A stretch of DNA of 64,000 nt from Norana najaformis (Eukaryota > Annelida > Clitellata > Crassiclitellata > Hormogastridae), in assembly GCA_964023275.1 (NCBI GenBank), contig OZ029914.1, forward strand, positions 41,767,924 to 41,831,923. The letters run 5' to 3'. The position numbers and the translations under genes were made by a program. How positions within the stretch are numbered: position 1 is the stretch's first letter; every line of letters starts with the position of its first letter. The notes beneath the pieces are model-generated. The model saw nothing but the letters and a program-made list of their open reading frames with translations, searched no databases and had not been told where the DNA came from. This document shows, in pieces, positions 1 through 64,000 of this stretch.

Positions 1-1060
1 GGCCGCTTTATAAAACCTATGCATTTATACATTTATTTATTTATTTATTCCATCACACCGGGAGCAAGACACTTTGGTTTGCTAGTAAGTGCAGTAAGTT
101 GCAGTTTCCAGTATATACACAGAAAACATAAATTATGGTATTCAGTAGGAGAGTTAGGCATACAGGCCGATACAGATACTGCAAGAAAACCCCTAATACA
201 TGGTAAATAGATCGCAGGCTATCTGGTAACTCAAGACAACTTGTAATCAGCTGAGTTGACAAACGCGGAAGCAGGTTTGCAATGCATGGTAAAACTATTT
301 TTGTCAGATTTGTCAAAACTGAAATACTTCACGCACATTTGTTTTAGGATGTTTAAAGTAACTGGCATTATTCCACAATTGTCACAAATCACTTCAAATG
401 TTTAAAAGAGATCTGAAATGGTGTAGTTAGGCCTAGGGAACTGTTGGGTAGAGACGGGGGCTTAGCAAGTTAGCCAGCCAAAAGGGCGAGGAAGACCAAA
501 GAGGAGATTGAGCAGAGTGATAGCTAGAGAGACGTGGATGAATCTTGGGTGTGCATGTTAGTCTGGAATGGAGAAGGTGAGCAAGAGCACAACGGTTGTG
601 CAGACGAAGGTTCGTCAGTGAGCGGAGATCTTAGGAATCATCCATTAAGCAAACAAGCAGACCGAAGAACGACAAACAGGCTGCAGATTTAAATTGTTGT
701 TGTGAAGTTGGTTAGCTTAGGTAAAGCTCTGTCAATTTATACCTTTTACTCAGTGTATGTATGTTTACTTAGGTGCATTTAACTATTATTTTTTGTAATG
801 ATCTGATATGTCTTATCCGTGAACTGGTCTTGAGTTCGACTCCCTACATACACATAGAACCAATTATATGACAAACATAGCACTTTGGCGAATTTTCAAA
901 TCTGCGCTCCAAAACCGTTAGCGGCCAGGGTTGCACCCCAGAGTCCACTTACCGGAAGACCGAACCCTTCGCGTCTCAACAACCTAAACTTCACATGACA
1001 AATTTCGACTGCTGTGGTCAACATTTTGCAATCAAACCCTCGGGTGGAAATCTCTGTGAC
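1..1060. other. gene-free flank with a possible LINE scrap
   Basis: No gene is supported here. Around 490-610 one forward frame reads KGRGRPKRRLSRVIARETW, which resembles the basic C-terminal RGRPKxxW segment seen in some non-LTR retrotransposon proteins, but it is short and interrupted by stops. The rest is ordinary AT-rich sequence. Confidence 0.3.
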
Positions 1061-2819
1061 TTAACCCTCATCCACATTGGTCATGAAAGTCACGTTATTG
1101 CATACATGGGGTCCGTCTGAACCCCAACGGTTAGAATGCATGCTTCGAGTGATATTTGCATTCCGACATCAAAACAGCCTAAGTTCTTGCAACATAGTAA
1201 CGCAAAATATTCTTCATTAAGTAGGTCCTAACTTGTCACGGAATGTATATTTTTATATTATACAGATTAGGTACCCGGCAAATGTTATATAATGAATGAA
1301 ACAAGTCATCCATCAAAGCAAACTGTTCAATTTAAGCTGAGTTTAATTCAAGAATTTCAATTGAATGAAGAAAGTTATTAAGGTAAGCACAAATCCTGGT
1401 TTAATATTCAGTTAATGTGTTTAGGGGTCGTCTGTCACATACACTTGGCCCATATAACGCCAGGTGTCGAGTGATCCATACAGACATTTCTGCGGCAGAA
1501 CATTGCACTCTAGTTTCACCTTTCTGTCAGCACTACGTGGAAAGATGCGGCAACGGTGCTTCCTGGAAGGTTCTTTGCTGTCAAGGTTGCCTTCCACTTC
1601 AATCAGTAAACACTGTATTTTGGCAGGCTTGATAGCATTTCTCACTTCACCTTTGCATAGCTTGGGGATTTGCAGCACGTACAGCAATTTGTTCGTGAAC
1701 CAGTTCACGGCCCAACGGCAACATGAATAGTCGACGGCGGCGGCTCCCATTTCGGGATTTCCACTCTGGACAGTTGCATAGCCAGATAACAAGCGCTGCA
1801 ATGCGACATCGACGATGTTGAAAAACAATGATAATGACCATCGTTTGCATTTTCGTTTGCAAGAGTATGTTGCAGCAAGTTTGTCCATGTTGTCTACTCC
1901 GCCCTTCTTGGAATTGTAGTGAAGTATGATAAGAGGCTTGTGATCGTCACCTGCTGTTGCAATGTTATGATGCATAGAAGACAGCAAGATGACAGCCTTT
2001 GTCTTCTTTGGGACATAAGTGTAATTTACAAAGTGTGAATTTCTACAGAAGCCAAAACTTGTTGATTTTTCTTCTCTGATTTTTCTTGCATTTCATTTGG
2101 GATATCTGCCTTGTTTTTGTGAATTGTTCCGACACACGTAGTATGCTGTTCAAACAGCGTCTTTACAAGAGGCAGGCTGGTGAAATAATTGTCACCAATG
2201 ATATTATGACCCGTCTTCATCCATGGCTTGGCGCCCACCCCGGCCATGTGCTGTACCACTAGTTGCTGTTCTGCCACGAACTTGTGCTGCAGGAAGTGCA
2301 GGTTCTTCATCAGGCTCAAAGTCATCACTGTCAGCTTCTTCTTCGTCAGAAACGTGATCAATTTCATCTTCTTCATCAACCATCTCGTTGCTGCTTTCTT
2401 CGTTGCTCTGAATGTCATCTTCTTCATCATGGAGTAGTATCTTCAGCGCTTCAGCAACAGTATAACTAGCACGTCTTTGAGCCATTTTACATTGAAATTC
2501 CTAGGCACAGCTGCCAAACATTTATGTGCTCCATCATTTCCTTAAAATGGGCGCCTATGTAATTTTATTTACGTTTTTTTCAATATATTTTCATTTGTGA
2601 GGTCCAACTGGACCCCAGGGGTCTCTGGACCCCAAATGAAATTTAAAAATTTTTCCATTGTGAAATAATTTGCTGACCTATAAATTCATGCAGCTGTTGA
2701 TCGACGAAGGGCTGACAATTACATAAAATAATAGTGTTATGCCATCATGGGAACAAAAGTTATACATATTCTAAAAAGGCTGGGGCCGCTTGGACCCCAG
2801 GCATGTGGATGAGGGTTAA
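1061..2819 (-). mobile_element. piggyBac-type DNA transposon, internally deleted
   Basis: Both ends are intact. TTAA at 1061-1064 is followed by CCCTCATCCACAT, and the inverted copy ATGTGGATGAGGG (2803-2815) is followed by TTAA at 2816-2819. TTAA target duplications with CCC-starting inverted repeats are the hallmark of piggyBac. The ends also carry GGGGTC/GACCCC palindromes at about 1108-1125, 2601-2634 and 2783-2799. The transposase lies on the minus strand and lacks a central segment, so this is a non-autonomous derivative. No host gene lies within it. Confidence 0.9.
1421..2485 (-). pseudogene. piggyBac transposase remnant (DDE_Tnp_1_7 family)
   Basis: This is a broken transposase, read from 2485 downward. 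It opens with MAQRRASYTVAEALKILL and a long acidic stretch, as piggyBac N-termini do. It then jumps to GHNIIGDNYFTSLPLVKTLF, the block that holds the second catalytic Asp (DNYFTS). After a frame change near 2030 it continues to SKKGGVDNMDKLAATYS, the block around the third catalytic Asp. The Cys-rich C-terminal domain (RKHRCRIFPRSADRKVKLEC) loses frame near 1470. The region containing the first catalytic Asp is absent, apparently by a deletion of several hundred bases near 2200-2230. At about 350 codons it is far shorter than the usual 560-600. It cannot encode an active enzyme. Confidence 0.88.
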
Positions 2820-5620
2820 TCGTCAAGGTGAAACTTAAAATAAATCGGTTTCCGATGTTTAAATAACATATCCTTGTCCTTCTTCTTTAACTATTCTGTG
2901 CACATTTCTACATTTTACAACACTACAATAAACGCCAATATACCCAGGTCAAAACTGCCATCATACTGAATAAGGATCCAACAAACTGCGGAAATAAAAT
3001 CCATGCCATACTCAGGTGCAGCGACCGTGACAGTTAAAGATTAGGCATCTTTTCAGACAAATTAGCAAGGCTGAAAACAGAGAGTATCTTATAAAGTAGG
3101 CGTTATTGGGCAGTATTAGGGATAGGGATAACTTGGATTAAAGAGAGATAATAAAAAAATTTACTACCTATGTCGTGGTGAACTGTATTTAGGCATTGGG
3201 CTATTAATAGCCATTTTACTGATTTCATCGCCATGTATTCCAGCGGTCATATGTATGGCGATGGCGTAGCTGCTAGCTCCAGACTAACTCCGAATAGAGA
3301 ATTAACCCGGTATTTCCTTCCGCGCTAAGTCCTAACTAACCCCAGTTCACTTTCCCAATCAGGTGTAAGTGGACAATTCCGAGCGTAATGAATTCAAACA
3401 AAACGTTGCTAAACTAGAACTGTAATACTTCAAATTCTACTATGCTTACAATGCTAACCTAACGTCAGTAAACGTGAGACGCCGCACCCTTTGTGACCTA
3501 GCCTGTGACAGGGTCTGGAAGAGGGGGAGAGCGAGATAGCGCGTGCGCGCGAGAGAGACAGACAGAGGAAACAGGCGAATATCTAAAATACTAAATGTGG
3601 AGGCTCCTTTAAGTTTTCAGAGAATATATCCTAAAGCCTAAGGTTGTGCAAGTGCAGATACCGGCCTAAAGTCTTTGCAACCTCTAAGAACGACCCTGGT
3701 TGTTTAGCACATAAAGCTACGAACAAAGCCTTGTAGCACAACATGACGTCATTTAAATTATGACGTTGATGAGTTCTCTGCCCGAAGGCATGCATGTTCA
3801 TTGGCTTTATGCCACCCAGGAACGAGATGAGTGAGGTGTTTCCCGTTGCCTTCCTCACAGACAATTTTGTGGGTGAGCAACTTGTCCAAGGTCGCTACGC
3901 AGTGGCTTGAGGCAGATTCTAATCTGTGACCCTCCGGTTACGAGGCACCGACCATACCACTACACCACCACATCGCACACGAAAAATAATTACATCCCTA
4001 AAACGCTATTTACTCAGACATTACTGTGGCAAGAATGTTCATATTATACATAAATTGTCTGATATCAGATCACACTTAATGCCACCTGCTACCAGAGAAT
4101 TTTGTCTCATTAGTAAAAAGTGTTATATAAACGTCTACCTCTGGCTTTAGGCCACAGGGATTATGCTTTCTAAAAGTGAATTGAAGCAGCCATTGCTTAT
4201 TGACCATAAATCATGCGTAGAAAACACTTTTATTCATAGCTCGTGAAAGCTGCAAAGAATAATCATCGACAGCATGTTACCGCATTTATCAGCTTTCAAA
4301 AGTATTTGTCATCAGATAAACCAAAAGAATCCGAAATCACACTATAGAGATTGGATCTACAATCTTTCATGGGCTTTATAGCTTTTTTGCATTACCGCTG
4401 AATATAATTATCTGAATATTACAGGTCACATGACTTTCTGGTCTATCCAGACAGAGCTTTCAAAAGTGTCCGTCGAAACCAGAATTTTAAGTAATAATTA
4501 TAAGGAAACTTACGCCATACCCTAGAGGAACCTAGATTGCTACTACAATTAACGAGTACTACACTATTCTGAATAAGAAACTGCCTGCGTAGTTCTCATA
4601 TTGAAAGTAGGCCTACTCGAGAGGAAGTCATTTTGCCCATTCATTCAATTTCATTGGAATTTTAGCTACGGGCAACTTGAAGCAAAACAACACTGAAACC
4701 TGTTGAACGGTGTCAGCGTACTCGTGCATGAACGCACGAGTAACCTTATCTTGCCTGTTGCATGGATGCGCGTGGGTTTCGGCCGCCGTGCGCATATGCG
4801 TAGGACAATGGGTGACCCATACAGGACTGTTGTATGTGCGTGTAGATATAATATAATTCAATTCACCTGAACGAATTTAGTTACACATAGAGGAGAGAGT
4901 GAGAATCTTTTTCACCCAATAACTGAGATAAGTTTTCAGCAATTCACAAATAAACAAATACTAACATTAATCTGAGAACTTCTATATTGCCATTGTGATA
5001 ATGCTCAGGGCATTAGTCGATGGTCTCTACTATTACTGTGGAAGCCAAATTTTAGGGCGAGTCCAGTCAAAAAAGTCAAGAAGGGAATTCCAGAAAAAGC
5101 CTGCGGAGGTAATGAACTCAGGGAAATATGAGTTTTAGGTGAGATCTGAAGGCCAAACAGACCTTGCAGACTGAACGTTTGTCGAAAGGCAGTTCCAGAG
5201 TCTAGGGCTGTTGTGTGAGGTTTTGGAGAACTGCCTAAATAGACACGTGTTTAGCGCTTTTTAATGGCCTATTCCAATCACAGTAAACAAAAAAGCAAAG
5301 CGTCATTAGCATAATTAGTGGCAAATAGTGTATTAAATTGTTGTATTGTTACAGTGGTCAACATGATTTTTGCTTTCTTGATGAAAGTTGGCGATTCTTA
5401 CAGACTTTTGGTCGCTGATGTTGATGTTGCATAAGGTTTTGGAGAAATTTCCTAAAGTTTCAATTACTATGCAGATTATCTCAGAACCTGTATTGATGGT
5501 TCTCAGCGGTCTGTGCAGTTTGCTGTACCAATAATTTGGCGAGAACAGAAAGATTATTTTACAGACTATTACTTCTGCTTGACAAATATTACCTAACTTT
5601 CCTTCCAAAAAATTAACTAA
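2820..5620. other. intergenic; one probable SINE
   Basis: No coding exon is seen. A minus-strand tRNA-like repeat lies near 3860-3970. Sequence around 5000-5240 resembles the decayed antisense 3' end of a LINE, but this is weak. The remainder is unassigned. Confidence 0.4.
3855..3970 (-). repeat. possible tRNA-derived SINE
   Basis: The minus strand has a box-B-like stretch in the order typical of tRNA-derived SINEs. The plus-strand text GTGAGCAACTTGTCCAAGG resembles the body of the SINE copy at 48416-48570. The copy is degenerate and its ends are approximate. Confidence 0.35.
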
Positions 5621-5639
5621 TTATTCAAACTGGCCATCA

Positions 5640-6415
5640 GCAATTAGACCAGTCCCACGTGATGACAGTCTTCCATTGCCAAAGCAGTCAAAGTGTGGAC
5701 AATGGACGATGATTACGATGAAGAAACTGCGGCAGATGAGACAATGGACTTCGAAAGTGATAAAGATCAGGATTTCAACCATTGGTGATTTCAACCTGTG
5801 ATCCTCGACTGATAGCTCAGCCTGAGTTAAATGACCTAGTAGAGGACTTAAACTTATCAAATTACTGAACTCTCGGCTTCCAGGATGGAATCTGTTGAAA
5901 AACAGACTATACTTTACACGTTTTGTATATGAAGATTTGAATAGGTCTTTTTGATGAAGATTATACTTATGCTTCTGCAAAGATGTCGAAGGAATGTTTA
6001 GTACACTTGGTGGAGACTATTATCAACAAAAATGGCGACTTTTCATCGATTCATCGATATTAAGCCTGAAAGCTGTGATATTGCATAATGGTAATGTTTA
6101 TCCATCATTACGAGTGGGACATGCTGTTTACATGAAAAGACATATTCAAATATGGAGCTATTGCTGAAATCCATGCAGTCAAGCAAGCATGACTGGAACA
6201 TATCTGCTGTTCTGAAAGTTTTGGCACTTCTGTTTTGTTTGTAATTCGGGTAAGCCGAGTACTCTTGTTGCATTTGTGAGTGGGACAGCCAGAGATTCTC
6301 ATTCTGTAAGAAAGGACTGGCCACTTCGCAAAAGTTTAGTATCAGGCCAAAAACCATTGTACATGAACCATTTTTTATCCCAAGAACGTTTTCCAGCCGC
6401 CTCTTCAAATTAAGT
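5640..6415 (+). pseudogene. decayed copy of the DDE-like element ORF found at 13983
   Basis: With many frameshifts and stops, the plus strand still matches the ORF at 13983-15660 in collinear order. The matching pieces are RPVPRDDSLP (about 5650), QPELNDLVEDLNLS (about 5820), SLKAVILHNGNVYPSL after W.LFIDSS (about 6030-6115), GHAVYMK (about 6118), a CEWDS-like piece (about 6275) and the LPPLHIKLG block in decayed form (about 6390-6415). It is an older, dead member of the same family. No inverted repeats could be assigned to it. Confidence 0.7.
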
Positions 6416-6424
6416 TAGGACTAT

Positions 6425-6481
6425 AAGTCCCAATTTAAAAGAGATTCTTTGCTGAATAAAATTTCTTTTAAATTGGGGCTT
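6425..6481. repeat. short inverted repeat (hairpin)
   Basis: The arms AAGTCCCAATTTAAAAGA (6425-6442) and TCTTTTAAATTGGGGCTT (6464-6481) are reverse complements with one mismatch, around a 21-base loop. A sequence like the first arm recurs at about 7485, so it may be a dispersed repeat end. It sits just after the dead element ORF copy. Confidence 0.7.
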
Positions 6482-7114
6482 TTAGTTTACAAGTGAGAAT
6501 AAGACTTCGCGTTGTCTGTGTGTCTTACTCGAAGACACACAGACTATGACACTAGGACATTGTTTGTTACATATATGCGTTTAGTATCTTCTGTAATAGA
6601 CACTGCAGATGGATGGAGCTAATCAAGTGGTACACAATGGCCATGTTTCAGGGTCATTGAAATGTAGGCCGTATATAATTGGTTATTTATAGATCCTTTT
6701 TGAGCCTACAAAAACTATGAAGCATGCTTATCTAACAGATAATGGCTATGTAACAGACCAGTATGTATGCACTTCGTTATGAAGTAAACCCTAAGTCAGC
6801 CACAGAAGTTCAAATGATGTTCCTAAAACATCAGATACGAATCAGCACAGCAATTCTATTACCTTCGGAACGACGCTCCAGTTGCAAAACACCAACGACC
6901 GCTGCCATTGTGATAATGCTCAGGGCCATCTTTGGATTTTGACTATATTTAGAGCGACCCGCATGTCGAATAATTCCAAGAAGCTTACTACCCGCCACCA
7001 ACCATCGAATAAAACGAGGCATCTTTAAAAGAAATTTGCAGAAGACAGTGTTTCATGTGATCAGCAGCAGCCACCTAGCGAATGGTGAAGCGAGAATAAT
7101 AATTATAAACTTCT

Positions 7115-7450
7115 AATGCGACGGTGTCTAGTGCACAAGGCATCAACCGATGGCACACCAAAGCCAAGCCACAGTCAGGTCAATAACCAGGTTAGCACAC
7201 AGAACAGAGAGGCAGCCTACGGTGGATAAGCAATTTGAAAAGGTAAGTCTTTAATTGAGAACAAAATGACAAAAGCGACTGAGCAGAACGAACAGACACA
7301 TTAGGAGAGAGCTCAAAAATTTAGGTCTAGCAACCGAAAAAGCCCGATTACCGAGAACAGTTTTAGTTCAAGGTAAGAGCAGAGGGAGACAGTCAGATGA
7401 CCTAGCAGAATAATGGTAAGTCTTGGGAATATGGACTGATTTTAAGTATT
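7115..7450 (+). repeat. dispersed repeat, copy 1 of a family
   Basis: It shares successive blocks with 31580-31860 and 41330-41900: a GCATCAACCGATG core, the phrase GAGCAGAACGAACAGA, and the stretch on fragment ends near CAGACGACCTAG. The other two copies lie just after the first exons of genes C and D. The repeat class is not recognised; it looks like decayed antisense LINE 3' sequence. Confidence 0.55.
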
Positions 7451-7877
7451 GTGGCTGGCCGGAGTTCAGTGCTTTTTAAACTGTAAGTCCCAATTTGAAA
7501 CAAACGAGTGACCGACAGCTAGCAAACACTGTTTCGTGCAAGTAACGATCAGTAATTGCCATCTAGAGAATACAGGGGCGCGAATGAGTGACCTGCATCG
7601 AACAGACAATGTTTCGCGCAGTTATCGAGCAGGAGTCGGCACCTAGCGAATGGTGGCTTACGAATGAGTGACCTATATGACTGCGTTAGCCAATTACGAA
7701 AATGCCTTATAAACAAGACGACTAGCCGTGCAAGTAACGGCTGCAATTATCACACTGCATAATGACAATGTTCATGATCTATTTCGGTCACATACGTGCC
7801 CAGCCTCTGGTCGATAAGGATCAGTCATCATAATAATAGCAGCATTTTTGCTTCGCGTGAGTTATAAACTTACAGAG

Positions 7878-7917
7878 ATGTTCGTTCTATTTGCTGTTTT
7901 GCTCATATGGTCGACAG
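7878..7917 (+). CDS. gene A exon 1: signal peptide
   Basis: ATG opens the hydrophobic stretch MFVLFAVLLIWST. The donor is ACAG|GTACAT at phase 1. Joined to exon 2 it reads ..WSTGRGQTM.., a plausible cleavage region. Confidence 0.75.
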
Positions 7918-10900
7918 GTACATTGCATATTCTTTCCAATTTTTCACTATTTGTGAGCAAAATATTTCTGTGGCTTATTAAAACAATTTGAGCAAAATAT
8001 ATCAAATTATTTAAGGATCTCATTAGCTGATAGTTAATACAGAAAAATATGCTAGAGAAGCTAACTGTCAATAGCTTAAGTATAGTGGATGACTTTCCTG
8101 AACCTTTCTAATTACGAAACCCCTCACCCGATTCATTAAAAATTGAAAGCTATGTTTAATTAAGCTCAGACTGTATCGACCAGAATAAAATATGGGCACG
8201 ATCGAGTTACTGGTGGCGTTCTTATCAACGCCGAACATATACAAAAAGGTTTTTCCTTTTTTCACATTCTCGGATTCGCCTACACAAAAGCTTAAACCAA
8301 TTTTATTCCCAATGGCTTATTCAACAGCAATGGTTGCAAAGATTTACAATTTATACCTGAGAACCTTTTGAAAGGTCATTAATTCTTTTATGATGCAAAC
8401 AGCTTAGAAAATATAAACGGTTTTGCTATCAGAATTCTTTTTGTAGTTTTCAAATATGTTGTCCAACACGCAGCAGAAATGAATGGCCAATTAAAATAAT
8501 TGCAATATTTGCACAAAGTCATAATTTAGTGCTTTATTGTTTTAATTGTAAGGTGTCGTTATGCATGCAATGTTATTTCCGATCATTATTTTTATTGCAT
8601 CTTCTTTCTAGAATTTAACCGGTTAGGATTCACGTGCTAAACCAAATTTAAAACGACCTTGGTTAAAGCAGTTTAAATATTACTCTAAGGTCATTTCATT
8701 TTTAAAACATTCTATTGCTCATGCAGATTTGTAGAAAATTGACATACACCAGACCCTTCTTCTAACTCGCTTCATCATAACACGGATTCTGATATGCTGG
8801 TCGGGGACATGGATTCAAAGTTTAGTTAAGCCTTAGAAACGACCTAATTATGACACGGTCTCGTTATAAGGCGGTTCTTGTTATGGCCTTTAAAGACAGC
8901 GCTATAGCGAGTTTCTGGTGTAATTAGATTTGTGATGTCTTACAGGTAGAGGCCAAACGATGACTCATGTTCCTCTGAATGCAGCTGTTGTCGTTGGTCA
9001 GTCTGTGACATTCAAATGTCAAACTGAGTCACATAATTCCGTTTGGTGGAAATACATCAACGTCGGATCAACAAAAGATAGTATTCTGTTCAATAGTAAC
9101 AACTCGAAAGAGTGTGACTGTGACAATTGCACAGTCAACAAGACCGAACCCGGACAGTATGATTTGCAGATTACCAAAACGAGACTGTCAGACGCCGGTA
9201 CTTATATTTGCGTAAAAAATAAAGATAACTCAACGAATGCCGGTACATCGAAAACTGACAGCCATGCTGCAGAGTTAATTGTTCTTGGTAAGTTCTGAGT
9301 AAGCTAGAACTTTTTATTAGGTAAGGCTACATCAAAAATTAACCTACACCTGCAAACAAGTTTCATTTGCACGGAGTACTACAGTACCAAAAAACCATGA
9401 AAGCTCAGAATCACGGCAACTTTGGTGTTAGGAGCTCTGGACTCGTCATTCAGAAGTATAACGCTAGAGCAGAAATAATGTCTGCTCTAGCTATGACACA
9501 TTTTAAATCCGGCGCTACGTTATCGAGTTTTGTAATCCGTAACGTAACACGACTTGTTGCTTGAATGGGTAAATATTCAAACTCTTAGTTCCATTTCCAT
9601 CAGAAATTCGACAATTGCTCAGTGTAACGTTTAATTGTTTGATGATGTTCAGTGTCATATGTAAATCCCCTTACTTTCAGAATTCCACGACTTTAATTGG
9701 TCAAAGCATTGCTTTTAATCGAAATCAATTACTAACTGAATTCTTCCATTCTCACCCGTTATGCAAATTTGTCACAACTTAACTTCTTAACGCATTGTTT
9801 TAGACTGTATAGAGTAACTGTCATTAATCCATCAATTGCCGCAAATGATTGTTATTTACCAACAAATAATTGGCCAAAGCGGTTTTGTATAGTTTTGTGA
9901 AATTTAGATTCTAGTTCAACTTTTTATCATCAATCATTAAGCCAAATGGGCTCCTAATCTCTTATAATGCGGACATTGTAGCAAAGCATAAATGAGGTTA
10001 TAAAAGTATTTATTTACTAATATTTAAATTAGTGCCAGTCGATATCAATTTTTATGAAATCTCATTGACAAAAAATAGCACCAGAATTAAATGACTGATT
10101 TATAAACACAAAATTCTAATTAACAACAGTAACAATTTGTCACTATGCATTCTATTGGAAACAAAATCTATGTCACGGATAGAACATACATTGTTATCCC
10201 TGATAGATGGCTAATGCCACAACCAAATGTCAAATCAAAATGAAATAATCTGTTACGTTAATTTCGTTGGCGATCGTTTTTTTACAGCAGCATCTGTTCC
10301 TGAATGTGGTGCCAACCTAACTGGATCAAACGCTTCGCTGTTGGAAGATAATGATTCTGTACGGATGTGGTGCGGTGTTGGGTTTCGAGGCAGCATAGCT
10401 CCCCTGATGGAATGGAGAAACGAATTAAATAAAGAAACCATTTCTTCTCGAATCACAATTAGGCCAAACAGTAGAGTCGAGTCTGAAATCATCAGACAAC
10501 TAATATACAGCGACAATGGAATCGTTTATTCTTGCACAACGCATTTCAATCAGTCGTTTTTTGAAGCCCATGCTAGAATCTACAGTGTCGCTAATAATAC
10601 GCCGAATTACAGGTATACGTGGACATCAGCGAATGTGTCATGTAAGCAGCAATATTACTATGAAGAAAAATCACTGTTGATAAAACAGCGGCTTATATGA
10701 TATGTGAATTTTTGCGATTTGAAGAAAATTCTACTGCATTTACTATTTTGACAGCTTGCTTTAACCAGTAGGTTAATATTCTTACTAAATTCAGTTTGAG
10801 ACATTATTAACGTGTGTAATTTTCAGTTTTAATTAAAGGTTTATAACGTGCAGTGTTATGCATTTCACGCTGGGTTTTAAACTTGCGAACTAGGTTGTAT

Positions 10901-13900
10901 AAGCTATCAGGTAATGGTAACTGTAAATAATTGTAATTGGAAATCTGTATAGCGCCGCTTCACGAGAAACTAATCAGAGGCGCTTTCTACGCCAGCCTAA
11001 ACGACGTTAAATGACATCAAGAACACAAATGGTTTGGTACTTATCAAACAATGCTTAGATTACTAGGAAAGTCTTGCTTTCTGCGCATGTCTGAGGCTAT
11101 TTTGGTGGTTTTTCCTTTAATTCTGTCTTCTGACAGTTTCTTCATCTTGCGCGAGATTTTACCGATAATTCTTGTTTCAGTTATTTTTAAAACTGCTTGA
11201 CAGACAGCCAAAAACCGTCAACAGAGAGAAATTCGAATGCTCATCCAACACCGGACAACAAGCTTCATCTCATTTTGATTATAATTGTTGCTACTGTCCT
11301 GATGATTCTTATTTTCTGCATCTTTCTGTTGAAGCGCTCAAACAAAGGTTAGATATCAACATATCACGCAATCCTTTTAAATGGCAAAGTGGCCGGCTGT
11401 CAAAGGGTTGACCTTTCATTGCTTTGTATGACGTTTGAATCTAATCATATCCTCAGGAATTTTCAGAAATTTCAGGATATGATTCTAAGAGTATTAAAGC
11501 TACTTGATTCTACCGTTACTTAAAGAACCTTTAAATAAATGTTGATTTGTTATTGGCGTGCTTGGGCTTCTGCTGATTCATCTAAGGAACAAACTTTTGT
11601 GGAATACTATTGAGGGAAGCACGAAATATTGATCGATTTTATTTGACCGCATTAACGGAAAACACAATATGACTATAGAACCTCATGCTCATTTTACTTC
11701 CATCTGAAGTTTGCTGTCATAATCGCACATTTATATAGCATCTCTTCATGTAAAATTCCCTAACTAATAGTTATTTCATAAATCGATTAAAAACGAATCG
11801 TTTTCAGTTGTCGACTTGACAGCGCCATGAAATTGATGCTCGGATAGCAATAGTAATTACAGGTTTGCATAATTACACTGCTGCATGAAACTCTTGCCCG
11901 ATGAGCTAAATACTTTGCCCTTTCTCTATCATTTAAGGGTCATGTTAAAAATATTTTTTGGCCAAATATGAGTCCCTCTCTAAAGCTCTTTCCTTTATAG
12001 CTGCGCTTGCAAATGCATTATTAGCATCGCTTGCAAATGAATTAATATAGTTGAAGCAAATATGATGTGCAAATACTCTAGATTTAATCATATTGTAGTT
12101 TGATGTTCAATGACGGATTCCAGGAAGTAATCCAGGGCTTTAGAAAGCAAAATATATGTATTTGCTAGTAAAACATGGCCAGGAAGTAGGATGGTCTTAT
12201 CATCGCTTTAACAAATATCGACCTTTCGCCTTGGCGTCGGGTATACGAACCCCAACCATTCACATATAATGTACAGGCAATCAACCAGCAAATACAGCTT
12301 TTCTCAGTTTTAGTTATGTCGTACGTCTCGGCCGAAGCTGAAACCCTTCAACTCAAACCACTGTATATACCAACATACTGAATAGCCTTTTGACAACCCT
12401 TACAATTCATTATACTTGCACGTGGTCACTCTTGCAAGCCTAATAATGGCTTGTCAAGTGTATTCATATAGATTTAGTGCATCATTGAAATTGAATGTGA
12501 TATTGTTGTTTGACACTGAGTGATCTTTACTTTTGTTCTCAACAGGATGTTTTCAAACAGTGTCGTCAGCTGGACCTAATGTTACTAACCATGCAAACAC
12601 TGAAGGTCAATAATAATTTATAACATTGGTCTATATGGTAAACAGGGTAAAATTTCTCCCCTTCTAAGTAAGTAAGTAAGTAGCCTTTAGTTAATGTCTG
12701 AGAAAGGTTTGCATTTTGTAAAATACACAGTTGTAGTTAAATGTTACTGTCAGTCAGAAAAGCCAAAAAAGACTGTTTCATATCAACTACTACGAGCGCT
12801 TATGACGCTCGCTTCAAGATGGTACAGGCCTGCAGTTCAAAGAATGGTAAATTCATCGGTAGTCGACTGAAGATCACAAAGATGATGGATAGTAATGTAC
12901 GATGTCCGAAAATTCTCGCCGACATTTATGCCTGTAGATTCTTAGCCACAGATAATGTTTGGCTGGCAACGTAGACAGTCCAAATTGCAGGCTTATAGGT
13001 GAAGCACGTGGAAATCACAGGCGGTTCGTTGTTTGTTCGTCAAGTGTTAATCATATTGACATTAAGAACCGCAAAAACAAAAGCAGTTTCTCTATTCGTA
13101 ATTGCATGCAAGACGAAATACTGAAAACAAAATGGTATAGGCTTGAAATTGTCACATGGGTGGTACTTATTATTTATGTGGGAGATTTTCTTTTTCATAC
13201 TGTTTTCAAGCGGCAACTATGGGAAAGGCCTTTTATCTTTCGCTTTAAAACAGGTCATTGTAGTGCACATAAAAACATTATAATTCAACGCAACATTACT
13301 TCCTTAGCATCGCTAACCAGGACAATAGATAGATTTTGGTTTAGAAATAACATCTTGGCATTTGTGAGATTGGTATCTGGCTGTTTGAACACTAGAATCC
13401 GGAAGCTCAAATGCATAACCAGTGTCTTTCAATCCTTCCACTTGCAGAAGGTACATCAATGAATCAGTTACTTGAATTTATCATTAAGTCTAAGCTAAAA
13501 CAGCATTCGTCTGCAGACGCGTCAATTAATTACACTGGTCAACATAGAAATCGTTACTGACTGGAAAAGGCCCTAATGTGTAGCATCTTGGTGTGCTGAA
13601 CACGAATATAACCATAAAAATTTTTTATTGGCTCTCGTTTTGAAAATATTTCATATAGTTCATTTTTTATGTTTCACCATGTAAATTTATGCAGTAGGAC
13701 TGCGACCATATCCTAAATAAGTCTAGAATGATGTAATATTCCACCTCATTGCATAATCCCATCATGGACACATCATGCACAGTTGATTACGTCATTTTCT
13801 GATGCAATGTAAAACTACAGCCAGTCGGCTGCTGACGTAAGATGACGTCAGCAGTGTACTATATAAAGCGAGTCGGAACGGTTGAGCATTTACAATATTA

Positions 13901-16900
13901 CAGACTTTGTGCGAGACAGTTTAAGTTACTGTTTTATAAAACTATTATTACTTTATCCATTTAGATACAATACAGAACAGTAATGCCTCGGAAGTGCGTA
14001 AATACTGTGGACAACTTTTGTTACATTTGTGGGGAAGTGACATTTGCCAACCAGAAGAAAAGTATCACTTATCAAGTCAAGAAGGCATATCATGCTTACT
14101 TCGAATGCAAGGTTGGTGACCAAGACAAGCCATGGGCCCCGCATATATGCTGTGCTACATGTACAACATAGCTTTCACAGTGGTTGAATGGCAAAAGACC
14201 ATCAATGCCGTTTGCAGTTCCCATGGTGTGGAGAGAGCAAAGCAACCACGTAGATGACTGTTACTTCTGCTTGGTTCCTCCTCTTTCCGGTGGAATAACG
14301 AAGCAAAAGAAGTCGACAATAGTCTACCCAAACATTCCGTCAGCATTGAGACCAGTTCCACATGGTGATGGACTTCCTATTCCAGAACCTCCAGCAGAAT
14401 ATATTTTCCTTGATTCATCTGATGAGGACAAGGGTGAGCCGACATGTTCTTTTCCTGGTCCGTCAGCGTGCAGTGATCCCGATTTTCACTGTGGTGCATC
14501 ATCAACCCCACACAGAATAACACAGGAAGAACTAAATGACCTTGTTCGTGATTTGGACTTATCCAAAAACAAGGCAGAATTGCTAGGATCAAGACTCCAA
14601 CAATGGAATCTTCTAGAAGAAGATGTCACAATTACTTCATATAGAAAGCGCCATCAGCAGTTTGAACCTTTCTTTATGAAGGAAGGTAATCTGGTATTCT
14701 GTTCCAATATTGACGACCTCATGAATGCCTTACAGATCACTCATGACCCACAAGAATGGAGACTCTTTGTAGACTCTTCAACACTGAGTCTTAAGGCTGT
14801 GCTTTTGCACAATGGAAACCGTCTTCCATCTATTCCATTAGCGCATGCTGTCCACATGAAAGAGACATACGATAACCTAAAACAGCTACTGCATTCCATT
14901 GACTATAACAGGTACAAATGGCACCTGTGTGGTGATTTGAAGGTAGTTGCCATTTTAATGGGACTGCAGCAAGGATATACAAAATATATGTGTTTCTTGT
15001 GTGAGTGGGATAGCCGAGCAAGAGAGTTGCACTACGTGCGGAAGGAATGGACTCCCAGACAAAACATGGCAGTTGGACAGAAGAATATCCAGCACCCAGC
15101 TCTGGTCGAGGCTCACAAAATCCTACTACCACCCCTTCACATCAAACTAGGTTTGGTGAAGAACTTCGTGAAAGCCATGGACCGCACTTCGCCAGCTTTC
15201 CGATACCTGCATGAAAAATTCCCTCGACTCAGCGAAGCAAAGATTAAAGAGGGAGTTTTTGTGGGTCGTCAGATTAGAGAACTCTTCAAAGATGACCGCT
15301 TCAACAACTTGCTGGAGGGTGATGCGAAACAAGCATGGAATGCTTTTCGTCTAGTGTCTACAGACTTTCTGGGGAATGTTAGGGCAGAAAACTACAAGGA
15401 ACTAGTAGAAGACATGCTCAAGCAGTACCAGAAATTTCGCTGCAATATGTCTCTGAAGATGCATTTCCTTCATTCCCATCTGGATTTCTTCCCTGTGGTA
15501 TGGTTAGTGACGAACATGGCGAACGTTTTCATCAAGATATCGCAACAATGGAGCAAAGGTACCAGGGAAAATGGTCCACTACAATGTTGGCTGACTACTG
15601 CTGAGATGCTCCCGAACAGCTGTACAAGAGACAGGCAAACAAATCTAAGAACTAGTCTATGACCTGGTTTTTACAAATATTAACTGTAAATGTATCACTA
15701 TTGGCATGCATTGTGCGATATAAAATTACTTCATTTCAGATTACAAAAAAACTAGAGCCAATTCGGCATTTTCACTGTCATATTCGTGTTCAGCACATAC
15801 AAATTGATAAGAACTGACTAATTTCATTTCAGTAACATGACTTTTGTAAAAATTTGTTGTCCAGTGAATTATACAGCGCGTCACCAAAAACGCACAATTG
15901 AACTTACAGGTCAAATTAAAGCACGCAGTTACTACAGAATTATTATATTTGTCTAGGTATCGCAAATATATTTTATGAAGATCCGAACGAAAACGCTACG
16001 AATGGAACATCATCAGCAATCGACGGTAAGAACTATACCGCTGGCCTATATGGCTGGCCTGGTTAGTTACATTCGTACGTCAAGGCGCCTCTGAGTTGGA
16101 CGATGCCGGTTTGTCTCCCGGTCGTGGCTTATTTCAGAGAGTTCAATCTCGTCCTATAGCACGGTTCGTACACGGGAACTTTAAATGGGGTGGCGCTCAT
16201 TCAAACTGGCAGCGATGGTGAAGGATCCCACCCGGTTAATTCATTTAAAATGAGTAGGGTTGAGGTAATACGGTCGCCGTAGAAAAACGTGTACATTTAC
16301 ATTTATCGTGGCAATGCAGCACTCGTTATTTGGCTGACCAGTTGCGCGTAGGAAGCTAATTTCCTTCGTAATTTTTCTTGCACCTAGTGCTTATGTCAAA
16401 AACGCGAGTTCGATTACATATATTCTTCAGTTTTTTTCCATCTGTTTACAACTCCGCAGTCTTAAACGAATCAGTTCAGTTTTATAAGCTCTTACTCCCC
16501 GTTCCTCTAAATCTCACGCCACACCTCTTAAACGCCGTCACAGTTTATTGACCACACACAAGTTCCAGACCCCTTCACACAATATAAAACCCTGATAACT
16601 GGAATCTTACCAAAGCCAAGGTCACATCAGAAGGTTTCATGACAGTTTCAACACGACAGTTTCTATCTTCAGAATAATGCCGCGTTTCGGAATGTTTTTT
16701 CGAGAATGTCAGTTTTTGTGCTTTCTCTTTAAACTCTAGTCCCTTCAATCGATCAAGTCTGGCACTATTATGACGGGCATACAATTCGACCATGTGTTCT
16801 ATACTTATCATTTCCGACTTATTAGAGTTATGCATGAATTAATACATTCAGGCTGAAGCCTTAATTAATAATATGAATATAGACTAATCATATTTATATC

Positions 16901-19900
16901 TCTCGGCAGGAATCGGTTAAACTACTGCACTGAAACACTGAGTTTTATTTAAAACGAAAAAGGTTTCAAACATTTTGATCATCAGTCTTTTTAGAGGTAT
17001 TGAGTATATAAAACTGTAATTTAATTTATTGCACAAAATTTCATAATAAGAAGACAATCACCTAATTTAAAGATGAAATTTTTATTTGCAACAACTATAA
17101 TTGAACTGAATGTGCCATGTGCTACGACTTGATGATAAGGCGAGAGAACCGGGCAAGCAATGCGAGTGTATTACGAGGATCCGGGGCAACCATTTATTCA
17201 GCCATCAGTAGACAGGCGAGGGAATGATAGCGCCCAGACGCCAGAGCAAGCAGCGCTAAACTTAGCCACAGTGAGACAAGGTAGGCCCCTAAAATATCAG
17301 CCTAAAATTTACAGAGTTTGGGTGTCTGTTTCTCTTTAATGTCATTTTGATCAAATTTTTCGCTCAGGATGCGTACAAGAACCGTGAAAAACCAAAGTAG
17401 TACGTGTTTATTTTGTTGGAGATATACTGGAAAAAGCCAACCTTAGGGTCTGTGTCGAATTCTGGCAATTTACACTGCTATATACACGTTTCACCAACGC
17501 TTCAGAAGTGTTTTCTTTCCCAAGGCTAACATGCAAGCGATCCTGATTAGACATCCTATATGGGCGCTATATAAATACACTGAATGACTCTACCAACGAA
17601 AACGAATGAAATGATGAACGAATGAGCAAACAAATGAAAGAGTGAACGAATGAACAAATGCACGAATTAACAATGATAGAATGATGGAACAGATAAACGA
17701 ATTAATGAATAAAAACTTTGGTCGCTATAACAAAAAATAGGCATGCCTAAAATATTAGTGTCGCAAACTTGTGGATGGACAGACACTCACCGGAAGCGTG
17801 GTCCCGTGGTTTGAGGAGTCCTTCGGCAAAAGCGCAAACAGGACTACATTTATCCAGCAAATGAATGCTTTTAGCCTCACAACTTGTTCTTATTCTAATT
17901 TTATTCTAATTTTATTCTAATATTATTCTAATTTTATTCTAATATTATTCTAATATTATTCTAATACTATTCCAATGCTAGGCAGATTTAATCTAATTTT
18001 ACTTTTTACACCAGGACTGTTGGTCTCCCACTCGCATGAAACGGAACACGAGAGAAAATATTGGCATAATATAATAGTTCCTCAAATGTTTTGTGGAAAT
18101 AAGTATGAGATTTTGTTGAACTATAAACTTGCAGGTCACGTGTATTCTCTAGAACCTGCTCAGAAATCAATACGTCAGAAACATGGGCGTCACCAGGACG
18201 AGGTCCCATCTTCTGCTCGCCTTGGACCAGTTACCACTGGCGCTAGAACTCACGGTAAAAACTACTCAATTTCGAGTTACAGAGCTCTTGTAGTAATCGT
18301 AACAGAATATTTATATAGCGCTTCTTAGAAGCCCTTCATTGGCGCACTATTAGTCAGGTAGAAAAGCTGTTTCAGTATATATAGATAGTACTGCTTCAGT
18401 AATGTGACGGAATAGTCCTGTCTCAGTCGAATATATCATAACTGTTAGGAGGAAATTGGAAGGACGGCCATTGTAAATATAAATATACATGGTTTTCTAC
18501 AGCGACCGTATGACATCGGTTGAGCATTCCCGGTAATTTCAGCTAGTTCTAAGCAGATTAAATGTCTTTTGGAGCACTTAAAACGGTCCTTATGATATTG
18601 GATGTTCTAAAAGGTGTTATACGATTACCATATACACGTAGTAACATAACGTTGCCAATTTTCTTGGGATTAATACATACATACATCCATACATACATAC
18701 ATACATGCATATATACATACATACACGCATACATACATATACACATACATATAACTTAAAAACATACATAAACACGTAAAAATACAAGCATACGTGCACA
18801 CATATATACACACACACAGACAAATAGCAAACACAGACAAACGCATGCATACAGTACATAATTTCTCAGATGTATACATACATCTTATATAATAATATTT
18901 TATGAAAATATAGGCCCTAATTATGTGAGCAAACCTATAGGATAATTTATAACACGGAAGCAACTTGGGAGGAGACCATACACTGAATATTGTGAAGTTC
19001 TTAACATGCGCTAGATAAATAGGCACATATTGTACATGCATACACACACATGCATACATACATCCATGCATACATACATGCATGCATAAGAATACTCGCT
19101 TACATAATATTTAGAAGGTGTGAACGACATTGTTCTAGATTTTCTGCCTTGAAATCTTTAGAGCAAATTGTGTTAGAATGCACTAGCATTAGAACAGATA
19201 TCCGCCCCGACCAAGGCTCCCTCCCTTCATCGATCGCTTCATCTCTCCCTCCGCACTTAAAAACCCAGTGCCAAGAACAAAGAACGGAGTGCAAGGGCGG
19301 ATCACTGAGGGCCACTCCGATCACCCCCCTAAACTGACACTGAATGGACAACGCTGACATGAGTCTGTCCTGATCTGTTAGTGGATGACATTGGATTATA
19401 TAGCTAAGAACTCCATACCTGAATAGAGTTCTGTTACAGTTGATAGTTGACTGTCTTCACGCTTTCTGACTGATGTTGTAGCGATGCTGAATGTTGGCGT
19501 TGGAGGAGTCGGACTGTATGAAGAAGTTGACGTCGATCTCCTTAGGAATGTAAATCACCCAGAAGAGCGTCGGGATGTTGCATCTGACGACAATGCAGAC
19601 AGACAGAGACCAACAGTTGTAAGTCAGCGCAGAAATATTCGAGACTACTAAGTGTCGGCAAACATACATACATACATACATACATATATACATGCATGAA
19701 TTCATACACAATACATACATACATGCTTACATGCATACATACATACATCCATACATACATACATGCATATATACATACATACATACACACATACATACAT
19801 ATACACTTAAATACATACATATACACATAAAAATACATGCATACTTGCCCACATATATACATACACGCAGACAAATAGCAAACAGACAAATAGCAAACAC

Positions 19901-21110
19901 AGACAAATAGCAAACACAGACAAATAGCAAACACAGACAAATAGCAAACACAGACAAATAGCAAACACAGACACACGCATGCACACGCAGACACTCACAT
20001 GCATACAGTACATAATTTCTCAGATGTATACATACATGCATACATACATACATGTGTACATGCATATTTCAGAGCAAAGGGGATTAAGCAAGTGAAATTT
20101 CAATGTATTTGGGCAGAATCTCGAATGGGAAGTTTAGGTTGAAAAAGAAAACAATTTACATAGGCAAATGTGATAATACAGCAGTTACGGGATAATATCA
20201 CTTATTAGCCTACTTTGCAAGGTAGTAAAGATCACAGAAAGAGAACTTAGCTCCTTTTGAAGGGAAAAGCGAAAACAAATTCAAACCATTTGATGGCCTC
20301 CAGTCACATAGAGATCAATGGACAAGTGTTTATATAGCGGCTGACGGGCGAAAACAATGAGTTATTGTTGGTAATAATGTTAGCCCACTGCCACAGGGCA
20401 ATTATCAAAAGCATTAGGTCTTAATTAAGCTTGGTTACTTATACTTGTTTTGATAACGTAATATGTAAGTTAATCTGTATTATTCATTGATTTATCCACA
20501 TGTGCCTTACTATAACAATGTTTATTTTGATCCCAAATGCAACATATTTGATTTCGAACCCTTTTGCCTATCGATTTTGTTTTGACTGAGCGCCTGTGAA
20601 TAAGCTGGTCCCCGCGGCGCGGCTTCGTTGGGCGCTGTAGAAATCTTGGAATTACGATTACGATTACCTCTGATGGGCCTCTATCCTTCTCATCTGTTTA
20701 CAAAATCGTGTTCTTAGAATTGTTGTCAAAACTTGGCAAGGAAAGAATACTGAAATTTGTTTCGTTAAGCTAAATGTGTTTGTGGAATTCATTACCACCA
20801 GCTTTGAGGGACCCAGGGGCGTAGCAATAGGTTGTGCAGGTTGTGCAAAGCACAAGGGCCCACGAGGCCAGGAACCGCCTGGGCCCCAAGGGGCCAAGGC
20901 CCGGTTCCTCAATTACTTAAACCAAAATAGCCAAAGTTCAGTTTGCACAAGGGCCTTCGGAAGGCTAGCTACGCCACTGGAGGGACCCTTCTCTTTCTCT
21001 CATTTTATTTTGCAAACAATTTCATTTCGCAAAAACAACTGAAGACTTATCGTTATCCAGCTACCCCCGCTCTGAGGTGAATTCGGAAATTAGCGCGATA
21101 TATGTATCCG

Positions 21111-21183
<73 letters not shown>

Positions 21184-22354
21184 TTTTATAGCCCATATAT
21201 TGAACGCGTTACCAGTGAACATTCGTAAAATTATTACCAAATTTGAAATTGTTTATGAGGCATATGCGACACATTTTAATAATGTGTTTGACTGCTAATT
21301 GAATCCAAAAAGCCAAAAATAGTATATTTACATAAATATACTATTTTTGCCTTTTTCTGAGATCCTCGTGCTACACTGTTTAGCTGAGTGGACTTACACA
21401 TAGTTTTTCTATTAGTTTCATTTAACGTACAGCTTATACACGGCTTATTTTAGTCTGCCTTTGCCTGTGGTTCATCTACATTATTTTCAACTGCCATCTC
21501 ACTTTATCTGTGTTAGTAGGCGACTCTAATCGGACGAGTCTCGTGTCCTATTTTGGTTTTGTATTCCTGCAAATTTTACACCCTCCAGGAATAGTATTCG
21601 TAATCGTAATCGTAATTCCAAGATTTCTACAGCGCCCAACGAAAGCCGCGCCGCGGGGACCAGCTTATTCACAGGCGCTCAGTCAAAACAAAATCGATAG
21701 GCAAAAGGGTTTGAAATGTTGCATTTTGGGATCATCATAAACATTGTTGATGATGACTGATGATCACAGGTCCTGAGTGATGTAATCTGAAATGCAGCTG
21801 TCGTTCTAAAACCATACAAAGTGAAATGTAGTTTCAAGCGCTTTGGAACATAGGCCAACGTATGGCCCTGTTCCACCATGATCATTAATTCATTCATTCG
21901 TATGTGTATATAATGTATGTATATATATGTATGAATGTATGTATGTAAATATGTATGTACGTATGTATGTATGCATGTATGTATATATGTATATATGAAT
22001 GTATGTGTGTATGTATGTATGTATGCGTATGTATGTATGTGTATGTATGATTGTGCACGTATGTACTACGTGTGTTTGTAAACGTGTTTATCAAAGCAAA
22101 TGTAGCACTGTTAAGAGAGCCTGTCGAAAAACCAGTGGACAGTGCACTTAATCTAGACAGGCTTTTCTAATCTTCAGAATGTTGGGACGGATGGAACAGT
22201 CTACATGGAAGTCAACAAAGCAAGACGAGGTCACGTGCCTCCTACAATTCGACAGCCTCTACCAACCCAGTCGTTGTTCAGCACATCAGTCTATGCACCG
22301 ATCGATCACACAGTGCGAGTCCTACCACCGCCACCTCCGACAAAACGCTACTAA
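7878..22354 (+). CDS. gene A: two-Ig-domain membrane receptor with ITSM/ITIM-like tail
   Basis: Proposed exons are 7878-7917, 8946-9287, 10288-10641, 11204-11347, 12546-12605, 15957-16025, 18135-18254, 19482-19618 and 22178-22354, totalling 1443 nt or 480 residues. All junctions are phase 1 except the last, which is phase 0 on both sides. The order is signal peptide, V-like Ig (KC..VWW..DAGTYIC), second Ig (WC...YSC), TM helix, then a long tail. Tail tyrosine sites are YEDP, YSLE, YEEV, TVYMEV (matches ITSM, TxYxxV/I) and SVYAPI (matches ITIM, S/I/V/LxYxxI/V/L), followed by PPPPP near the C-terminus. In vertebrates such motifs recruit SH2-domain proteins; applying that here is inference. The weakest step is the donor of exon 5 (GTCAAT). 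Without splicing there, the protein would stop at 12613 with a short tail. A transposon lies in intron 5 on the same strand. Confidence 0.8.
8946..9287 (+). CDS. gene A exon 2: V-like Ig domain
   Basis: The acceptor is CTTACAG|GTAGAGG and the donor CTTG|GTAAGT, phase 1 on both sides. Landmarks are VTFKCQ (B strand), VWWKY (C strand) and LSDAGTYICV (F strand). Three extra cysteines sit in KECDCDNC. Asn sequons are present. Confidence 0.85.
10288..10641 (+). CDS. gene A exon 3: second Ig domain
   Basis: The acceptor is TTTTTTTACAG and the donor TCAT|GTAAGC, phase 1 on both sides. The domain pairs MWCGVGF with IVYSCTTHF, with a core Trp in LMEWRN. Several N-x-S/T sequons are seen. Confidence 0.78.
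11204..11347 (+). CDS. gene A exon 4: transmembrane segment
   Basis: A short stalk leads to the hydrophobic span LHLILIIIVATVLMILIFCI and then the basic stop-transfer LLKRSNK. It starts after CTTGACAG and ends AAAG|GTTAGA, phase 1 on both sides. No charged residue lies inside the membrane span. Confidence 0.78.
12546..12605 (+). CDS. gene A exon 5: short tail exon
   Basis: The acceptor CTCAACAG is good; the donor GAAG|GTCAAT is weak. Both ends are phase 1. It encodes a Ser/Asn-rich linker (CFQTVSSAGPNVTNHANTE). If not spliced, a TAA follows at 12611-12613. Confidence 0.5.
12660..13530. other. intron 5 of gene A, left part
   Basis: Open reading frames of 77 and 167 codons occur here by chance or as old repeat sequence; neither resembles a known protein or has exon signals that fit gene A. 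A short AAGT tandem lies at 12666-12680. Confidence 0.4.
13833..13867 (+). promoter_or_regulatory. TATA box and CRE-like sites of the transposon ORF
   Basis: TGACGTAA (13833-13840) and the full palindrome TGACGTCA (13843-13850, a cAMP-response-element consensus) precede TATATAAA (13860-13867). The first ATG of the element ORF is about 115 bases downstream. The position suggests the element's own RNA polymerase II promoter; activity is inferred. Confidence 0.6.
13983..15660 (+). pseudogene. broken DDE-like transposon protein (widespread uncharacterised family)
   Basis: The frame opens with MPRKCVNTVDNFCYICGE and a Cys/His-rich N-terminus (CYIC, then PHICCATC) suggesting a zinc-binding domain. 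An in-frame TAG at 14169 interrupts it; the same frame then runs on to about 15500. Conserved blocks known from many uncharacterised animal proteins follow: ITQEELNDLVRDLDLSKNKA, QEWRLFVDSS, LLHNGNRLPSIPLAHAVHMK, CGDLKVVAILMGLQ, GYTKYMCFLCEWDSR and LPPLHIKLGLVKNFVKAM. Near 15500 the frame slips: the +1 frame carries VSDEHGERFHQDIATMEQRY and then meets TGA where Trp is expected. Asp in FVDSS, Asp in GDLK and Glu in DEHGE could be a DDE triad, which is inference. At least three lesions make it non-functional. Confidence 0.8.
15957..16025 (+). CDS. gene A exon 6: tail exon with YEDP
   Basis: It lies between TTTGTCTAG and GACG|GTAAGA, phase 1 on both sides, with an open 22-codon frame beginning IANIFYEDPNENATNG. 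It begins about 90 bp after the right end of the transposon in intron 5. Confidence 0.65.
16055..16145 (+). repeat. possible tRNA-like SINE fragment
   Basis: The stretch GGCTGGCCTGGTTAGTTACA followed by TGCCGGTTTGTCTCCCGG resembles a degenerate tRNA-derived head. It lies in intron 6 of gene A. Its ends are approximate. Confidence 0.35.
17888..17975 (+). repeat. TTCTAATATTA/TTCTAATTTTA tandem repeat
   Basis: About eight imperfect copies of an 11-base AT-rich unit lie in intron 6 of gene A. Confidence 0.85.
18135..18254 (+). CDS. gene A exon 7: tail exon with YSLE
   Basis: The acceptor is AAACTTGCAG and the donor CACG|GTAAAA, phase 1 on both sides, with 39 open codons. It begins HVYSLEPAQKS and is otherwise basic and hydrophilic. 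Confidence 0.68.
18673..18800 (+). repeat. (CATA)n microsatellite
   Basis: Imperfect ACAT/ATAC tetranucleotide run in intron 7 of gene A. All long ORFs read through it are artefacts of the repeat. Confidence 0.9.
19030..19092 (+). repeat. (CATA)n microsatellite
   Basis: Second short imperfect block of the same tetranucleotide in intron 7 of gene A. Confidence 0.85.
19482..19618 (+). CDS. gene A exon 8: tail exon with YEEV
   Basis: The acceptor is GATGTTGTAG and the donor GTT|GTAAGT is perfect. It enters at phase 1 and leaves at phase 0. It contains GLYEEVDVDLL and an acidic/basic mixed C-terminal half. Confidence 0.7.
19661..20065 (+). repeat. (CATA)n block with a 17-bp minisatellite
   Basis: Starting 40 bases after exon 8 of gene A, a CATA run contains at about 19868-19975 roughly six copies of the 17-base unit AGACAAATAGCAAACAC, nearly identical, then returns to CATA. 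Phrases shared with the block at 18673 (TACAGTACATAATTTCTCAG) show that the two blocks are duplicates. Confidence 0.88.
20516..20668 (+). repeat. LINE 3'-end copy with GATTAC tail (left arm)
   Basis: It contains GCCTATCGATTTTGTTTTGA, a GC-rich hairpin (CCCCGCGGCGCGGC) and ends in repeated ATTACG units. It is inverted relative to 21594-21746 and close in sequence. GATTAC-type tails also end the LINE at 25672. It lies in intron 8 of gene A. Confidence 0.7.
21113..21181 (+). repeat. (AAT)n microsatellite
   Basis: About 23 uninterrupted AAT units between the two inverted LINE tails. Confidence 0.95.
21594..21746 (-). repeat. LINE 3'-end copy (right arm, inverted)
   Basis: Reverse complement of the 20516-20668 copy over about 150 bases, with TCGTAATCGTAATCGTAATT at its outer end. 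A spacer of roughly 930 bases separates the arms. Confidence 0.7.
21899..22085 (+). repeat. (TATG)n microsatellite
   Basis: Imperfect TATG/GTAT run about 90 bases upstream of the last exon of gene A. Confidence 0.9.
22178..22354 (+). CDS. gene A exon 9: terminal tail exon, ITSM and ITIM
   Basis: It starts after TAATCTTCAG in phase 0, matching exon 8, and ends in TAA. It encodes GTVYMEV (ITSM-like), TSVYAPI (ITIM-like, about 30 residues later), then VLPPPPPTKRY at the C-terminus, a possible SH3 or WW ligand. Confidence 0.75.
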   Translation, partial: NVGTDGTVYMEVNKARRGHVPPTIRQPLPTQSLFSTSVYAPIDHTVRVLPPPPPTKRY

Positions 22355-22513
22355 TACACTTATCAGTCGTTGTCCAGTATACTTCTGCAAGTATACATAG
22401 TTTTGCTTGTATGTTTACATGTAAAACTATACTGGACACTTGTGACTGATAAGTTATTTATATTGGGTCATATTATATCATGATATATGTACAATAGTCG
22501 GAGAATACCCGAG

Positions 22514-22519
22514 AATAAA
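22514..22519 (+). other. candidate polyadenylation signal for gene A
   Basis: AATAAA lies about 160 bases after the stop codon of exon 9. A second AATAAA occurs near 22600. Confidence 0.45.
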
Positions 22520-22922
22520 TATTTAGTGTTATTTATAAGCATAATCGGATGTAGGTATATTCTGAAACGTGATACTGAAACTGTACTCAAGTTAGAGCAA
22601 ATAAAAAAAGCAAGTGATAAACCTGGCTAAAGTTAATCGTGGCCATCATTTGAATAGTAGGTATTGGCTTATACTGTACTATATCAATAGTCTATATTAT
22701 TAAAATAATGAACTCATAATAATTAGCAAACTGTTATAATGAAAACTAGGATAGACCTATGCTCGACCTACAGAGCTGAAATGTTAACTTTGTTTTCTGT
22801 AAGTCTTTAAAACACAGTGAGAGTGTTACGAGTCTGTAGTTAAGTGGCATTAGTGTATTAATTTTATTACATGCTCCGATTCACTCTTTTGTTTTTTATT
22901 AATAGCACATTGATTGCTAGCA

Positions 22923-23057
22923 AACATCGTTAATAATGAAATATCTGAAAACAATATGTTATACATTAATATTGTTAATATTGCAATATCTGATAACAGT
23001 ATGTTAAACTATAATATTGTTAATATTGCAATATCTGTTAACAATATGTTAAACCAT
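22923..23057 (+). repeat. three tandem 45-bp units
   Basis: Units start at 22923, 22968 and 23013, each close to AATATTGTTAATATTGCAAT followed by ATCTG-AACA-TATGTTAAAC. The length is a multiple of three, so a frame stays open through it, but no gene context supports coding. Confidence 0.8.
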
Positions 23058-23900
23058 CTGACAAGAAATGTCATTTATCAACTGCTGATAATATGGTAAA
23101 CTAGGCCACAGATTATCAGCATCACAAATAGTACCTGCTGGGTTAAAAGCTCGCTGTTGAAATGACAGAGGTTGATAGATACGATCTGCTGTGCCCCACA
23201 CGCTGAAGTAAGGAGGCCGTAGTATCTATGTCGCTGACGTTTCACTTTAGGGTCTTTATTCTGCACGAACTGTTCATGAGCTTAATTTTCTTTGGAAGCC
23301 CGGCTAGGAGTTATTGCTTCATTATAATCAATGTTCTTCAGCGTTCCTACTCAGCCAGTCTATTCGTGCTTCGTACTAAGATTTTGGTCATGTCACGTTC
23401 GACGTTGGCTTTTGTTATTGTTATCAAAAGTAATCCCACAACTGAACCATTTGAAAAACATAGTCCTTGCATGATATTCAGATTAAAGGATATGATAATA
23501 ATATCAACACTTGCTTCGTTTCAAAATTAGTGAACATAGAGTTTTGAGTGTAGTTGCTGTGACTGGTACAACCAGAACACGGCAGTAGCGGAGTAACAGA
23601 GTTTTGACCTCACTTACAAACACTTTATAGAACCTTTTCGGATAGACGCGGCATCTAGCGAATGTAGTTAGGATAAAGTTTAGTTTGGACAAGTTTATTA
23701 TTTTGATAAAATAAATATTTTGATAGTTTTTGAGCCGTTTGAAACCTATCATGAATAACTGTACTACACTTCTGAATAAGGTGCCAGTAAAGTCAGCACA
23801 GATTAGAAGTAGAAGACTATTTAATACAGGAGAATAGTTGGATGCACAAGAACCTCGTCGACCAACGAACGATATTCGAATAAATCATTGTTATCAGCGG

Positions 23901-23985
23901 TAGTGCGAATTAGTCTAGTTGATAGTGTGCTGGACTCTCAATCGGAAGGTTAGGGGTTCAAATCCCACCAGAACTGAAATTTGCT
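23901..23985 (+). repeat. tRNA-derived SINE head
   Basis: It has the order of a tRNA gene: TTAGTCTAGTTGATAGTG (box-A-like), then GGTTCAAATCC (box B) at about 23955. Poor stem pairing and a non-tRNA body downstream argue for a SINE rather than a working tRNA. Confidence 0.55.
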
Positions 23986-24324
23986 TCGAGACTGGCTAAA
24001 ATTGCGTCCCAACTCAGTTGTAATGAAACGCTTACCGTACATTGTCGGTGGAAAGATCAGGTGGCGCAGGAGAGGGTTGGCCACACACTCTCATAAGCAA
24101 AATGAAGTTGCTAGCACTTCATAGCCATAGCTACCTCAGGGTTAGCTTAGGAGACTGTTCTTATTTTCTCAGTATTGTAATCAGAGGCATAGCTGTTTAA
24201 GCTTAGCTACAGAAATTTCTCCAATATGAATACGCCATCACGACCTTTTTAGAATATGCTCATGTAACAGCTAACCTCTCAGTTGAAGGTTAATCCGCTA
24301 CTTATATAAAGACTTACTGGTTCG

Positions 24325-24430
24325 CTGTATGTATGTATGCATGCATGTAAGCATGTGTGTATGTATGTATATATGTATGCATGTATTCATGTAATCATGT
24401 ATGTAGGCCTATGCCTGTTTGTATGTATGA
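24325..24430 (+). repeat. (GTAT)n microsatellite
   Basis: Imperfect GTAT/CATG run in intergenic DNA before gene B. Confidence 0.8.
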
Positions 24431-25426
24431 CATAATGTCATAACAAATATTTATTCCACTTGTAAAGATATTACAGCAGCATTCATAAGCTCACAGGAAT
24501 ATTGCAGCAGGAGTCAGGTTAAAAGCTACAAGCTTATACAAGACTTGGACCTTCTTTCTAATTAGACACTAAGATGACGGCGCTATAAATGTCTAGATAA
24601 GACTACTCAACATCTACGAATGTAAACATTTGCCTTCGAAGTACCTCACAAAAGCGCTTCTCGTGTTAGCCTAAATGGTGTCAAAGTAATTCGAACAACA
24701 AAGTTATCGCTAAGCGAACAGCGCCAACCAAGCGTCCCTATCGCTTGAAAACTTTAGCTGTGCGAAGGTATCGCTGAATCAGTAGGGCCCAGGTGTTGGG
24801 TTTACAGAGGCTCAGATAACACAAATTTGCGATGAACCACGATGAGTAATTAAAATAGTAACTGTAAAATCAGATCTAAAGCCTAAAGATCAGCGCCTAA
24901 AGATCAGCGCCTAAAGAAAGCTAAATCGCAGGTACCAGCTTATTCACAGGAGCTCAGTCAAAACAAAATTGATAGGCAAGAATGGTTCGGTTCCAGGTCA
25001 AGATCCAAGAGCCAGGCAGGCAGGCAGTCAGACGACTATGGTGAATGGTGTTTGGAGTGAATCTGCAGGATAAAATAAGGGGAAGAAGAGTATCATACAA
25101 GGAACTTGTGATGAGACGGATGTTCGTGGCATATAATTAGATCGTTTATAAACAGCTGGCAAATTTGTGATTCACAAACACACTGGCGTTCGACTGTGAG
25201 ACTGCTGACTGTTGTCGGCTGATAAATTTGGATCTGCATAATTTGATAATAGGTTCCCGCCGAGGCCTATTTCAACTCAATTACGGCCTTTGGTTAGTTT
25301 TCGTTCATGTTGAACAATATTAACATTAAACGAACGTTAAGCGCAAGAAGCCCGCTATTTTGGTAACAAATAACACAGTACTACAGAATTCTCAGAGCGG
25401 CTTAACTTTTTCGTTCGAGCACAGAA

Positions 25427-25496
25427 ATGGACACACAGGTCTATGCGTTTCTGTATGCCATTTTTCTAGTTTTAATTTTTCAGCCTGTCGCAAAAG
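25427..25496 (+). CDS. gene B exon 1: signal peptide
   Basis: ATG starts MDTQVYAFLYAIFLVLIFQP, then VAK and the donor AAAG|GTTAGT at phase 1. Its sequence differs from the first exons of C to F. The link to the TM exon 2.8 kb away rests on phase and order only. Confidence 0.6.
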
Positions 25497-28400
25497 GTTA
25501 GTCTGTGCAGAAGTTCTGACTTTCATATTAATTAATGATCAGATTTATATCGAAATTTTAATACAGTGTAATTACAAAATTAAGAATGAACGCATAACTA
25601 AAATATCTTATGTTGGCTTTAATAGCCTTGGGTCAGAATTTCCGCATAACCTTCTCATACATGGGCTGTTCGTAATCGTAATCGTAATCAAAAACTTATA
25701 AAGCGCCACTTCAAGATAAAACTCATCAGAGGCGCTCCCGGCCCAATTTCCCATGATTAATGGGGAATAACACGGTCTTCAAACGCTTGCGGAAAAGAGA
25801 GGGAGGAAGAGAGAGGAATTCCCGCCTAAGGTCACCAGGCAGGTTGTTCCATGAGGCAGGGCCAACAACGGCGAAGCTGCGACGCTGTGCAGTAGTAGTG
25901 CGAGCCATAGGAACTACCAGGTCTCCCTCGACTGCCGATCGCAGCAGTCGGCGGCCAGGGACAGAAGAAACAGGGACACAGAACTCCCTTAGATAAATTT
26001 GCACTGCCAACAAGGCAGCTGCGCACAAGGGCCAGAATTTTAAACTGGATGCGTTCTCGGATTGGAAGCCAGTGGAGTTTTCCCAGCATGAATAAGGAGA
26101 TATGGCCAAACTTTGGAATGCCGCCAATCAAGCGAGCTGCAGCATTTAGGACAGACTGAAGTTGGGAGAGGGAGGAGGATCCAAGACCGGCAAAAACCAT
26201 GTTTCCAAGGTCAATTCTGGAGCAGATAAATGCGTGGACTAGAGTGATGGAGGCCTGGGTTGAAAGGGAGCGTCGAGTAGTGCGTATTTGGCGAAGGTGG
26301 TAAAAACAGGTACGGCAGACATTATTTATGCGCTCCCGCAACGTGAGCTCCCGATCCAGGGTCACTCCCAGGTTACGCACCGAGGAATGAAAAGAGACAT
26401 GAGGAAAGAGCATTGATAAATTTGCCATGTCAGTCTTTGAGAGTTGGATGGGGCCACCGAGACAGATGAACTGGGTTTTGCTGGGGTTCATGCGAAGGTG
26501 GTTGGATTTTAGCCAGGCCTGGAGTGCCGACGATGCATGGAGCAACCTGAGGGTCATAGAAACAGCCTCCGCCGCCGTGCCACGAGTATAAGCCTGTTTG
26601 TCGTCGGCATATTGATGGGATATTACCCCTAATGAAGACAGAATGGAGCCCAGGTCAGCAGTGTAAAGAATAAAAAGGAGCGGAGCGAGGACCGAACCCT
26701 GTGGGAGACCGATGGTTACAGGTGACCAGACGGTGCGTGTTTCTCCAAAGACGATAGATTGGGAGCGATCAGAGAGAAAGGAGGAGAGCCACGAAAGAAA
26801 CGGGCCAGAAATGCCGAATGACCTCTCCAGACGCTCCAGTAGGATACCATGGTCGACTGTGTCGAAAGCGGTGCTAATGTCAAAGAGGGCAAGGAGTGTC
26901 ACTTGTCCCCGATCAAAAGCCCCGTATGCGTCGGATAAAATGCGGGTGATGACTGATTCAGTAGAATGAAATCTTCTGAAGCCAGACTGTTGGCTTGGTT
27001 GTAATGAGTTGGCCTCGAGATATTGCATTAGCTGTATGGACACATGTTTTTCAACCAGTTTAGATAGGAAGGATAGGTTAGATATGGGTCGGTAGTTGGA
27101 TGGGTCGTTGGTATCCAACCCAGGACGTTTGAGGGAGGGGAAGACAATAGCCCTTTTCTGGGAAGGGGAGGGAGCCCTCACCCAGAGCCCGATTAAATAA
27201 TAAATGGAGAAAAGGTAATAAGACATTGATGACGTTCATGATAGAGATTAGTTATGTTCATGTTTATGCTTGTCAAAGCATTCATCATCTTCTATCAACA
27301 AGACGAGTCGCAGCCTAGGATTTGTGTTCCTTTCGAAGAATCGATTTCTTCTACTTCTGAAATTTTTATGACATTGTGTGTTATCCACCCTCTGTTCATA
27401 AGCCTCTGTCTTTGATGTTGTTTTGCGCTGGTTCACAATCTCATTCACAATCTCATCTCATTCGTCCAATTCATCACATACTACAATATTGTGATTAAAT
27501 GACTTAATGAATGAACTTCGATTTTCAAATGAGCGGTTGCCTTATGATTTCACTTTTAAAATATATCTAAATCTAATTTATACTGCTTCAGTCAAATAAC
27601 TTCTATAACAACAGTATCTAAGGATACAGCTACGATTACGATTTAGAAGAGGCATCAACTGATAATGAAAATGAGGTTAGACCTATTTATACTCACGTGA
27701 TCAAGAATTTTTAATAGGTCTACATTGTGTGGTTTCCTATAGGAGTCAAGAAAGCGAAAATGTGTAAGTGGGAGACATTCCGTGCCAACTGCAACGACAC
27801 GCATGTTACAATCATCAGTTCTGCTCGTTATTGAATGGAATTGAATTTGTTTAATGAATCACCAACAATCTACACAGTTACAAGTTTCACCGAAAATATT
27901 ACAAGTGCTGGCGTCAAAGGGCAGCATTCAAAGAGGCAGATGCGCTCAGATGTGGTTTCTGCGTTTTTATCCATATATTGATTGCAATATTTGTTGGCCT
28001 GCATCATATATGAGCTTATTTATTTATTTATTTCTATTAATAAACAGAACTGCAGGCAAAAGTAAAAATTGACTACTGATTTCTTGCCCCAGCAGCAAGG
28101 TTTAGTTATTTCATTCGCTCACTCGTTTATCCGTTCCTTTGGTTGTTTATTTATTTATTTATTCTTCATTCATAGTAGTTAGAACTGTAAGTGTTTTCAA
28201 TCCAGCCGTGACTGGGCAAAAGCGCTTCTGAATAGATTTCTTGAACATGTTTTCCTTGATCGAGCATCTTGTTTTGCGCTCAGCAAAATTGCCGGCCACT
28301 GTCATGTATTCATAAAGGAATGTCCACATCCGTTTTGTTACTCTGACCAGTTACTGGATATCTAGAAGGGAAAGAAACAGTGATTTCATATGCCGCTGAA

Positions 28401-29474
28401 TCAGCATCTACTTTGCAATCTGACGATGCCATTTCAACATCTACCTTGCCATCTGAGGATGCCAAATCGATGTACAGCACGACGAATGTCATCATTTTGG
28501 TAGTTTCATCTGGGGTGACAGGCTTAGTCACAGGAGTCTGCATTACAGGGATAATACTGACCGGTAAATGCAAATTTTAATCTAATATAACCTGATGTGA
28601 TCTAATGACTTCTTTAGCGCCGTTATCATAGTGCACAAGGCATCCGCCGATGGTTGTTTCGTTTGAGATCACAGTCAAGAATCATGACCTATTAGAAAAC
28701 TTGGTCGAAATCCGATAGGCAGAGAAAGTGTAAAAATTCGAAAGAAATGAATGAATTAACCTTATCAGTTGGATTCCATGAGTTACCTATCTGGGTAACT
28801 GAAATTAGCTTATTATTCCGTTGAATACTTGAATAACAAGCAGTTCTTGTTTTGATAGGTCATGCATCTACTAATACAAATATAGTAGATAGTATTTCCC
28901 AAATTTTATCTTTAAGTCAAATCTTAACTTGTGAACCCGATGATCATACTGTGAAATTCTTAACGCATAGACTCAGGTTTAAATAGTTACTACTCTTGTA
29001 TTGTTTTGATAAAAAAAACTGTTGCTTTAATTTTTCGAAGGCCTAGCACTCATTCTTATTTTTTCCACTTATTTTCATGCGCAATTTTGTATCACGTTAT
29101 AGTAGTCAATTCCAACCGTCCCATTCTCTTAATGTTTTGCTTCCTAAATGTCAATTGCAGTAAAATTCCGAAATATGATGAAGGCTAGGTCTCAAAAGGA
29201 GCAGATAAAGCTGCATGATGGCCAAACTGGAACACTGGAGAACGAAGCCTCAACAGAAGCCTCGGTAGGTCACAGTCAAGCAAACGACGGCAACTATTCA
29301 GACCTCAATACGTTGCATCTTGGTCAGACAGACGTCTGCACAGCCATAGTTCCTGAAGAACAAGCCACTATTCAAGCCATCAACAAACCTCCAGCATCGC
29401 AAATGCCATATTACTATTACGGTGTAGTACCAAACGAACAAATCCCCAGAGTACTACTGGCTACTTGGGTATAA
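25427..29474 (+). CDS. gene B: receptor-like gene with no Ig exon found
   Basis: Exons are 25427-25496 (signal peptide), 28351-28563 (stalk and TM) and 29161-29474 (tail), all joined at phase 1 and totalling 597 nt or 198 residues. The TM and tail exons closely resemble those of gene C, which has a V-like exon between the first two. In B no V-like exon was found in the 2.85-kb intron, much of which is an antisense LINE. The tail keeps YSDL of the paired motif, but the second Tyr is Cys (VCTAI). It ends MPYYYYGVV..LLATWV. B may be a pseudogene, an Ig-less membrane protein, or a donor of exons to read-through transcripts. Confidence 0.55.
25672..27226 (-). mobile_element. LINE retrotransposon, 5'-truncated, CR1/L2-like
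   Basis: It runs on the minus strand from about 27226 to a 3' tail of repeated GATTAC units (plus strand TCGTAATCGTAATCGTAATC at 25672-25691). It holds the reverse transcriptase described separately. It lies antisense in intron 1 of gene B, where other family members have their Ig exon. The upstream endonuclease part is missing. Confidence 0.85.
25726..27226 (-). pseudogene. LINE reverse transcriptase, frameshifted
   Basis: The main frame (27226 down to about 26000) has RT blocks in order: NYRPISNLSFLSKLVEK, HSTESVITRI, ALFDISTAFDTVDH (first catalytic Asp), GLPQGSVLAPLLFILYTADL, the YADD active site (HQYADDKQAY) and LRMNPSKTQFICLG. Near 26000 the frame slips by one. The C-terminal region (LREFCVPVSS..RRLLRSA..RSFAVVGPASWNNLPGDLR..FRKRLKTVLF) continues in the other frame to 25726. 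The blocks match the CR1/L2 side of non-LTR elements. One frameshift and 5' truncation make it dead. Confidence 0.88.
28351..28563 (+). CDS. gene B exon: stalk and transmembrane segment
   Basis: The acceptor is CTCTGACCAG and the donor ACCG|GTAAAT, phase 1 on both sides. A Ser/Thr/Asp-rich stalk with two similar short repeats (STLQSDDAIS and STLPSEDAKS) precedes the span VIILVVSSGVTGLVTGVCIT. Confidence 0.75.
29161..29474 (+). CDS. gene B tail exon with one YxxL
   Basis: Acceptor TCAATTGCAG, phase 1 entry, TAA stop. It begins VKFRNMMKARSQKEQIKLH, contains DGNYSDLNTLHL and ends with a Tyr cluster and LLATWV. It aligns along its length with the tail of gene C. Confidence 0.78.
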
Positions 29475-31006
29475 TCGACTAACGATTCACAACACAAGAA
29501 GGACTTCTTGCAGATTCAGTTGCAATGATAGAATTAACAGAAATTATATCTTCCTTCATTATCATCAAGGTATTATGCGGAATGTTCAACGGGTCTTGTA
29601 TAAGAAAATAGCAATCTGACAAAGTGCAAAGTGGTAATGGCGTATTGTTTTAGATAGCATGCGTACCACCGAACTTCAACAGGTTCTCTGCCTCGGACAG
29701 GATGATACTTAATGGACTAGCCAATCCTCATGGCGCTTTGCCTATTCATTTAGTCACATGTACTCATTAGTCGTCTAATCATCAAGTTCCGCATCATAGA
29801 TCTTTGTCTTTCTCTTGTCTGCAGTGGTTTTGCTAAGATTGAAGCCTTATGTATTACGAAAACGGCACATATTCAGTAGGGTCACATGCTTCGGATCCAC
29901 ATTAAACTACACTCACCTCTGTACGTAGTCATGTACGTACTATACGTATGCATATATCTGTATTTAGCCTATACTAAATAGTAAGTACCAATGACCATGT
30001 AATTATGCACTTATTTATGTATCGTATAGGAGGTGCGCGATAGCCTAGCGATTAGTGCGCGATTGTCAATCGAAGGGTCGGGGTTCAATCCCCGACAAGA
30101 TAGAGATTTGACGCGAGATTTCCGTTCCCCTTGGCCATCTCAGCTACGACGACTTCAACGATCCTACACTTACTGGGAAGAATAGGAGTATTCCCTATAT
30201 TAGTGTTAAAAAGTCGTGTGTGTTACAATGAGTGATTGCGTTGCCTCACTTGTTTCCTCACCTCGAATGAATCTTCTTAAAATCGAAGTCGAAAACATTT
30301 CGGCTGAAGTACAATTAACCCAGCCAGCACATGCACACCTTGGCACAGTGGTGTACAACGTTAGCCGACCATTGTCCAAACGTCTTTGGGCTAACTGGGA
30401 AACAGAATTATTGGTTCGCTGTGGTCGTCACAGTCCTTAAACTAAAGGACACTCCTTTCAACCTCCCAACTTCATTTGGAATTCATTTACCAATGAGTTC
30501 TTTATCCACAAGCATGGCAACAGCAGCTTAAAAAAACTAAAAGAAATACTAACTGATACGGCAAATTTCACAAAACGGATCGTGAAAACATTACTGTCAG
30601 CATGAAGCTTTTCATGTGTGAATTGAGGAGATTCTGAGACGAGAATGACCTACGTATGTGTATATGAATCTGGCTTCTAAAGGTAGCGCTTCTTGATAAC
30701 TTCTCAGGAGCTAATACATACTTCAACAAATAAGGATGTCTTAATTTTATAATATAAAAACAGATTGAAACTTTGTATGCTAACCGGAATAAGGAAGTCT
30801 AAAATAAGCTAATGAGTAAAGATCAAAATTCACCGCAGTTGCAATCCTAAGGCACACTGTCTAAACTATTTCAGGCTAACGATTAAACAACTATAAAGGA
30901 GGGTAAATGCAGTAGGACCTCGTTGGCCTAGACTCTACCGAGGCGCATTTTCTTCCCAGAATACTCCTGCATATGTTATTACATGTAGCCCTTCGTTGTG
31001 GTGGGG
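29475..31006. other. intergenic B-C, duplicated at 40560-41086
   Basis: The part from about 30785 (GGAATAAGGAAGTCTAAAAT) to the first exon of gene C matches 40609 to the first exon of gene D, so it is a shared upstream region. A SINE at 30030-30105 and another at 31007 are extra insertions. No exon was seen. Confidence 0.6.
30030..30105 (+). repeat. tRNA-derived SINE head
   Basis: GCGCGATAGCCTAGCGATTA (box-A-like) and GGGTTCAATCCC (box B, about 30081) in tRNA order, followed by a non-tRNA body. Cloverleaf pairing is incomplete. Confidence 0.55.
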
Positions 31007-31166
31007 CACGGTAGCCGATTGGTTTGAGTGCTCGGCTTGTAATGCGAATAGTACGGGTTCGAGCCTCCCTGAGACTGTTTTGTACCTTATTGTTACCTGT
31101 TGACAATGAGCAAATCCTTCACTCACAATTGCTCAGCGCCATCGATTGATGCTTAGTCATTAAATA
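31007..31166 (+). repeat. SINE of the GGGGCACGGTAGCCGATTGG family
   Basis: A tRNA-like head with box B GGGTTCGAGCC, then the shared tail CAATTGCTCAGCGCCATCGA followed by TTGATGCTTAG. Other copies are at 39292, 47450 and (inverted) 48416. It is inserted in the upstream region of gene C and absent from the duplicate upstream region of gene D. Confidence 0.7.
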
Positions 31167-31477
31167 GTGAAGATTGGTAAATGTATAAATAACAATAACC
31201 TTATGCACTTGGAAATATTGCAGCTTGTCGCAAGGCGGATATAGACTAAACTCATAAACTTGGCCTTCATGCAACTGATAACCACTGCAATTACAACTCA
31301 TAAGATCAGACAAACCTGACACGCTTGTCCTAACAGGGTATGATTACATGACACTTCAGCGCTGTTACAGACCACTTACAGACTGTTACATATTAGGGTT
31401 CAGTTTTAACTTAGCCATGATTTACGATAGGCCACATAATTCTACAGAATACTTCACAGTTTAATACTTAAACGATC

Positions 31478-31541
31478 ATGAACGCCTGCGCTTATGTGTA
31501 TGTTCTTTGTTTAGTAGCTTTGACAAACTATGACGCAAACG
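31478..31541 (+). CDS. gene C exon 1: signal peptide
   Basis: MNACAYVYVLCLVALTNYDA, then Asn and the donor AACG|GTGAGT at phase 1. It is nearly identical in protein to exon 1 of gene D. The assignment to the V exon 6.5 kb downstream is by phase and order. Confidence 0.7.
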
Positions 31542-34500
31542 GTGAGTCTACTATTAATTACTATTAATTAATAATTTCTACAGAACCGGTGTCTAATGCG
31601 GAAGGCATCAACCGATGACACCCCAAAACCACCCCGATATCAGGTCATTCATTGCCCAGAAGCTAAATCCACCGAGACAGACAGACAGCGTACGGTGGAT
31701 ATAGCAGCTGAAAAGGAAAGCCTTGGTTTGAGACCAAAATGACTAAGGAACTGAGCAGAACGAACAGAAGCGAGAAGAGAATTCCAAAATTTAGATCCAA
31801 CAGCTGAAAAAGCTCGTTCACTACGAACAGTTCTAGTTCTCTGTATAATCAGATATATTACTCAAGCCAAAGAGTTCTGAAATCTCTAGAGTACCTGCAT
31901 GTTTGATTTTGTGACACCAATTCTTGGTGAACTGTTCTTGATCAACGAGTTTTCTAAGTGATGGAATTCTCTCTTTGTATCTGTTTGTTTTGCTCAGCTT
32001 CTTCTGTTATTTCGGTCTCAATTCAAGACTTTCTTTTTCAAACTGCTTATCTACCACAGGCTGATAACGGTTTGCTTTTGGGCACTATCAATTGACATCT
32101 TATATGAATTACACCTCGGCGCTATAGAAGTTAGCAATTTATAATAATAATACCAAATTATCAAAATTATCAAAGTAGTTAATCTCTCCTTATCTAATAG
32201 TAACTTCCCCCTCCTTTTCAAACACTTATTACCACTCTTCTCAAGAAATCATCACTTGACAAAGAAATTTTTTTGAATTACCGCTTGTTTCTGATCTGCC
32301 TTTCATATCCAAATTAACTGAACGGATTGTCCTCCCTCGGATCAATGACTATTTAGCTTCCAATTCACTCCTTAGCCCACACCAGTCGGATTTTACTAAA
32401 CGCCACTAACTGAAACTCTGCTCACATCTCTCTACAATATGCTTGTTTCTGTCATCATCAACAGGCTTCTTGCCTCTGTCTCCTTGATATATGCACATAC
32501 ATTTAGGGTGTGACTTAGTTCAAAGTATATTCTTAGCTTTATTAACTTGTTATGCACTTAAACCGAAAGTTCATTCTACTGCGCTTAAACCGAAAGTTTA
32601 TTTTACCACAAGCCTACAACTTTTTGGACTATTGTTCAGAACGGTGTCGTGCAGTTAGCGATTAAACATAACCCTAGCCCTATCTGGACTTCAAACGTAA
32701 AATAGTTTGGCATGAAACTGTTAAGCATACTCTTAGAATTACAGGGTGCCCTTTAAATATGTAGCGTGATGGTTGATTTGTTAATGTCGGATCCTGTTTT
32801 AGGTCAATTGCAAATGCGGGTCTATATGATGAAAGTTTGTGTTCTTGCCATCACATGAGAGACAATTTAGCATGCAGTGGGCGCACATATCAAAATTACA
32901 GGCTGCCCTCTGAGAGGTTTAGAAAAGTAGTTGTTCTGTGTTTGATCAGTGTCAGATGCTGTTTCGGAATTAGCTTAGGTCTACTGCAAACGCTGGTCCG
33001 CATGAGCAGGCTTGGTCGTATTACCCTGGAAAGATGGTTGTCTCAGTTTAGCATTATCTTTGGCATACGACAAGCACTTAGTGTTCTTTAGAAGTATATA
33101 ACTATTGTTAGGCCTTGTTATTAGGGTTTCATTACATTTCCCAAGGGTGGGATTTACCCGTTTGGTAAAAACTGAAAATCCTTGACTGTGATCAAATGTA
33201 GACTCGGGGTTGTTTTAAATCTTTACTCGAGGCAACACAGGGCGAAACTTAGCTTCATTAAAAATTCGCATGTCCATCTGTAGAGTGCAGAATACACAGC
33301 TCTAGGGTAATGGTGCAAGCGAATAAATGAAAGAGTATCATAGTATTGCCCACAAACAAAAGTTAGTTGCAAGAATGATTTGCCACTGTTCTTGAAATTT
33401 GCATTCCCAAAGTCAAAATGTGAAGATCCATTGTCAAAAATTAATCCCATTTTAGTATGTGACTTTACAAAACACACATCGTAGTTGCTTATAAAAGCCT
33501 ATAGCCCTAATTAGCTGGTGCCAGCCTACCAGCATATCCTAGGTCGGTCTTATAGTTTCCAACTTGCTAATATTACTTGGTACTAGAAACAGGGCACGAG
33601 TAGTTCCTGGTCGTTTGTGTCTACATGTAAGTACAACCGATTATACCAAACGCCATCAGACCAAATCAAGTCGCAAGCCATTTTGGCTTTCACTTTGTCC
33701 TTTAATTCATATAAAATAGATACCCATAAGCTGCTGTTGTGGTTGTATGTCAGTATACTAGTCTAGGCCAATCCAAAGGTCATTTAGCGTCAAGCTTTTA
33801 AGAGCCACACATTTTTGTCTATTACACAATATTGAAACAGACCAAAATTCATCAGAGATGGGCAATATTCAAATAGGGCATTACTCTCTCCATAGATAAT
33901 ATTTAAAGATTGCCAAGCAGATACATCCAGTTGAGACAACAGGCCTTCACTCCATCATATGCAAAACCTAATGCCACAGATCATTTAGACTCTCTTCCAG
34001 TCGTTAATGTTATTCTATTTCACATTTGAAAATAATGGGACAAAGCTACTTTGACCTTTGTTCATTTGTGCTTTTATACATAATACCAACACCAGGCCCA
34101 AGATCCTACTGGGCTCCCTCTCTACTTCTCTGTCTGTCTCTTCCTCTCTGTTTTTTTTTGACTGAACGCCTGAGATAAAACTGGTTTCCGCGACTTAGCT
34201 TTCGTTAGGCGATGCAGAAATCTCGAGTTTACGATTACTCTAAAACTGAAAAATTGATGCATTTGTTGGCACTCATTTAATTTTAGGAGCTACTGTTATA
34301 ATGGCTATCGCTATCTGTATGTAAATACTTACAAGTCACACAAAAATTAGCATATCGGGAGGCTTATGTTCTTTATATGACGCTTACTTTAAAAACTGAT
34401 ATTTGCAATTAGAAGATACATTTTTGACTAATACACGGGTATGTGAACCGTGTTGGTAATACAGAAAACTATCTTGTTGTCAGTATAGTATTTATCTAAA

Positions 34501-37500
34501 TATTGACAGAATAAATAACAGTTATTGATTTTTAATTAATTTATTCATGAAATGGATAGGGCTATTATATTTGTACTATTAAGTATATTTTGTTCATTTC
34601 AGTTTCAATTTATTTAGTTATCCGGTTACTTCCAAACTTTATTTAAACCAGCTGCATTTACTGTACTAGATCTAGATGTAGGCCCATTCTTTTCAGCTCA
34701 AATTTGCAAATGGCTAACTGTGAGATCAACTTACTGGTTTCTGTCTCTCTCCTTGCTCAAACAGGCCCTGAATAAGAGAGAAAGGAGGGAGGGAAGAAGG
34801 GAGAGAGGAAAAGAGAGATCGAGATCGAGAGAGAGGAAGACAGCAAAAAGAAAGAAAGAAAGAGATGTCGTTAGACCTAATCATTATGCGAACATAGTGG
34901 ACTCGTGTTAATGTAGATAAATGCAAAAAAACATAGGTTTTAAGTATTAGTTACGAAACAACCCATTTCGTTTTAGTATCTTAAAGCTCATGTGACTGAA
35001 GTAAGCGAAAAGACTATTTGGAATACTATATTGTCATTATACAGCAGTAAAGCAATTTTCATCTGTAGTGACGTCATTGAATTTTTTAATCTGTGATTGC
35101 TAGTGAGAGCTAAATCGACAATAATAAACTTTAAAGAGCTGGTAAGAGTTGACCATAACAGTTACCGATAGAAGATCAAATTAAGGTTAATCTGAGGCTT
35201 GACAATTTATGACATTACTCTCATATTTATTTTATTGAGCTATGAACCGCACGTACAGTAAAATCAGATAATAATTACTTGGTTCAAACGATTTCGCTCA
35301 TAATATTTTTTAATGCTTTTTGCTTTACAAATTTTACGATAATTCCAATATCGGAGTTGTAATGTAATTGCTCTTTGATGAGGATCCTAAAGGCTACTCA
35401 GACATTAGTCTCACTTGAGTGTCCTCACGTTTTCACAGAGTGGGCGAACTGAGTCATAGGCTCTGGTCGAAGTCGCTTACGATGAGTCGGGCCTTGAGTA
35501 TGGGTGGCACAGGAAGTTGCTGAACTTTTGTTACGATGCTCCTACCCTTGGTAAGTTTTGAGGGGTGACGTCGCATTGCTCGAACACACAGTATTTCTAG
35601 GCTGGATGGAACCCGACACAATGACATCAGCAGACGGAGAGTATCGACAGTTATATTGCGTTTCTGGCGTCTGTTCAGAATCCACCACCTCTCCTTATTC
35701 ATGTCAAGCCCGGCTGAGAGCAGAAGTCCAACGATCTCTTCGTTAACCGGCGGTTCTGACAACTGGCATAGTGCATAGAGTGGTGAGCGAGGACTTGAAT
35801 CCCTGTCCTGCTTCGTAGTATCGTTGATCGTGGGATTTGCGCCGTGTCTCAATAGACACTGGCAGCATTCGTAACTTTCATGCAGACAGGCAGCGTACAG
35901 AGGCGTATAATCACCACTGTCCTTTATATCCAGTTTTCCGCCACGTTTGATCAGAAGCTCCATAAGATGCAGTTCCTGGAAGAAGGCCGTAACGTGCAAC
36001 GGACTCTGCCCCCATCGTCCTATATACCACCGAAGATACACGCCTGGAAAGTATAACGACTTGTCACTGACGTTGAAACCATCCATCTGAATAAACTCCC
36101 GAGCGATATCGACGATATTATGAACTAGCAGAATCGACAGATACTCGGACCAGCAGCGTCGCCTTTCACACGCTATTTGAAGAAACAAGCGTATCACATC
36201 GTCGTTCTTCTTTGTGCAGGCTCCTCTAAAACCGCACCGAGTGCGCATATTCGTCTGTCGCAAAAGGAATTCGATAACTTCACGGAAGTTACAATCGACT
36301 GCATGCATCAAAACGTTGCAGTAACGGAATGCCCCGGGTCCATAGTTGAAGAAATGTTCTGGATTAAATCAGCCGGTAATAAGTTCACGAAACTTGACGA
36401 CATCGTGCCTAAGTACCGCACTGTGAACTTCAGCTTCAGTTCCTTTTCCAGTAAAAGTGAAGGTTGACATATTTGATTATAAGTCGTTCAAATATCGTTC
36501 AAATCTTACAAGCTCTGGTATCCAGACAAGATGTCTGATCTCGATCGATGTTAAAATGATCAGGAAAGAAAGCTCGCTGAGCAACTTGTACAAGTGACAA
36601 AGATGTAGTAAAAGTCTCTGAGATCTCATAAACAACGAACTGTTATGACAACTTACAAATACCATTTACATAATTTATTGTAATGTAATAAAAAATAAAA
36701 AATTGTCATTTACATACACAGTGCAGTTAAAGCAACACCAGAGTTACGCACAGAATGAATCAATTCAGTAGGTGAATCAACTAATTTTAGAGATTAGAAC
36801 TATTCAAACTTCTTGGGCAACTGTAGAGTGTACAGACACAGAAATTCAGCATTTGAATGGTGGAGAAGTATATTAGTGAGTTCAATAAAACTATACATAC
36901 AATTTTTGTAAGTCGTGACTCTTGACATCCTTAAAGTGTGTTGCTTTTAGTTTATAGTTTATAATATTTACTCATTATTTCAAGCACATGCTCAACTGCC
37001 GTCACATGATTATCTGACATATGTTTTGAGGACAAAGCTATTTGATATACCGCCATCATGACTGTAGAATATTCCGACACATCCACATTCAGCATATCTC
37101 TTGGTCTATGATTTATATATAACCTCATATCCGTAAATTCCATCGGCAGTCTAAACGAAGCCCACGATATCGGAATGCCAACGCAAGATGTGAGTGGGTG
37201 ATTGAGTGAGTTAGTGGGTGGGTTGGTAGGTGGGTGGGTGATTGAGTGAGTGAGTGATTGAGTGAGTGAGTGATTGAGTGAGTGATTGAGTGAGTGAGTG
37301 AGTGAGCGAGTGAGTGAGTGAGTGAGCGAGTGAGTGAGGAGGTGAGGGATGAAGGGTGGGAGGAGCGAGCGGGCTAGTGAGTGAGTGAATGAGTGAGTTA
37401 CTGACTACACTGACTGAGTGACTGAAAGTGAGCGAATGAACGAGTTAAGTCAAGTGAGCTAAAATTGGTCATTTGTAAAGCCGTCCAAATTGTTTGACTT

Positions 37501-40500
37501 TATGAAATATCTCAACATCTCACGAATTCTCAACGACACAATACAATACAACTGTAATTCGATACTTCCCTTCTTACAAAGTTAAGAAGTGCACATTAAA
37601 ACCGAAGAACTTGATACATTAAGACAATAAACAGACTGGATGAGGTAATTCTTCTGTTTAAAGCGAAAGGTGAATTCTCTGTGAAAGAGTTTCGAACATG
37701 AGAAGGTAGAGAGGAATCAGCAACTGTGAATAAAAGACCACAGACGTATATAAGGAACAATATAGAAGATGCCGTTTGCGGGAAGAGGCAATTCATAAGA
37801 ATGCTATTTGCTCAGTTGTTATTTTTATGCTGATTACCATGTCATGGCAGATAAAAGTCTGTTTATTATACTGTTGCTGATGTAAAAGTGTTTACATTTT
37901 GTAATGTTCCCTAAAATGGTGTTCAATGAGTATTAATGGGAGAGGGTTTTATAGCACAGCATATCGACTGAGAACTAAGATATTATTATGCAGTTTATTC
38001 ACTGATGGCAAATCTATAGTCATAATATCATTTTAGGAAGAAGCGTCGCAGCATTTGAAGGCGTCTACGTCTTTGCTTCAGCTGGAGAAAGAAAAGAATT
38101 GGCATTTATCGAACAAACATCGAATCCGCCTAGAATGGTTTCGTGGTATCGGACAACTAACGACGACATAAGAAAGTGTCCTAACACAACTCATTTCTTT
38201 AATAACAACGAAGTGTTCTGCGACCGACTCACCAATAATCGAATTGTGCAGCCTGTATTCGTACAAAGGTTCTCAGTACCTGCTTTGGGAACTACAAACC
38301 GAAATGGTTTGATTATAAACCCAGTAGAACCTTCAGATGTTGGAATATACGCATGTGTCGATCACAACTCTAGCAGGATTCTAGCTCGGATTAACCTCAC
38401 TGTTGAAGAAGGCAAGTTTATTCTATTCGAGAAATAACAATGGCTTCATAGAATTTACCACAGTTTTGAAATACTGCTGGAATGGTTTTGACGACAAAGA
38501 GAAGATCAGAAAGAAACTTGAACAGGGACATACATGAAGTTAATGATTATAATGGCTATAATGAAACGTTACACACACTTTTTATGACGTCTGGTTAGCC
38601 TATCTATTCGTGCAGATAAGCCCTCAGAGTAGCTCCAAAGAAATACAAGTTTACCGTTTCAGAGAAGATGGACTGGTAGCTTTTGTGCACAATCGGAATG
38701 AGAACGTCAAGATTTAGACCAATTTAGTCAGATGACGCCACTACATAAGGCGTTATGCTGCATGAGTGAAGTCCGAACATATGTAGTGTACGGTAAGGAT
38801 CTGTGGCTATTTGAAAGCAACAGAATTTCTTTAGGTAACCAGGAGTCAAAACCCGACGTCATCTCTGGGTCTGAATCAAAGCCTTAGTTCGATGTGTTGA
38901 CAGATCCAATTGAGAACATGAAGTATGTAATCGGAACATGAAAAAAATTGTAAATTTTACCAATCCATCCGCGATCAAGCCTCAGACGCATGCATGTTAT
39001 CAGTTTTACAGTGTAAACAGACTATGAGATTGGTTTTGAATTCATATCGGGAGCGTCAAATACCCTTTCTAGAAAGACCATACATTAATTGGCCGTCTTT
39101 GTTCGGCAAGTGCCAGCATAAGCAACGAGTTTAAGCTGTCCACAATGTTTACCATGTCTTTCGACCAGTCTTCAAAGGCTGTGTTCTGAAGTAGAAGGAT
39201 TTTTTGGTTGAAATATACACACGCAACCGCAGTTCATCAGCTGAATAATCTGTTAGGTTTACCTAGTTTTGACGTCTAATTGGGTTCTATTGGGTGGGGC
39301 ACAGTAGCCGATTGATTTCAGTTTTGAGCTTTTCCTGAGACGTTTACTGTATAAGGTCTTTTAGCAAGTCCTGCACTACAATTATTGCTCAGGGCCATCA
39401 ACTGATGTTTTTGAGTTTTGTTTTCCTGTTCTATTAATGATTGCAACATATTTCTCGAGCCGCTTTGATAACAGAAACAGCACAATTTAAGAGTGTTTAC
39501 TCCTTAAGAGCAGCGTAAGGCTGTTGATGTATTCCTACATTTAATTTGGCTGAAGGCAGTATCCTTATAACTGCTCTCAACTCATGCGTGACAGGGCAAA
39601 GAGCACTTATGAGTAGAAATCTTGAATGGGCTTTGTTGATCAGACCTCTTCTTTTCACTCAAAAATATTGCTGGCCACTGTAATAAAATTATGTTCATAA
39701 AGGAATGGTCGTATCTGCTATGTTATCAGTTATCCAGCGTCCAGAAGGAAAGCAAAGGGTGGTTGCAACTGGAACAAAAGCATCTACCATGTCATCTGTA
39801 GATGCCATCTCAACAATGTACAGGTCGACGGAGTTCATCATAGTAATCATCGCATCTGGGATGGTTGGCTTGGTCGTTGGAGTCTGCATGACAACAACAC
39901 TAATCGGTAAATGTACATTACAATTTGATCTAATATGATCTGATCTTATAAAATCTGAATTCATATTCATGATCTGATCTGATCTTAGATCTAAACTGAA
40001 CTATTCCGATGACTTCTATAGTTATAATGAACAAAGCATAAGTCGAGTTGAGGTGAAATCGTAGTCAAGAATTGTAAGCGATTGGAAAAACACTTTCGAA
40101 ATCGGATAATTCAGGGAATCGAAAAATATTCACAAGAAATACATAGGATCAAATGAGTTCCCTATGAATAATTTGCCTAGCACTAACTCTCAATTTTTCC
40201 ACTTATTTTCAGGTGGAAATTTGTTTCACGCTATGTTAGTCAATTCCAGCGGTCCCATTAAAATTTTTGCTTTCTGTGTGTCAGTTGCAGTAAAATTCCG
40301 AAATATGGCGAGGGCTAAGTCTCATAAAGAGCAGATGAAGCTATTCGGTGGCCGAACTGGAAGACTGGAGAACGACGCTTCGCCAGACCTGCGTGCGATG
40401 CACCTCAGTCAGACAGTCGTCTGCACAGCCACGATTTCTGAAGAACCAGACACGTTTGCTGCAGTCGACAACACCCCAGCATCGCAAATGCCACATTGTA

Positions 40501-40559
40501 ATTACTTTGTATTTCCAACCGAACAAGTCACCAGAGTACCGATAGCTACATGGGTATAG
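31478..40559 (+). CDS. gene C: single-V-domain membrane receptor
   Basis: Exons are 31478-31541, 38037-38411, 39730-39906 and 40291-40559, all phase 1, totalling 885 nt or 294 residues. The V-like domain keeps VSWYR and DVGIYACV and the extra Cys pair RKCPN..VFCDRL, but the first canonical cysteine is Phe (ELAFI). The donor after the V exon is GC (AAG|GCAAGT) where all relatives have GTCAGT. The tail has lost both tyrosines of the paired motif (SPDL and VCTAT) and keeps Tyr only in CNYFVF. The large first intron contains the antisense ankyrin-SOCS gene and LINE relics. It may be a receptor without signalling motifs, or a decaying copy; there are no stops. Confidence 0.72.
31580..31860 (+). 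repeat. dispersed repeat, copy 2 of a family
   Basis: Shares GGCATCAACCGATG and GAGCAGAACGAACAGA blocks with 7115-7450 and 41330-41900. It begins 40 bases after exon 1 of gene C, at the same position as copy 3 after exon 1 of gene D, so copies 2 and 3 duplicated together. Confidence 0.6.
32190..32480 (+). pseudogene. LINE reverse-transcriptase relic (finger region)
   Basis: With frameshifts, the plus strand reads NYRLVSDLPFISKLTERIV, then LPRINDYLASNSLLSPHQS and a decayed HSTE block. This matches the NYRPISNLSFLSKLVEK region of the LINE at 25726-27226. It is in intron 1 of gene C. Confidence 0.7.
34153..34237 (+). repeat. LINE 3'-end fragment
   Basis: TTGACTGAACGCCTGAGATA through to TTTACGATTAC resembles the 20516-20668 LINE tail (TTGACTGAGCGCCTG..ATTACGATTAC). 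Confidence 0.6.
34780..34865 (+). repeat. GA-rich simple repeat
   Basis: Purine-rich GAGA/GGGA/AAAG stretch. The ORFs across it are low-complexity artefacts. Confidence 0.8.
35454..37143 (-). CDS. ankyrin-repeat SOCS-box protein (ASB-like), 5' end uncertain
   Basis: Exons on the minus strand are 37143-36972 (ATG used provisionally; the frame stays open upstream) and 36358-35454, joined at phase 1 by GTAAAT..AATCCAG. The product has ankyrin-type repeats, clearest in GQSPLHVTAFFQELHLMELL, then DYTPLYAACLHESYECCQCL and a following LLRHGANPTIND, with a further unit at SPLYALC..EEIVGLLLSAGLD. The C-terminus is a SOCS box: SLEILCVRAM fits the elongin-binding BC box (S/T/P-L-x3-C-x3-hydrophobic) and QLPVPPILKARL fits the Cul5-box LPxP. 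Such proteins bring substrates to Cullin-5 E3 ligases; the substrate is unknown. It lies antisense inside intron 1 of receptor gene C. The upstream side runs into a GAGT microsatellite, so the true first exon may be missing. Confidence 0.82.
37186..37440 (+). repeat. (GAGT)n microsatellite
   Basis: Long imperfect GTGAGTGA run. On the minus strand it directly precedes the first ankyrin-SOCS exon and stays open in that frame for some codons, so it may mark or distort the exon boundary. Confidence 0.92.
38037..38411 (+). CDS. gene C V-like Ig exon
   Basis: The acceptor is ATCATTTTAG and the donor GAAG|GCAAGT is non-canonical. It begins RSVAAFEGVYVFASAGERKE and contains MVSWYRTTNDDIRKCPN and SDVGIYACVDHN. 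The B-strand Cys is replaced by Phe. Confidence 0.82.
39292..39415 (+). repeat. SINE copy, internally deleted
   Basis: GGGGCACAGTAGCCGATTGA head and TTGCTCAGGGCCATCAACTG tail of the family at 31007. The box-B segment is missing. Confidence 0.6.
39730..39906 (+). CDS. gene C transmembrane exon
   Basis: The acceptor is TGTTATCAG and the donor ATCG|GTAAAT, phase 1 on both sides. The span is EFIIVIIASGMVGLVVGVCM, with the small-residue G-rich face shared by B, D, E and F. Confidence 0.8.
40291..40559 (+). CDS. gene C tail exon lacking paired tyrosines
   Basis: Acceptor GTCAGTTGCAG, stop TAG. It begins VKFRNMARAKSHKEQMKL like gene B. A short deletion removes the region of B's NYSDL, leaving SPDLRAMHL, and the second site reads VVCTAT. 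Confidence 0.78.
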
Positions 40560-41086
40560 TCGAATCACAACACAAGAACGACTTCTTACAGCTTCAGTTG
40601 TATCCTAAGTGGAATAAGGAAGATTATGAGTCTATAACAAGCTAATGAGTTGAGATGTAAAGCCATTTGCAGTTGCTACGGCGTACTGTCTAACACATTA
40701 TAAGCAAACAAATAACCATCTATGAATTAGGGTTAATGCAGTAGCTCAGCGTTAGCCTAGACTGGGCCTGAAGCGCATCTGCTTCCCATGAATATTCATG
40801 CAATTATCATTAGGACTTTATTATGGTGTAATCTGACACAAGTGAAAAAATGCAGCTTGATTTGCAGCTTGTAACTGATTTGTAACTGATGAGCTTGCAG
40901 ATCACGATGCTAACACAAAAGTGACAGACTTGTCCTTACAGGGTGTATGTATAATTTCACAGCTGTTACAGACTTTTCACAATAATTTAGTGCATTACAT
41001 TGTAAGGTTCAGTTTCAACTTAGCCATGATTTATTATAGGCCACACAATCTTAGTGGTAACTTCACAGCTTAATATTCGAACGATA

Positions 41087-41150
41087 ATGAAAGCTTACGC
41101 TTATCTATACGTTCTTTGCCTAGTAGCTTTGACAAACTACGATGCAAGCG
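41087..41150 (+). CDS. gene D exon 1: signal peptide
   Basis: MKAYAYLYVLCLVALTNYDA, then Ser and the donor AGCG|GTAAAT at phase 1. Duplicate of gene C exon 1. Confidence 0.7.
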
Positions 41151-44100
41151 GTAAATCGATTATTAATTACTATTTTCCCCGAGATATTATGATCCCTCGG
41201 AATTAAAAATTTATTGGAGGAGGTAGCATAGGTAAAACATCTTGAACTGCTGCTACTCGTCAAATTCTGGCATGAAGAATGTGCTGCGGAAAGCAGTTGC
41301 ATTGAGCCGTTGAAATGTAACCTGCATGCGCTGTAGAAGCTACCACAAGTCATCAACCGATACGGCACACCAAGACCAAACCGCAAACAGGTCAATACCC
41401 AGAAGGTAAGTCCAGTGAGACAGAGAGACAGCGTATGATGGATAAAGCAGCTGAAAAGGTGACATCTAGAAGACGTAAGATCAGTGTTTTTTTCAGATGG
41501 AATGCTCCGGAACGGAGTTACGGCAACTTTTTTCGGCTAATAAAAATAATTTAGTTTCCAAAAGAGAATTGTGCTGCAAAGTTATTTTAATTATGTAATA
41601 TAATGTAACCTACTTTAATTCAATTTCAGTGTTTACAACTTTACACTGTTTTCAGTGTTTATTGATTGATTTAGCACAAAATTCCATAACCGTTCAGTTC
41701 CATAACCTTTTTCTAGAAAAAACCACTGCATAAGATATTGAGCAGAACGAACAGATGCGGGGAGGGAATCGCAAAATCTCGGTCCAAAAAAATAAACAAT
41801 TTTGTACAACCAGAAAACGACAATCAGACGACCTAGTTAAACAGCTATGAGTCTCGGAATCAGGATGTTAAGTACTGTGGTTGGCTGCAGTCAGGCATTT
41901 ATAGATTATCAGGCCAATTTAAACTAGATCTCTTCCTGAGAAGCGTTAGTGCAACGAATTAAACACAGGACAAGTATGCCCGTGTCTAGATGTATAAGTT
42001 ACAGCACTAGCCAATGAGTTTTGAGCTCTATAGAGCTTCTGCATATTTGATTTGATGAAACCAGTACTTGTTGAACTGTTTATGAAGAACGAGATTTTCG
42101 GTTGTTGGTCCTAAATGCTGAAAATCTCTCCGTGTCTGTTATTTCTGCTCGAACGTTTCTGTGTTTTCGTTCTCAATTCATGATTTACCTTTTAAATTTT
42201 TTATCATCCCCAGTCTGAATTTGAGGAGCTATCGATCGATACATTGTGCATTAGATAAAGGAGGTTATCTAATCCACCATGTAACACAATCAATAGTAAG
42301 CAAGTTCCAGTAATAGAACCGACTGAAAACCGATGCATTTGTAATAAATTCTTGAAGAGATAAGGACTTAACGCCTAATTCTCTGTATGTCATGAATATG
42401 CATATTTGGTGACTTACAACTGCTTTTTAAATAGTCACTGACAGACATAGTACCATAAAAACAACACAAAAGTTAGAAGCAGAATGAGTCAATTCGATAC
42501 TGAGTTGCCAAGTTTTAGAGATTTGAAGCATTCAATCTTCTTGTGCAGTTGTGAGTGCCTAGTAACATGAATTCAGTTTTGGATAGGTTGAGGGGTATAC
42601 CAGTAAGTCCATTATGACTACAAACAATTTTTGTGAGTCGTGACTAGTAACATCCTTAAAGCTTGTTGATTTGTTATTGCCGATTCATAAACACTTAATA
42701 TTTACTCAATACTGCAAACAAATGACCAATTGTCATCATACTACTTTATATCCGCTTACTCAGATTATTACCGCCCTGGGTTCCTCTGTCCACCAATATA
42801 TGCAGATGATGTTCAGTTCTCCTCCTCCTGTTCTCCATCGGACTCTCTGTCCTGTGTTCGCTCTGTCCTAGCTACTGTCACCCCAGTACGAGAATAGATG
42901 TCATCTAACCACATCCGGCTTAACCCACCAAAGACTCAATTCCTCTGGATTGGCACTCGTCAGGCCCGGGCTAAGATCAGCCTCACATCACTATAACCGG
43001 ACTTCACATCTCAGGGAACCGAATGAGATCTGGGTTTGCTAGTCGATGTCGAGCTCTCACTGTCCGAACACGTGAACTTTCTCTGTAGCTTGTTACGATC
43101 ATCTTAGGTAGATTCTGCTCTGCCTCTGCTTTTCTCCACTCCTTTGTCATCATTCGTCTGGATTATGCTAATTCCATTCTCGTCGGTCTTCTGTCCTTTC
43201 ATATTCGTCAAATACAATCGGTATTGAACCGCGCAGCTCGACAGGTTGCTAACCCACCCAAGTATTCCCACTTTCCCCACTGCATCAAAGATACAATTCA
43301 CTGGTTACCTGTTCATAAATTCGAGATTCTACTCTTTGCAAGCTTTTTCGCTCGCCGGGACTGCTCCGTACTACATCTGCGCACTGTTCCAGCATGTTCG
43401 AGTTCTCCGCGATCGGTAGGCGCTGCGCTTCTCTACTCGCCACGAACTTCTTTTTGCTACGCTGCGGTACATTTTCAACATCGCGCTCTTTACTTTATCG
43501 GCTCTTCCCTCTGGGATAGTCTGCTCTTGACATGTGTAGTCTATCTCTGGACAACAAACAATTAACATTTTCCTTCCTAGTTATATCGTAACTGTTTAGA
43601 TCTGCTGACTTGCCGCTTTCTTGGCGATTTTGAGGAGTTTAAAAATGCGCTTTATATACATACATACTTACATACATCATCTGACTTATATATTGAGGAC
43701 AACACTATTTTACATATCCCCATCCTGACTGCGATGTATTCTGACCCATACGCAACTAATATTAATGTACGGACTGCTAACGTAATCGAATTGGCGTTCT
43801 GGTGTCATTTGCAATAGTTTACCTTGGATTCTAAGTTTTCAGACGGTTTTTTCTGTTCCTGATTGAGCAATCCTTGTTGTTGGAACAGTTCATTATCTAC
43901 TTAAGGAGTGACAGGTTCCACGCCTATGGACCTATCTACGCCGCGAAACGCGATGAGTGGCTTTGGAATTCTTTCGTCCGTCTACTAGAAAAGAGTTCTT
44001 GCAATCTATCTAACAACTGTCTGCCACAGATTGACCCGGCTGCTCAAGTGATATCCGGAGGCCGCGTCTTCTACCAACTATGAGAGTCTAGGAGATATCC

Positions 44101-47100
44101 TCCGGGTAAATGTTCCCCGGACATATCACCCCGCCATCTCCCCCATTGATTCCCTCTGGTGAAGGCCCCCGGACTTTGTCTCCCTTTGTACGCTTGTACT
44201 CGTCAGGAATTTCAAATAAGCGGTTGGTTGGAATAGGATGAACCGCATTCTTCTTCCGTTTAACTCTTCTAATGTTTCGTCTCAAAAGTCGTCTCGGTAT
44301 CATCTGAAGAGCAGCTTGTTGACTGAGTTGCTGAAATTCTTGACCCAGAATTTTCTGCGGTGTTTCTTCACTTTCCTCTGCCTTTCGTTTAATACTCGCC
44401 GGACCTTCAACACCTCTACATGAACCAAATCAGCAGCATGAGTGTATTCACGCAGGTAAATAACAACTGATAGATCTTCATTTAATTTGACCTTTGCTTT
44501 ACACTCGCTTAAATTTGTCCCTGCACCTCTAAGACGTTCGCACTCGTAACTGATTACGCTATTTGATAAATTTTTTGTTTAATGTAAACAAAACCGTTTA
44601 AAATAACTTTATTTTTCCACGTATATTAGATACAGTTTTCGATTCCATCTCTATGGTTTTTTCACCTGCTTTTCAAACGAATTCATGGCAGAGTATATAG
44701 CAACAGATTGAGTAAATATCAAAACTTTATTAGACATTTACTTTTAGCATCAAAGTGAGTAAACATTAATTAATTAAGACTCAAAGCAATAAAAGCCTGA
44801 TTGATCAACAATTAAATTTCAGCAATTAAATAAAGTTAATGTCTAATGAAATTGGGATGTTTACCCAATCTGTTGCTATATTAAAATCAATGCATTGAAA
44901 GTCTTTATAGAAAACTGTATACTCATTTTGTTGCTATATTAAAAGTCTTTTCCAAAAAAAGTTTTGTATTCCCATCCCGAAACATCAAAGCACTAAAAAG
45001 TCCGAATAGATAGAGATTGTTTACATTTTGTGGACATGAGAGGTGACATATCCAGGTTTTTTATCCGATTTAAACGGCCGGGGGGTTGAAATCCAAGGAT
45101 TAGATGACCGGGGGAAGTCAGAGGGAAATGTCAAGGGGGATTTGTCCGGATCCCCACCTACGAGGGATGGTTTCAGGCGGTGGCGCTCTTATGTCTGCAG
45201 AAGCTATCGCACGCAGTCGTTCTGCTCAGTCCACGAACTCTTAACATGTTGTCATCTGGAAAGTTGTTGGTCGGACGTAATATATTGTGTATTTTCAACC
45301 TATTGACTTATCAGTTATTGCAACCATAATTAACGATCATTCGTATTTAACATATAATTGCTTTCGAATAAGATACACATACACACAAGGGCGCGCACGC
45401 ACACGCACACACACATAAATATATATAAAGTTTAATTTTTGAGTGCTAGTGATAGGTTTTAGCATATCCTGAAACTCATAAATGGCTTCAACTGAACGGT
45501 TAAACTCGTTGATTCACTTTCATTATCGCCTGAGATTTTAGACGCAATGGAAAATTACTCATTTTTCTAAAATAGGATCATCATTGAATGCCCAGATCTG
45601 CATGCATTTCCTGGTCAAATGTTCATTACACTTGTATATTAGAAACAATAATCCAAAATGCGGGTGCTACACTTATAGTTTTTTATTTCATATTTCGTCA
45701 AAACTGCTTTCCAAGATTCGAATTCTTAAGCACCGTCATAACTGGCTAAAGCTTGTCCTTTCAAACTTTCTCCTCTTCATTATCATTGCATCAGAATAAT
45801 CGCATTTGATTTCCATTTTGTGACTTGTACTTTGATATATCCTACTCTTATGGAGATCTTCTATCGCACTGTTTCTGAAGAGACGGTGTTTATATTTTGC
45901 TGTGTTGTCCAAATATGGTGCTAAACGAGCAAAATGGAGGAGCGCCTTTTGCACAGGGATATCGGCTAAAACTAGGATATTAAAATGCATTTTATTAATT
46001 ATTGGCAATTATAGTCATAATTTCATTTTTAGTAGGAAGAGTCGCAGCTTTTGAAGCATCACAAGTCTTTGCTGAAGTTGGGAAAATAAAAGAACTGACG
46101 TGTATCACACAAGCATCGAATCCGCCTACAATGGTTTCGTGGTATCGGGTAACTAACGATGACGTAAGAAAATGTCCTAACAGAACTTATTTCTTCAATA
46201 ACAACGAAGTATTCTGCGACCGCCTGACCAATAATAAAGTCTTACAGCCTGGTTTCGGACAAAGGTTCACAGTAACTGGTCTGGGAAGTGAAAGCCAAAA
46301 CGGTTTGATAATAACCAGGGTTGAACTGTCAGATTTTGGAAGATACGCATGTGTCGAAAACAACAACAACAGGATTCTTGCGCGGATTAACCTCACTGCG
46401 GAAGACGGTCAGTTAATTCTATTCGAAAAATAATACAGTCCTCATAAACGTTTATCACTTTTTGAAATTATGGTCGAATGGTTTTGATGATGAAGAAGAA
46501 AAACAGAGACACAGATGAAGATAATGATTCTGATGGCTATAATTAAATGAACCCCAATGCGTACTTTATATTGAGTCTGGTTGGCCTATATATTTGCGCA
46601 GAGACGATCTCAGTCTAGTTTCGGCGAAATAAAAGTCTAAAGTTTCAGGGACAAGGAACTAGCAGCTTATGTGAGCAATCGGAAGGAGTGCGTCAAGAGT
46701 AAGATCACTTTTGTCAGAGGATGCCCTGACATAAGGCTTGATGCTGCATTCTTGAAGTCCGAACAAATGTAAAATAATGTAGGGATCTGTGGCCGATCAT
46801 GCCACATGAAAGCAACAGAATTTCTTCACGTAACCAGGAGCCAAACCGGACGGCATCTCTAGGCCTGCATCAAAAGCCCTTTTACGATGTGTTGAGAGAT
46901 CTTCATCCAATAAAGAATATGAAATACGTAATCGGGACATGAACAAATTTGAAAATTCTGCCAAGTCATCCGCGATTACGCTTCAATCACATGCAAGTAA
47001 CCAGTTTCAAAGTGTCCACAGACTATATGTTGGTTTTCAATTCATATCTGGAGTGTTAAATCTTTTTGAGAAAGACCACGCATTACTTGGCCTCTTTGTT

Positions 47101-49598
47101 CATCAACGAATATCTGATTAGATGGCAGCATTAGCAACGATTTGACAAGCGGAACTGTCCACGATGTCTGCCGTACATGTCTCCGAGACTGGGGCACACT
47201 GTGTTAGTCTGGATCTTTGTTTTCGTTCAGTTCAGTTGTAAGAAATTTTCCATTTATTATACGTACATATCTTGCGAAATTTCTCTTCCAAGATAATTGA
47301 AGCTGTCCACAATGTCTACCCTGTCTTTCGACCACAGACTTCAAAGACTGGGTCATGCAGATGAAGGATGAATAAATGCTCTCGCAGTTAATCAGCTAGA
47401 CAACCTTTCAGATTTACCTAGTTTTGACATCTAATTGGATTCAATTGGATGGGGCACGGCAGCTGATTGATTAGAACGCTGGGCTTGTAATGTCGAAAGT
47501 GCAGAAACCATCGTCTTCAGAGCCGGTTAATGTGTATGGCCTTGAGCAGTTTCTTCACTGAGTTGCTCAACGACATCGATTGATGCTTAGTTATTATATA
47601 GTCTCACTCAATAAATGCAGAAATACTAAAAGCAAGTGATACAGAGGTGAAACACAAGCGCATTACTTCACCATATCTAAAATCAATGCTTTTTGCAGTT
47701 TCTGCAGTACACTGAATGTGCTCTAACGAACCAAAACGAATCCCATGACAAACAGTAAACATTAGAAGCCCGACGGGACATATTAGTTACAATTGAGCAT
47801 GTGCCAATACATAAAGAAGAATTAAAGACATTCAAATGGTTTGGCGCCACACCAAATGATAATGAGAAGACTGGCAGTAGAATGCTCTAATTAACTGCAA
47901 CCTATGCAACATTTACTTTTTCAGTGACGATAGGGTGACCATTTGCCTTCAGGGTTGGAATGAAAAACTAAACCACATAGGCATAAAATAATAAATTCCT
48001 TAAGCTTTGAATTTTAATAAGTTTAAAAATTATAGGCAGCTGTTGCCGTTCAAATATAAGACTGCCACACATTAGCAGATTCACTATGACGTACATTTTA
48101 AATAGATGAAAAACGAACGACGCTTGAGAACCAAGGCAGAACAACAGAAGTGGTTTCAAGTTCATCTTCATTGGAAACATTCGTTGCAACTACAGTGGCA
48201 TCAACCACAGAAGTCGGAAATACAGCCATCATCCTCATTTTCGTGGCCGGTCTTTTTGGCTTCATCACAGGCCTGTTCGTTGCAACTGGAATACTGAAAA
48301 GTAGGCCCTCAGGTGCATTTACTTTAACAGAACAGTATTGAGTCAAATCGTTATTGGTAATGAACACGAAGCAACCAGTCCTCTGTATTCCTTATTCTCT
48401 AATAAACGCCGCTACCTGATGACTTAGCATGAATCGTTGGTGCTGAGCAATTGTGAGTGAAGGACTTGCTCAAGGTACCTAAGCAGTAAACGTCTAAAGG
48501 GAGGCTCGAACTCGTACTCTCCGCGTTACAAGCCGAGCACTCAAACCAATCAGCTGCCCTGTCGCACATGTCTACCAGAAACTCATGTATGTAAGCATGC
48601 ATATACGTTCGGACTAATGTATGTGTTTATGTATGCATACATGCATATAATGCAAGACATCTTCTCATATTTAAATTCATCTAGGCCTACATATTGTAGG
48701 ACTGTTATAAGTCACATAGTTAGGGTAAGTAAGTAAGTTGCTTATTGCTCCAAAAACAGAATAAAACATTACAAATGTAAATAACAAACACTTATTTGGA
48801 TGCAAAGGTCTACCCAAAAAGATCCAGGTTCCCATTAATTTAGAGCTTCTGTATTGTCATAACTACAAAGCTTGAACAGGCTTGACATTTAGACATAAAT
48901 ATATGAACACTTAAAGCACATAGCTAACCTGGCCTACTGACTGTAACTGTTAATTGTCGATTGCAGGTAGACTGGTAAACATGATTTCATATCGGCCTAC
49001 GATTACAAACAGCCGAGTCGGAATGATGCCAGAAGATGGAGCCAGTAGCCGTCAAGCAACAGGTGACAACTATTGCGAGCTGAATGCAATAGATTTCGCA
49101 CCAGTAGCCTTATACACAGAGATTGCTCCTACAGGCGAGTCAACCTCAATGCTTTCGCATGGGAATACCCCCGCTTTGGAAATGCCACTGTATATTGATG
49201 TATCTATGACGCCAGCATCTTATGGCACCACTTCATCTGCATATGAGAACAACACGGTGGTAGTTCCTTCAATGGTGCCAGCATCTTATGGCACCACTTC
49301 ATCTGCATATGAGAACAACACGGTGGTAGTTCCTTCAATGGTGCCAGCATCTTATGGCACCACTTCATCTGCATATGAGAACAACACGGTGGTAGTTCCT
49401 TCAATGGTGCCAGCATCTTATGGCACCACTTCATCTGCATATGAGAACAACACGGTGGTAGTTCCTTCAATGGTGCCAGCATCTTATGGCACCACTTCAT
49501 CTGCATATGAGAACAACACGGTGGTAGTTCCTTCAATGGTGCCAGCATCTTATGGCAACACTTCATCTGCATACGAGAACACCTTCACTTCGCAGTAG
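41087..49598 (+). CDS. gene D: V-domain receptor with amplified tyrosine tail
   Basis: Exons are 41087-41150, 46036-46407, 48106-48300 and 48967-49598, all phase 1, totalling 1263 nt or 420 residues. The V-like domain is canonical (ELTCIT, VSWYR, DFGRYACV) with the extra RKC..VFC pair. The TM span TAIILIFVAGLFGFITGLFV has no charged residue. The tail holds NYCELNAIDFAPVALYTEI, a pair of YxxL/I sites ten residues apart (ITAM-like spacing), then LYIDV, then six 22-residue units each with SYGTT and AYENN (the last unit reads SYGNT). YxN is the classical Grb2 SH2 ligand; that link is inference from vertebrate signalling. The first exon comes from a C-type promoter unit 4.9 kb upstream. A dead F-type first exon lies at 45572. 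Confidence 0.78.
41330..41900 (+). repeat. dispersed repeat, copy 3, interrupted
   Basis: Matches 31580-31860 in blocks. About 250 bases (41465-41725) of unrelated sequence split it before GAGCAGAACGAACAGATGCG. It follows exon 1 of gene D. Confidence 0.55.
42740..43560 (+). pseudogene. LINE reverse-transcriptase relic (palm to C-terminus)
   Basis: Many frameshifts, but in order: QYADD-like CCAATATATGCAGATGATGT (YADD site), SNHIRLNPPKTQFLWIGTRQ, a RSLGLLVDVELSLSEHV block, RLDYAN-like and the NAARLV/HWLPV thumb pieces (INSLVTC near 43310). It ends with GCGCTTTATA and a CATA run near 43650. It has split a segment of gene D intron 1 that matches the ankyrin-gene intron and exon of gene C. Confidence 0.75.
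43678..43765 (-). pseudogene. relic of the first ankyrin-SOCS exon
   Basis: Aligns with 37000-37090 (compare TCTGAC-TAT-TTTGAGGACA-A-CTATTT and CATCATGACTG / CATCCTGACTG) but with substitutions that break the reading frame. No counterpart of the SOCS-box exon was found near gene D. Confidence 0.6.
44095..44455 (-). pseudogene. fragment of a FLYWCH/MULE-type transposase
   Basis: On the minus strand one frame reads EYTHAADLVHVEVLKVRRVL. After a frame change the next reads EESEETPQKILGQEFQQLSQ and then RLLRRNIRRVKRKKNAVHPI and LFEIPDEYKRTKGDK. This order (H-AD-HVEVLKVRR, RNIRR-R, IPDEYK) is that of the linker between the FLYWCH zinc finger and the MULE transposase domain in animal elements. The catalytic domain is absent. 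It lies in intron 1 of gene D. Confidence 0.65.
45378..45415 (+). repeat. (CA)n microsatellite
   Basis: CACACGCACA dinucleotide run. Confidence 0.8.
45572..45625 (+). pseudogene. dead F-type signal-peptide exon upstream of gene D V exon
   Basis: Aligned to exon 1 of gene F, the context TTTTTCTAAAATGGG reads TTTTTCTAAAATAGG here, so the ATG is ATA. The match continues through GCATTGAATG/TCATTGAATG and then decays, and no donor is seen. The spacing to the V exon (about 460 bases) is like that in gene F (412). Confidence 0.65.
46036..46407 (+). CDS. gene D V-like Ig exon
   Basis: The acceptor is TTTTTAGTAG (the second AG chosen by homology to exons C and E1) and the donor GACG|GTCAGT. It begins RVAAFEASQVFAEVGKIKEL, with both canonical cysteines (LTCIT and YACV). 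Confidence 0.85.
47450..47605 (+). repeat. SINE copy
   Basis: GGGGCACGGCAGCTGATTGA head and the CGACATCGATTGATGCTTAG tail of the 31007 family. Confidence 0.65.
48106..48300 (+). CDS. gene D stalk and transmembrane exon
   Basis: The acceptor is TTTTAAATAG and the donor AAAA|GTAGGC, phase 1 on both sides. A Thr/Ser-rich stalk ends ASTTEVGN, followed by the TM span with GxxGxxxG spacing and ILK. Confidence 0.82.
48416..48570 (-). repeat. SINE copy, minus strand
   Basis: The reverse complement carries the CAGCTGATTGGTTTGAGTGC head, box-B-like GTTCGAGCC and the TTGCTCAGCACCA tail. It lies in the intron between the TM and tail exons of gene D. Confidence 0.7.
48967..49598 (+). CDS. gene D tail exon with tandem YENN units
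   Basis: Acceptor TCGATTGCAG, phase 1 entry, TAG stop. The head (RLVNMISYRP..PEDGASS..DNYCELNAID) is shared with E and F. The C-terminal part is replaced by the six-unit repeat at 49206-49598. Confidence 0.85.
49206..49598 (+). repeat. 66-bp coding tandem repeat, six units
   Basis: Units begin at 49206, 49272, 49338, 49404, 49470 and 49536; the last is diverged and ends at the stop. Units 2-5 look identical at nucleotide level and unit 1 differs at the start (ATGACG for ATGGTG). Each encodes MVPASYGTTSSAYENNTV plus VVPS. Identity down to silent sites implies recent expansion or homogenisation. The open frame on the opposite strand is a shadow. Confidence 0.95.
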
Positions 49599-49834
49599 CA
49601 ACATCTATGGCGCCTGTATCTAAAGCAGAGGAGCTGCTCAAGCGAGGAAGTGAAACAAGAGAATATAAATTGCAAATATTTTAATGTTATTACCTAAAGA
49701 ATAGGTGTTTACTTCTTATGAGAAAGATTCTACTCTTTGCAATGTTAATATGGAATTATTTCAAGGTTCCACGGAACAGTGACAATCTTATTTTCATTTG
49801 CAGTGACCATGAAATATCTATAAATTGCCAGGGA

Positions 49835-49940
49835 CATTGTTCTAGTACTAGTACTTGTACTCAAGTACTACTTGAGTACCACTTTCAAATACTTGTAACT
49901 GTACTAGTAACCCAAGTATCTCTACTCGTATTTGCATAAT
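49835..49940 (+). repeat. GTACTT/AGTACT-rich palindromic block downstream of gene D
   Basis: Dense ACTAGTACTTGTACT words, including the 17-base palindrome CTCAAGTACTACTTGAG at 49860-49876. Related blocks lie downstream of E (about 57440-57570) and F (about 63600-63730), with a further one at 50485-50570. Confidence 0.6.
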
Positions 49941-52900
49941 CGTAAAGAAACAAATGTGTTATTTGTGGAGGTATATAAATTCAATATTTAGCCTGCCTGT
50001 GTACTGATATGCACATGTTAAGAAATATAATACAGTATAATATGGGTCTTGTATTAATATAACATCTATACAATCTGTAACTTAAAGAAAGATCGCAAGA
50101 TTACCTGACCGCTTTGCATTTACAAAAACGTGAGACTCATTATTTTGAAGGATGCATTCACCTGTATGATAAATAGCCCAAAGTTTCTTTTTGTTTTAAT
50201 ACATGAATATATTATTAGAAGGTAATATACTAGTATGTAGGACCTAGAAGTATGTGTCTTCACATATTTTTCTTTGTGCGGTGTTGTTTTTTATTTACTG
50301 AAGATTAATGTGCGCCTTCTGAGATTTCTTTACCAAATGGCGCTATATAAATGCTTGTTTATGACTATGATGATGAATTTTGTTGAAGTCCAATTAAAGT
50401 TGCTTATACTGCAATTTTTCGTGAGAACAAGGTTCAGATAACGTTTATATTTGTATTCCGTTTACTTCCTAGTATGCTTTTCGTTGGCACCGAAGTACTT
50501 GTACTCGTACTTCTACTTGTTATTCGCGTACTTTTACTTGTACTTGCACTTTGAATACTTTAAACAAACCTTTGAATTACTATGTAGACGTCTCCATATA
50601 CAAAGCGAAAATGTAACACATGCTTTCACGCAACTACCTTCGTTTCAAAACTGTTTTTTTCTATTTAGCAACTCAGTTGGAGATTTTTCTAACTTTTGAA
50701 GTAAGCCTGACAAAAATAAAATTAGGTTAAAATGTTCCGTGCATTGTATCGACTTTTGAATCTCAGGTCCATTTTTTTGCAAGTTACTGAGTAATACAGG
50801 TTATCTTCAGTATTGTAATTCTTAATTGTTTGGCAAGTATTTAGCTAATTAATTTGGTTAATGATTTAATTCTAAGTTTCCTAAGTTGCCTCAAATGTTT
50901 TGTTAAATCAGATTCTAGTTACTGCACATTTTACTAAAGGAAGTAATTGGACTATAATTTTTGTATACATAGCGCTAAGCATGTAATATTCAAAAAATAG
51001 AATGTAGCGGTTGTCCCTAAAGCAAGCCCTCAAATACGGCCATGGGCACGGTGTTAGCGACTTCAATTTTCTCAGCCTCGGCATATGAAGCCATATGGTT
51101 AGTCCCTTGCCTTGCCGCCAGGCATCTCCACAGATATTGTGTGATCAGTGTACTCATCATAGCTGAGTTGGCTAGGGGCGCAGGTGGAGCCGAAAGCTCG
51201 AAACAAATTTCTGCTTTGATGGAGATTTGAATCCACTACCTTTCGGTTGGCTGTCCAGCAGGGTAATCACTAGACAACCACGCACTTTATATATAGACTA
51301 TAATTACTTTGCCCCAATCTCTACACGTTTAGCTACATGTGGCATCTGGCATTGTATTTTTCTGCCTCCTTACAAATGATGCTAACACCAATCAAACGTT
51401 TCAGAAACTATTTTATTTCAAATTCAGTTGCGTTGCCTTCCAGCGGCTCTATTGCAATGTTGTCCATGTTATTCTTTGGTACGATCAACCACGTCTCACA
51501 ATTACGATCTCCTTAAGAGAATTAAAACAGCCTGAGATGAGCAAGGGATGACATTGCTTTATGGCCCATTTCTCCAGATAAAATGTTAATTGTTTTGTTG
51601 GTTTATTGCAATCAACATGGTTGCCAAGTCTTAATTACCTTACTATGTAAAAGTATCACTAGATATGCTTCTATTATACATAGACTACATTACAACAGGC
51701 AAAACAATTTATGCTCTAATGGTAGGGCAAGGCAAAGCTAGTATAAGCTTTGAGTTACGGTAACTCCAAAACATTAATGTCCACATGTCTCAAGTTGGAC
51801 TCAAGAGGCTGCCAATATTCACGAGTTTGGCAAACTTTGCGGTAATGCGACAAATGCATACACTGCAATAAACGCTTTTCAAATATCTGGTAACTTACAT
51901 TTGGATAAGCGTTAAATGCGTTGCGCTGTATATATGTATATATGCTATGTGTATGAATATAATTATTTGTCAACATCACGTAACAAATTTAACGTTGGAA
52001 ATATTTCGCGAATGGAAACCAAACTTGCACGAAAAGTTGAAGGGTTGAGAAATAAGAACAGATAACTGCCCTACTAAGCTATGCTTTTCTACACCGGCCC
52101 AACAAAACAAGACTACATCAGCCAGTTAGTTACCTTTTAGGACCTCGGTAAAACGCTACTTGCGCTAGCCTAGATGGTGTTAACATCATTAAGAATAAAA
52201 GTTCACCATTAAGCACAGTGCTGTAATATCATAACTAGAATAGTCACCAACTGCGGGGTCCGCCCACATGCAGAGATCAAAGAAGATTAACATTCAGAGT
52301 TGCCGACTTTCACATTAAAATTTGATCAGCTTTGACTGGTCGTTTGTTCATCCCATTCATCAAAGAGAAGAGACCCTTTCTCACAATAGACCATCTCTGT
52401 AGCTTTCGCTCAAGCTGTGCGTTGCTCTTAACTTTCTGTTATTTCACCTCGAATGGTGCAGGTGATTCACCCTTTTCCAATTTTACTGTTGACTGTAAGA
52501 TGGGGACATCTAAGTCATAAAAAGCAATAATTGCCTTTGATAAGAAAACCTCATCCCGGTCATCTTTTGCATTTTACGTTTCCGGGACTGAGATAAAAAA
52601 GACATGTATATTAGTGGTCAATGGTTAATTTATGCTAAATGAAGTGACATAGTCATAAATAAATCTCTTTATGCTGGTATGTGCAAAACATTTCAACATT
52701 TAGATTAACTACTGTACACTATTTAACAATGTGACCAGAGTATCACCAAAAGATAGTGTCTGATGACATAATACAGACACTAAATCGTTAAATTTGTTAT
52801 TAGGTTCTATAGAATGTAAAATGCAACAATGACATTTGGGTACAATGATTGTCTGATATTACCAAAGAAGTTGTGCCTCTGAGAGTTTCAGCCACACTGG

Positions 52901-53340
52901 TTACTGGTGTCGTCAGTCGTTTGTATCTTTAAGGGCAATTGAGACAGATGTGTTTGACAACGTGAGCAGTCTATTACATGTTAACATAGAGAAAAGAAGT
53001 AACCACACTTGCACATAACGCTGGCCATATATTAAACATTTTTATCAGAGTCATAAACGTCATATAGTAACGACGGTAAAACGGACGATAACACTTTCAG
53101 CATATAATGAACCTCAGCTCAGTGAGAATGTTCCTCCAAGCAGCTGCTGCTCTATATAATTCGGCTATAGGCCGATGATTTTAGGTCTATTTGATGAGCA
53201 GCCATATTTATTACAATATATTAGGCAGTTGCATTCAAGTAGGATAAGGGAGTAGGTTTTGGCTATCCATAAAAACCATGAACTTCGCCAGTGACATCCA
53301 TTACCGTGGGAGCTATTAAAGGCATCGTTGAATAATTATT
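49941..53340. other. intergenic D-E
   Basis: No coding exon was found. A GTACTT-rich block (50485-50570), the SINE and old LINE-tail scraps (GGCGCTATATAAATG near 50340; a stretch near 52140-52270 like 24640-24730) occupy part. The segment from about 52540 to gene E exon 1 is similar to 59050-60480. Confidence 0.5.
51145..51292 (-). repeat. tRNA-derived SINE, minus strand
   Basis: The reverse complement reads TGCGTGGTTGTCTAGTGATT (box-A-like) and then GGATTCAAATCTCC (box-B-like). The body differs from the 31007 family. Confidence 0.5.
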
Positions 53341-53346
53341 CTAATA

Positions 53347-53428
53347 ATGGGATTAACAGTGAATGTCAATGGCTATTTCTTTCTCATGTGTTTCATAGAC
53401 CTAGATATCATAAACTTTAATTCTCAAG
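53347..53428 (+). CDS. gene E exon 1: signal peptide
   Basis: MGLTVNVNGYFFLMCFIDLD, then IINFNSQ and the donor CAAG|GTTGGT. Same length (82 nt) as gene F exon 1. The donor is weaker than in F. Confidence 0.65.
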
Positions 53429-54653
53429 GTTGGTTCAATCATTTTGCATCTTTGATACATCTTTGATGCATTACAAATTATTGTTTCCGTTGGAATAATC
53501 GTAGTTTCATGATTTTTACTTCCATTTTTCAGTTAGTTATAACATTTTGCTTTTTCAATTTGTCTGTCTTAATTTATAGCTGTTTTTTAAACTTGTCATC
53601 GATGTCCAGTATTTTGTGCTTCGCGCTTTAACTATTCCAACTGGAGATTTTTTAAAATAATTGCCTACTTATAAATTATGTCCAGATATGCTGATAAACG
53701 AGGCAAATAAGAAAGACAAGTAGTCAAATCAACTAAGCATTTGAGTTATTAGGCTTCTCCTTTATGACTGAAGTCGTTTAAATACAATCATTGTTTGATT
53801 TTTAGGAAGAAACGTCACAGTCGAAACGTATAAAGGATCTTGCGTCTTGGGAGAGAGCATAGCAATTGTAGAAAAACAACACGTCTTTGGTTCACTTGGG
53901 GAAAGTAAAGAACTGACATGTGTCGCACAAGCATCGAATCAATTCAGATCAGTTTCGTGGTATCGGACAACAAATGAAGACGTAAGAAAGTGTCCTAATA
54001 GAACTTTTTTAGTTAGTAATGACGAAGTGTTCTGCGACCGCCTGACCAACAATCGAAATGTTCAGAATGGCTTCGAAGAAAGATTCTCAGTAACTAAACT
54101 AGAAACTGACAACAAAAGCGGTTTGATGATAACTAGGGTTGAACCCTCAGATGTTGGAATATACGCATGTGTTGATCACAACGGCGACAACAAGATCAGT
54201 GTGTTGATTAACCTCACTGCTGAAGACGGTCAGTTTATTCTATTCAAATACACATTAAAAGTGAAGGTTAAAAACAATTACAGTCTGTATAGGTGGTGAT
54301 AATTATAGCATTAAGACGATGACAGCACTGTTTACAATAGGCTTATCGGTGACGATTGTGAAAATCTCTGTCTCTGTCTCTTTCTTTCTCTCTCTGTCTT
54401 TCTATCTGTCTCTCCTTCTAGCTGGAATTAATCCCTCCTATGCAGCGATCAGCTACACGGATTTTCTCTCCTCTTGTTTCTTTACTCTTACACCCCCTTA
54501 TCACAACAATCTAGCAGTTCAATGCAATCGCTTTCCAGAGTAAGTTCGAGGAGCTAGACATCCGAGATGACCAATTATTTCATAAATATATTCTTTCTAG
54601 CACAAAATAAACTCCTGCACCGTCTGGATCGTATCCTTTGGGTAGTAATAGGC

Positions 54654-54694
<41 letters not shown>

Positions 54695-57292
54695 GCAATA
54701 ACAAGCCTGCTTCTTGCTTCAGTTGGAAGTCGAAAAGAACTGATATGCACGACACAGACATCGATTTCACCGAAACCAGTTTCGTGGTTTCGAACAACTC
54801 ATGGCGATGTAAGAAAATGTCCCGACAATCCTTATGTATTCCACAACAACGAGGTCTTCTGCGACCGCCTGACCAACAATCGAATTGTTCAACTTGGCTT
54901 CAGACGAAGATTCTCAGTACCTGGTCTGAGAACTGAAAACGAAAAAGGTTTGATTGTTACTAGTGTTGAAGCCTCAGATTTTGGAATATACGCATGCATC
55001 GAACACAGCAGTTACAAGATCCTTTCACAGACTAACCTCACTGCAGAAGAAGGTCAGTTAAATATATTCAACGAATATTATTATAAGCGTCATAGACCAA
55101 AATTACTGCTGTGATAATGGTCACAGTGGTGGAATGATTTTGATGATCAAGAGAAGAAAGAGAAAGAAACTTGAATGGCGCCACTATCTAAAACTCGCGA
55201 TGCATGTGTTAGTATTGTCTTTATATTATGCTAGTTCAGTTGTTGGATAAGCCTAATTTGCCAATTGTTACTTTACACCTCTTGGTTATAGTCTTCAAAG
55301 GGGGTTTATGGGTTTGAAAGATTTTTGGCTGGAATTTGCAAGCAACAAGTGTCTCTGTATTTTGGCAATCGTGAACTTGATTATTGTCGATATTTTCTCA
55401 ACGCAACTGTGTCGGGTCTCTTTGCCTTGTATAAGGAATAGAAATGCATGTTTCTTAAGGGTCATGGTAGCCATCAGTGACATAACTTGAACGAATGAAA
55501 TGAAGGCGTCAGCGAATCCCTGATCAGAAAAAAACAGGAAGAGGATCCAACTTGCCGGAATTTGTTGCTGACAAGGAATCAGAATGATGAGATTTCAGTA
55601 TAACACCCTGTTAGGTGTCATTTATTCACAACATTTATATAGAGCCCCTTCAAGATATCCACCCAGAGGCGAAAGAGCTAACGGAATGACTCGCATAAAA
55701 CTATATTTGTAATATTTATTAATATAAGTCCTAAAGTAAAGAGACATTGTAAGAAATTAATTGTAGTAGTACAGGGTAACATAGGGTTACAAACATCGTG
55801 TTGCGCCCTCAACTAATGTCACAAATGTAGTCTGGTGAAGAGTTCAATCCTCTTAATTTTAATCTTTTGCATAGACCTATACAGCTACTTTATTTGGTAT
55901 ATTTGGTATTTGTTCTACATTTGGTATCTGTAGATTGCATTAAATTTTTGATTGTTTTCATACACAAGAATGACCTAAATTAAAACTAAGTATATAAGCA
56001 TAATAATAACTTCTTTAAACTTTGATTTTAAGAAGGCTACAATTCTGATGAGCTCTTGCCACTCAAATATAAGAGGCTGGCATTTTTATTATAATTATGT
56101 TTTAAACAGATTTCTCACATCCAAACGGAGAACAAACGACACTTGAGAAACAAGACAGAACAACCGATGTGGTTGTGAATGCAACTACATTAGGACCAAT
56201 CGCTGCAATTACAGTTGCATCAACGACAGAAGTCCAAAATATAACCATCATCCTTTTCATCGTGGTCGGCCTCGTTGGCTTCGTCGCAGGCCTGTTCGTT
56301 GCAACAGCGGTACTAAAATGTATGCCTGAATGTGCAGTTATAAAACTTTAAAGAACATTATGCAGCTGCATTTAACTTATTTTAATCAGTAATAATATTA
56401 TCATCACGATGAATGTGTCAAGTTGGCACTTGCAACCAAACACGAAGCAATTATTCAGTTGAAAAGAGATTTATTTATTGTTGATACTGTGGTATATCTA
56501 GCACTTAATAGAACTCCATTTGGAGTATCTTACAAAATCGATGCCTACGCCAACCTAAATTATGTTAAAGTCATTAAGACCAAAAGTTCATCAGTAAGCA
56601 AACAGTGCTAAGATAACAAGAGGATTCAGCACTGAATGGCTCCCGCATACACACATGATTTCAATAATTTGTGCACAGTAACCTAAGTTTTTTCGGACTC
56701 GTGAGTAGCGGTGATGTTTAACTTTTTCGCTGTGTTTTTGTTGTTTTTTTCCGCCGTTGTAGCGAAAATGAAGATGTGTCAAAAGTACTTTTCACTAACC
56801 TAGCAAAATTTTGCCTTAGTGAATGTTATAAACATCAAACTTGAACATTTCAAACAAAGACTAGAAAGTTGCATGGAAATATATAGGGACTAAAGCTCAA
56901 AACTCACCTGGCTTATTAACTGTACCAGTACCATATTATTTCCGATTACAGGTAGGCCTAAAACAAAGCCTCCAGATCTGCCTGCGACAACAAACGGCCA
57001 AGTCGGAATCAGGCCAGAAGATGGAGCCAGTAACCATCAAGCAACAGACGACAACTATTGCGAGCTGAATGCGATTGATTCCTCGCCGACCAGCATCGTC
57101 TATTCATCACTTCTTCCTACAAGCGAATCAGTCTCAGTTCCTTCGCATGGGAACAATTCGGCTTTGGAAATTCCATTGTATTATGATGTAATCCCTTTTA
57201 TGGCGTCAGTATCAAGTGCAGAAGAGACCAATCGCTGGTCAAGCGAGGATGGACAACAACTGAATAACGACTATTTGGAAATAACTGCTTGA
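53347..57292 (+). CDS. gene E: receptor with two V-like exons
   Basis: Exons are 53347-53428, 53806-54228, 54723-55052, 56110-56319 and 56952-57292, all phase 1, totalling 1386 nt (461 residues) with both V exons. Skipping either keeps the frame. The V exons could be used together or as alternatives. V1 has an extended N-terminus and a canonical Cys pair. V2 lacks the usual A-strand segment, with an AAT microsatellite just upstream. The tail has DDNYCELNAIDSSPTSIVYSSL (two YxxL sites eleven residues apart, the second fitting the ITIM pattern), LYYDVI and DYLEI. The tail suggests SH2-dependent signalling; whether it activates or inhibits cannot be told from sequence. Confidence 0.78.
53806..54228 (+). 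CDS. gene E V-like exon 1
   Basis: The acceptor is GATTTTTAG and the donor GACG|GTCAGT. It starts RNVTVETYKGSCVLGESIAI with about 17 residues more than the relatives, then KELTCVAQASN, VSWYRTTNEDVRKCPN and SDVGIYACVDHN. Confidence 0.83.
54654..54692 (+). repeat. (AAT)n microsatellite next to gene E V exon 2
   Basis: About 13 AAT units, 30 bases upstream of the acceptor. It lies where the 5' coding part of the ancestral V exon would be. Confidence 0.95.
54723..55052 (+). CDS. gene E V-like exon 2, 5'-truncated
   Basis: The only good acceptor, TTCTTGCTTCAG, sits inside sequence homologous to the coding start of the other V exons (ASVG for AEVG), so about 14 residues of the A strand are absent. 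It contains ELICTT, PVSWFRTTHGDVRKCPD and FGIYACIEHS. The donor is GAAG|GTCAGT. Confidence 0.65.
56110..56319 (+). CDS. gene E stalk and transmembrane exon
   Basis: The acceptor is TTTTAAACAG and the donor AAAT|GTATGC, phase 1 on both sides. The stalk is DRTTDVVVNATT..ASTTEVQN and the span ITIILFIVVGLVGFVAGLFV. Confidence 0.82.
56952..57292 (+). CDS. gene E tail exon
   Basis: Acceptor CCGATTACAG, TGA stop. Same length as the gene F tail. Tyr sites in order: YCEL, YSSL, YYDV/YDVI, YLEI. A Pro-rich head (RPKTKPPDLPATTNGQ) is present. Confidence 0.82.
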
Positions 57293-59855
57293 AGAATAAG
57301 AGTTTTCTTAAATATAGCTAAAATCCGCAGTTTTATTCTAGAAGTTATTTGGAGGTTCAGTGGAACTGGGGGAATTATGGAAATCTTTTTTTCATTTACT
57401 ATGGCCACGAACGTTTTGTAAAATACCAAAGATATCGTCCTTGGTACTTGTACTAGTACTAGTACTAATACTAATGCTCAAATGATTTTCGAGTATCATT
57501 TGTAAATACTTGTACTTGCACTTGCATACCTATACTGTAGTATTGATACTTGTGCTCCTAGTTCCATAATTGTAAAGAAGTACGTGTAATTTTTATTCCA
57601 TACCAAAAATATAACCAAATACTGAATATTTGATTTTTGTTCCGTACTGTAGGGGAAGAATTACACATCAACTATGGGATACAGTTTGGGGGAGACAGAT
57701 AACCCATGACCGGGGTGAGAGTTAACATTTAGGGATTTGACTTAGAAATGGCTTCCAAGTTTTTAATATAGGCTACAGGTGATACACATTTTCACTCTAG
57801 TTACGCCCTTGACACTTTTGTTTAGATACACATATATGTCTTATATATTTAAAATAATAGTAGACCTAAACAGCGCATATAAGTAGGAGTCTTCGTGTGT
57901 TTCCCGTGCACAGTGTTGTTTCTGTTTTTCCCTAAGGATCAGAAGGTTTCTTTGTTAAACGGCGATACAAAGGATGTTTGTTCATAAATACGATCATGGC
58001 GTTTGATGCAATGGATGAAAATGGCGTGTACTGCAATTTGTCTTTCGTCCGATCAGTTGCACATTTAGGCTACGAACCTTTTATCTCGTGCATGAGCAAC
58101 GTTTGTATTGGATTAAACCGCGCAAGTGATGTCTTCTGACTAAAGGAAAGAAGCCCGGTTAGATTGCAAATAATACGTACAATTAATTATATATCTCATC
58201 TTATCTGATTGTGTGGCTTCTATAGCGTTGTTATCGTACAACGCAACACAGCATTTGATGGTTGGTTCCGTGTGAAACCACAAACTATGTGTAGTTGTTG
58301 TTTCAGGACGCCGTGTCATAACGAGTATGATTAACGTCGCCCTCCTCACTTCCAGACTTCAGACTGGCACTACCCGACTAAAGGCAGTGGCGAAGTTCTA
58401 TCTTATATTAGTAGTTCCTCAGTTTAACGACATTTTATAGCATCAGAGGCCGTTGACGTCGTCCTCCTCCTTTATCCAGGCTTGGGAACGACACCGCCCT
58501 AGTGCCGCAGTGGCGGAGTTACATTCCACAATCAAATTCCTTTTGAGAGAAGGAGTCGAACCTGAGATGGACAAGTAGCGAGAGATTTCTTGCTTTCTGA
58601 CTCATTGCTTCAGGTAGAAAAGTAATTGCTTTATAACATTTACTTTCAAGTAGCATAGCGGGCTTAGTCTTAATTACCATACTGTGCAAAAGTGTCACTT
58701 GCTGTATACCTATTATATTGGAGGTTTGCCATTTCCAGTTATACTGCTAAATGGTGTGATATCTGTAAAAATCTCACAAGTGAGACGTAGGGAAGGAGCT
58801 CAACTGCTTTCTTGACCCTTGACCTGGCAATGGACGAATCTCAAGGTCCAGGACTTGCCGTTACTTACCAGCTTACGCCGGTACCAAATTATACTGCTTG
58901 GTGAGAGAGTCACGGTGTCCGCAAACACCTTGCCCAGGGTCGTTATACGGAGTCGAACACGCAACCGCATGCATTACTGACCAAACGCGTTACCGATAGA
59001 CCAACGTGCCGCACATGTGTGATATCTGAAGCTAAGTAATAATATGCATTAATTGTTTTGATAGGAAAACCTTTATTTATAGTCGTCTTTACGTTTCCGA
59101 GAGAGACTAATAGACACGTGAACGGAAGAAACGAACCCTTAGATCATTTTTGAATTAACTGTCTAAATAAAATTAAAATTTTTAGCAAAACTAAAACTGT
59201 TTTAATCATGAATATAGTTATTGGAATAATTCTATGGTTCTTTTCCCGTTCACAGTGTATCATAGGATATCAATGGTTAACTGATGTTGACTGCTATGAC
59301 ATAATAGGCTACAAATCGGTTTAAACTGATAAGTACAGAACATTTCAACATTTAGAATAACTAGTGTACTCTTTGCTCGCAGTGTGGGCAGAGAGTTCTT
59401 CTAAATAACGTGTATAAAAACATAACAGTTGTTGCATTATTAAATTTGTCATTATGTTCTACATATGTAAAACGCAACATCATCATTTGGTCACATTTAT
59501 CGCCTTCTATAACCAGCTAATTTGTGCTTCTGAGCGTTTCAATCACATTGTTGTCTGATGTTTTAGACATTACTTTTAAAAGTGCATGAAAGAGATACGT
59601 CTGACCTCTGAGCAGTCTCATGTTGTGGTTATACGCACCCGTTGTAAATGAAGTAACCACACTTGTACGAGACGTTGGTCACGTACCAGTGTCATGACAG
59701 TCAATGTCGTCTTTGTCATATGGGTGTAGTAACGACGGTGAAACAGATACTAACACTTCAACAGAATCGTGTACAAAGCTGAGTCAGAATGTTCCTCCGA
59801 ACAACTGCCTGTTTATGTCATTATGTCACGGATACATTTACTTCGACCTGTCAGA
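57293..59855. other. intergenic E-F, left part
   Basis: Holds a GTACTT-rich block at 57440-57570, a minus-strand SINE near 58885-59015 and, from about 59050, sequence similar to the region upstream of gene E. No coding exon was found. Confidence 0.5.
58885..59015 (-). repeat. tRNA-derived SINE, minus strand
   Basis: The reverse complement has GTGCGGCACGTTGGTCTATC (head) and GGTTGCGTGTTCGACTCCG (box-B-like). Ends approximate. Confidence 0.5.
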
Positions 59856-59859
59856 TTAT

Positions 59860-60117
59860 GTTTATTTGATCGACGGTCATGTACTCTGGTGCAGTGTAGG
59901 CCTAATAGACAGATGCTGTCGAGCAGACTGTGCTTATATGGTTCTGCGTGGAACAGCCTTCCTGGCCATGTGATGAGTGCCCCATCCATGGACACATTCA
60001 AGTCACGGCTCAAGACATGACTTTTTAAGGTCTTTCATGACTGTTGTTGATTTTTTTGAACTCATGTACAGCACCCTTTTCTTCTGCCTCGGCCGTGCTA
60101 CGGCGCTATATAAATGG

Positions 60118-60174
<57 letters not shown>

Positions 60175-60175
60175 T
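59860..60175 (+). mobile_element. LINE 3' end with (ATT)n tail
   Basis: The frame ending YGSAWNSLPGHVMSAPSMDT, then FKSRLKT and (after a stop) LFKVFHD matches the C-terminus of L2/CR1-type proteins (WNSLP..APS...FK..LKT.LF). The 3' part GCGCTATATAAATGGTTTTA leads into an ATT microsatellite at 60119-60173. It is inserted in the duplicated region upstream of gene F. Confidence 0.75.
60119..60173 (+). repeat. (ATT)n microsatellite, LINE tail
   Basis: About 18 ATT units forming the 3' tail of the adjacent LINE fragment. A second short run is at 60268-60303. Confidence 0.93.
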
Positions 60176-60419
60176 TTCTTTATTTGCCGATTTAAACAAT
60201 AATAACATCGCAGTGAAGTAAACGAAATATCGACTCTGTCCATGGTCAACATTCGCGCAATTATTGTTTATTATTAATATTATTATTATTATTATTATTA
60301 TTAAAGTTTAATTTCTGAATGCGAGATTAGTGTGATGCTTGTCCATGAAACCATGCATGATTAATTGTAACGAAGAAGAGTTGTCAATTCAGAGAGCTTT
60401 ACCAATATACTATTCTACA

Positions 60420-60480
60420 GTGGAATTAACCGTTAACGCTAAGGTTCACTTCTTCTTCATGTGTTTCGTTGCATTGTTTT
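60420..60480 (+). pseudogene. dead E-type signal-peptide exon
   Basis: Compared with exon 1 of gene E, GTGGAATTAACCGTTAACG replaces ATGGGATTAACAGTGAATG, so the start codon is lost. TTCATGTGTTTC is preserved. It then decays to a T-run without a donor. It marks the end of a duplicated 5' region. Confidence 0.65.
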
Positions 60481-61132
60481 TTTCCCACACGGATCGCCTG
60501 ATACTATGAGATAATATGTTCATAAGGATTTCTGCTACATCGGTGAGTGATGTTGGCATACATCACGTTTGGGGTGCATCAAGCAGATATGTTGGAACAC
60601 ATGAGCATCATCATCATGTTGTGTCATCGCATCAGCATTGTAAATTTAGTTAACACGTTTGCACATAACATTCTTCATACTTTGTGTTACGCTGCTACCA
60701 GTATCAGATAGCAGGCCTGGCCATGGTTAAACGGATGCAGTTACTTTCAATCAAAATTTGGGCAATTATTAATTAATTAGTAATAAATTATTATTTAATT
60801 ATGACAAATTAGGGCTGACCATTCAGAGAAACATCAGTCAGAATATTTGTCATGAGCAGCTTCTGCTATACGTGAATCAGATGCCTGTGCATTTTATTTT
60901 CGACCTACGACATTGTTGCAAGTTGCTGCGTAAGTCATCAACGGCTAATTTATTAGGCAATTATTTTCAAATATGCTAAATAATAATAAAATTCCATTTT
61001 AGATCGCTAGAGAATAGACTTCTGTATATCTGGGAAACTATAAAAGTCCTCAGCTGAACGCTTAGACTCACTAATTCACGTTCATTATCGCCGGAGAATT
61101 AGTGGTATTGGAAATTGATTCGTTTTTCTAAA

Positions 61133-61214
61133 ATGGGTTTAGCATTGAATGTTCACGTCTATTTTGTGGTCATCTGTTTCGTAGATGTGAATATTGGAAG
61201 CGCTGCTTCAAAAG
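61133..61214 (+). CDS. gene F exon 1: signal peptide
   Basis: MGLALNVHVYFVVICFVDVN, then IGSAASK and the donor AAAG|GTGAGT. Good signal-peptide profile. Confidence 0.78.
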
Positions 61215-63457
61215 GTGAGTGAATATTTTCTAAACTTTTTATTTCATAAACATTAATTTCTATGATGCAAATTTATTCGCTTCTGTATCGCAATAAATAG
61301 CTTAAAATCCCTTTCAAACCTTCTTTTCTTAAGTTATGAATATCTCACTTTGTGCTTTATATCTTGAAGAATTGTATTCTTATGCAAGTCACCGTTTCAG
61401 AATCAATTTTCTTCATACTTCGCAGTTTTTCTCAATTATGATGTCAAGAGCAAAATAAAAAACGCTTATCGGCTAAAACTGGTTCGTTATGCTGCAGTTT
61501 ATTTACTGGAGACAAATGTATTGTCATTGTTTAAGTTTTAGTAGGAAGAGTCGCAGCTTTTGAAGGAACACACGTCTTTGCTGAAGTTGGGAAAAGAAAA
61601 GAACTGGCATATATCACACAAGCATCTGATCCGCCTAGAATGGTTTCGTGGTATCGGGTAACTAACGACGACGTAGGAAAGTGTCCTAACAGAACTTATT
61701 TCTTTAATAACAGCGAAGTGTTCTGCGACCGGCTGACCAATAATCGAGTCTTGCAGCCTGGTTTCGGACAAAGGTTCTCAGTACCTTCTCTGGGAACTGA
61801 AAACCAAAATGGTTTGATAATAACCAGGGTTGAACTGTCAGATGCTGGAATATACGCATGTATCGAAAGCAGCAACAACACGATCCTGGCTTCGATTAAC
61901 CTTATTGCAAAGGAAGGTCAGTTAATTCGATTCGACGAATATTACATGCCTTTTAGACCGCCATCTTTGTTGTGACTATAGTTATGGTGGTGGAAAGATT
62001 CTGATGATCGATAAACTAATGTTACCGAAATAGTCTAAGGAAGAGTACCATCTGATCTTTTCCCTTAGCTTTTGCTGATACTTTTTTGGTGTTATTCTGT
62101 TAGTATGTTGCATTAATATTGTGATTGGCTTCTCAAGCAGTGACCTAAAATCAGCCTAAAGATAACATTTCCTACAATTCTGTTCAGCTCTTACCGCTCA
62201 AGTATAATAGGCTGCAACATATTAACAGTTTTACTATGACATTTATTTCAAACAGACTCAACGCATATAGATGAAAAGCAATCAACGCTTAAAGATCAAG
62301 ACAGAGCATCGGATGTGGTTGCAAATGCAAGTAAATGTACATTGAAAACAATTCTAGTACCTTCAACGATAGAAGTCCGAAATATAACCATAATGTTTAT
62401 CATCGCAGCCAGCCTTTTTGGCTTCATGATCGGCCTGTTCGTTGGAACTGGAATAATGAAATGTAAGTCCTAATGTGCAGTTACAAATCTTTAACAGAGC
62501 ATTACGCAGCTGCTTTTAGCTTATTTGTAATCGATAATAATATTATAATCACGATGATTGTGTAAAATCGGTATTTTTAACCAAACACAACGCCATCAGT
62601 CAGTTGAAGAGATCTATGTATGTATGCATGTATGATATTGTATATATGTATATATTATGTATCTAGACACTTAATATAGTGTCAATTTAAAGTACCTTAC
62701 AAAAAGGAAGCCTATGCTTAACCTAAAAACCATTAAGTACCAAATGTTTATCAGTAAGCGAACAGGGCTCAGATAAAATAATATAGTCTAAACTGCTAGG
62801 CTCCCATACACACGCAGATCCCAACCAAATTTAATGTCTTTTGTTCAGCAACCTAAACTTTTATAAAATAGTGAGCAACGATGCTGTTTTTCTTTGTTTT
62901 TATGTTTTTTTCCTATTTTCTGTTGTTGTGGCAAAAACCAGAGATGTTCACAAAGTGCTTTTCCCAGCCTAGCTGATTTTCCTTTTGTAACTATCATTAA
63001 CGCTGAACCTATACACTCTCAAACAAAGACTAGAAAGTTGGATGGAGAGATATTATAGGAAAAACCTCATAAATTACCTGGTCTATATAGCATTAGCATA
63101 TTATTTCCGCTTACAGGTAGGTCTCGAGTAATTCCTCCAGATCCACCCACGCCTACAAACGGCCAAGTCCGAATAACGCCAGAAGATGGAGCCAGAAACC
63201 GCCCTGCAGCAGACGACAATTATTGCGCGCTGAATACAATCGATTCCTCGCCGACCAGCGTCGTCTACTCATCGCTGTTTCCTACAGGCGAATCATTCCC
63301 AGTGCCTTCGCATGAAAAAAATTTGGCTTTGAAAATGCCATTGTGTTATGAAATAATTCCTTTTATGGCGTCAGTATCACGTGCAGAAGGGATTAGTCGC
63401 TGGTCAAGCAAGAATGGACAACGAGTGAATAACAACTATTTAGATATAATTGCCTGA
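61133..63457 (+). CDS. gene F: single-V-domain receptor with paired YxxL tail
   Basis: Exons are 61133-61214, 61545-61916, 62256-62462 and 63117-63457, all phase 1, totalling 1002 nt or 333 residues. It is the most compact complete member. The V-like domain has VSWYRVTNDDVGKCPN and SDAGIYACIE, but the first canonical Cys is Tyr (ELAYIT). The tail has DDNYCALNTIDSSPTSVVYS (YCAL then YSSL), CYEII and NYLDI; VVYSSL and LCYEII fit the ITIM pattern. The repeated 5' and 3' flanks shared with gene E show tandem duplication. Confidence 0.82.
61545..61916 (+). CDS. gene F V-like Ig exon
   Basis: The acceptor is AGTTTTAGTAG and the donor GAAG|GTCAGT. It begins RVAAFEGTHVFAEVGKRKEL. The B-strand Cys is Tyr. 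The extra Cys pair (KCPN..VFCDRL) and the F-strand Cys are kept. Confidence 0.85.
62256..62462 (+). CDS. gene F stalk and transmembrane exon
   Basis: The acceptor is TTCAAACAG and the donor AAAT|GTAAGT, phase 1 on both sides. The stalk contains DRASDVVANASKC with an unpaired Cys. The span is ITIMFIIAASLFGFMIGLFV. Confidence 0.82.
63117..63457 (+). CDS. gene F tail exon
   Basis: Acceptor CCGCTTACAG, TGA stop, 341 nt as in gene E. Tyr sites in order: YCAL, YSSL, YEII, YLDI. Pro-rich head VIPPDPPTPTNGQ. Confidence 0.83.
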
Positions 63458-64000
63458 ATCATAAGTGTTTACTTCACGTAATCTCGAATCTATGCTTTGC
63501 TATTTTAATCCTGCAGTCACAAGCAGCAAAAATTAGAGAAACTTTTTTTCGTTTACGATGACAATGATGTTTCTCTAACATACCGAGGATATTGTATTTG
63601 ATAATTTTGCTCGTTTATTAATCGAATGTGCTCGCATATTAATCGAGTACCATTTTCAAAAATACTGTACTTATATTTGCATACTGACACCAAGTACTGG
63701 TACTTGAATTCGTACTTGCATAATCGTAACAAAATAATTGTAATTTTTGTAGCGCTGCATAAATTCAAAATTGAAGTTATATCTATTCCATCTAGTCATG
63801 GCGTAGTCCAAAGGAAGCAGATCCCATTGACCGTTCAACAGTTGGCTGTTTATTTCGTACTAGTTGGAAGGAAATACACAATAAGGATGGGGCACAATTT
63901 GAGGAGATAGAGATACCTTTATAGGGTCGAGGGTTAAACATTTCTCGGAACTTGGCAGAGCTGTACAGAACCCAGCTCGTCCACAGGTGGCGGATAGTGC
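63458..64000. other. 3' flank of gene F
   Basis: Similar to the flank of gene E, with a GTACTT/ATTAATCGAGTACC block at about 63600-63730. The 94-codon ORF at 63626-63910 crosses this repeat and has no support as a gene. No clear AATAAA was seen. Confidence 0.45.

Follow-up and report, generated by a model that had tools for sequence, protein, structure and literature searches.

A tandem cluster of V-type immunoglobulin receptor genes with shared transmembrane and tail cassettes

Do neighbouring genes that each carry a transmembrane (TM) exon and a single-exon, tyrosine-bearing tail, most of them behind V-type immunoglobulin (Ig) exons, make up a receptor family, and how did their parts come to be combined? 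The question is raised by a 64,000-nt stretch of genomic DNA (the window), in which an initial annotation had placed five paralogous units, each with signal-peptide (SP), V, TM and tail exons, and had suggested an immune or self-recognition complex. Relatives were sought in one haploid assembly (608,420,607 bp, 17 contigs).

Layout and exon anatomy

Five paralogous TM+tail units (u1 to u5) lie on the forward strand within 25427-63457, as annotated, and the V, TM and tail exons modelled in them are all open frames (Table 1). All 15 modelled introns (2, 3, 3, 4 and 3 from u1 to u5) are in phase 1, in models built from genomic sequence alone whose splice boundaries were picked with the phase-1 hypothesis already known; 14 are GT-AG and one, at the u2 V donor, is GC-AG. 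Coding lengths are divisible by three (u1 597, u2 885, u3 1263, u4 1413 and u5 1002 nt, the totals for u2 and u3 including their upstream SP exons), the predicted proteins are about 198-470 aa long and their only Ig content is of V type. Counted from the neighbouring gene A, the span is 55.6 kb, close to the 55 kb or so previously given.

The annotated cluster thus holds in outline, with two corrections. The order SP, V, TM, tail applies to u2-u5, with two V exons in u4, while u1 runs from SP to TM in frame without a recognisable V exon. Nor does the SP exon adjoin the V exon in u2 and u3, where it lies 5-6.5 kb upstream; these two SP exons are homologous (82.6% over a 115-bp match), and u3 also holds a u5-like SP relic at 45548-45590, in which neither the ATG nor the donor survives. 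A reverse-transcriptase ORF lies inside the u1 SP-TM intron.

Table 1. Positions in the window of modelled exons, repeats and duplicated segments.
Feature	Position	Strand	Remarks
Gene A (distinct neighbour)	7878..12605	+	all junctions phase 1
Gene A SP	7878..7917	+	
Gene A V	8946..9287	+	
Gene A second ectodomain exon, D2	10288..10641	+	Ig-like by eye only
Gene A TM	11204..11347	+	
Gene A first tail exon (tentative)	12546..12605	+	
u1 SP	25427..25496	+	MDTQVYAFLYAIFLVLIFQPVAK; phase-1 donor
u1 TM	28351..28563	+	
u1 tail	29161..29474	+	3/5 Tyr in YxxPhi (YSDL + two in YYYYGVV)
u2 SP	31478..31541	+	MNACAYVYVLCLVALTNYDAN
u2 V	38037..38411	+	B-strand Cys to Phe; GC-AG donor
u2 TM	39730..39906	+	
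u2 tail	40291..40559	+	u1-type; YxxPhi in 0/1 Tyr
u3 SP	41087..41150	+	MKAYAYLYVLCLVALTNYDAS
u3 V	46036..46407	+	both canonical Cys kept
u3 TM	48106..48300	+	
u3 tail	48967..49598	+	YCEL-x10-YTEI, then 22-aa repeat x6, YEN in each
u3 tail tandem repeat	49211..49581	+	66-bp unit, 5.6 copies, 99% matches
u4 SP	53347..53428	+	
u4 V1	53806..54228	+	
u4 V2	54696..55052	+	acceptor directly preceded by (TAA)13
u4 TM	56110..56319	+	
u4 tail	56952..57292	+	YxxPhi in 5/5 Tyr; YCEL-x11-YSSL (ITAM spacing); LYYDVI (ITIM-like)
u5 SP	61133..61214	+	
u5 V	61545..61916	+	B-strand Cys to Tyr
u5 TM	62256..62462	+	
u5 tail	63117..63457	+	YxxPhi in 4/4 Tyr; YCAL-x11-YSSL; LCYEII
Tandem duplication, copy 1	28188..39317	+	u1 TM+tail, u2 SP+V
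Tandem duplication, copy 2	39568..47472	+	u2 TM+tail, u3 SP+V

The subfamily extends past the window: V exons found 3.4 and 28.5 kb beyond u5 are 93% and 82% identical to that of u3, both lie above the V-set cut-off and their upstream DNA resembles the u4 SP region. No recognisable TM or tail accompanies them within the 80 kb examined. A simple TM-exon scan, insensitive since it recovered 3 of the 5 known TM exons and missed that of gene A, returned no partner for V exons d1 and d2 nor for loci B and C (39.5 and 39.7 Mb), and a different TM exon downstream of V exon d3. On the other flank, the remainder of the gene A tail was not found. The D2 exon of this gene, with 150 scored relatives in the genome, had been taken by eye for a C2-type Ig domain; this was abandoned, as the lowest E value reached was 0.49 or more, both in Pfam (searched to E 10) and with a profile against PDB. 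An ankyrin ORF reminiscent of ASB/SOCS-box proteins returned ankyrin repeats only from Pfam and PDB.

Duplication and shared cassettes

Two segments of the cluster are copies of each other, collinear in 12 of 13 blocks (3449 aligned columns, 73.9% identity). Divergence is similar across the duplicated pieces (identity 0.83 for SP, 0.81 for V, 0.79 for the V-TM intron, 0.75 for the TM-tail intron, 0.78 for the tail and 0.71 for TM) and thereby fits one event. The u2 V exon has a dS of 0.41 against u3 and 0.31 against u5; for u2 compared with u3-u5, dS reaches 1.0-1.5 in the TM exon and 0.91-1.14 in the tail (the u1 TM exon did not enter this table). In plain nucleotide identity the u2 TM exon shows only a small lead for u1 (0.707) over u3 (0.679), and the u2 tail a more distinct one (0.781 versus 0.697); among the scored candidates, the u1-type tail is common to u2 only. 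Around the evident collinear duplication, u2 probably represents a u3-like SP+V joined to a u1-like TM+tail by that single event.

Shared cassettes are also found at a distance. Two genes 0.7-0.9 Mb away (L048 and L049) combine another ectodomain with a TM+tail homologous to that of u3-u5 (55% identity to u4 in the tail), and their DNA match to u4 begins 85-97 bp upstream of the TM exon. Their second ectodomain exon resembles gene A D2 (28-29%, E 8e-6 to 1.6e-5). The first gave no Pfam match and no tblastn match to the gene A V exon, and an ectodomain of gene A type throughout was discarded, support being confined to the second exon.

With phase 1 at all modelled junctions, swapping exon blocks leaves the frame intact. 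Unequal crossing-over between pre-TM introns would swap such blocks: a duplication with one end in the pre-TM intron of u1 and the other in that of u3 would have given birth to u2, and the u3-u5 TM+tail cassette would have been put behind a different ectodomain in L048 and L049. A motif-free tail (u2) and a V-less receptor (u1) would be among the products. From this anatomy, its open frames, the collinear duplication, the shared cassettes and the motif spacing described below, we propose, at a probability of about 0.62, a birth-and-death family of type I receptors that bind ligand through V-type Ig domains, signal through tyrosine tails and exchange cassettes before the TM exon. The crossing-over mechanism is part of what we infer, as are expression at the cell surface, phosphorylation of the tail, the binding of a ligand and a part in recognising self and non-self or microbes.

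V domains, tail motifs and constraint

All five V exons of u2-u5 match Pfam V-set (E 3.6e-11 to 1.2e-3), and those of u3 and u4 V1 alone pass the curated cut-off. A profile of 23 sequences searched against PDB had antibody V, pIgR, Robo and JAML domains in the best 60 of 14,503 matches; an AlphaFold model for the V fold reached a mean pLDDT of 33.9. The window domains carry an extra cysteine pair with CX13C spacing. In the proposed family, the one V-type domain, or the two of u4, would bind an extracellular ligand.

What that ligand might be bears on a reading somewhat short of even odds, namely that these are innate sensors of pathogens or microbiota on blood cells or in the gut, an expansion like that of teleost NILT/NITR genes without an allorecognition role. 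NILT/NITR offers the closest architecture (PMC3022915, in part), the VCBPs of Ciona use V domains and bind bacteria of the gut (PMC5465252, in part) and 150 V-set matches above the cut-off suggest a broad repertoire; the other four window V exons, however, are 58-79% identical to that of u3, a narrow range for a broad sensor. The chromosome that holds the cluster is rich in V-Ig genes.

Constraint is uneven. Identity in u4 versus u5 is 0.745 for the TM exon and 0.784 for the intron, and in u2 versus u3 it is 0.814 for V and 0.792 for the adjacent intron; exons often match no better than introns do, so constraint is weak outside the V frame and the ITAM block. This would suit a largely decayed cluster, most of its units being pseudogenes that tandem duplication left behind, as would a u1 without V, a u2 without tail motifs, the u3 SP relic and the loss of a canonical cysteine in two of the five V domains (u2 and u5). 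That account is nevertheless very unlikely, given the open V, TM and tail exons, the u2/u3 V alignment (371 aligned bases in 376 columns, against 871 in 1100 for the adjacent intron) and dN/dS of 0.38-0.68 among window V pairs. Since two V domains lack the canonical cysteine and u2 the tail motifs, some units of the family may be decaying.

An ITAM-spaced pair (criterion YxxL/I-x6-12-YxxL/I, L049 being judged by its sequence) occurs as YxxL-x10/11-YxxL/I in u3, u4, u5, L048 and L049 and is absent from u1 and u2; in u1, a cysteine (VCTAI) replaces the second ITAM-position tyrosine. Against 20,000 shuffles, YxxPhi content has P of 1e-4 in u4, 6e-4 in u5, 9e-4 in L048 and 0.018 in u3 without its repeat, and ITAM spacing arises in 0.2-1.6% of shuffles of single tails, which are mutually related and hence not independent cases. 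Between u4 and u5 the ITAM block differs by 4 nonsynonymous and 5 synonymous changes and the remaining tail by 45 and 6 (Fisher P 0.007, a crude count on nine block differences in a single pair), with NG86 dN/dS of 0.12 and 0.98, respectively; other pairs give a weaker contrast (u4-L048 6 and 3, u5-L048 6 and 4). By this modest test, amino-acid change between u4 and u5 is lower in the ITAM block than elsewhere in the tail. The single-exon tail would signal by tyrosine phosphorylation, through the ITAM-spaced pair together with ITIM-like and YxxPhi sites.

Ordinary fast-evolving adhesion genes of nectin or JAM type, with tail tyrosines that are incidental or serve sorting as YxxPhi endocytosis signals, would also combine V-Ig, TM and a YxxPhi tail, and the PDB matches mentioned above include JAML and Robo. 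We consider this unlikely: every tyrosine of the u4 and u5 tails falls in YxxPhi, with ITAM spacing, the u4/u5 ITAM block changes less than the remaining tail, and adhesion genes do not typically expand in tandem while exchanging cassettes.

Comparison with known receptor systems

The window does contain a cluster of V-type IgSF receptor genes whose exons are in phase 1 and whose tails bear tyrosines, and it may be the immune or self-recognition complex put forward earlier. That the cluster is undescribed in its host lineage is plausible; no such ascidian cluster was found in open-licence PMC full texts, mostly judged from listings.

In the ascidian Botryllus, the fester co-receptors (FcoR) are type I receptors with V-type Ig and an ITIM, hemITAM or YxxPhi tail, encoded in clusters whose gene content varies, and the ampullae express components of the ITAM/ITIM pathway (PMC12065747, in part). 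V-type Ig with a YxxI/L/V tail recurs in u3, u4 and u5 (u2 lacks the tail motif and u1 the V domain). In contrast, the FcoR ectodomain includes a sushi domain and two C2-type Ig domains, the proteins are 520-610 aa long, and their genes lie beside fester and HECT ligase genes. Sushi candidates (237, of which 150 were scored with 134 matches) included none at 39-42 Mb of contig C2, and HECT matches (81 among 94 scored) included none adjoining the cluster, the nearest being a weak one at 39.45 Mb, over 2 Mb off. With different domains, no sushi domain and no adjacent HECT gene found, FcoR/fester identity was rejected. A set of allorecognition receptors in a colonial host, reading a self ligand that is polymorphic and doing the work that FcoR/fester does in Botryllus, is decidedly unlikely on the same grounds, even if V domains, ITAM/ITIM-type tails and changing gene content recall the FcoR description (PMC12065747, in part) and the u3 tail repeat is likely to vary.

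We also speculate on a wider picture that we regard as improbable: an invertebrate counterpart of the leukocyte receptor complex on this chromosome, in which well over 100 V-Ig ectodomains, many beside D2, would be reassorted in the germline with a few kinds of tail cassette, some signalling and some silent, through crossing-over in the pre-TM intron of phase 1, for non-self or allogeneic recognition independent of fester/FcoR. The V-receptor family itself, in which tails are ITAM-spaced and the duplication that joined one ectodomain to another tail can still be read, would serve as a direct comparison for the origin of vertebrate paired receptors (NITR, NILT, KIR, LILR), and would be a candidate recognition system beside fester/FcoR.

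Tandem V-type Ig domains also occur in protochordates, in the VCBPs of Ciona and amphioxus (PMC5465252 and PMC2632668, both in part). These are secreted proteins in which a chitin-binding domain follows the two V domains, whereas the V exons of the window precede TM and tail exons, which rules out a VCBP-like identity.

The nearest architecture is that of teleost NILT/NITR genes, in which TM and an ITAM/ITIM-type tail follow one or two V-type Ig domains, as in u3, u4 and u5, and in which the Ig exons of NILT are in phase 1. NILT genes form a tight tandem cluster in which ectodomain and tail diverge at different rates, their tails are divided among several exons, the one for the ITIM being in phase 0, and extra cysteines spaced CX3C occur in most salmon NILTs; the same report names the leukocyte receptor complex (PMC3022915, in part). 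The window genes differ in their single tail exon entered in phase 1 and in the CX13C pair, and the homology shown to NILT/NITR is the V-set match. Mammalian KIR/LILR genes likewise form a tandem IgSF cluster in which ectodomains and activating or inhibitory tails reassort, with C2-type Ig domains and tails different from those described here. Among invertebrates, the cnidarian Hydractinia has clustered IgSF self-recognition receptors, the Alr proteins, to which the present cluster is likened by description rather than by sequence.

Modular units and their V domains

Stop-to-stop open reading frames (ORFs), self-comparison and splice sites checked by hand define five paralogous units, u1 to u5, on the forward strand, each modelled from signal-peptide (SP), V-Ig (V), transmembrane (TM) and tail exons. 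The five one-strand paralogues of the initial annotation stand, but its V exon in every unit does not, since none was found in u1 by the same inspection of the window. Phase 1 was found in 15/15 modelled introns, as had been proposed; because exon boundaries were picked with the phase hypothesis in mind, this is a matter of consistency and not an independent test. Independent support for the models is given by open frames, V-set matches and splice sites common to paralogues. The u4 frame stays intact with either V exon skipped. A decayed u5-like SP exon lies immediately upstream of the u3 V exon, and u3 seems to use its distal SP exon instead.

Positions of features (bare figures are window positions; C1, C2, C3 and C15 are contigs)
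Feature	Position	Strand	Content
u1	SP 25427-25496; TM 28351-28563; tail 29161-29474	+	
u2	SP 31478-31541; V 38037-38411; TM 39730-39906; tail 40291-40559	+	
u3	SP 41087-41150; V 46036-46407; TM 48106-48300; tail 48967-49598	+	
u4	SP 53347-53428; V 53806-54228, 54696-55052; TM 56110-56319; tail 56952-57292	+	
u5	SP 61133-61214; V 61545-61916; TM 62256-62462; tail 63117-63457	+	
Decayed SP exon	45548-45590		
Tail array	49211-49581		66 bp, 5.6 copies, 99% matches, in u3 tail
First duplicated segment	28188-39317		u1 TM and tail; u2 SP, V and part of V intron
Second duplicated segment	39568-47472		u2 TM and tail; u3 SP, V and part of V intron
Transposase fragments	1421-2442	-	DDE_Tnp_1_7
Open frame	14172-15662	+	496 aa, no Pfam match over cut-off
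Reverse-transcriptase ORF	25832-27235	-	RVT_1, within u1 SP-TM intron
Ankyrin-repeat ORF	35454-36368	-	304 aa, inside u2 SP-V intron, opposite strand
Downstream V exons	C2:41834758; C2:41859874		
L048	C2:41057835		u3-u5-type tail
L049	C2:40880571		u3-u5-type tail
V-set runs	C2: 0.5-2.5, 3.0-3.7, 39.3-40.5, 41.2-41.8, 47.7-49.2, 49.7-50.5 Mb		
Sushi cluster	C1:59394419-59701593		tandem
Sushi-dense frame	C3:41259707-41267338		2562 aa, single open frame
COX1 copies	C15:412069-412726; C15:570464-571281		nuclear copies of mitochondrial fragments

The five window V exons all matched the Pfam V-set profile (E from 3.6e-11 for u4 V1 to 1.2e-3 for u5), but only u3 and u4 V1 pass the curated cut-off and the other three miss it. 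Both V exons found downstream of the window exceed it and have SP-like DNA upstream, with no TM or tail recognisable in the following 80 kb; they may be secreted forms, genes with divergent tails or relics. A PDB search with a 23-sequence V profile of this genome returned 14,503 matches, the best 60 of which include antibody V domains, polymeric Ig receptor, Robo and JAML. The window V subfamily has a longer C'-C'' region and an additional cysteine pair (KCPN...FCDRL), and the canonical cysteine of strand B is replaced, by Phe in u2 and by Tyr in u5. A single structure-prediction run for the V domain gave pLDDT 33.9, too low to read.

Joins at the pre-TM intron

Modular V-Ig receptor genes with joins at the intron preceding the TM exon are well supported. 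In the self-comparison, 12 of 13 blocks between the two duplicated segments fall in one collinear chain (3449 aligned columns, 73.9% identity), with each end of the duplication within an intron preceding a TM exon. One tandem duplication is enough to explain u2, as a fusion of a u3-like SP and V to a u1-like TM and tail. Identities of the duplicated pieces (SP 0.828, V 0.814, V-TM intron 0.792, TM 0.707, TM-tail intron 0.754, tail 0.781) are alike across exons and introns, as expected from one event. For the u2 V exon dS is 0.41 against u3 and 0.31 against u5, and between u2 and u3-u5 it is 1.0-1.5 in TM and 0.91-1.14 in the tail. Plain identity of the u2 TM exon offers a small contrast, 0.707 to u1 versus 0.679 to u3. 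The u1-type tail is found in u1 and u2 only (2 of 4 scored candidates).

Of 18 candidates for the u3-u5-type tail 8 match, among them the loci L048 and L049, where a different two-exon ectodomain precedes u3-u5-like TM and tail exons. The second of these exons resembles D2, the second ectodomain exon, at 10288-10641, of the upstream neighbour gene A (28-29% identity, E 8e-6 to 1.6e-5). The first can be aligned with V domains and, at 29% (E 1.6e-4), with an exon that lies 8 kb before the window starts, but it has no Pfam match. The DNA match to u4 begins 85-97 bp upstream of the TM exon and covers TM, parts of the intron, the tail and the 3' flank. Both loci, 177 kb apart, are ~96% identical, rising to 99.2% in the TM-tail block, which suggests recent duplication with local homogenisation. 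Taken together, the u1/u2/u3 duplication and these joins make the pre-TM intron a join site at two different gene pairs.

Tail motifs and constraint

Tails of all five units can be aligned. Tyrosines lie in YxxPhi motifs in 5/5 cases in u4 (shuffle P 1e-4), 4/4 in u5 (6e-4), 3/3 in L048 (9e-4), 3/4 in u3 before its repeat (0.018), 3/5 in u1 (0.046) and 0/1 in u2 (1). YCEL/YCAL/YCKL-x11-YSSL/I in u4, u5 and L048 and YCEL-x10-YTEI in u3 match the ITAM spacing consensus, and LYYDVI (u4) and LCYEII (u5) are ITIM-like motifs. The u3 repeat adds tyrosines, none in YxxPhi, within six 22-residue repeats each carrying YEN, a Grb2-type motif; the length of the underlying 66-bp array probably varies between individuals. 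When u4 is compared with u5, nonsynonymous and synonymous differences number 4 and 5 in the 20-residue ITAM block, versus 45 and 6 in the rest of the tail (Fisher P 0.007, a crude count). The corresponding block counts of 6 and 3 for u4-L048 and 6 and 4 for u5-L048 make this conservation signal modest.

Other observations count against function: exons are often no more similar than introns: u4/u5 identity is 0.745 in the TM exon, 0.784 in the intron and 0.824 in the tail, and u2/u3 identity is 0.814 in V versus 0.792 in the intron. The u2/u3 V alignment is almost without gaps and that of the neighbouring intron is gapped, a frame conservation that is the better sign of function. V dN/dS is 0.38-0.68 in ten window pairs, 0.24-0.95 in the wider set (dS was not obtained for four pairs involving the further V exon d3) and 1.52 for the near-identical 39.53/39.69 Mb pair. 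Decay may be under way in u1 and u2, or these units may be decoys.

Genomic repertoire and known receptor systems

Profile searches covered the 608,420,607-base assembly (17 contigs), in which the window is C2:41767924-41831923. Of 910 V-set candidates, 150 were scored; all 150 exceed the curated cut-off and one has an internal stop. Contig C2 is 8.5% of the assembly yet holds 103 of these 150, and 95 of the 103 fall in six runs with neighbours no more than 500 kb apart. By contrast, the V subfamily of the window has few members. With u4 V1 as query, 116 candidates were scored and 10 places found: all five V exons of the window, two just downstream, C2:39.53 and 39.69 Mb, and one weak. D2 has at least 150 relatives (150 scored of 388 candidates), none with E above 1.3e-4, with 139 of the 150 on C2 by our own count and stops in 4. 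Even with E values as high as 10 allowed, Pfam offered no family for D2, and no PDB match fell below E 0.49; D2 is a large unnamed domain family.

L009, a nuclear mitochondrial COX1 copy, has four AGR codons when aligned with mammalian COX1, three at Gly (the GG of IGGFGNWL among them) and one at Ser. Elsewhere in it, compared by eye with the COX1 consensus, one AGR stands at Gly and two where Ser is usual in most animals. The GG motif would be lost if AGR were read as Ser or Arg; L009 is therefore best fitted by the ascidian code, a reading that would place the host among the tunicates.

Botryllus FcoR comprises V, sushi, two C2 Ig, TM and an ITIM/hemITAM/YxxPhi tail, and adjoins fester genes and HECT ligases (PMC12065747). 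Within C2 39-42 Mb there are none of the 134 sushi matches (150 of 237 candidates scored) and a single, weak HECT match at 39.45 Mb. The sushi cluster on C1 accounts for 15 of the 134; none of the V-set matches scored (150) is on C1, and the cluster itself contains no HECT match. The sushi-dense frame on C3 is a very long exon. ITAM-bearing proteins are reported in Ciona and Halocynthia (PMC5465252), and a comparable ascidian cluster was not found in the literature searched, judged mostly from titles and summaries. We infer a putative immune or allorecognition role for the units. VCBPs are secreted, whereas the window units carry TM and tail exons. NILT/NITR receptors are the best architectural match, although a NILT/NITR tail is divided over several exons and its motif exon is in phase 0 (PMC3022915), whereas the window units have a single tail exon.
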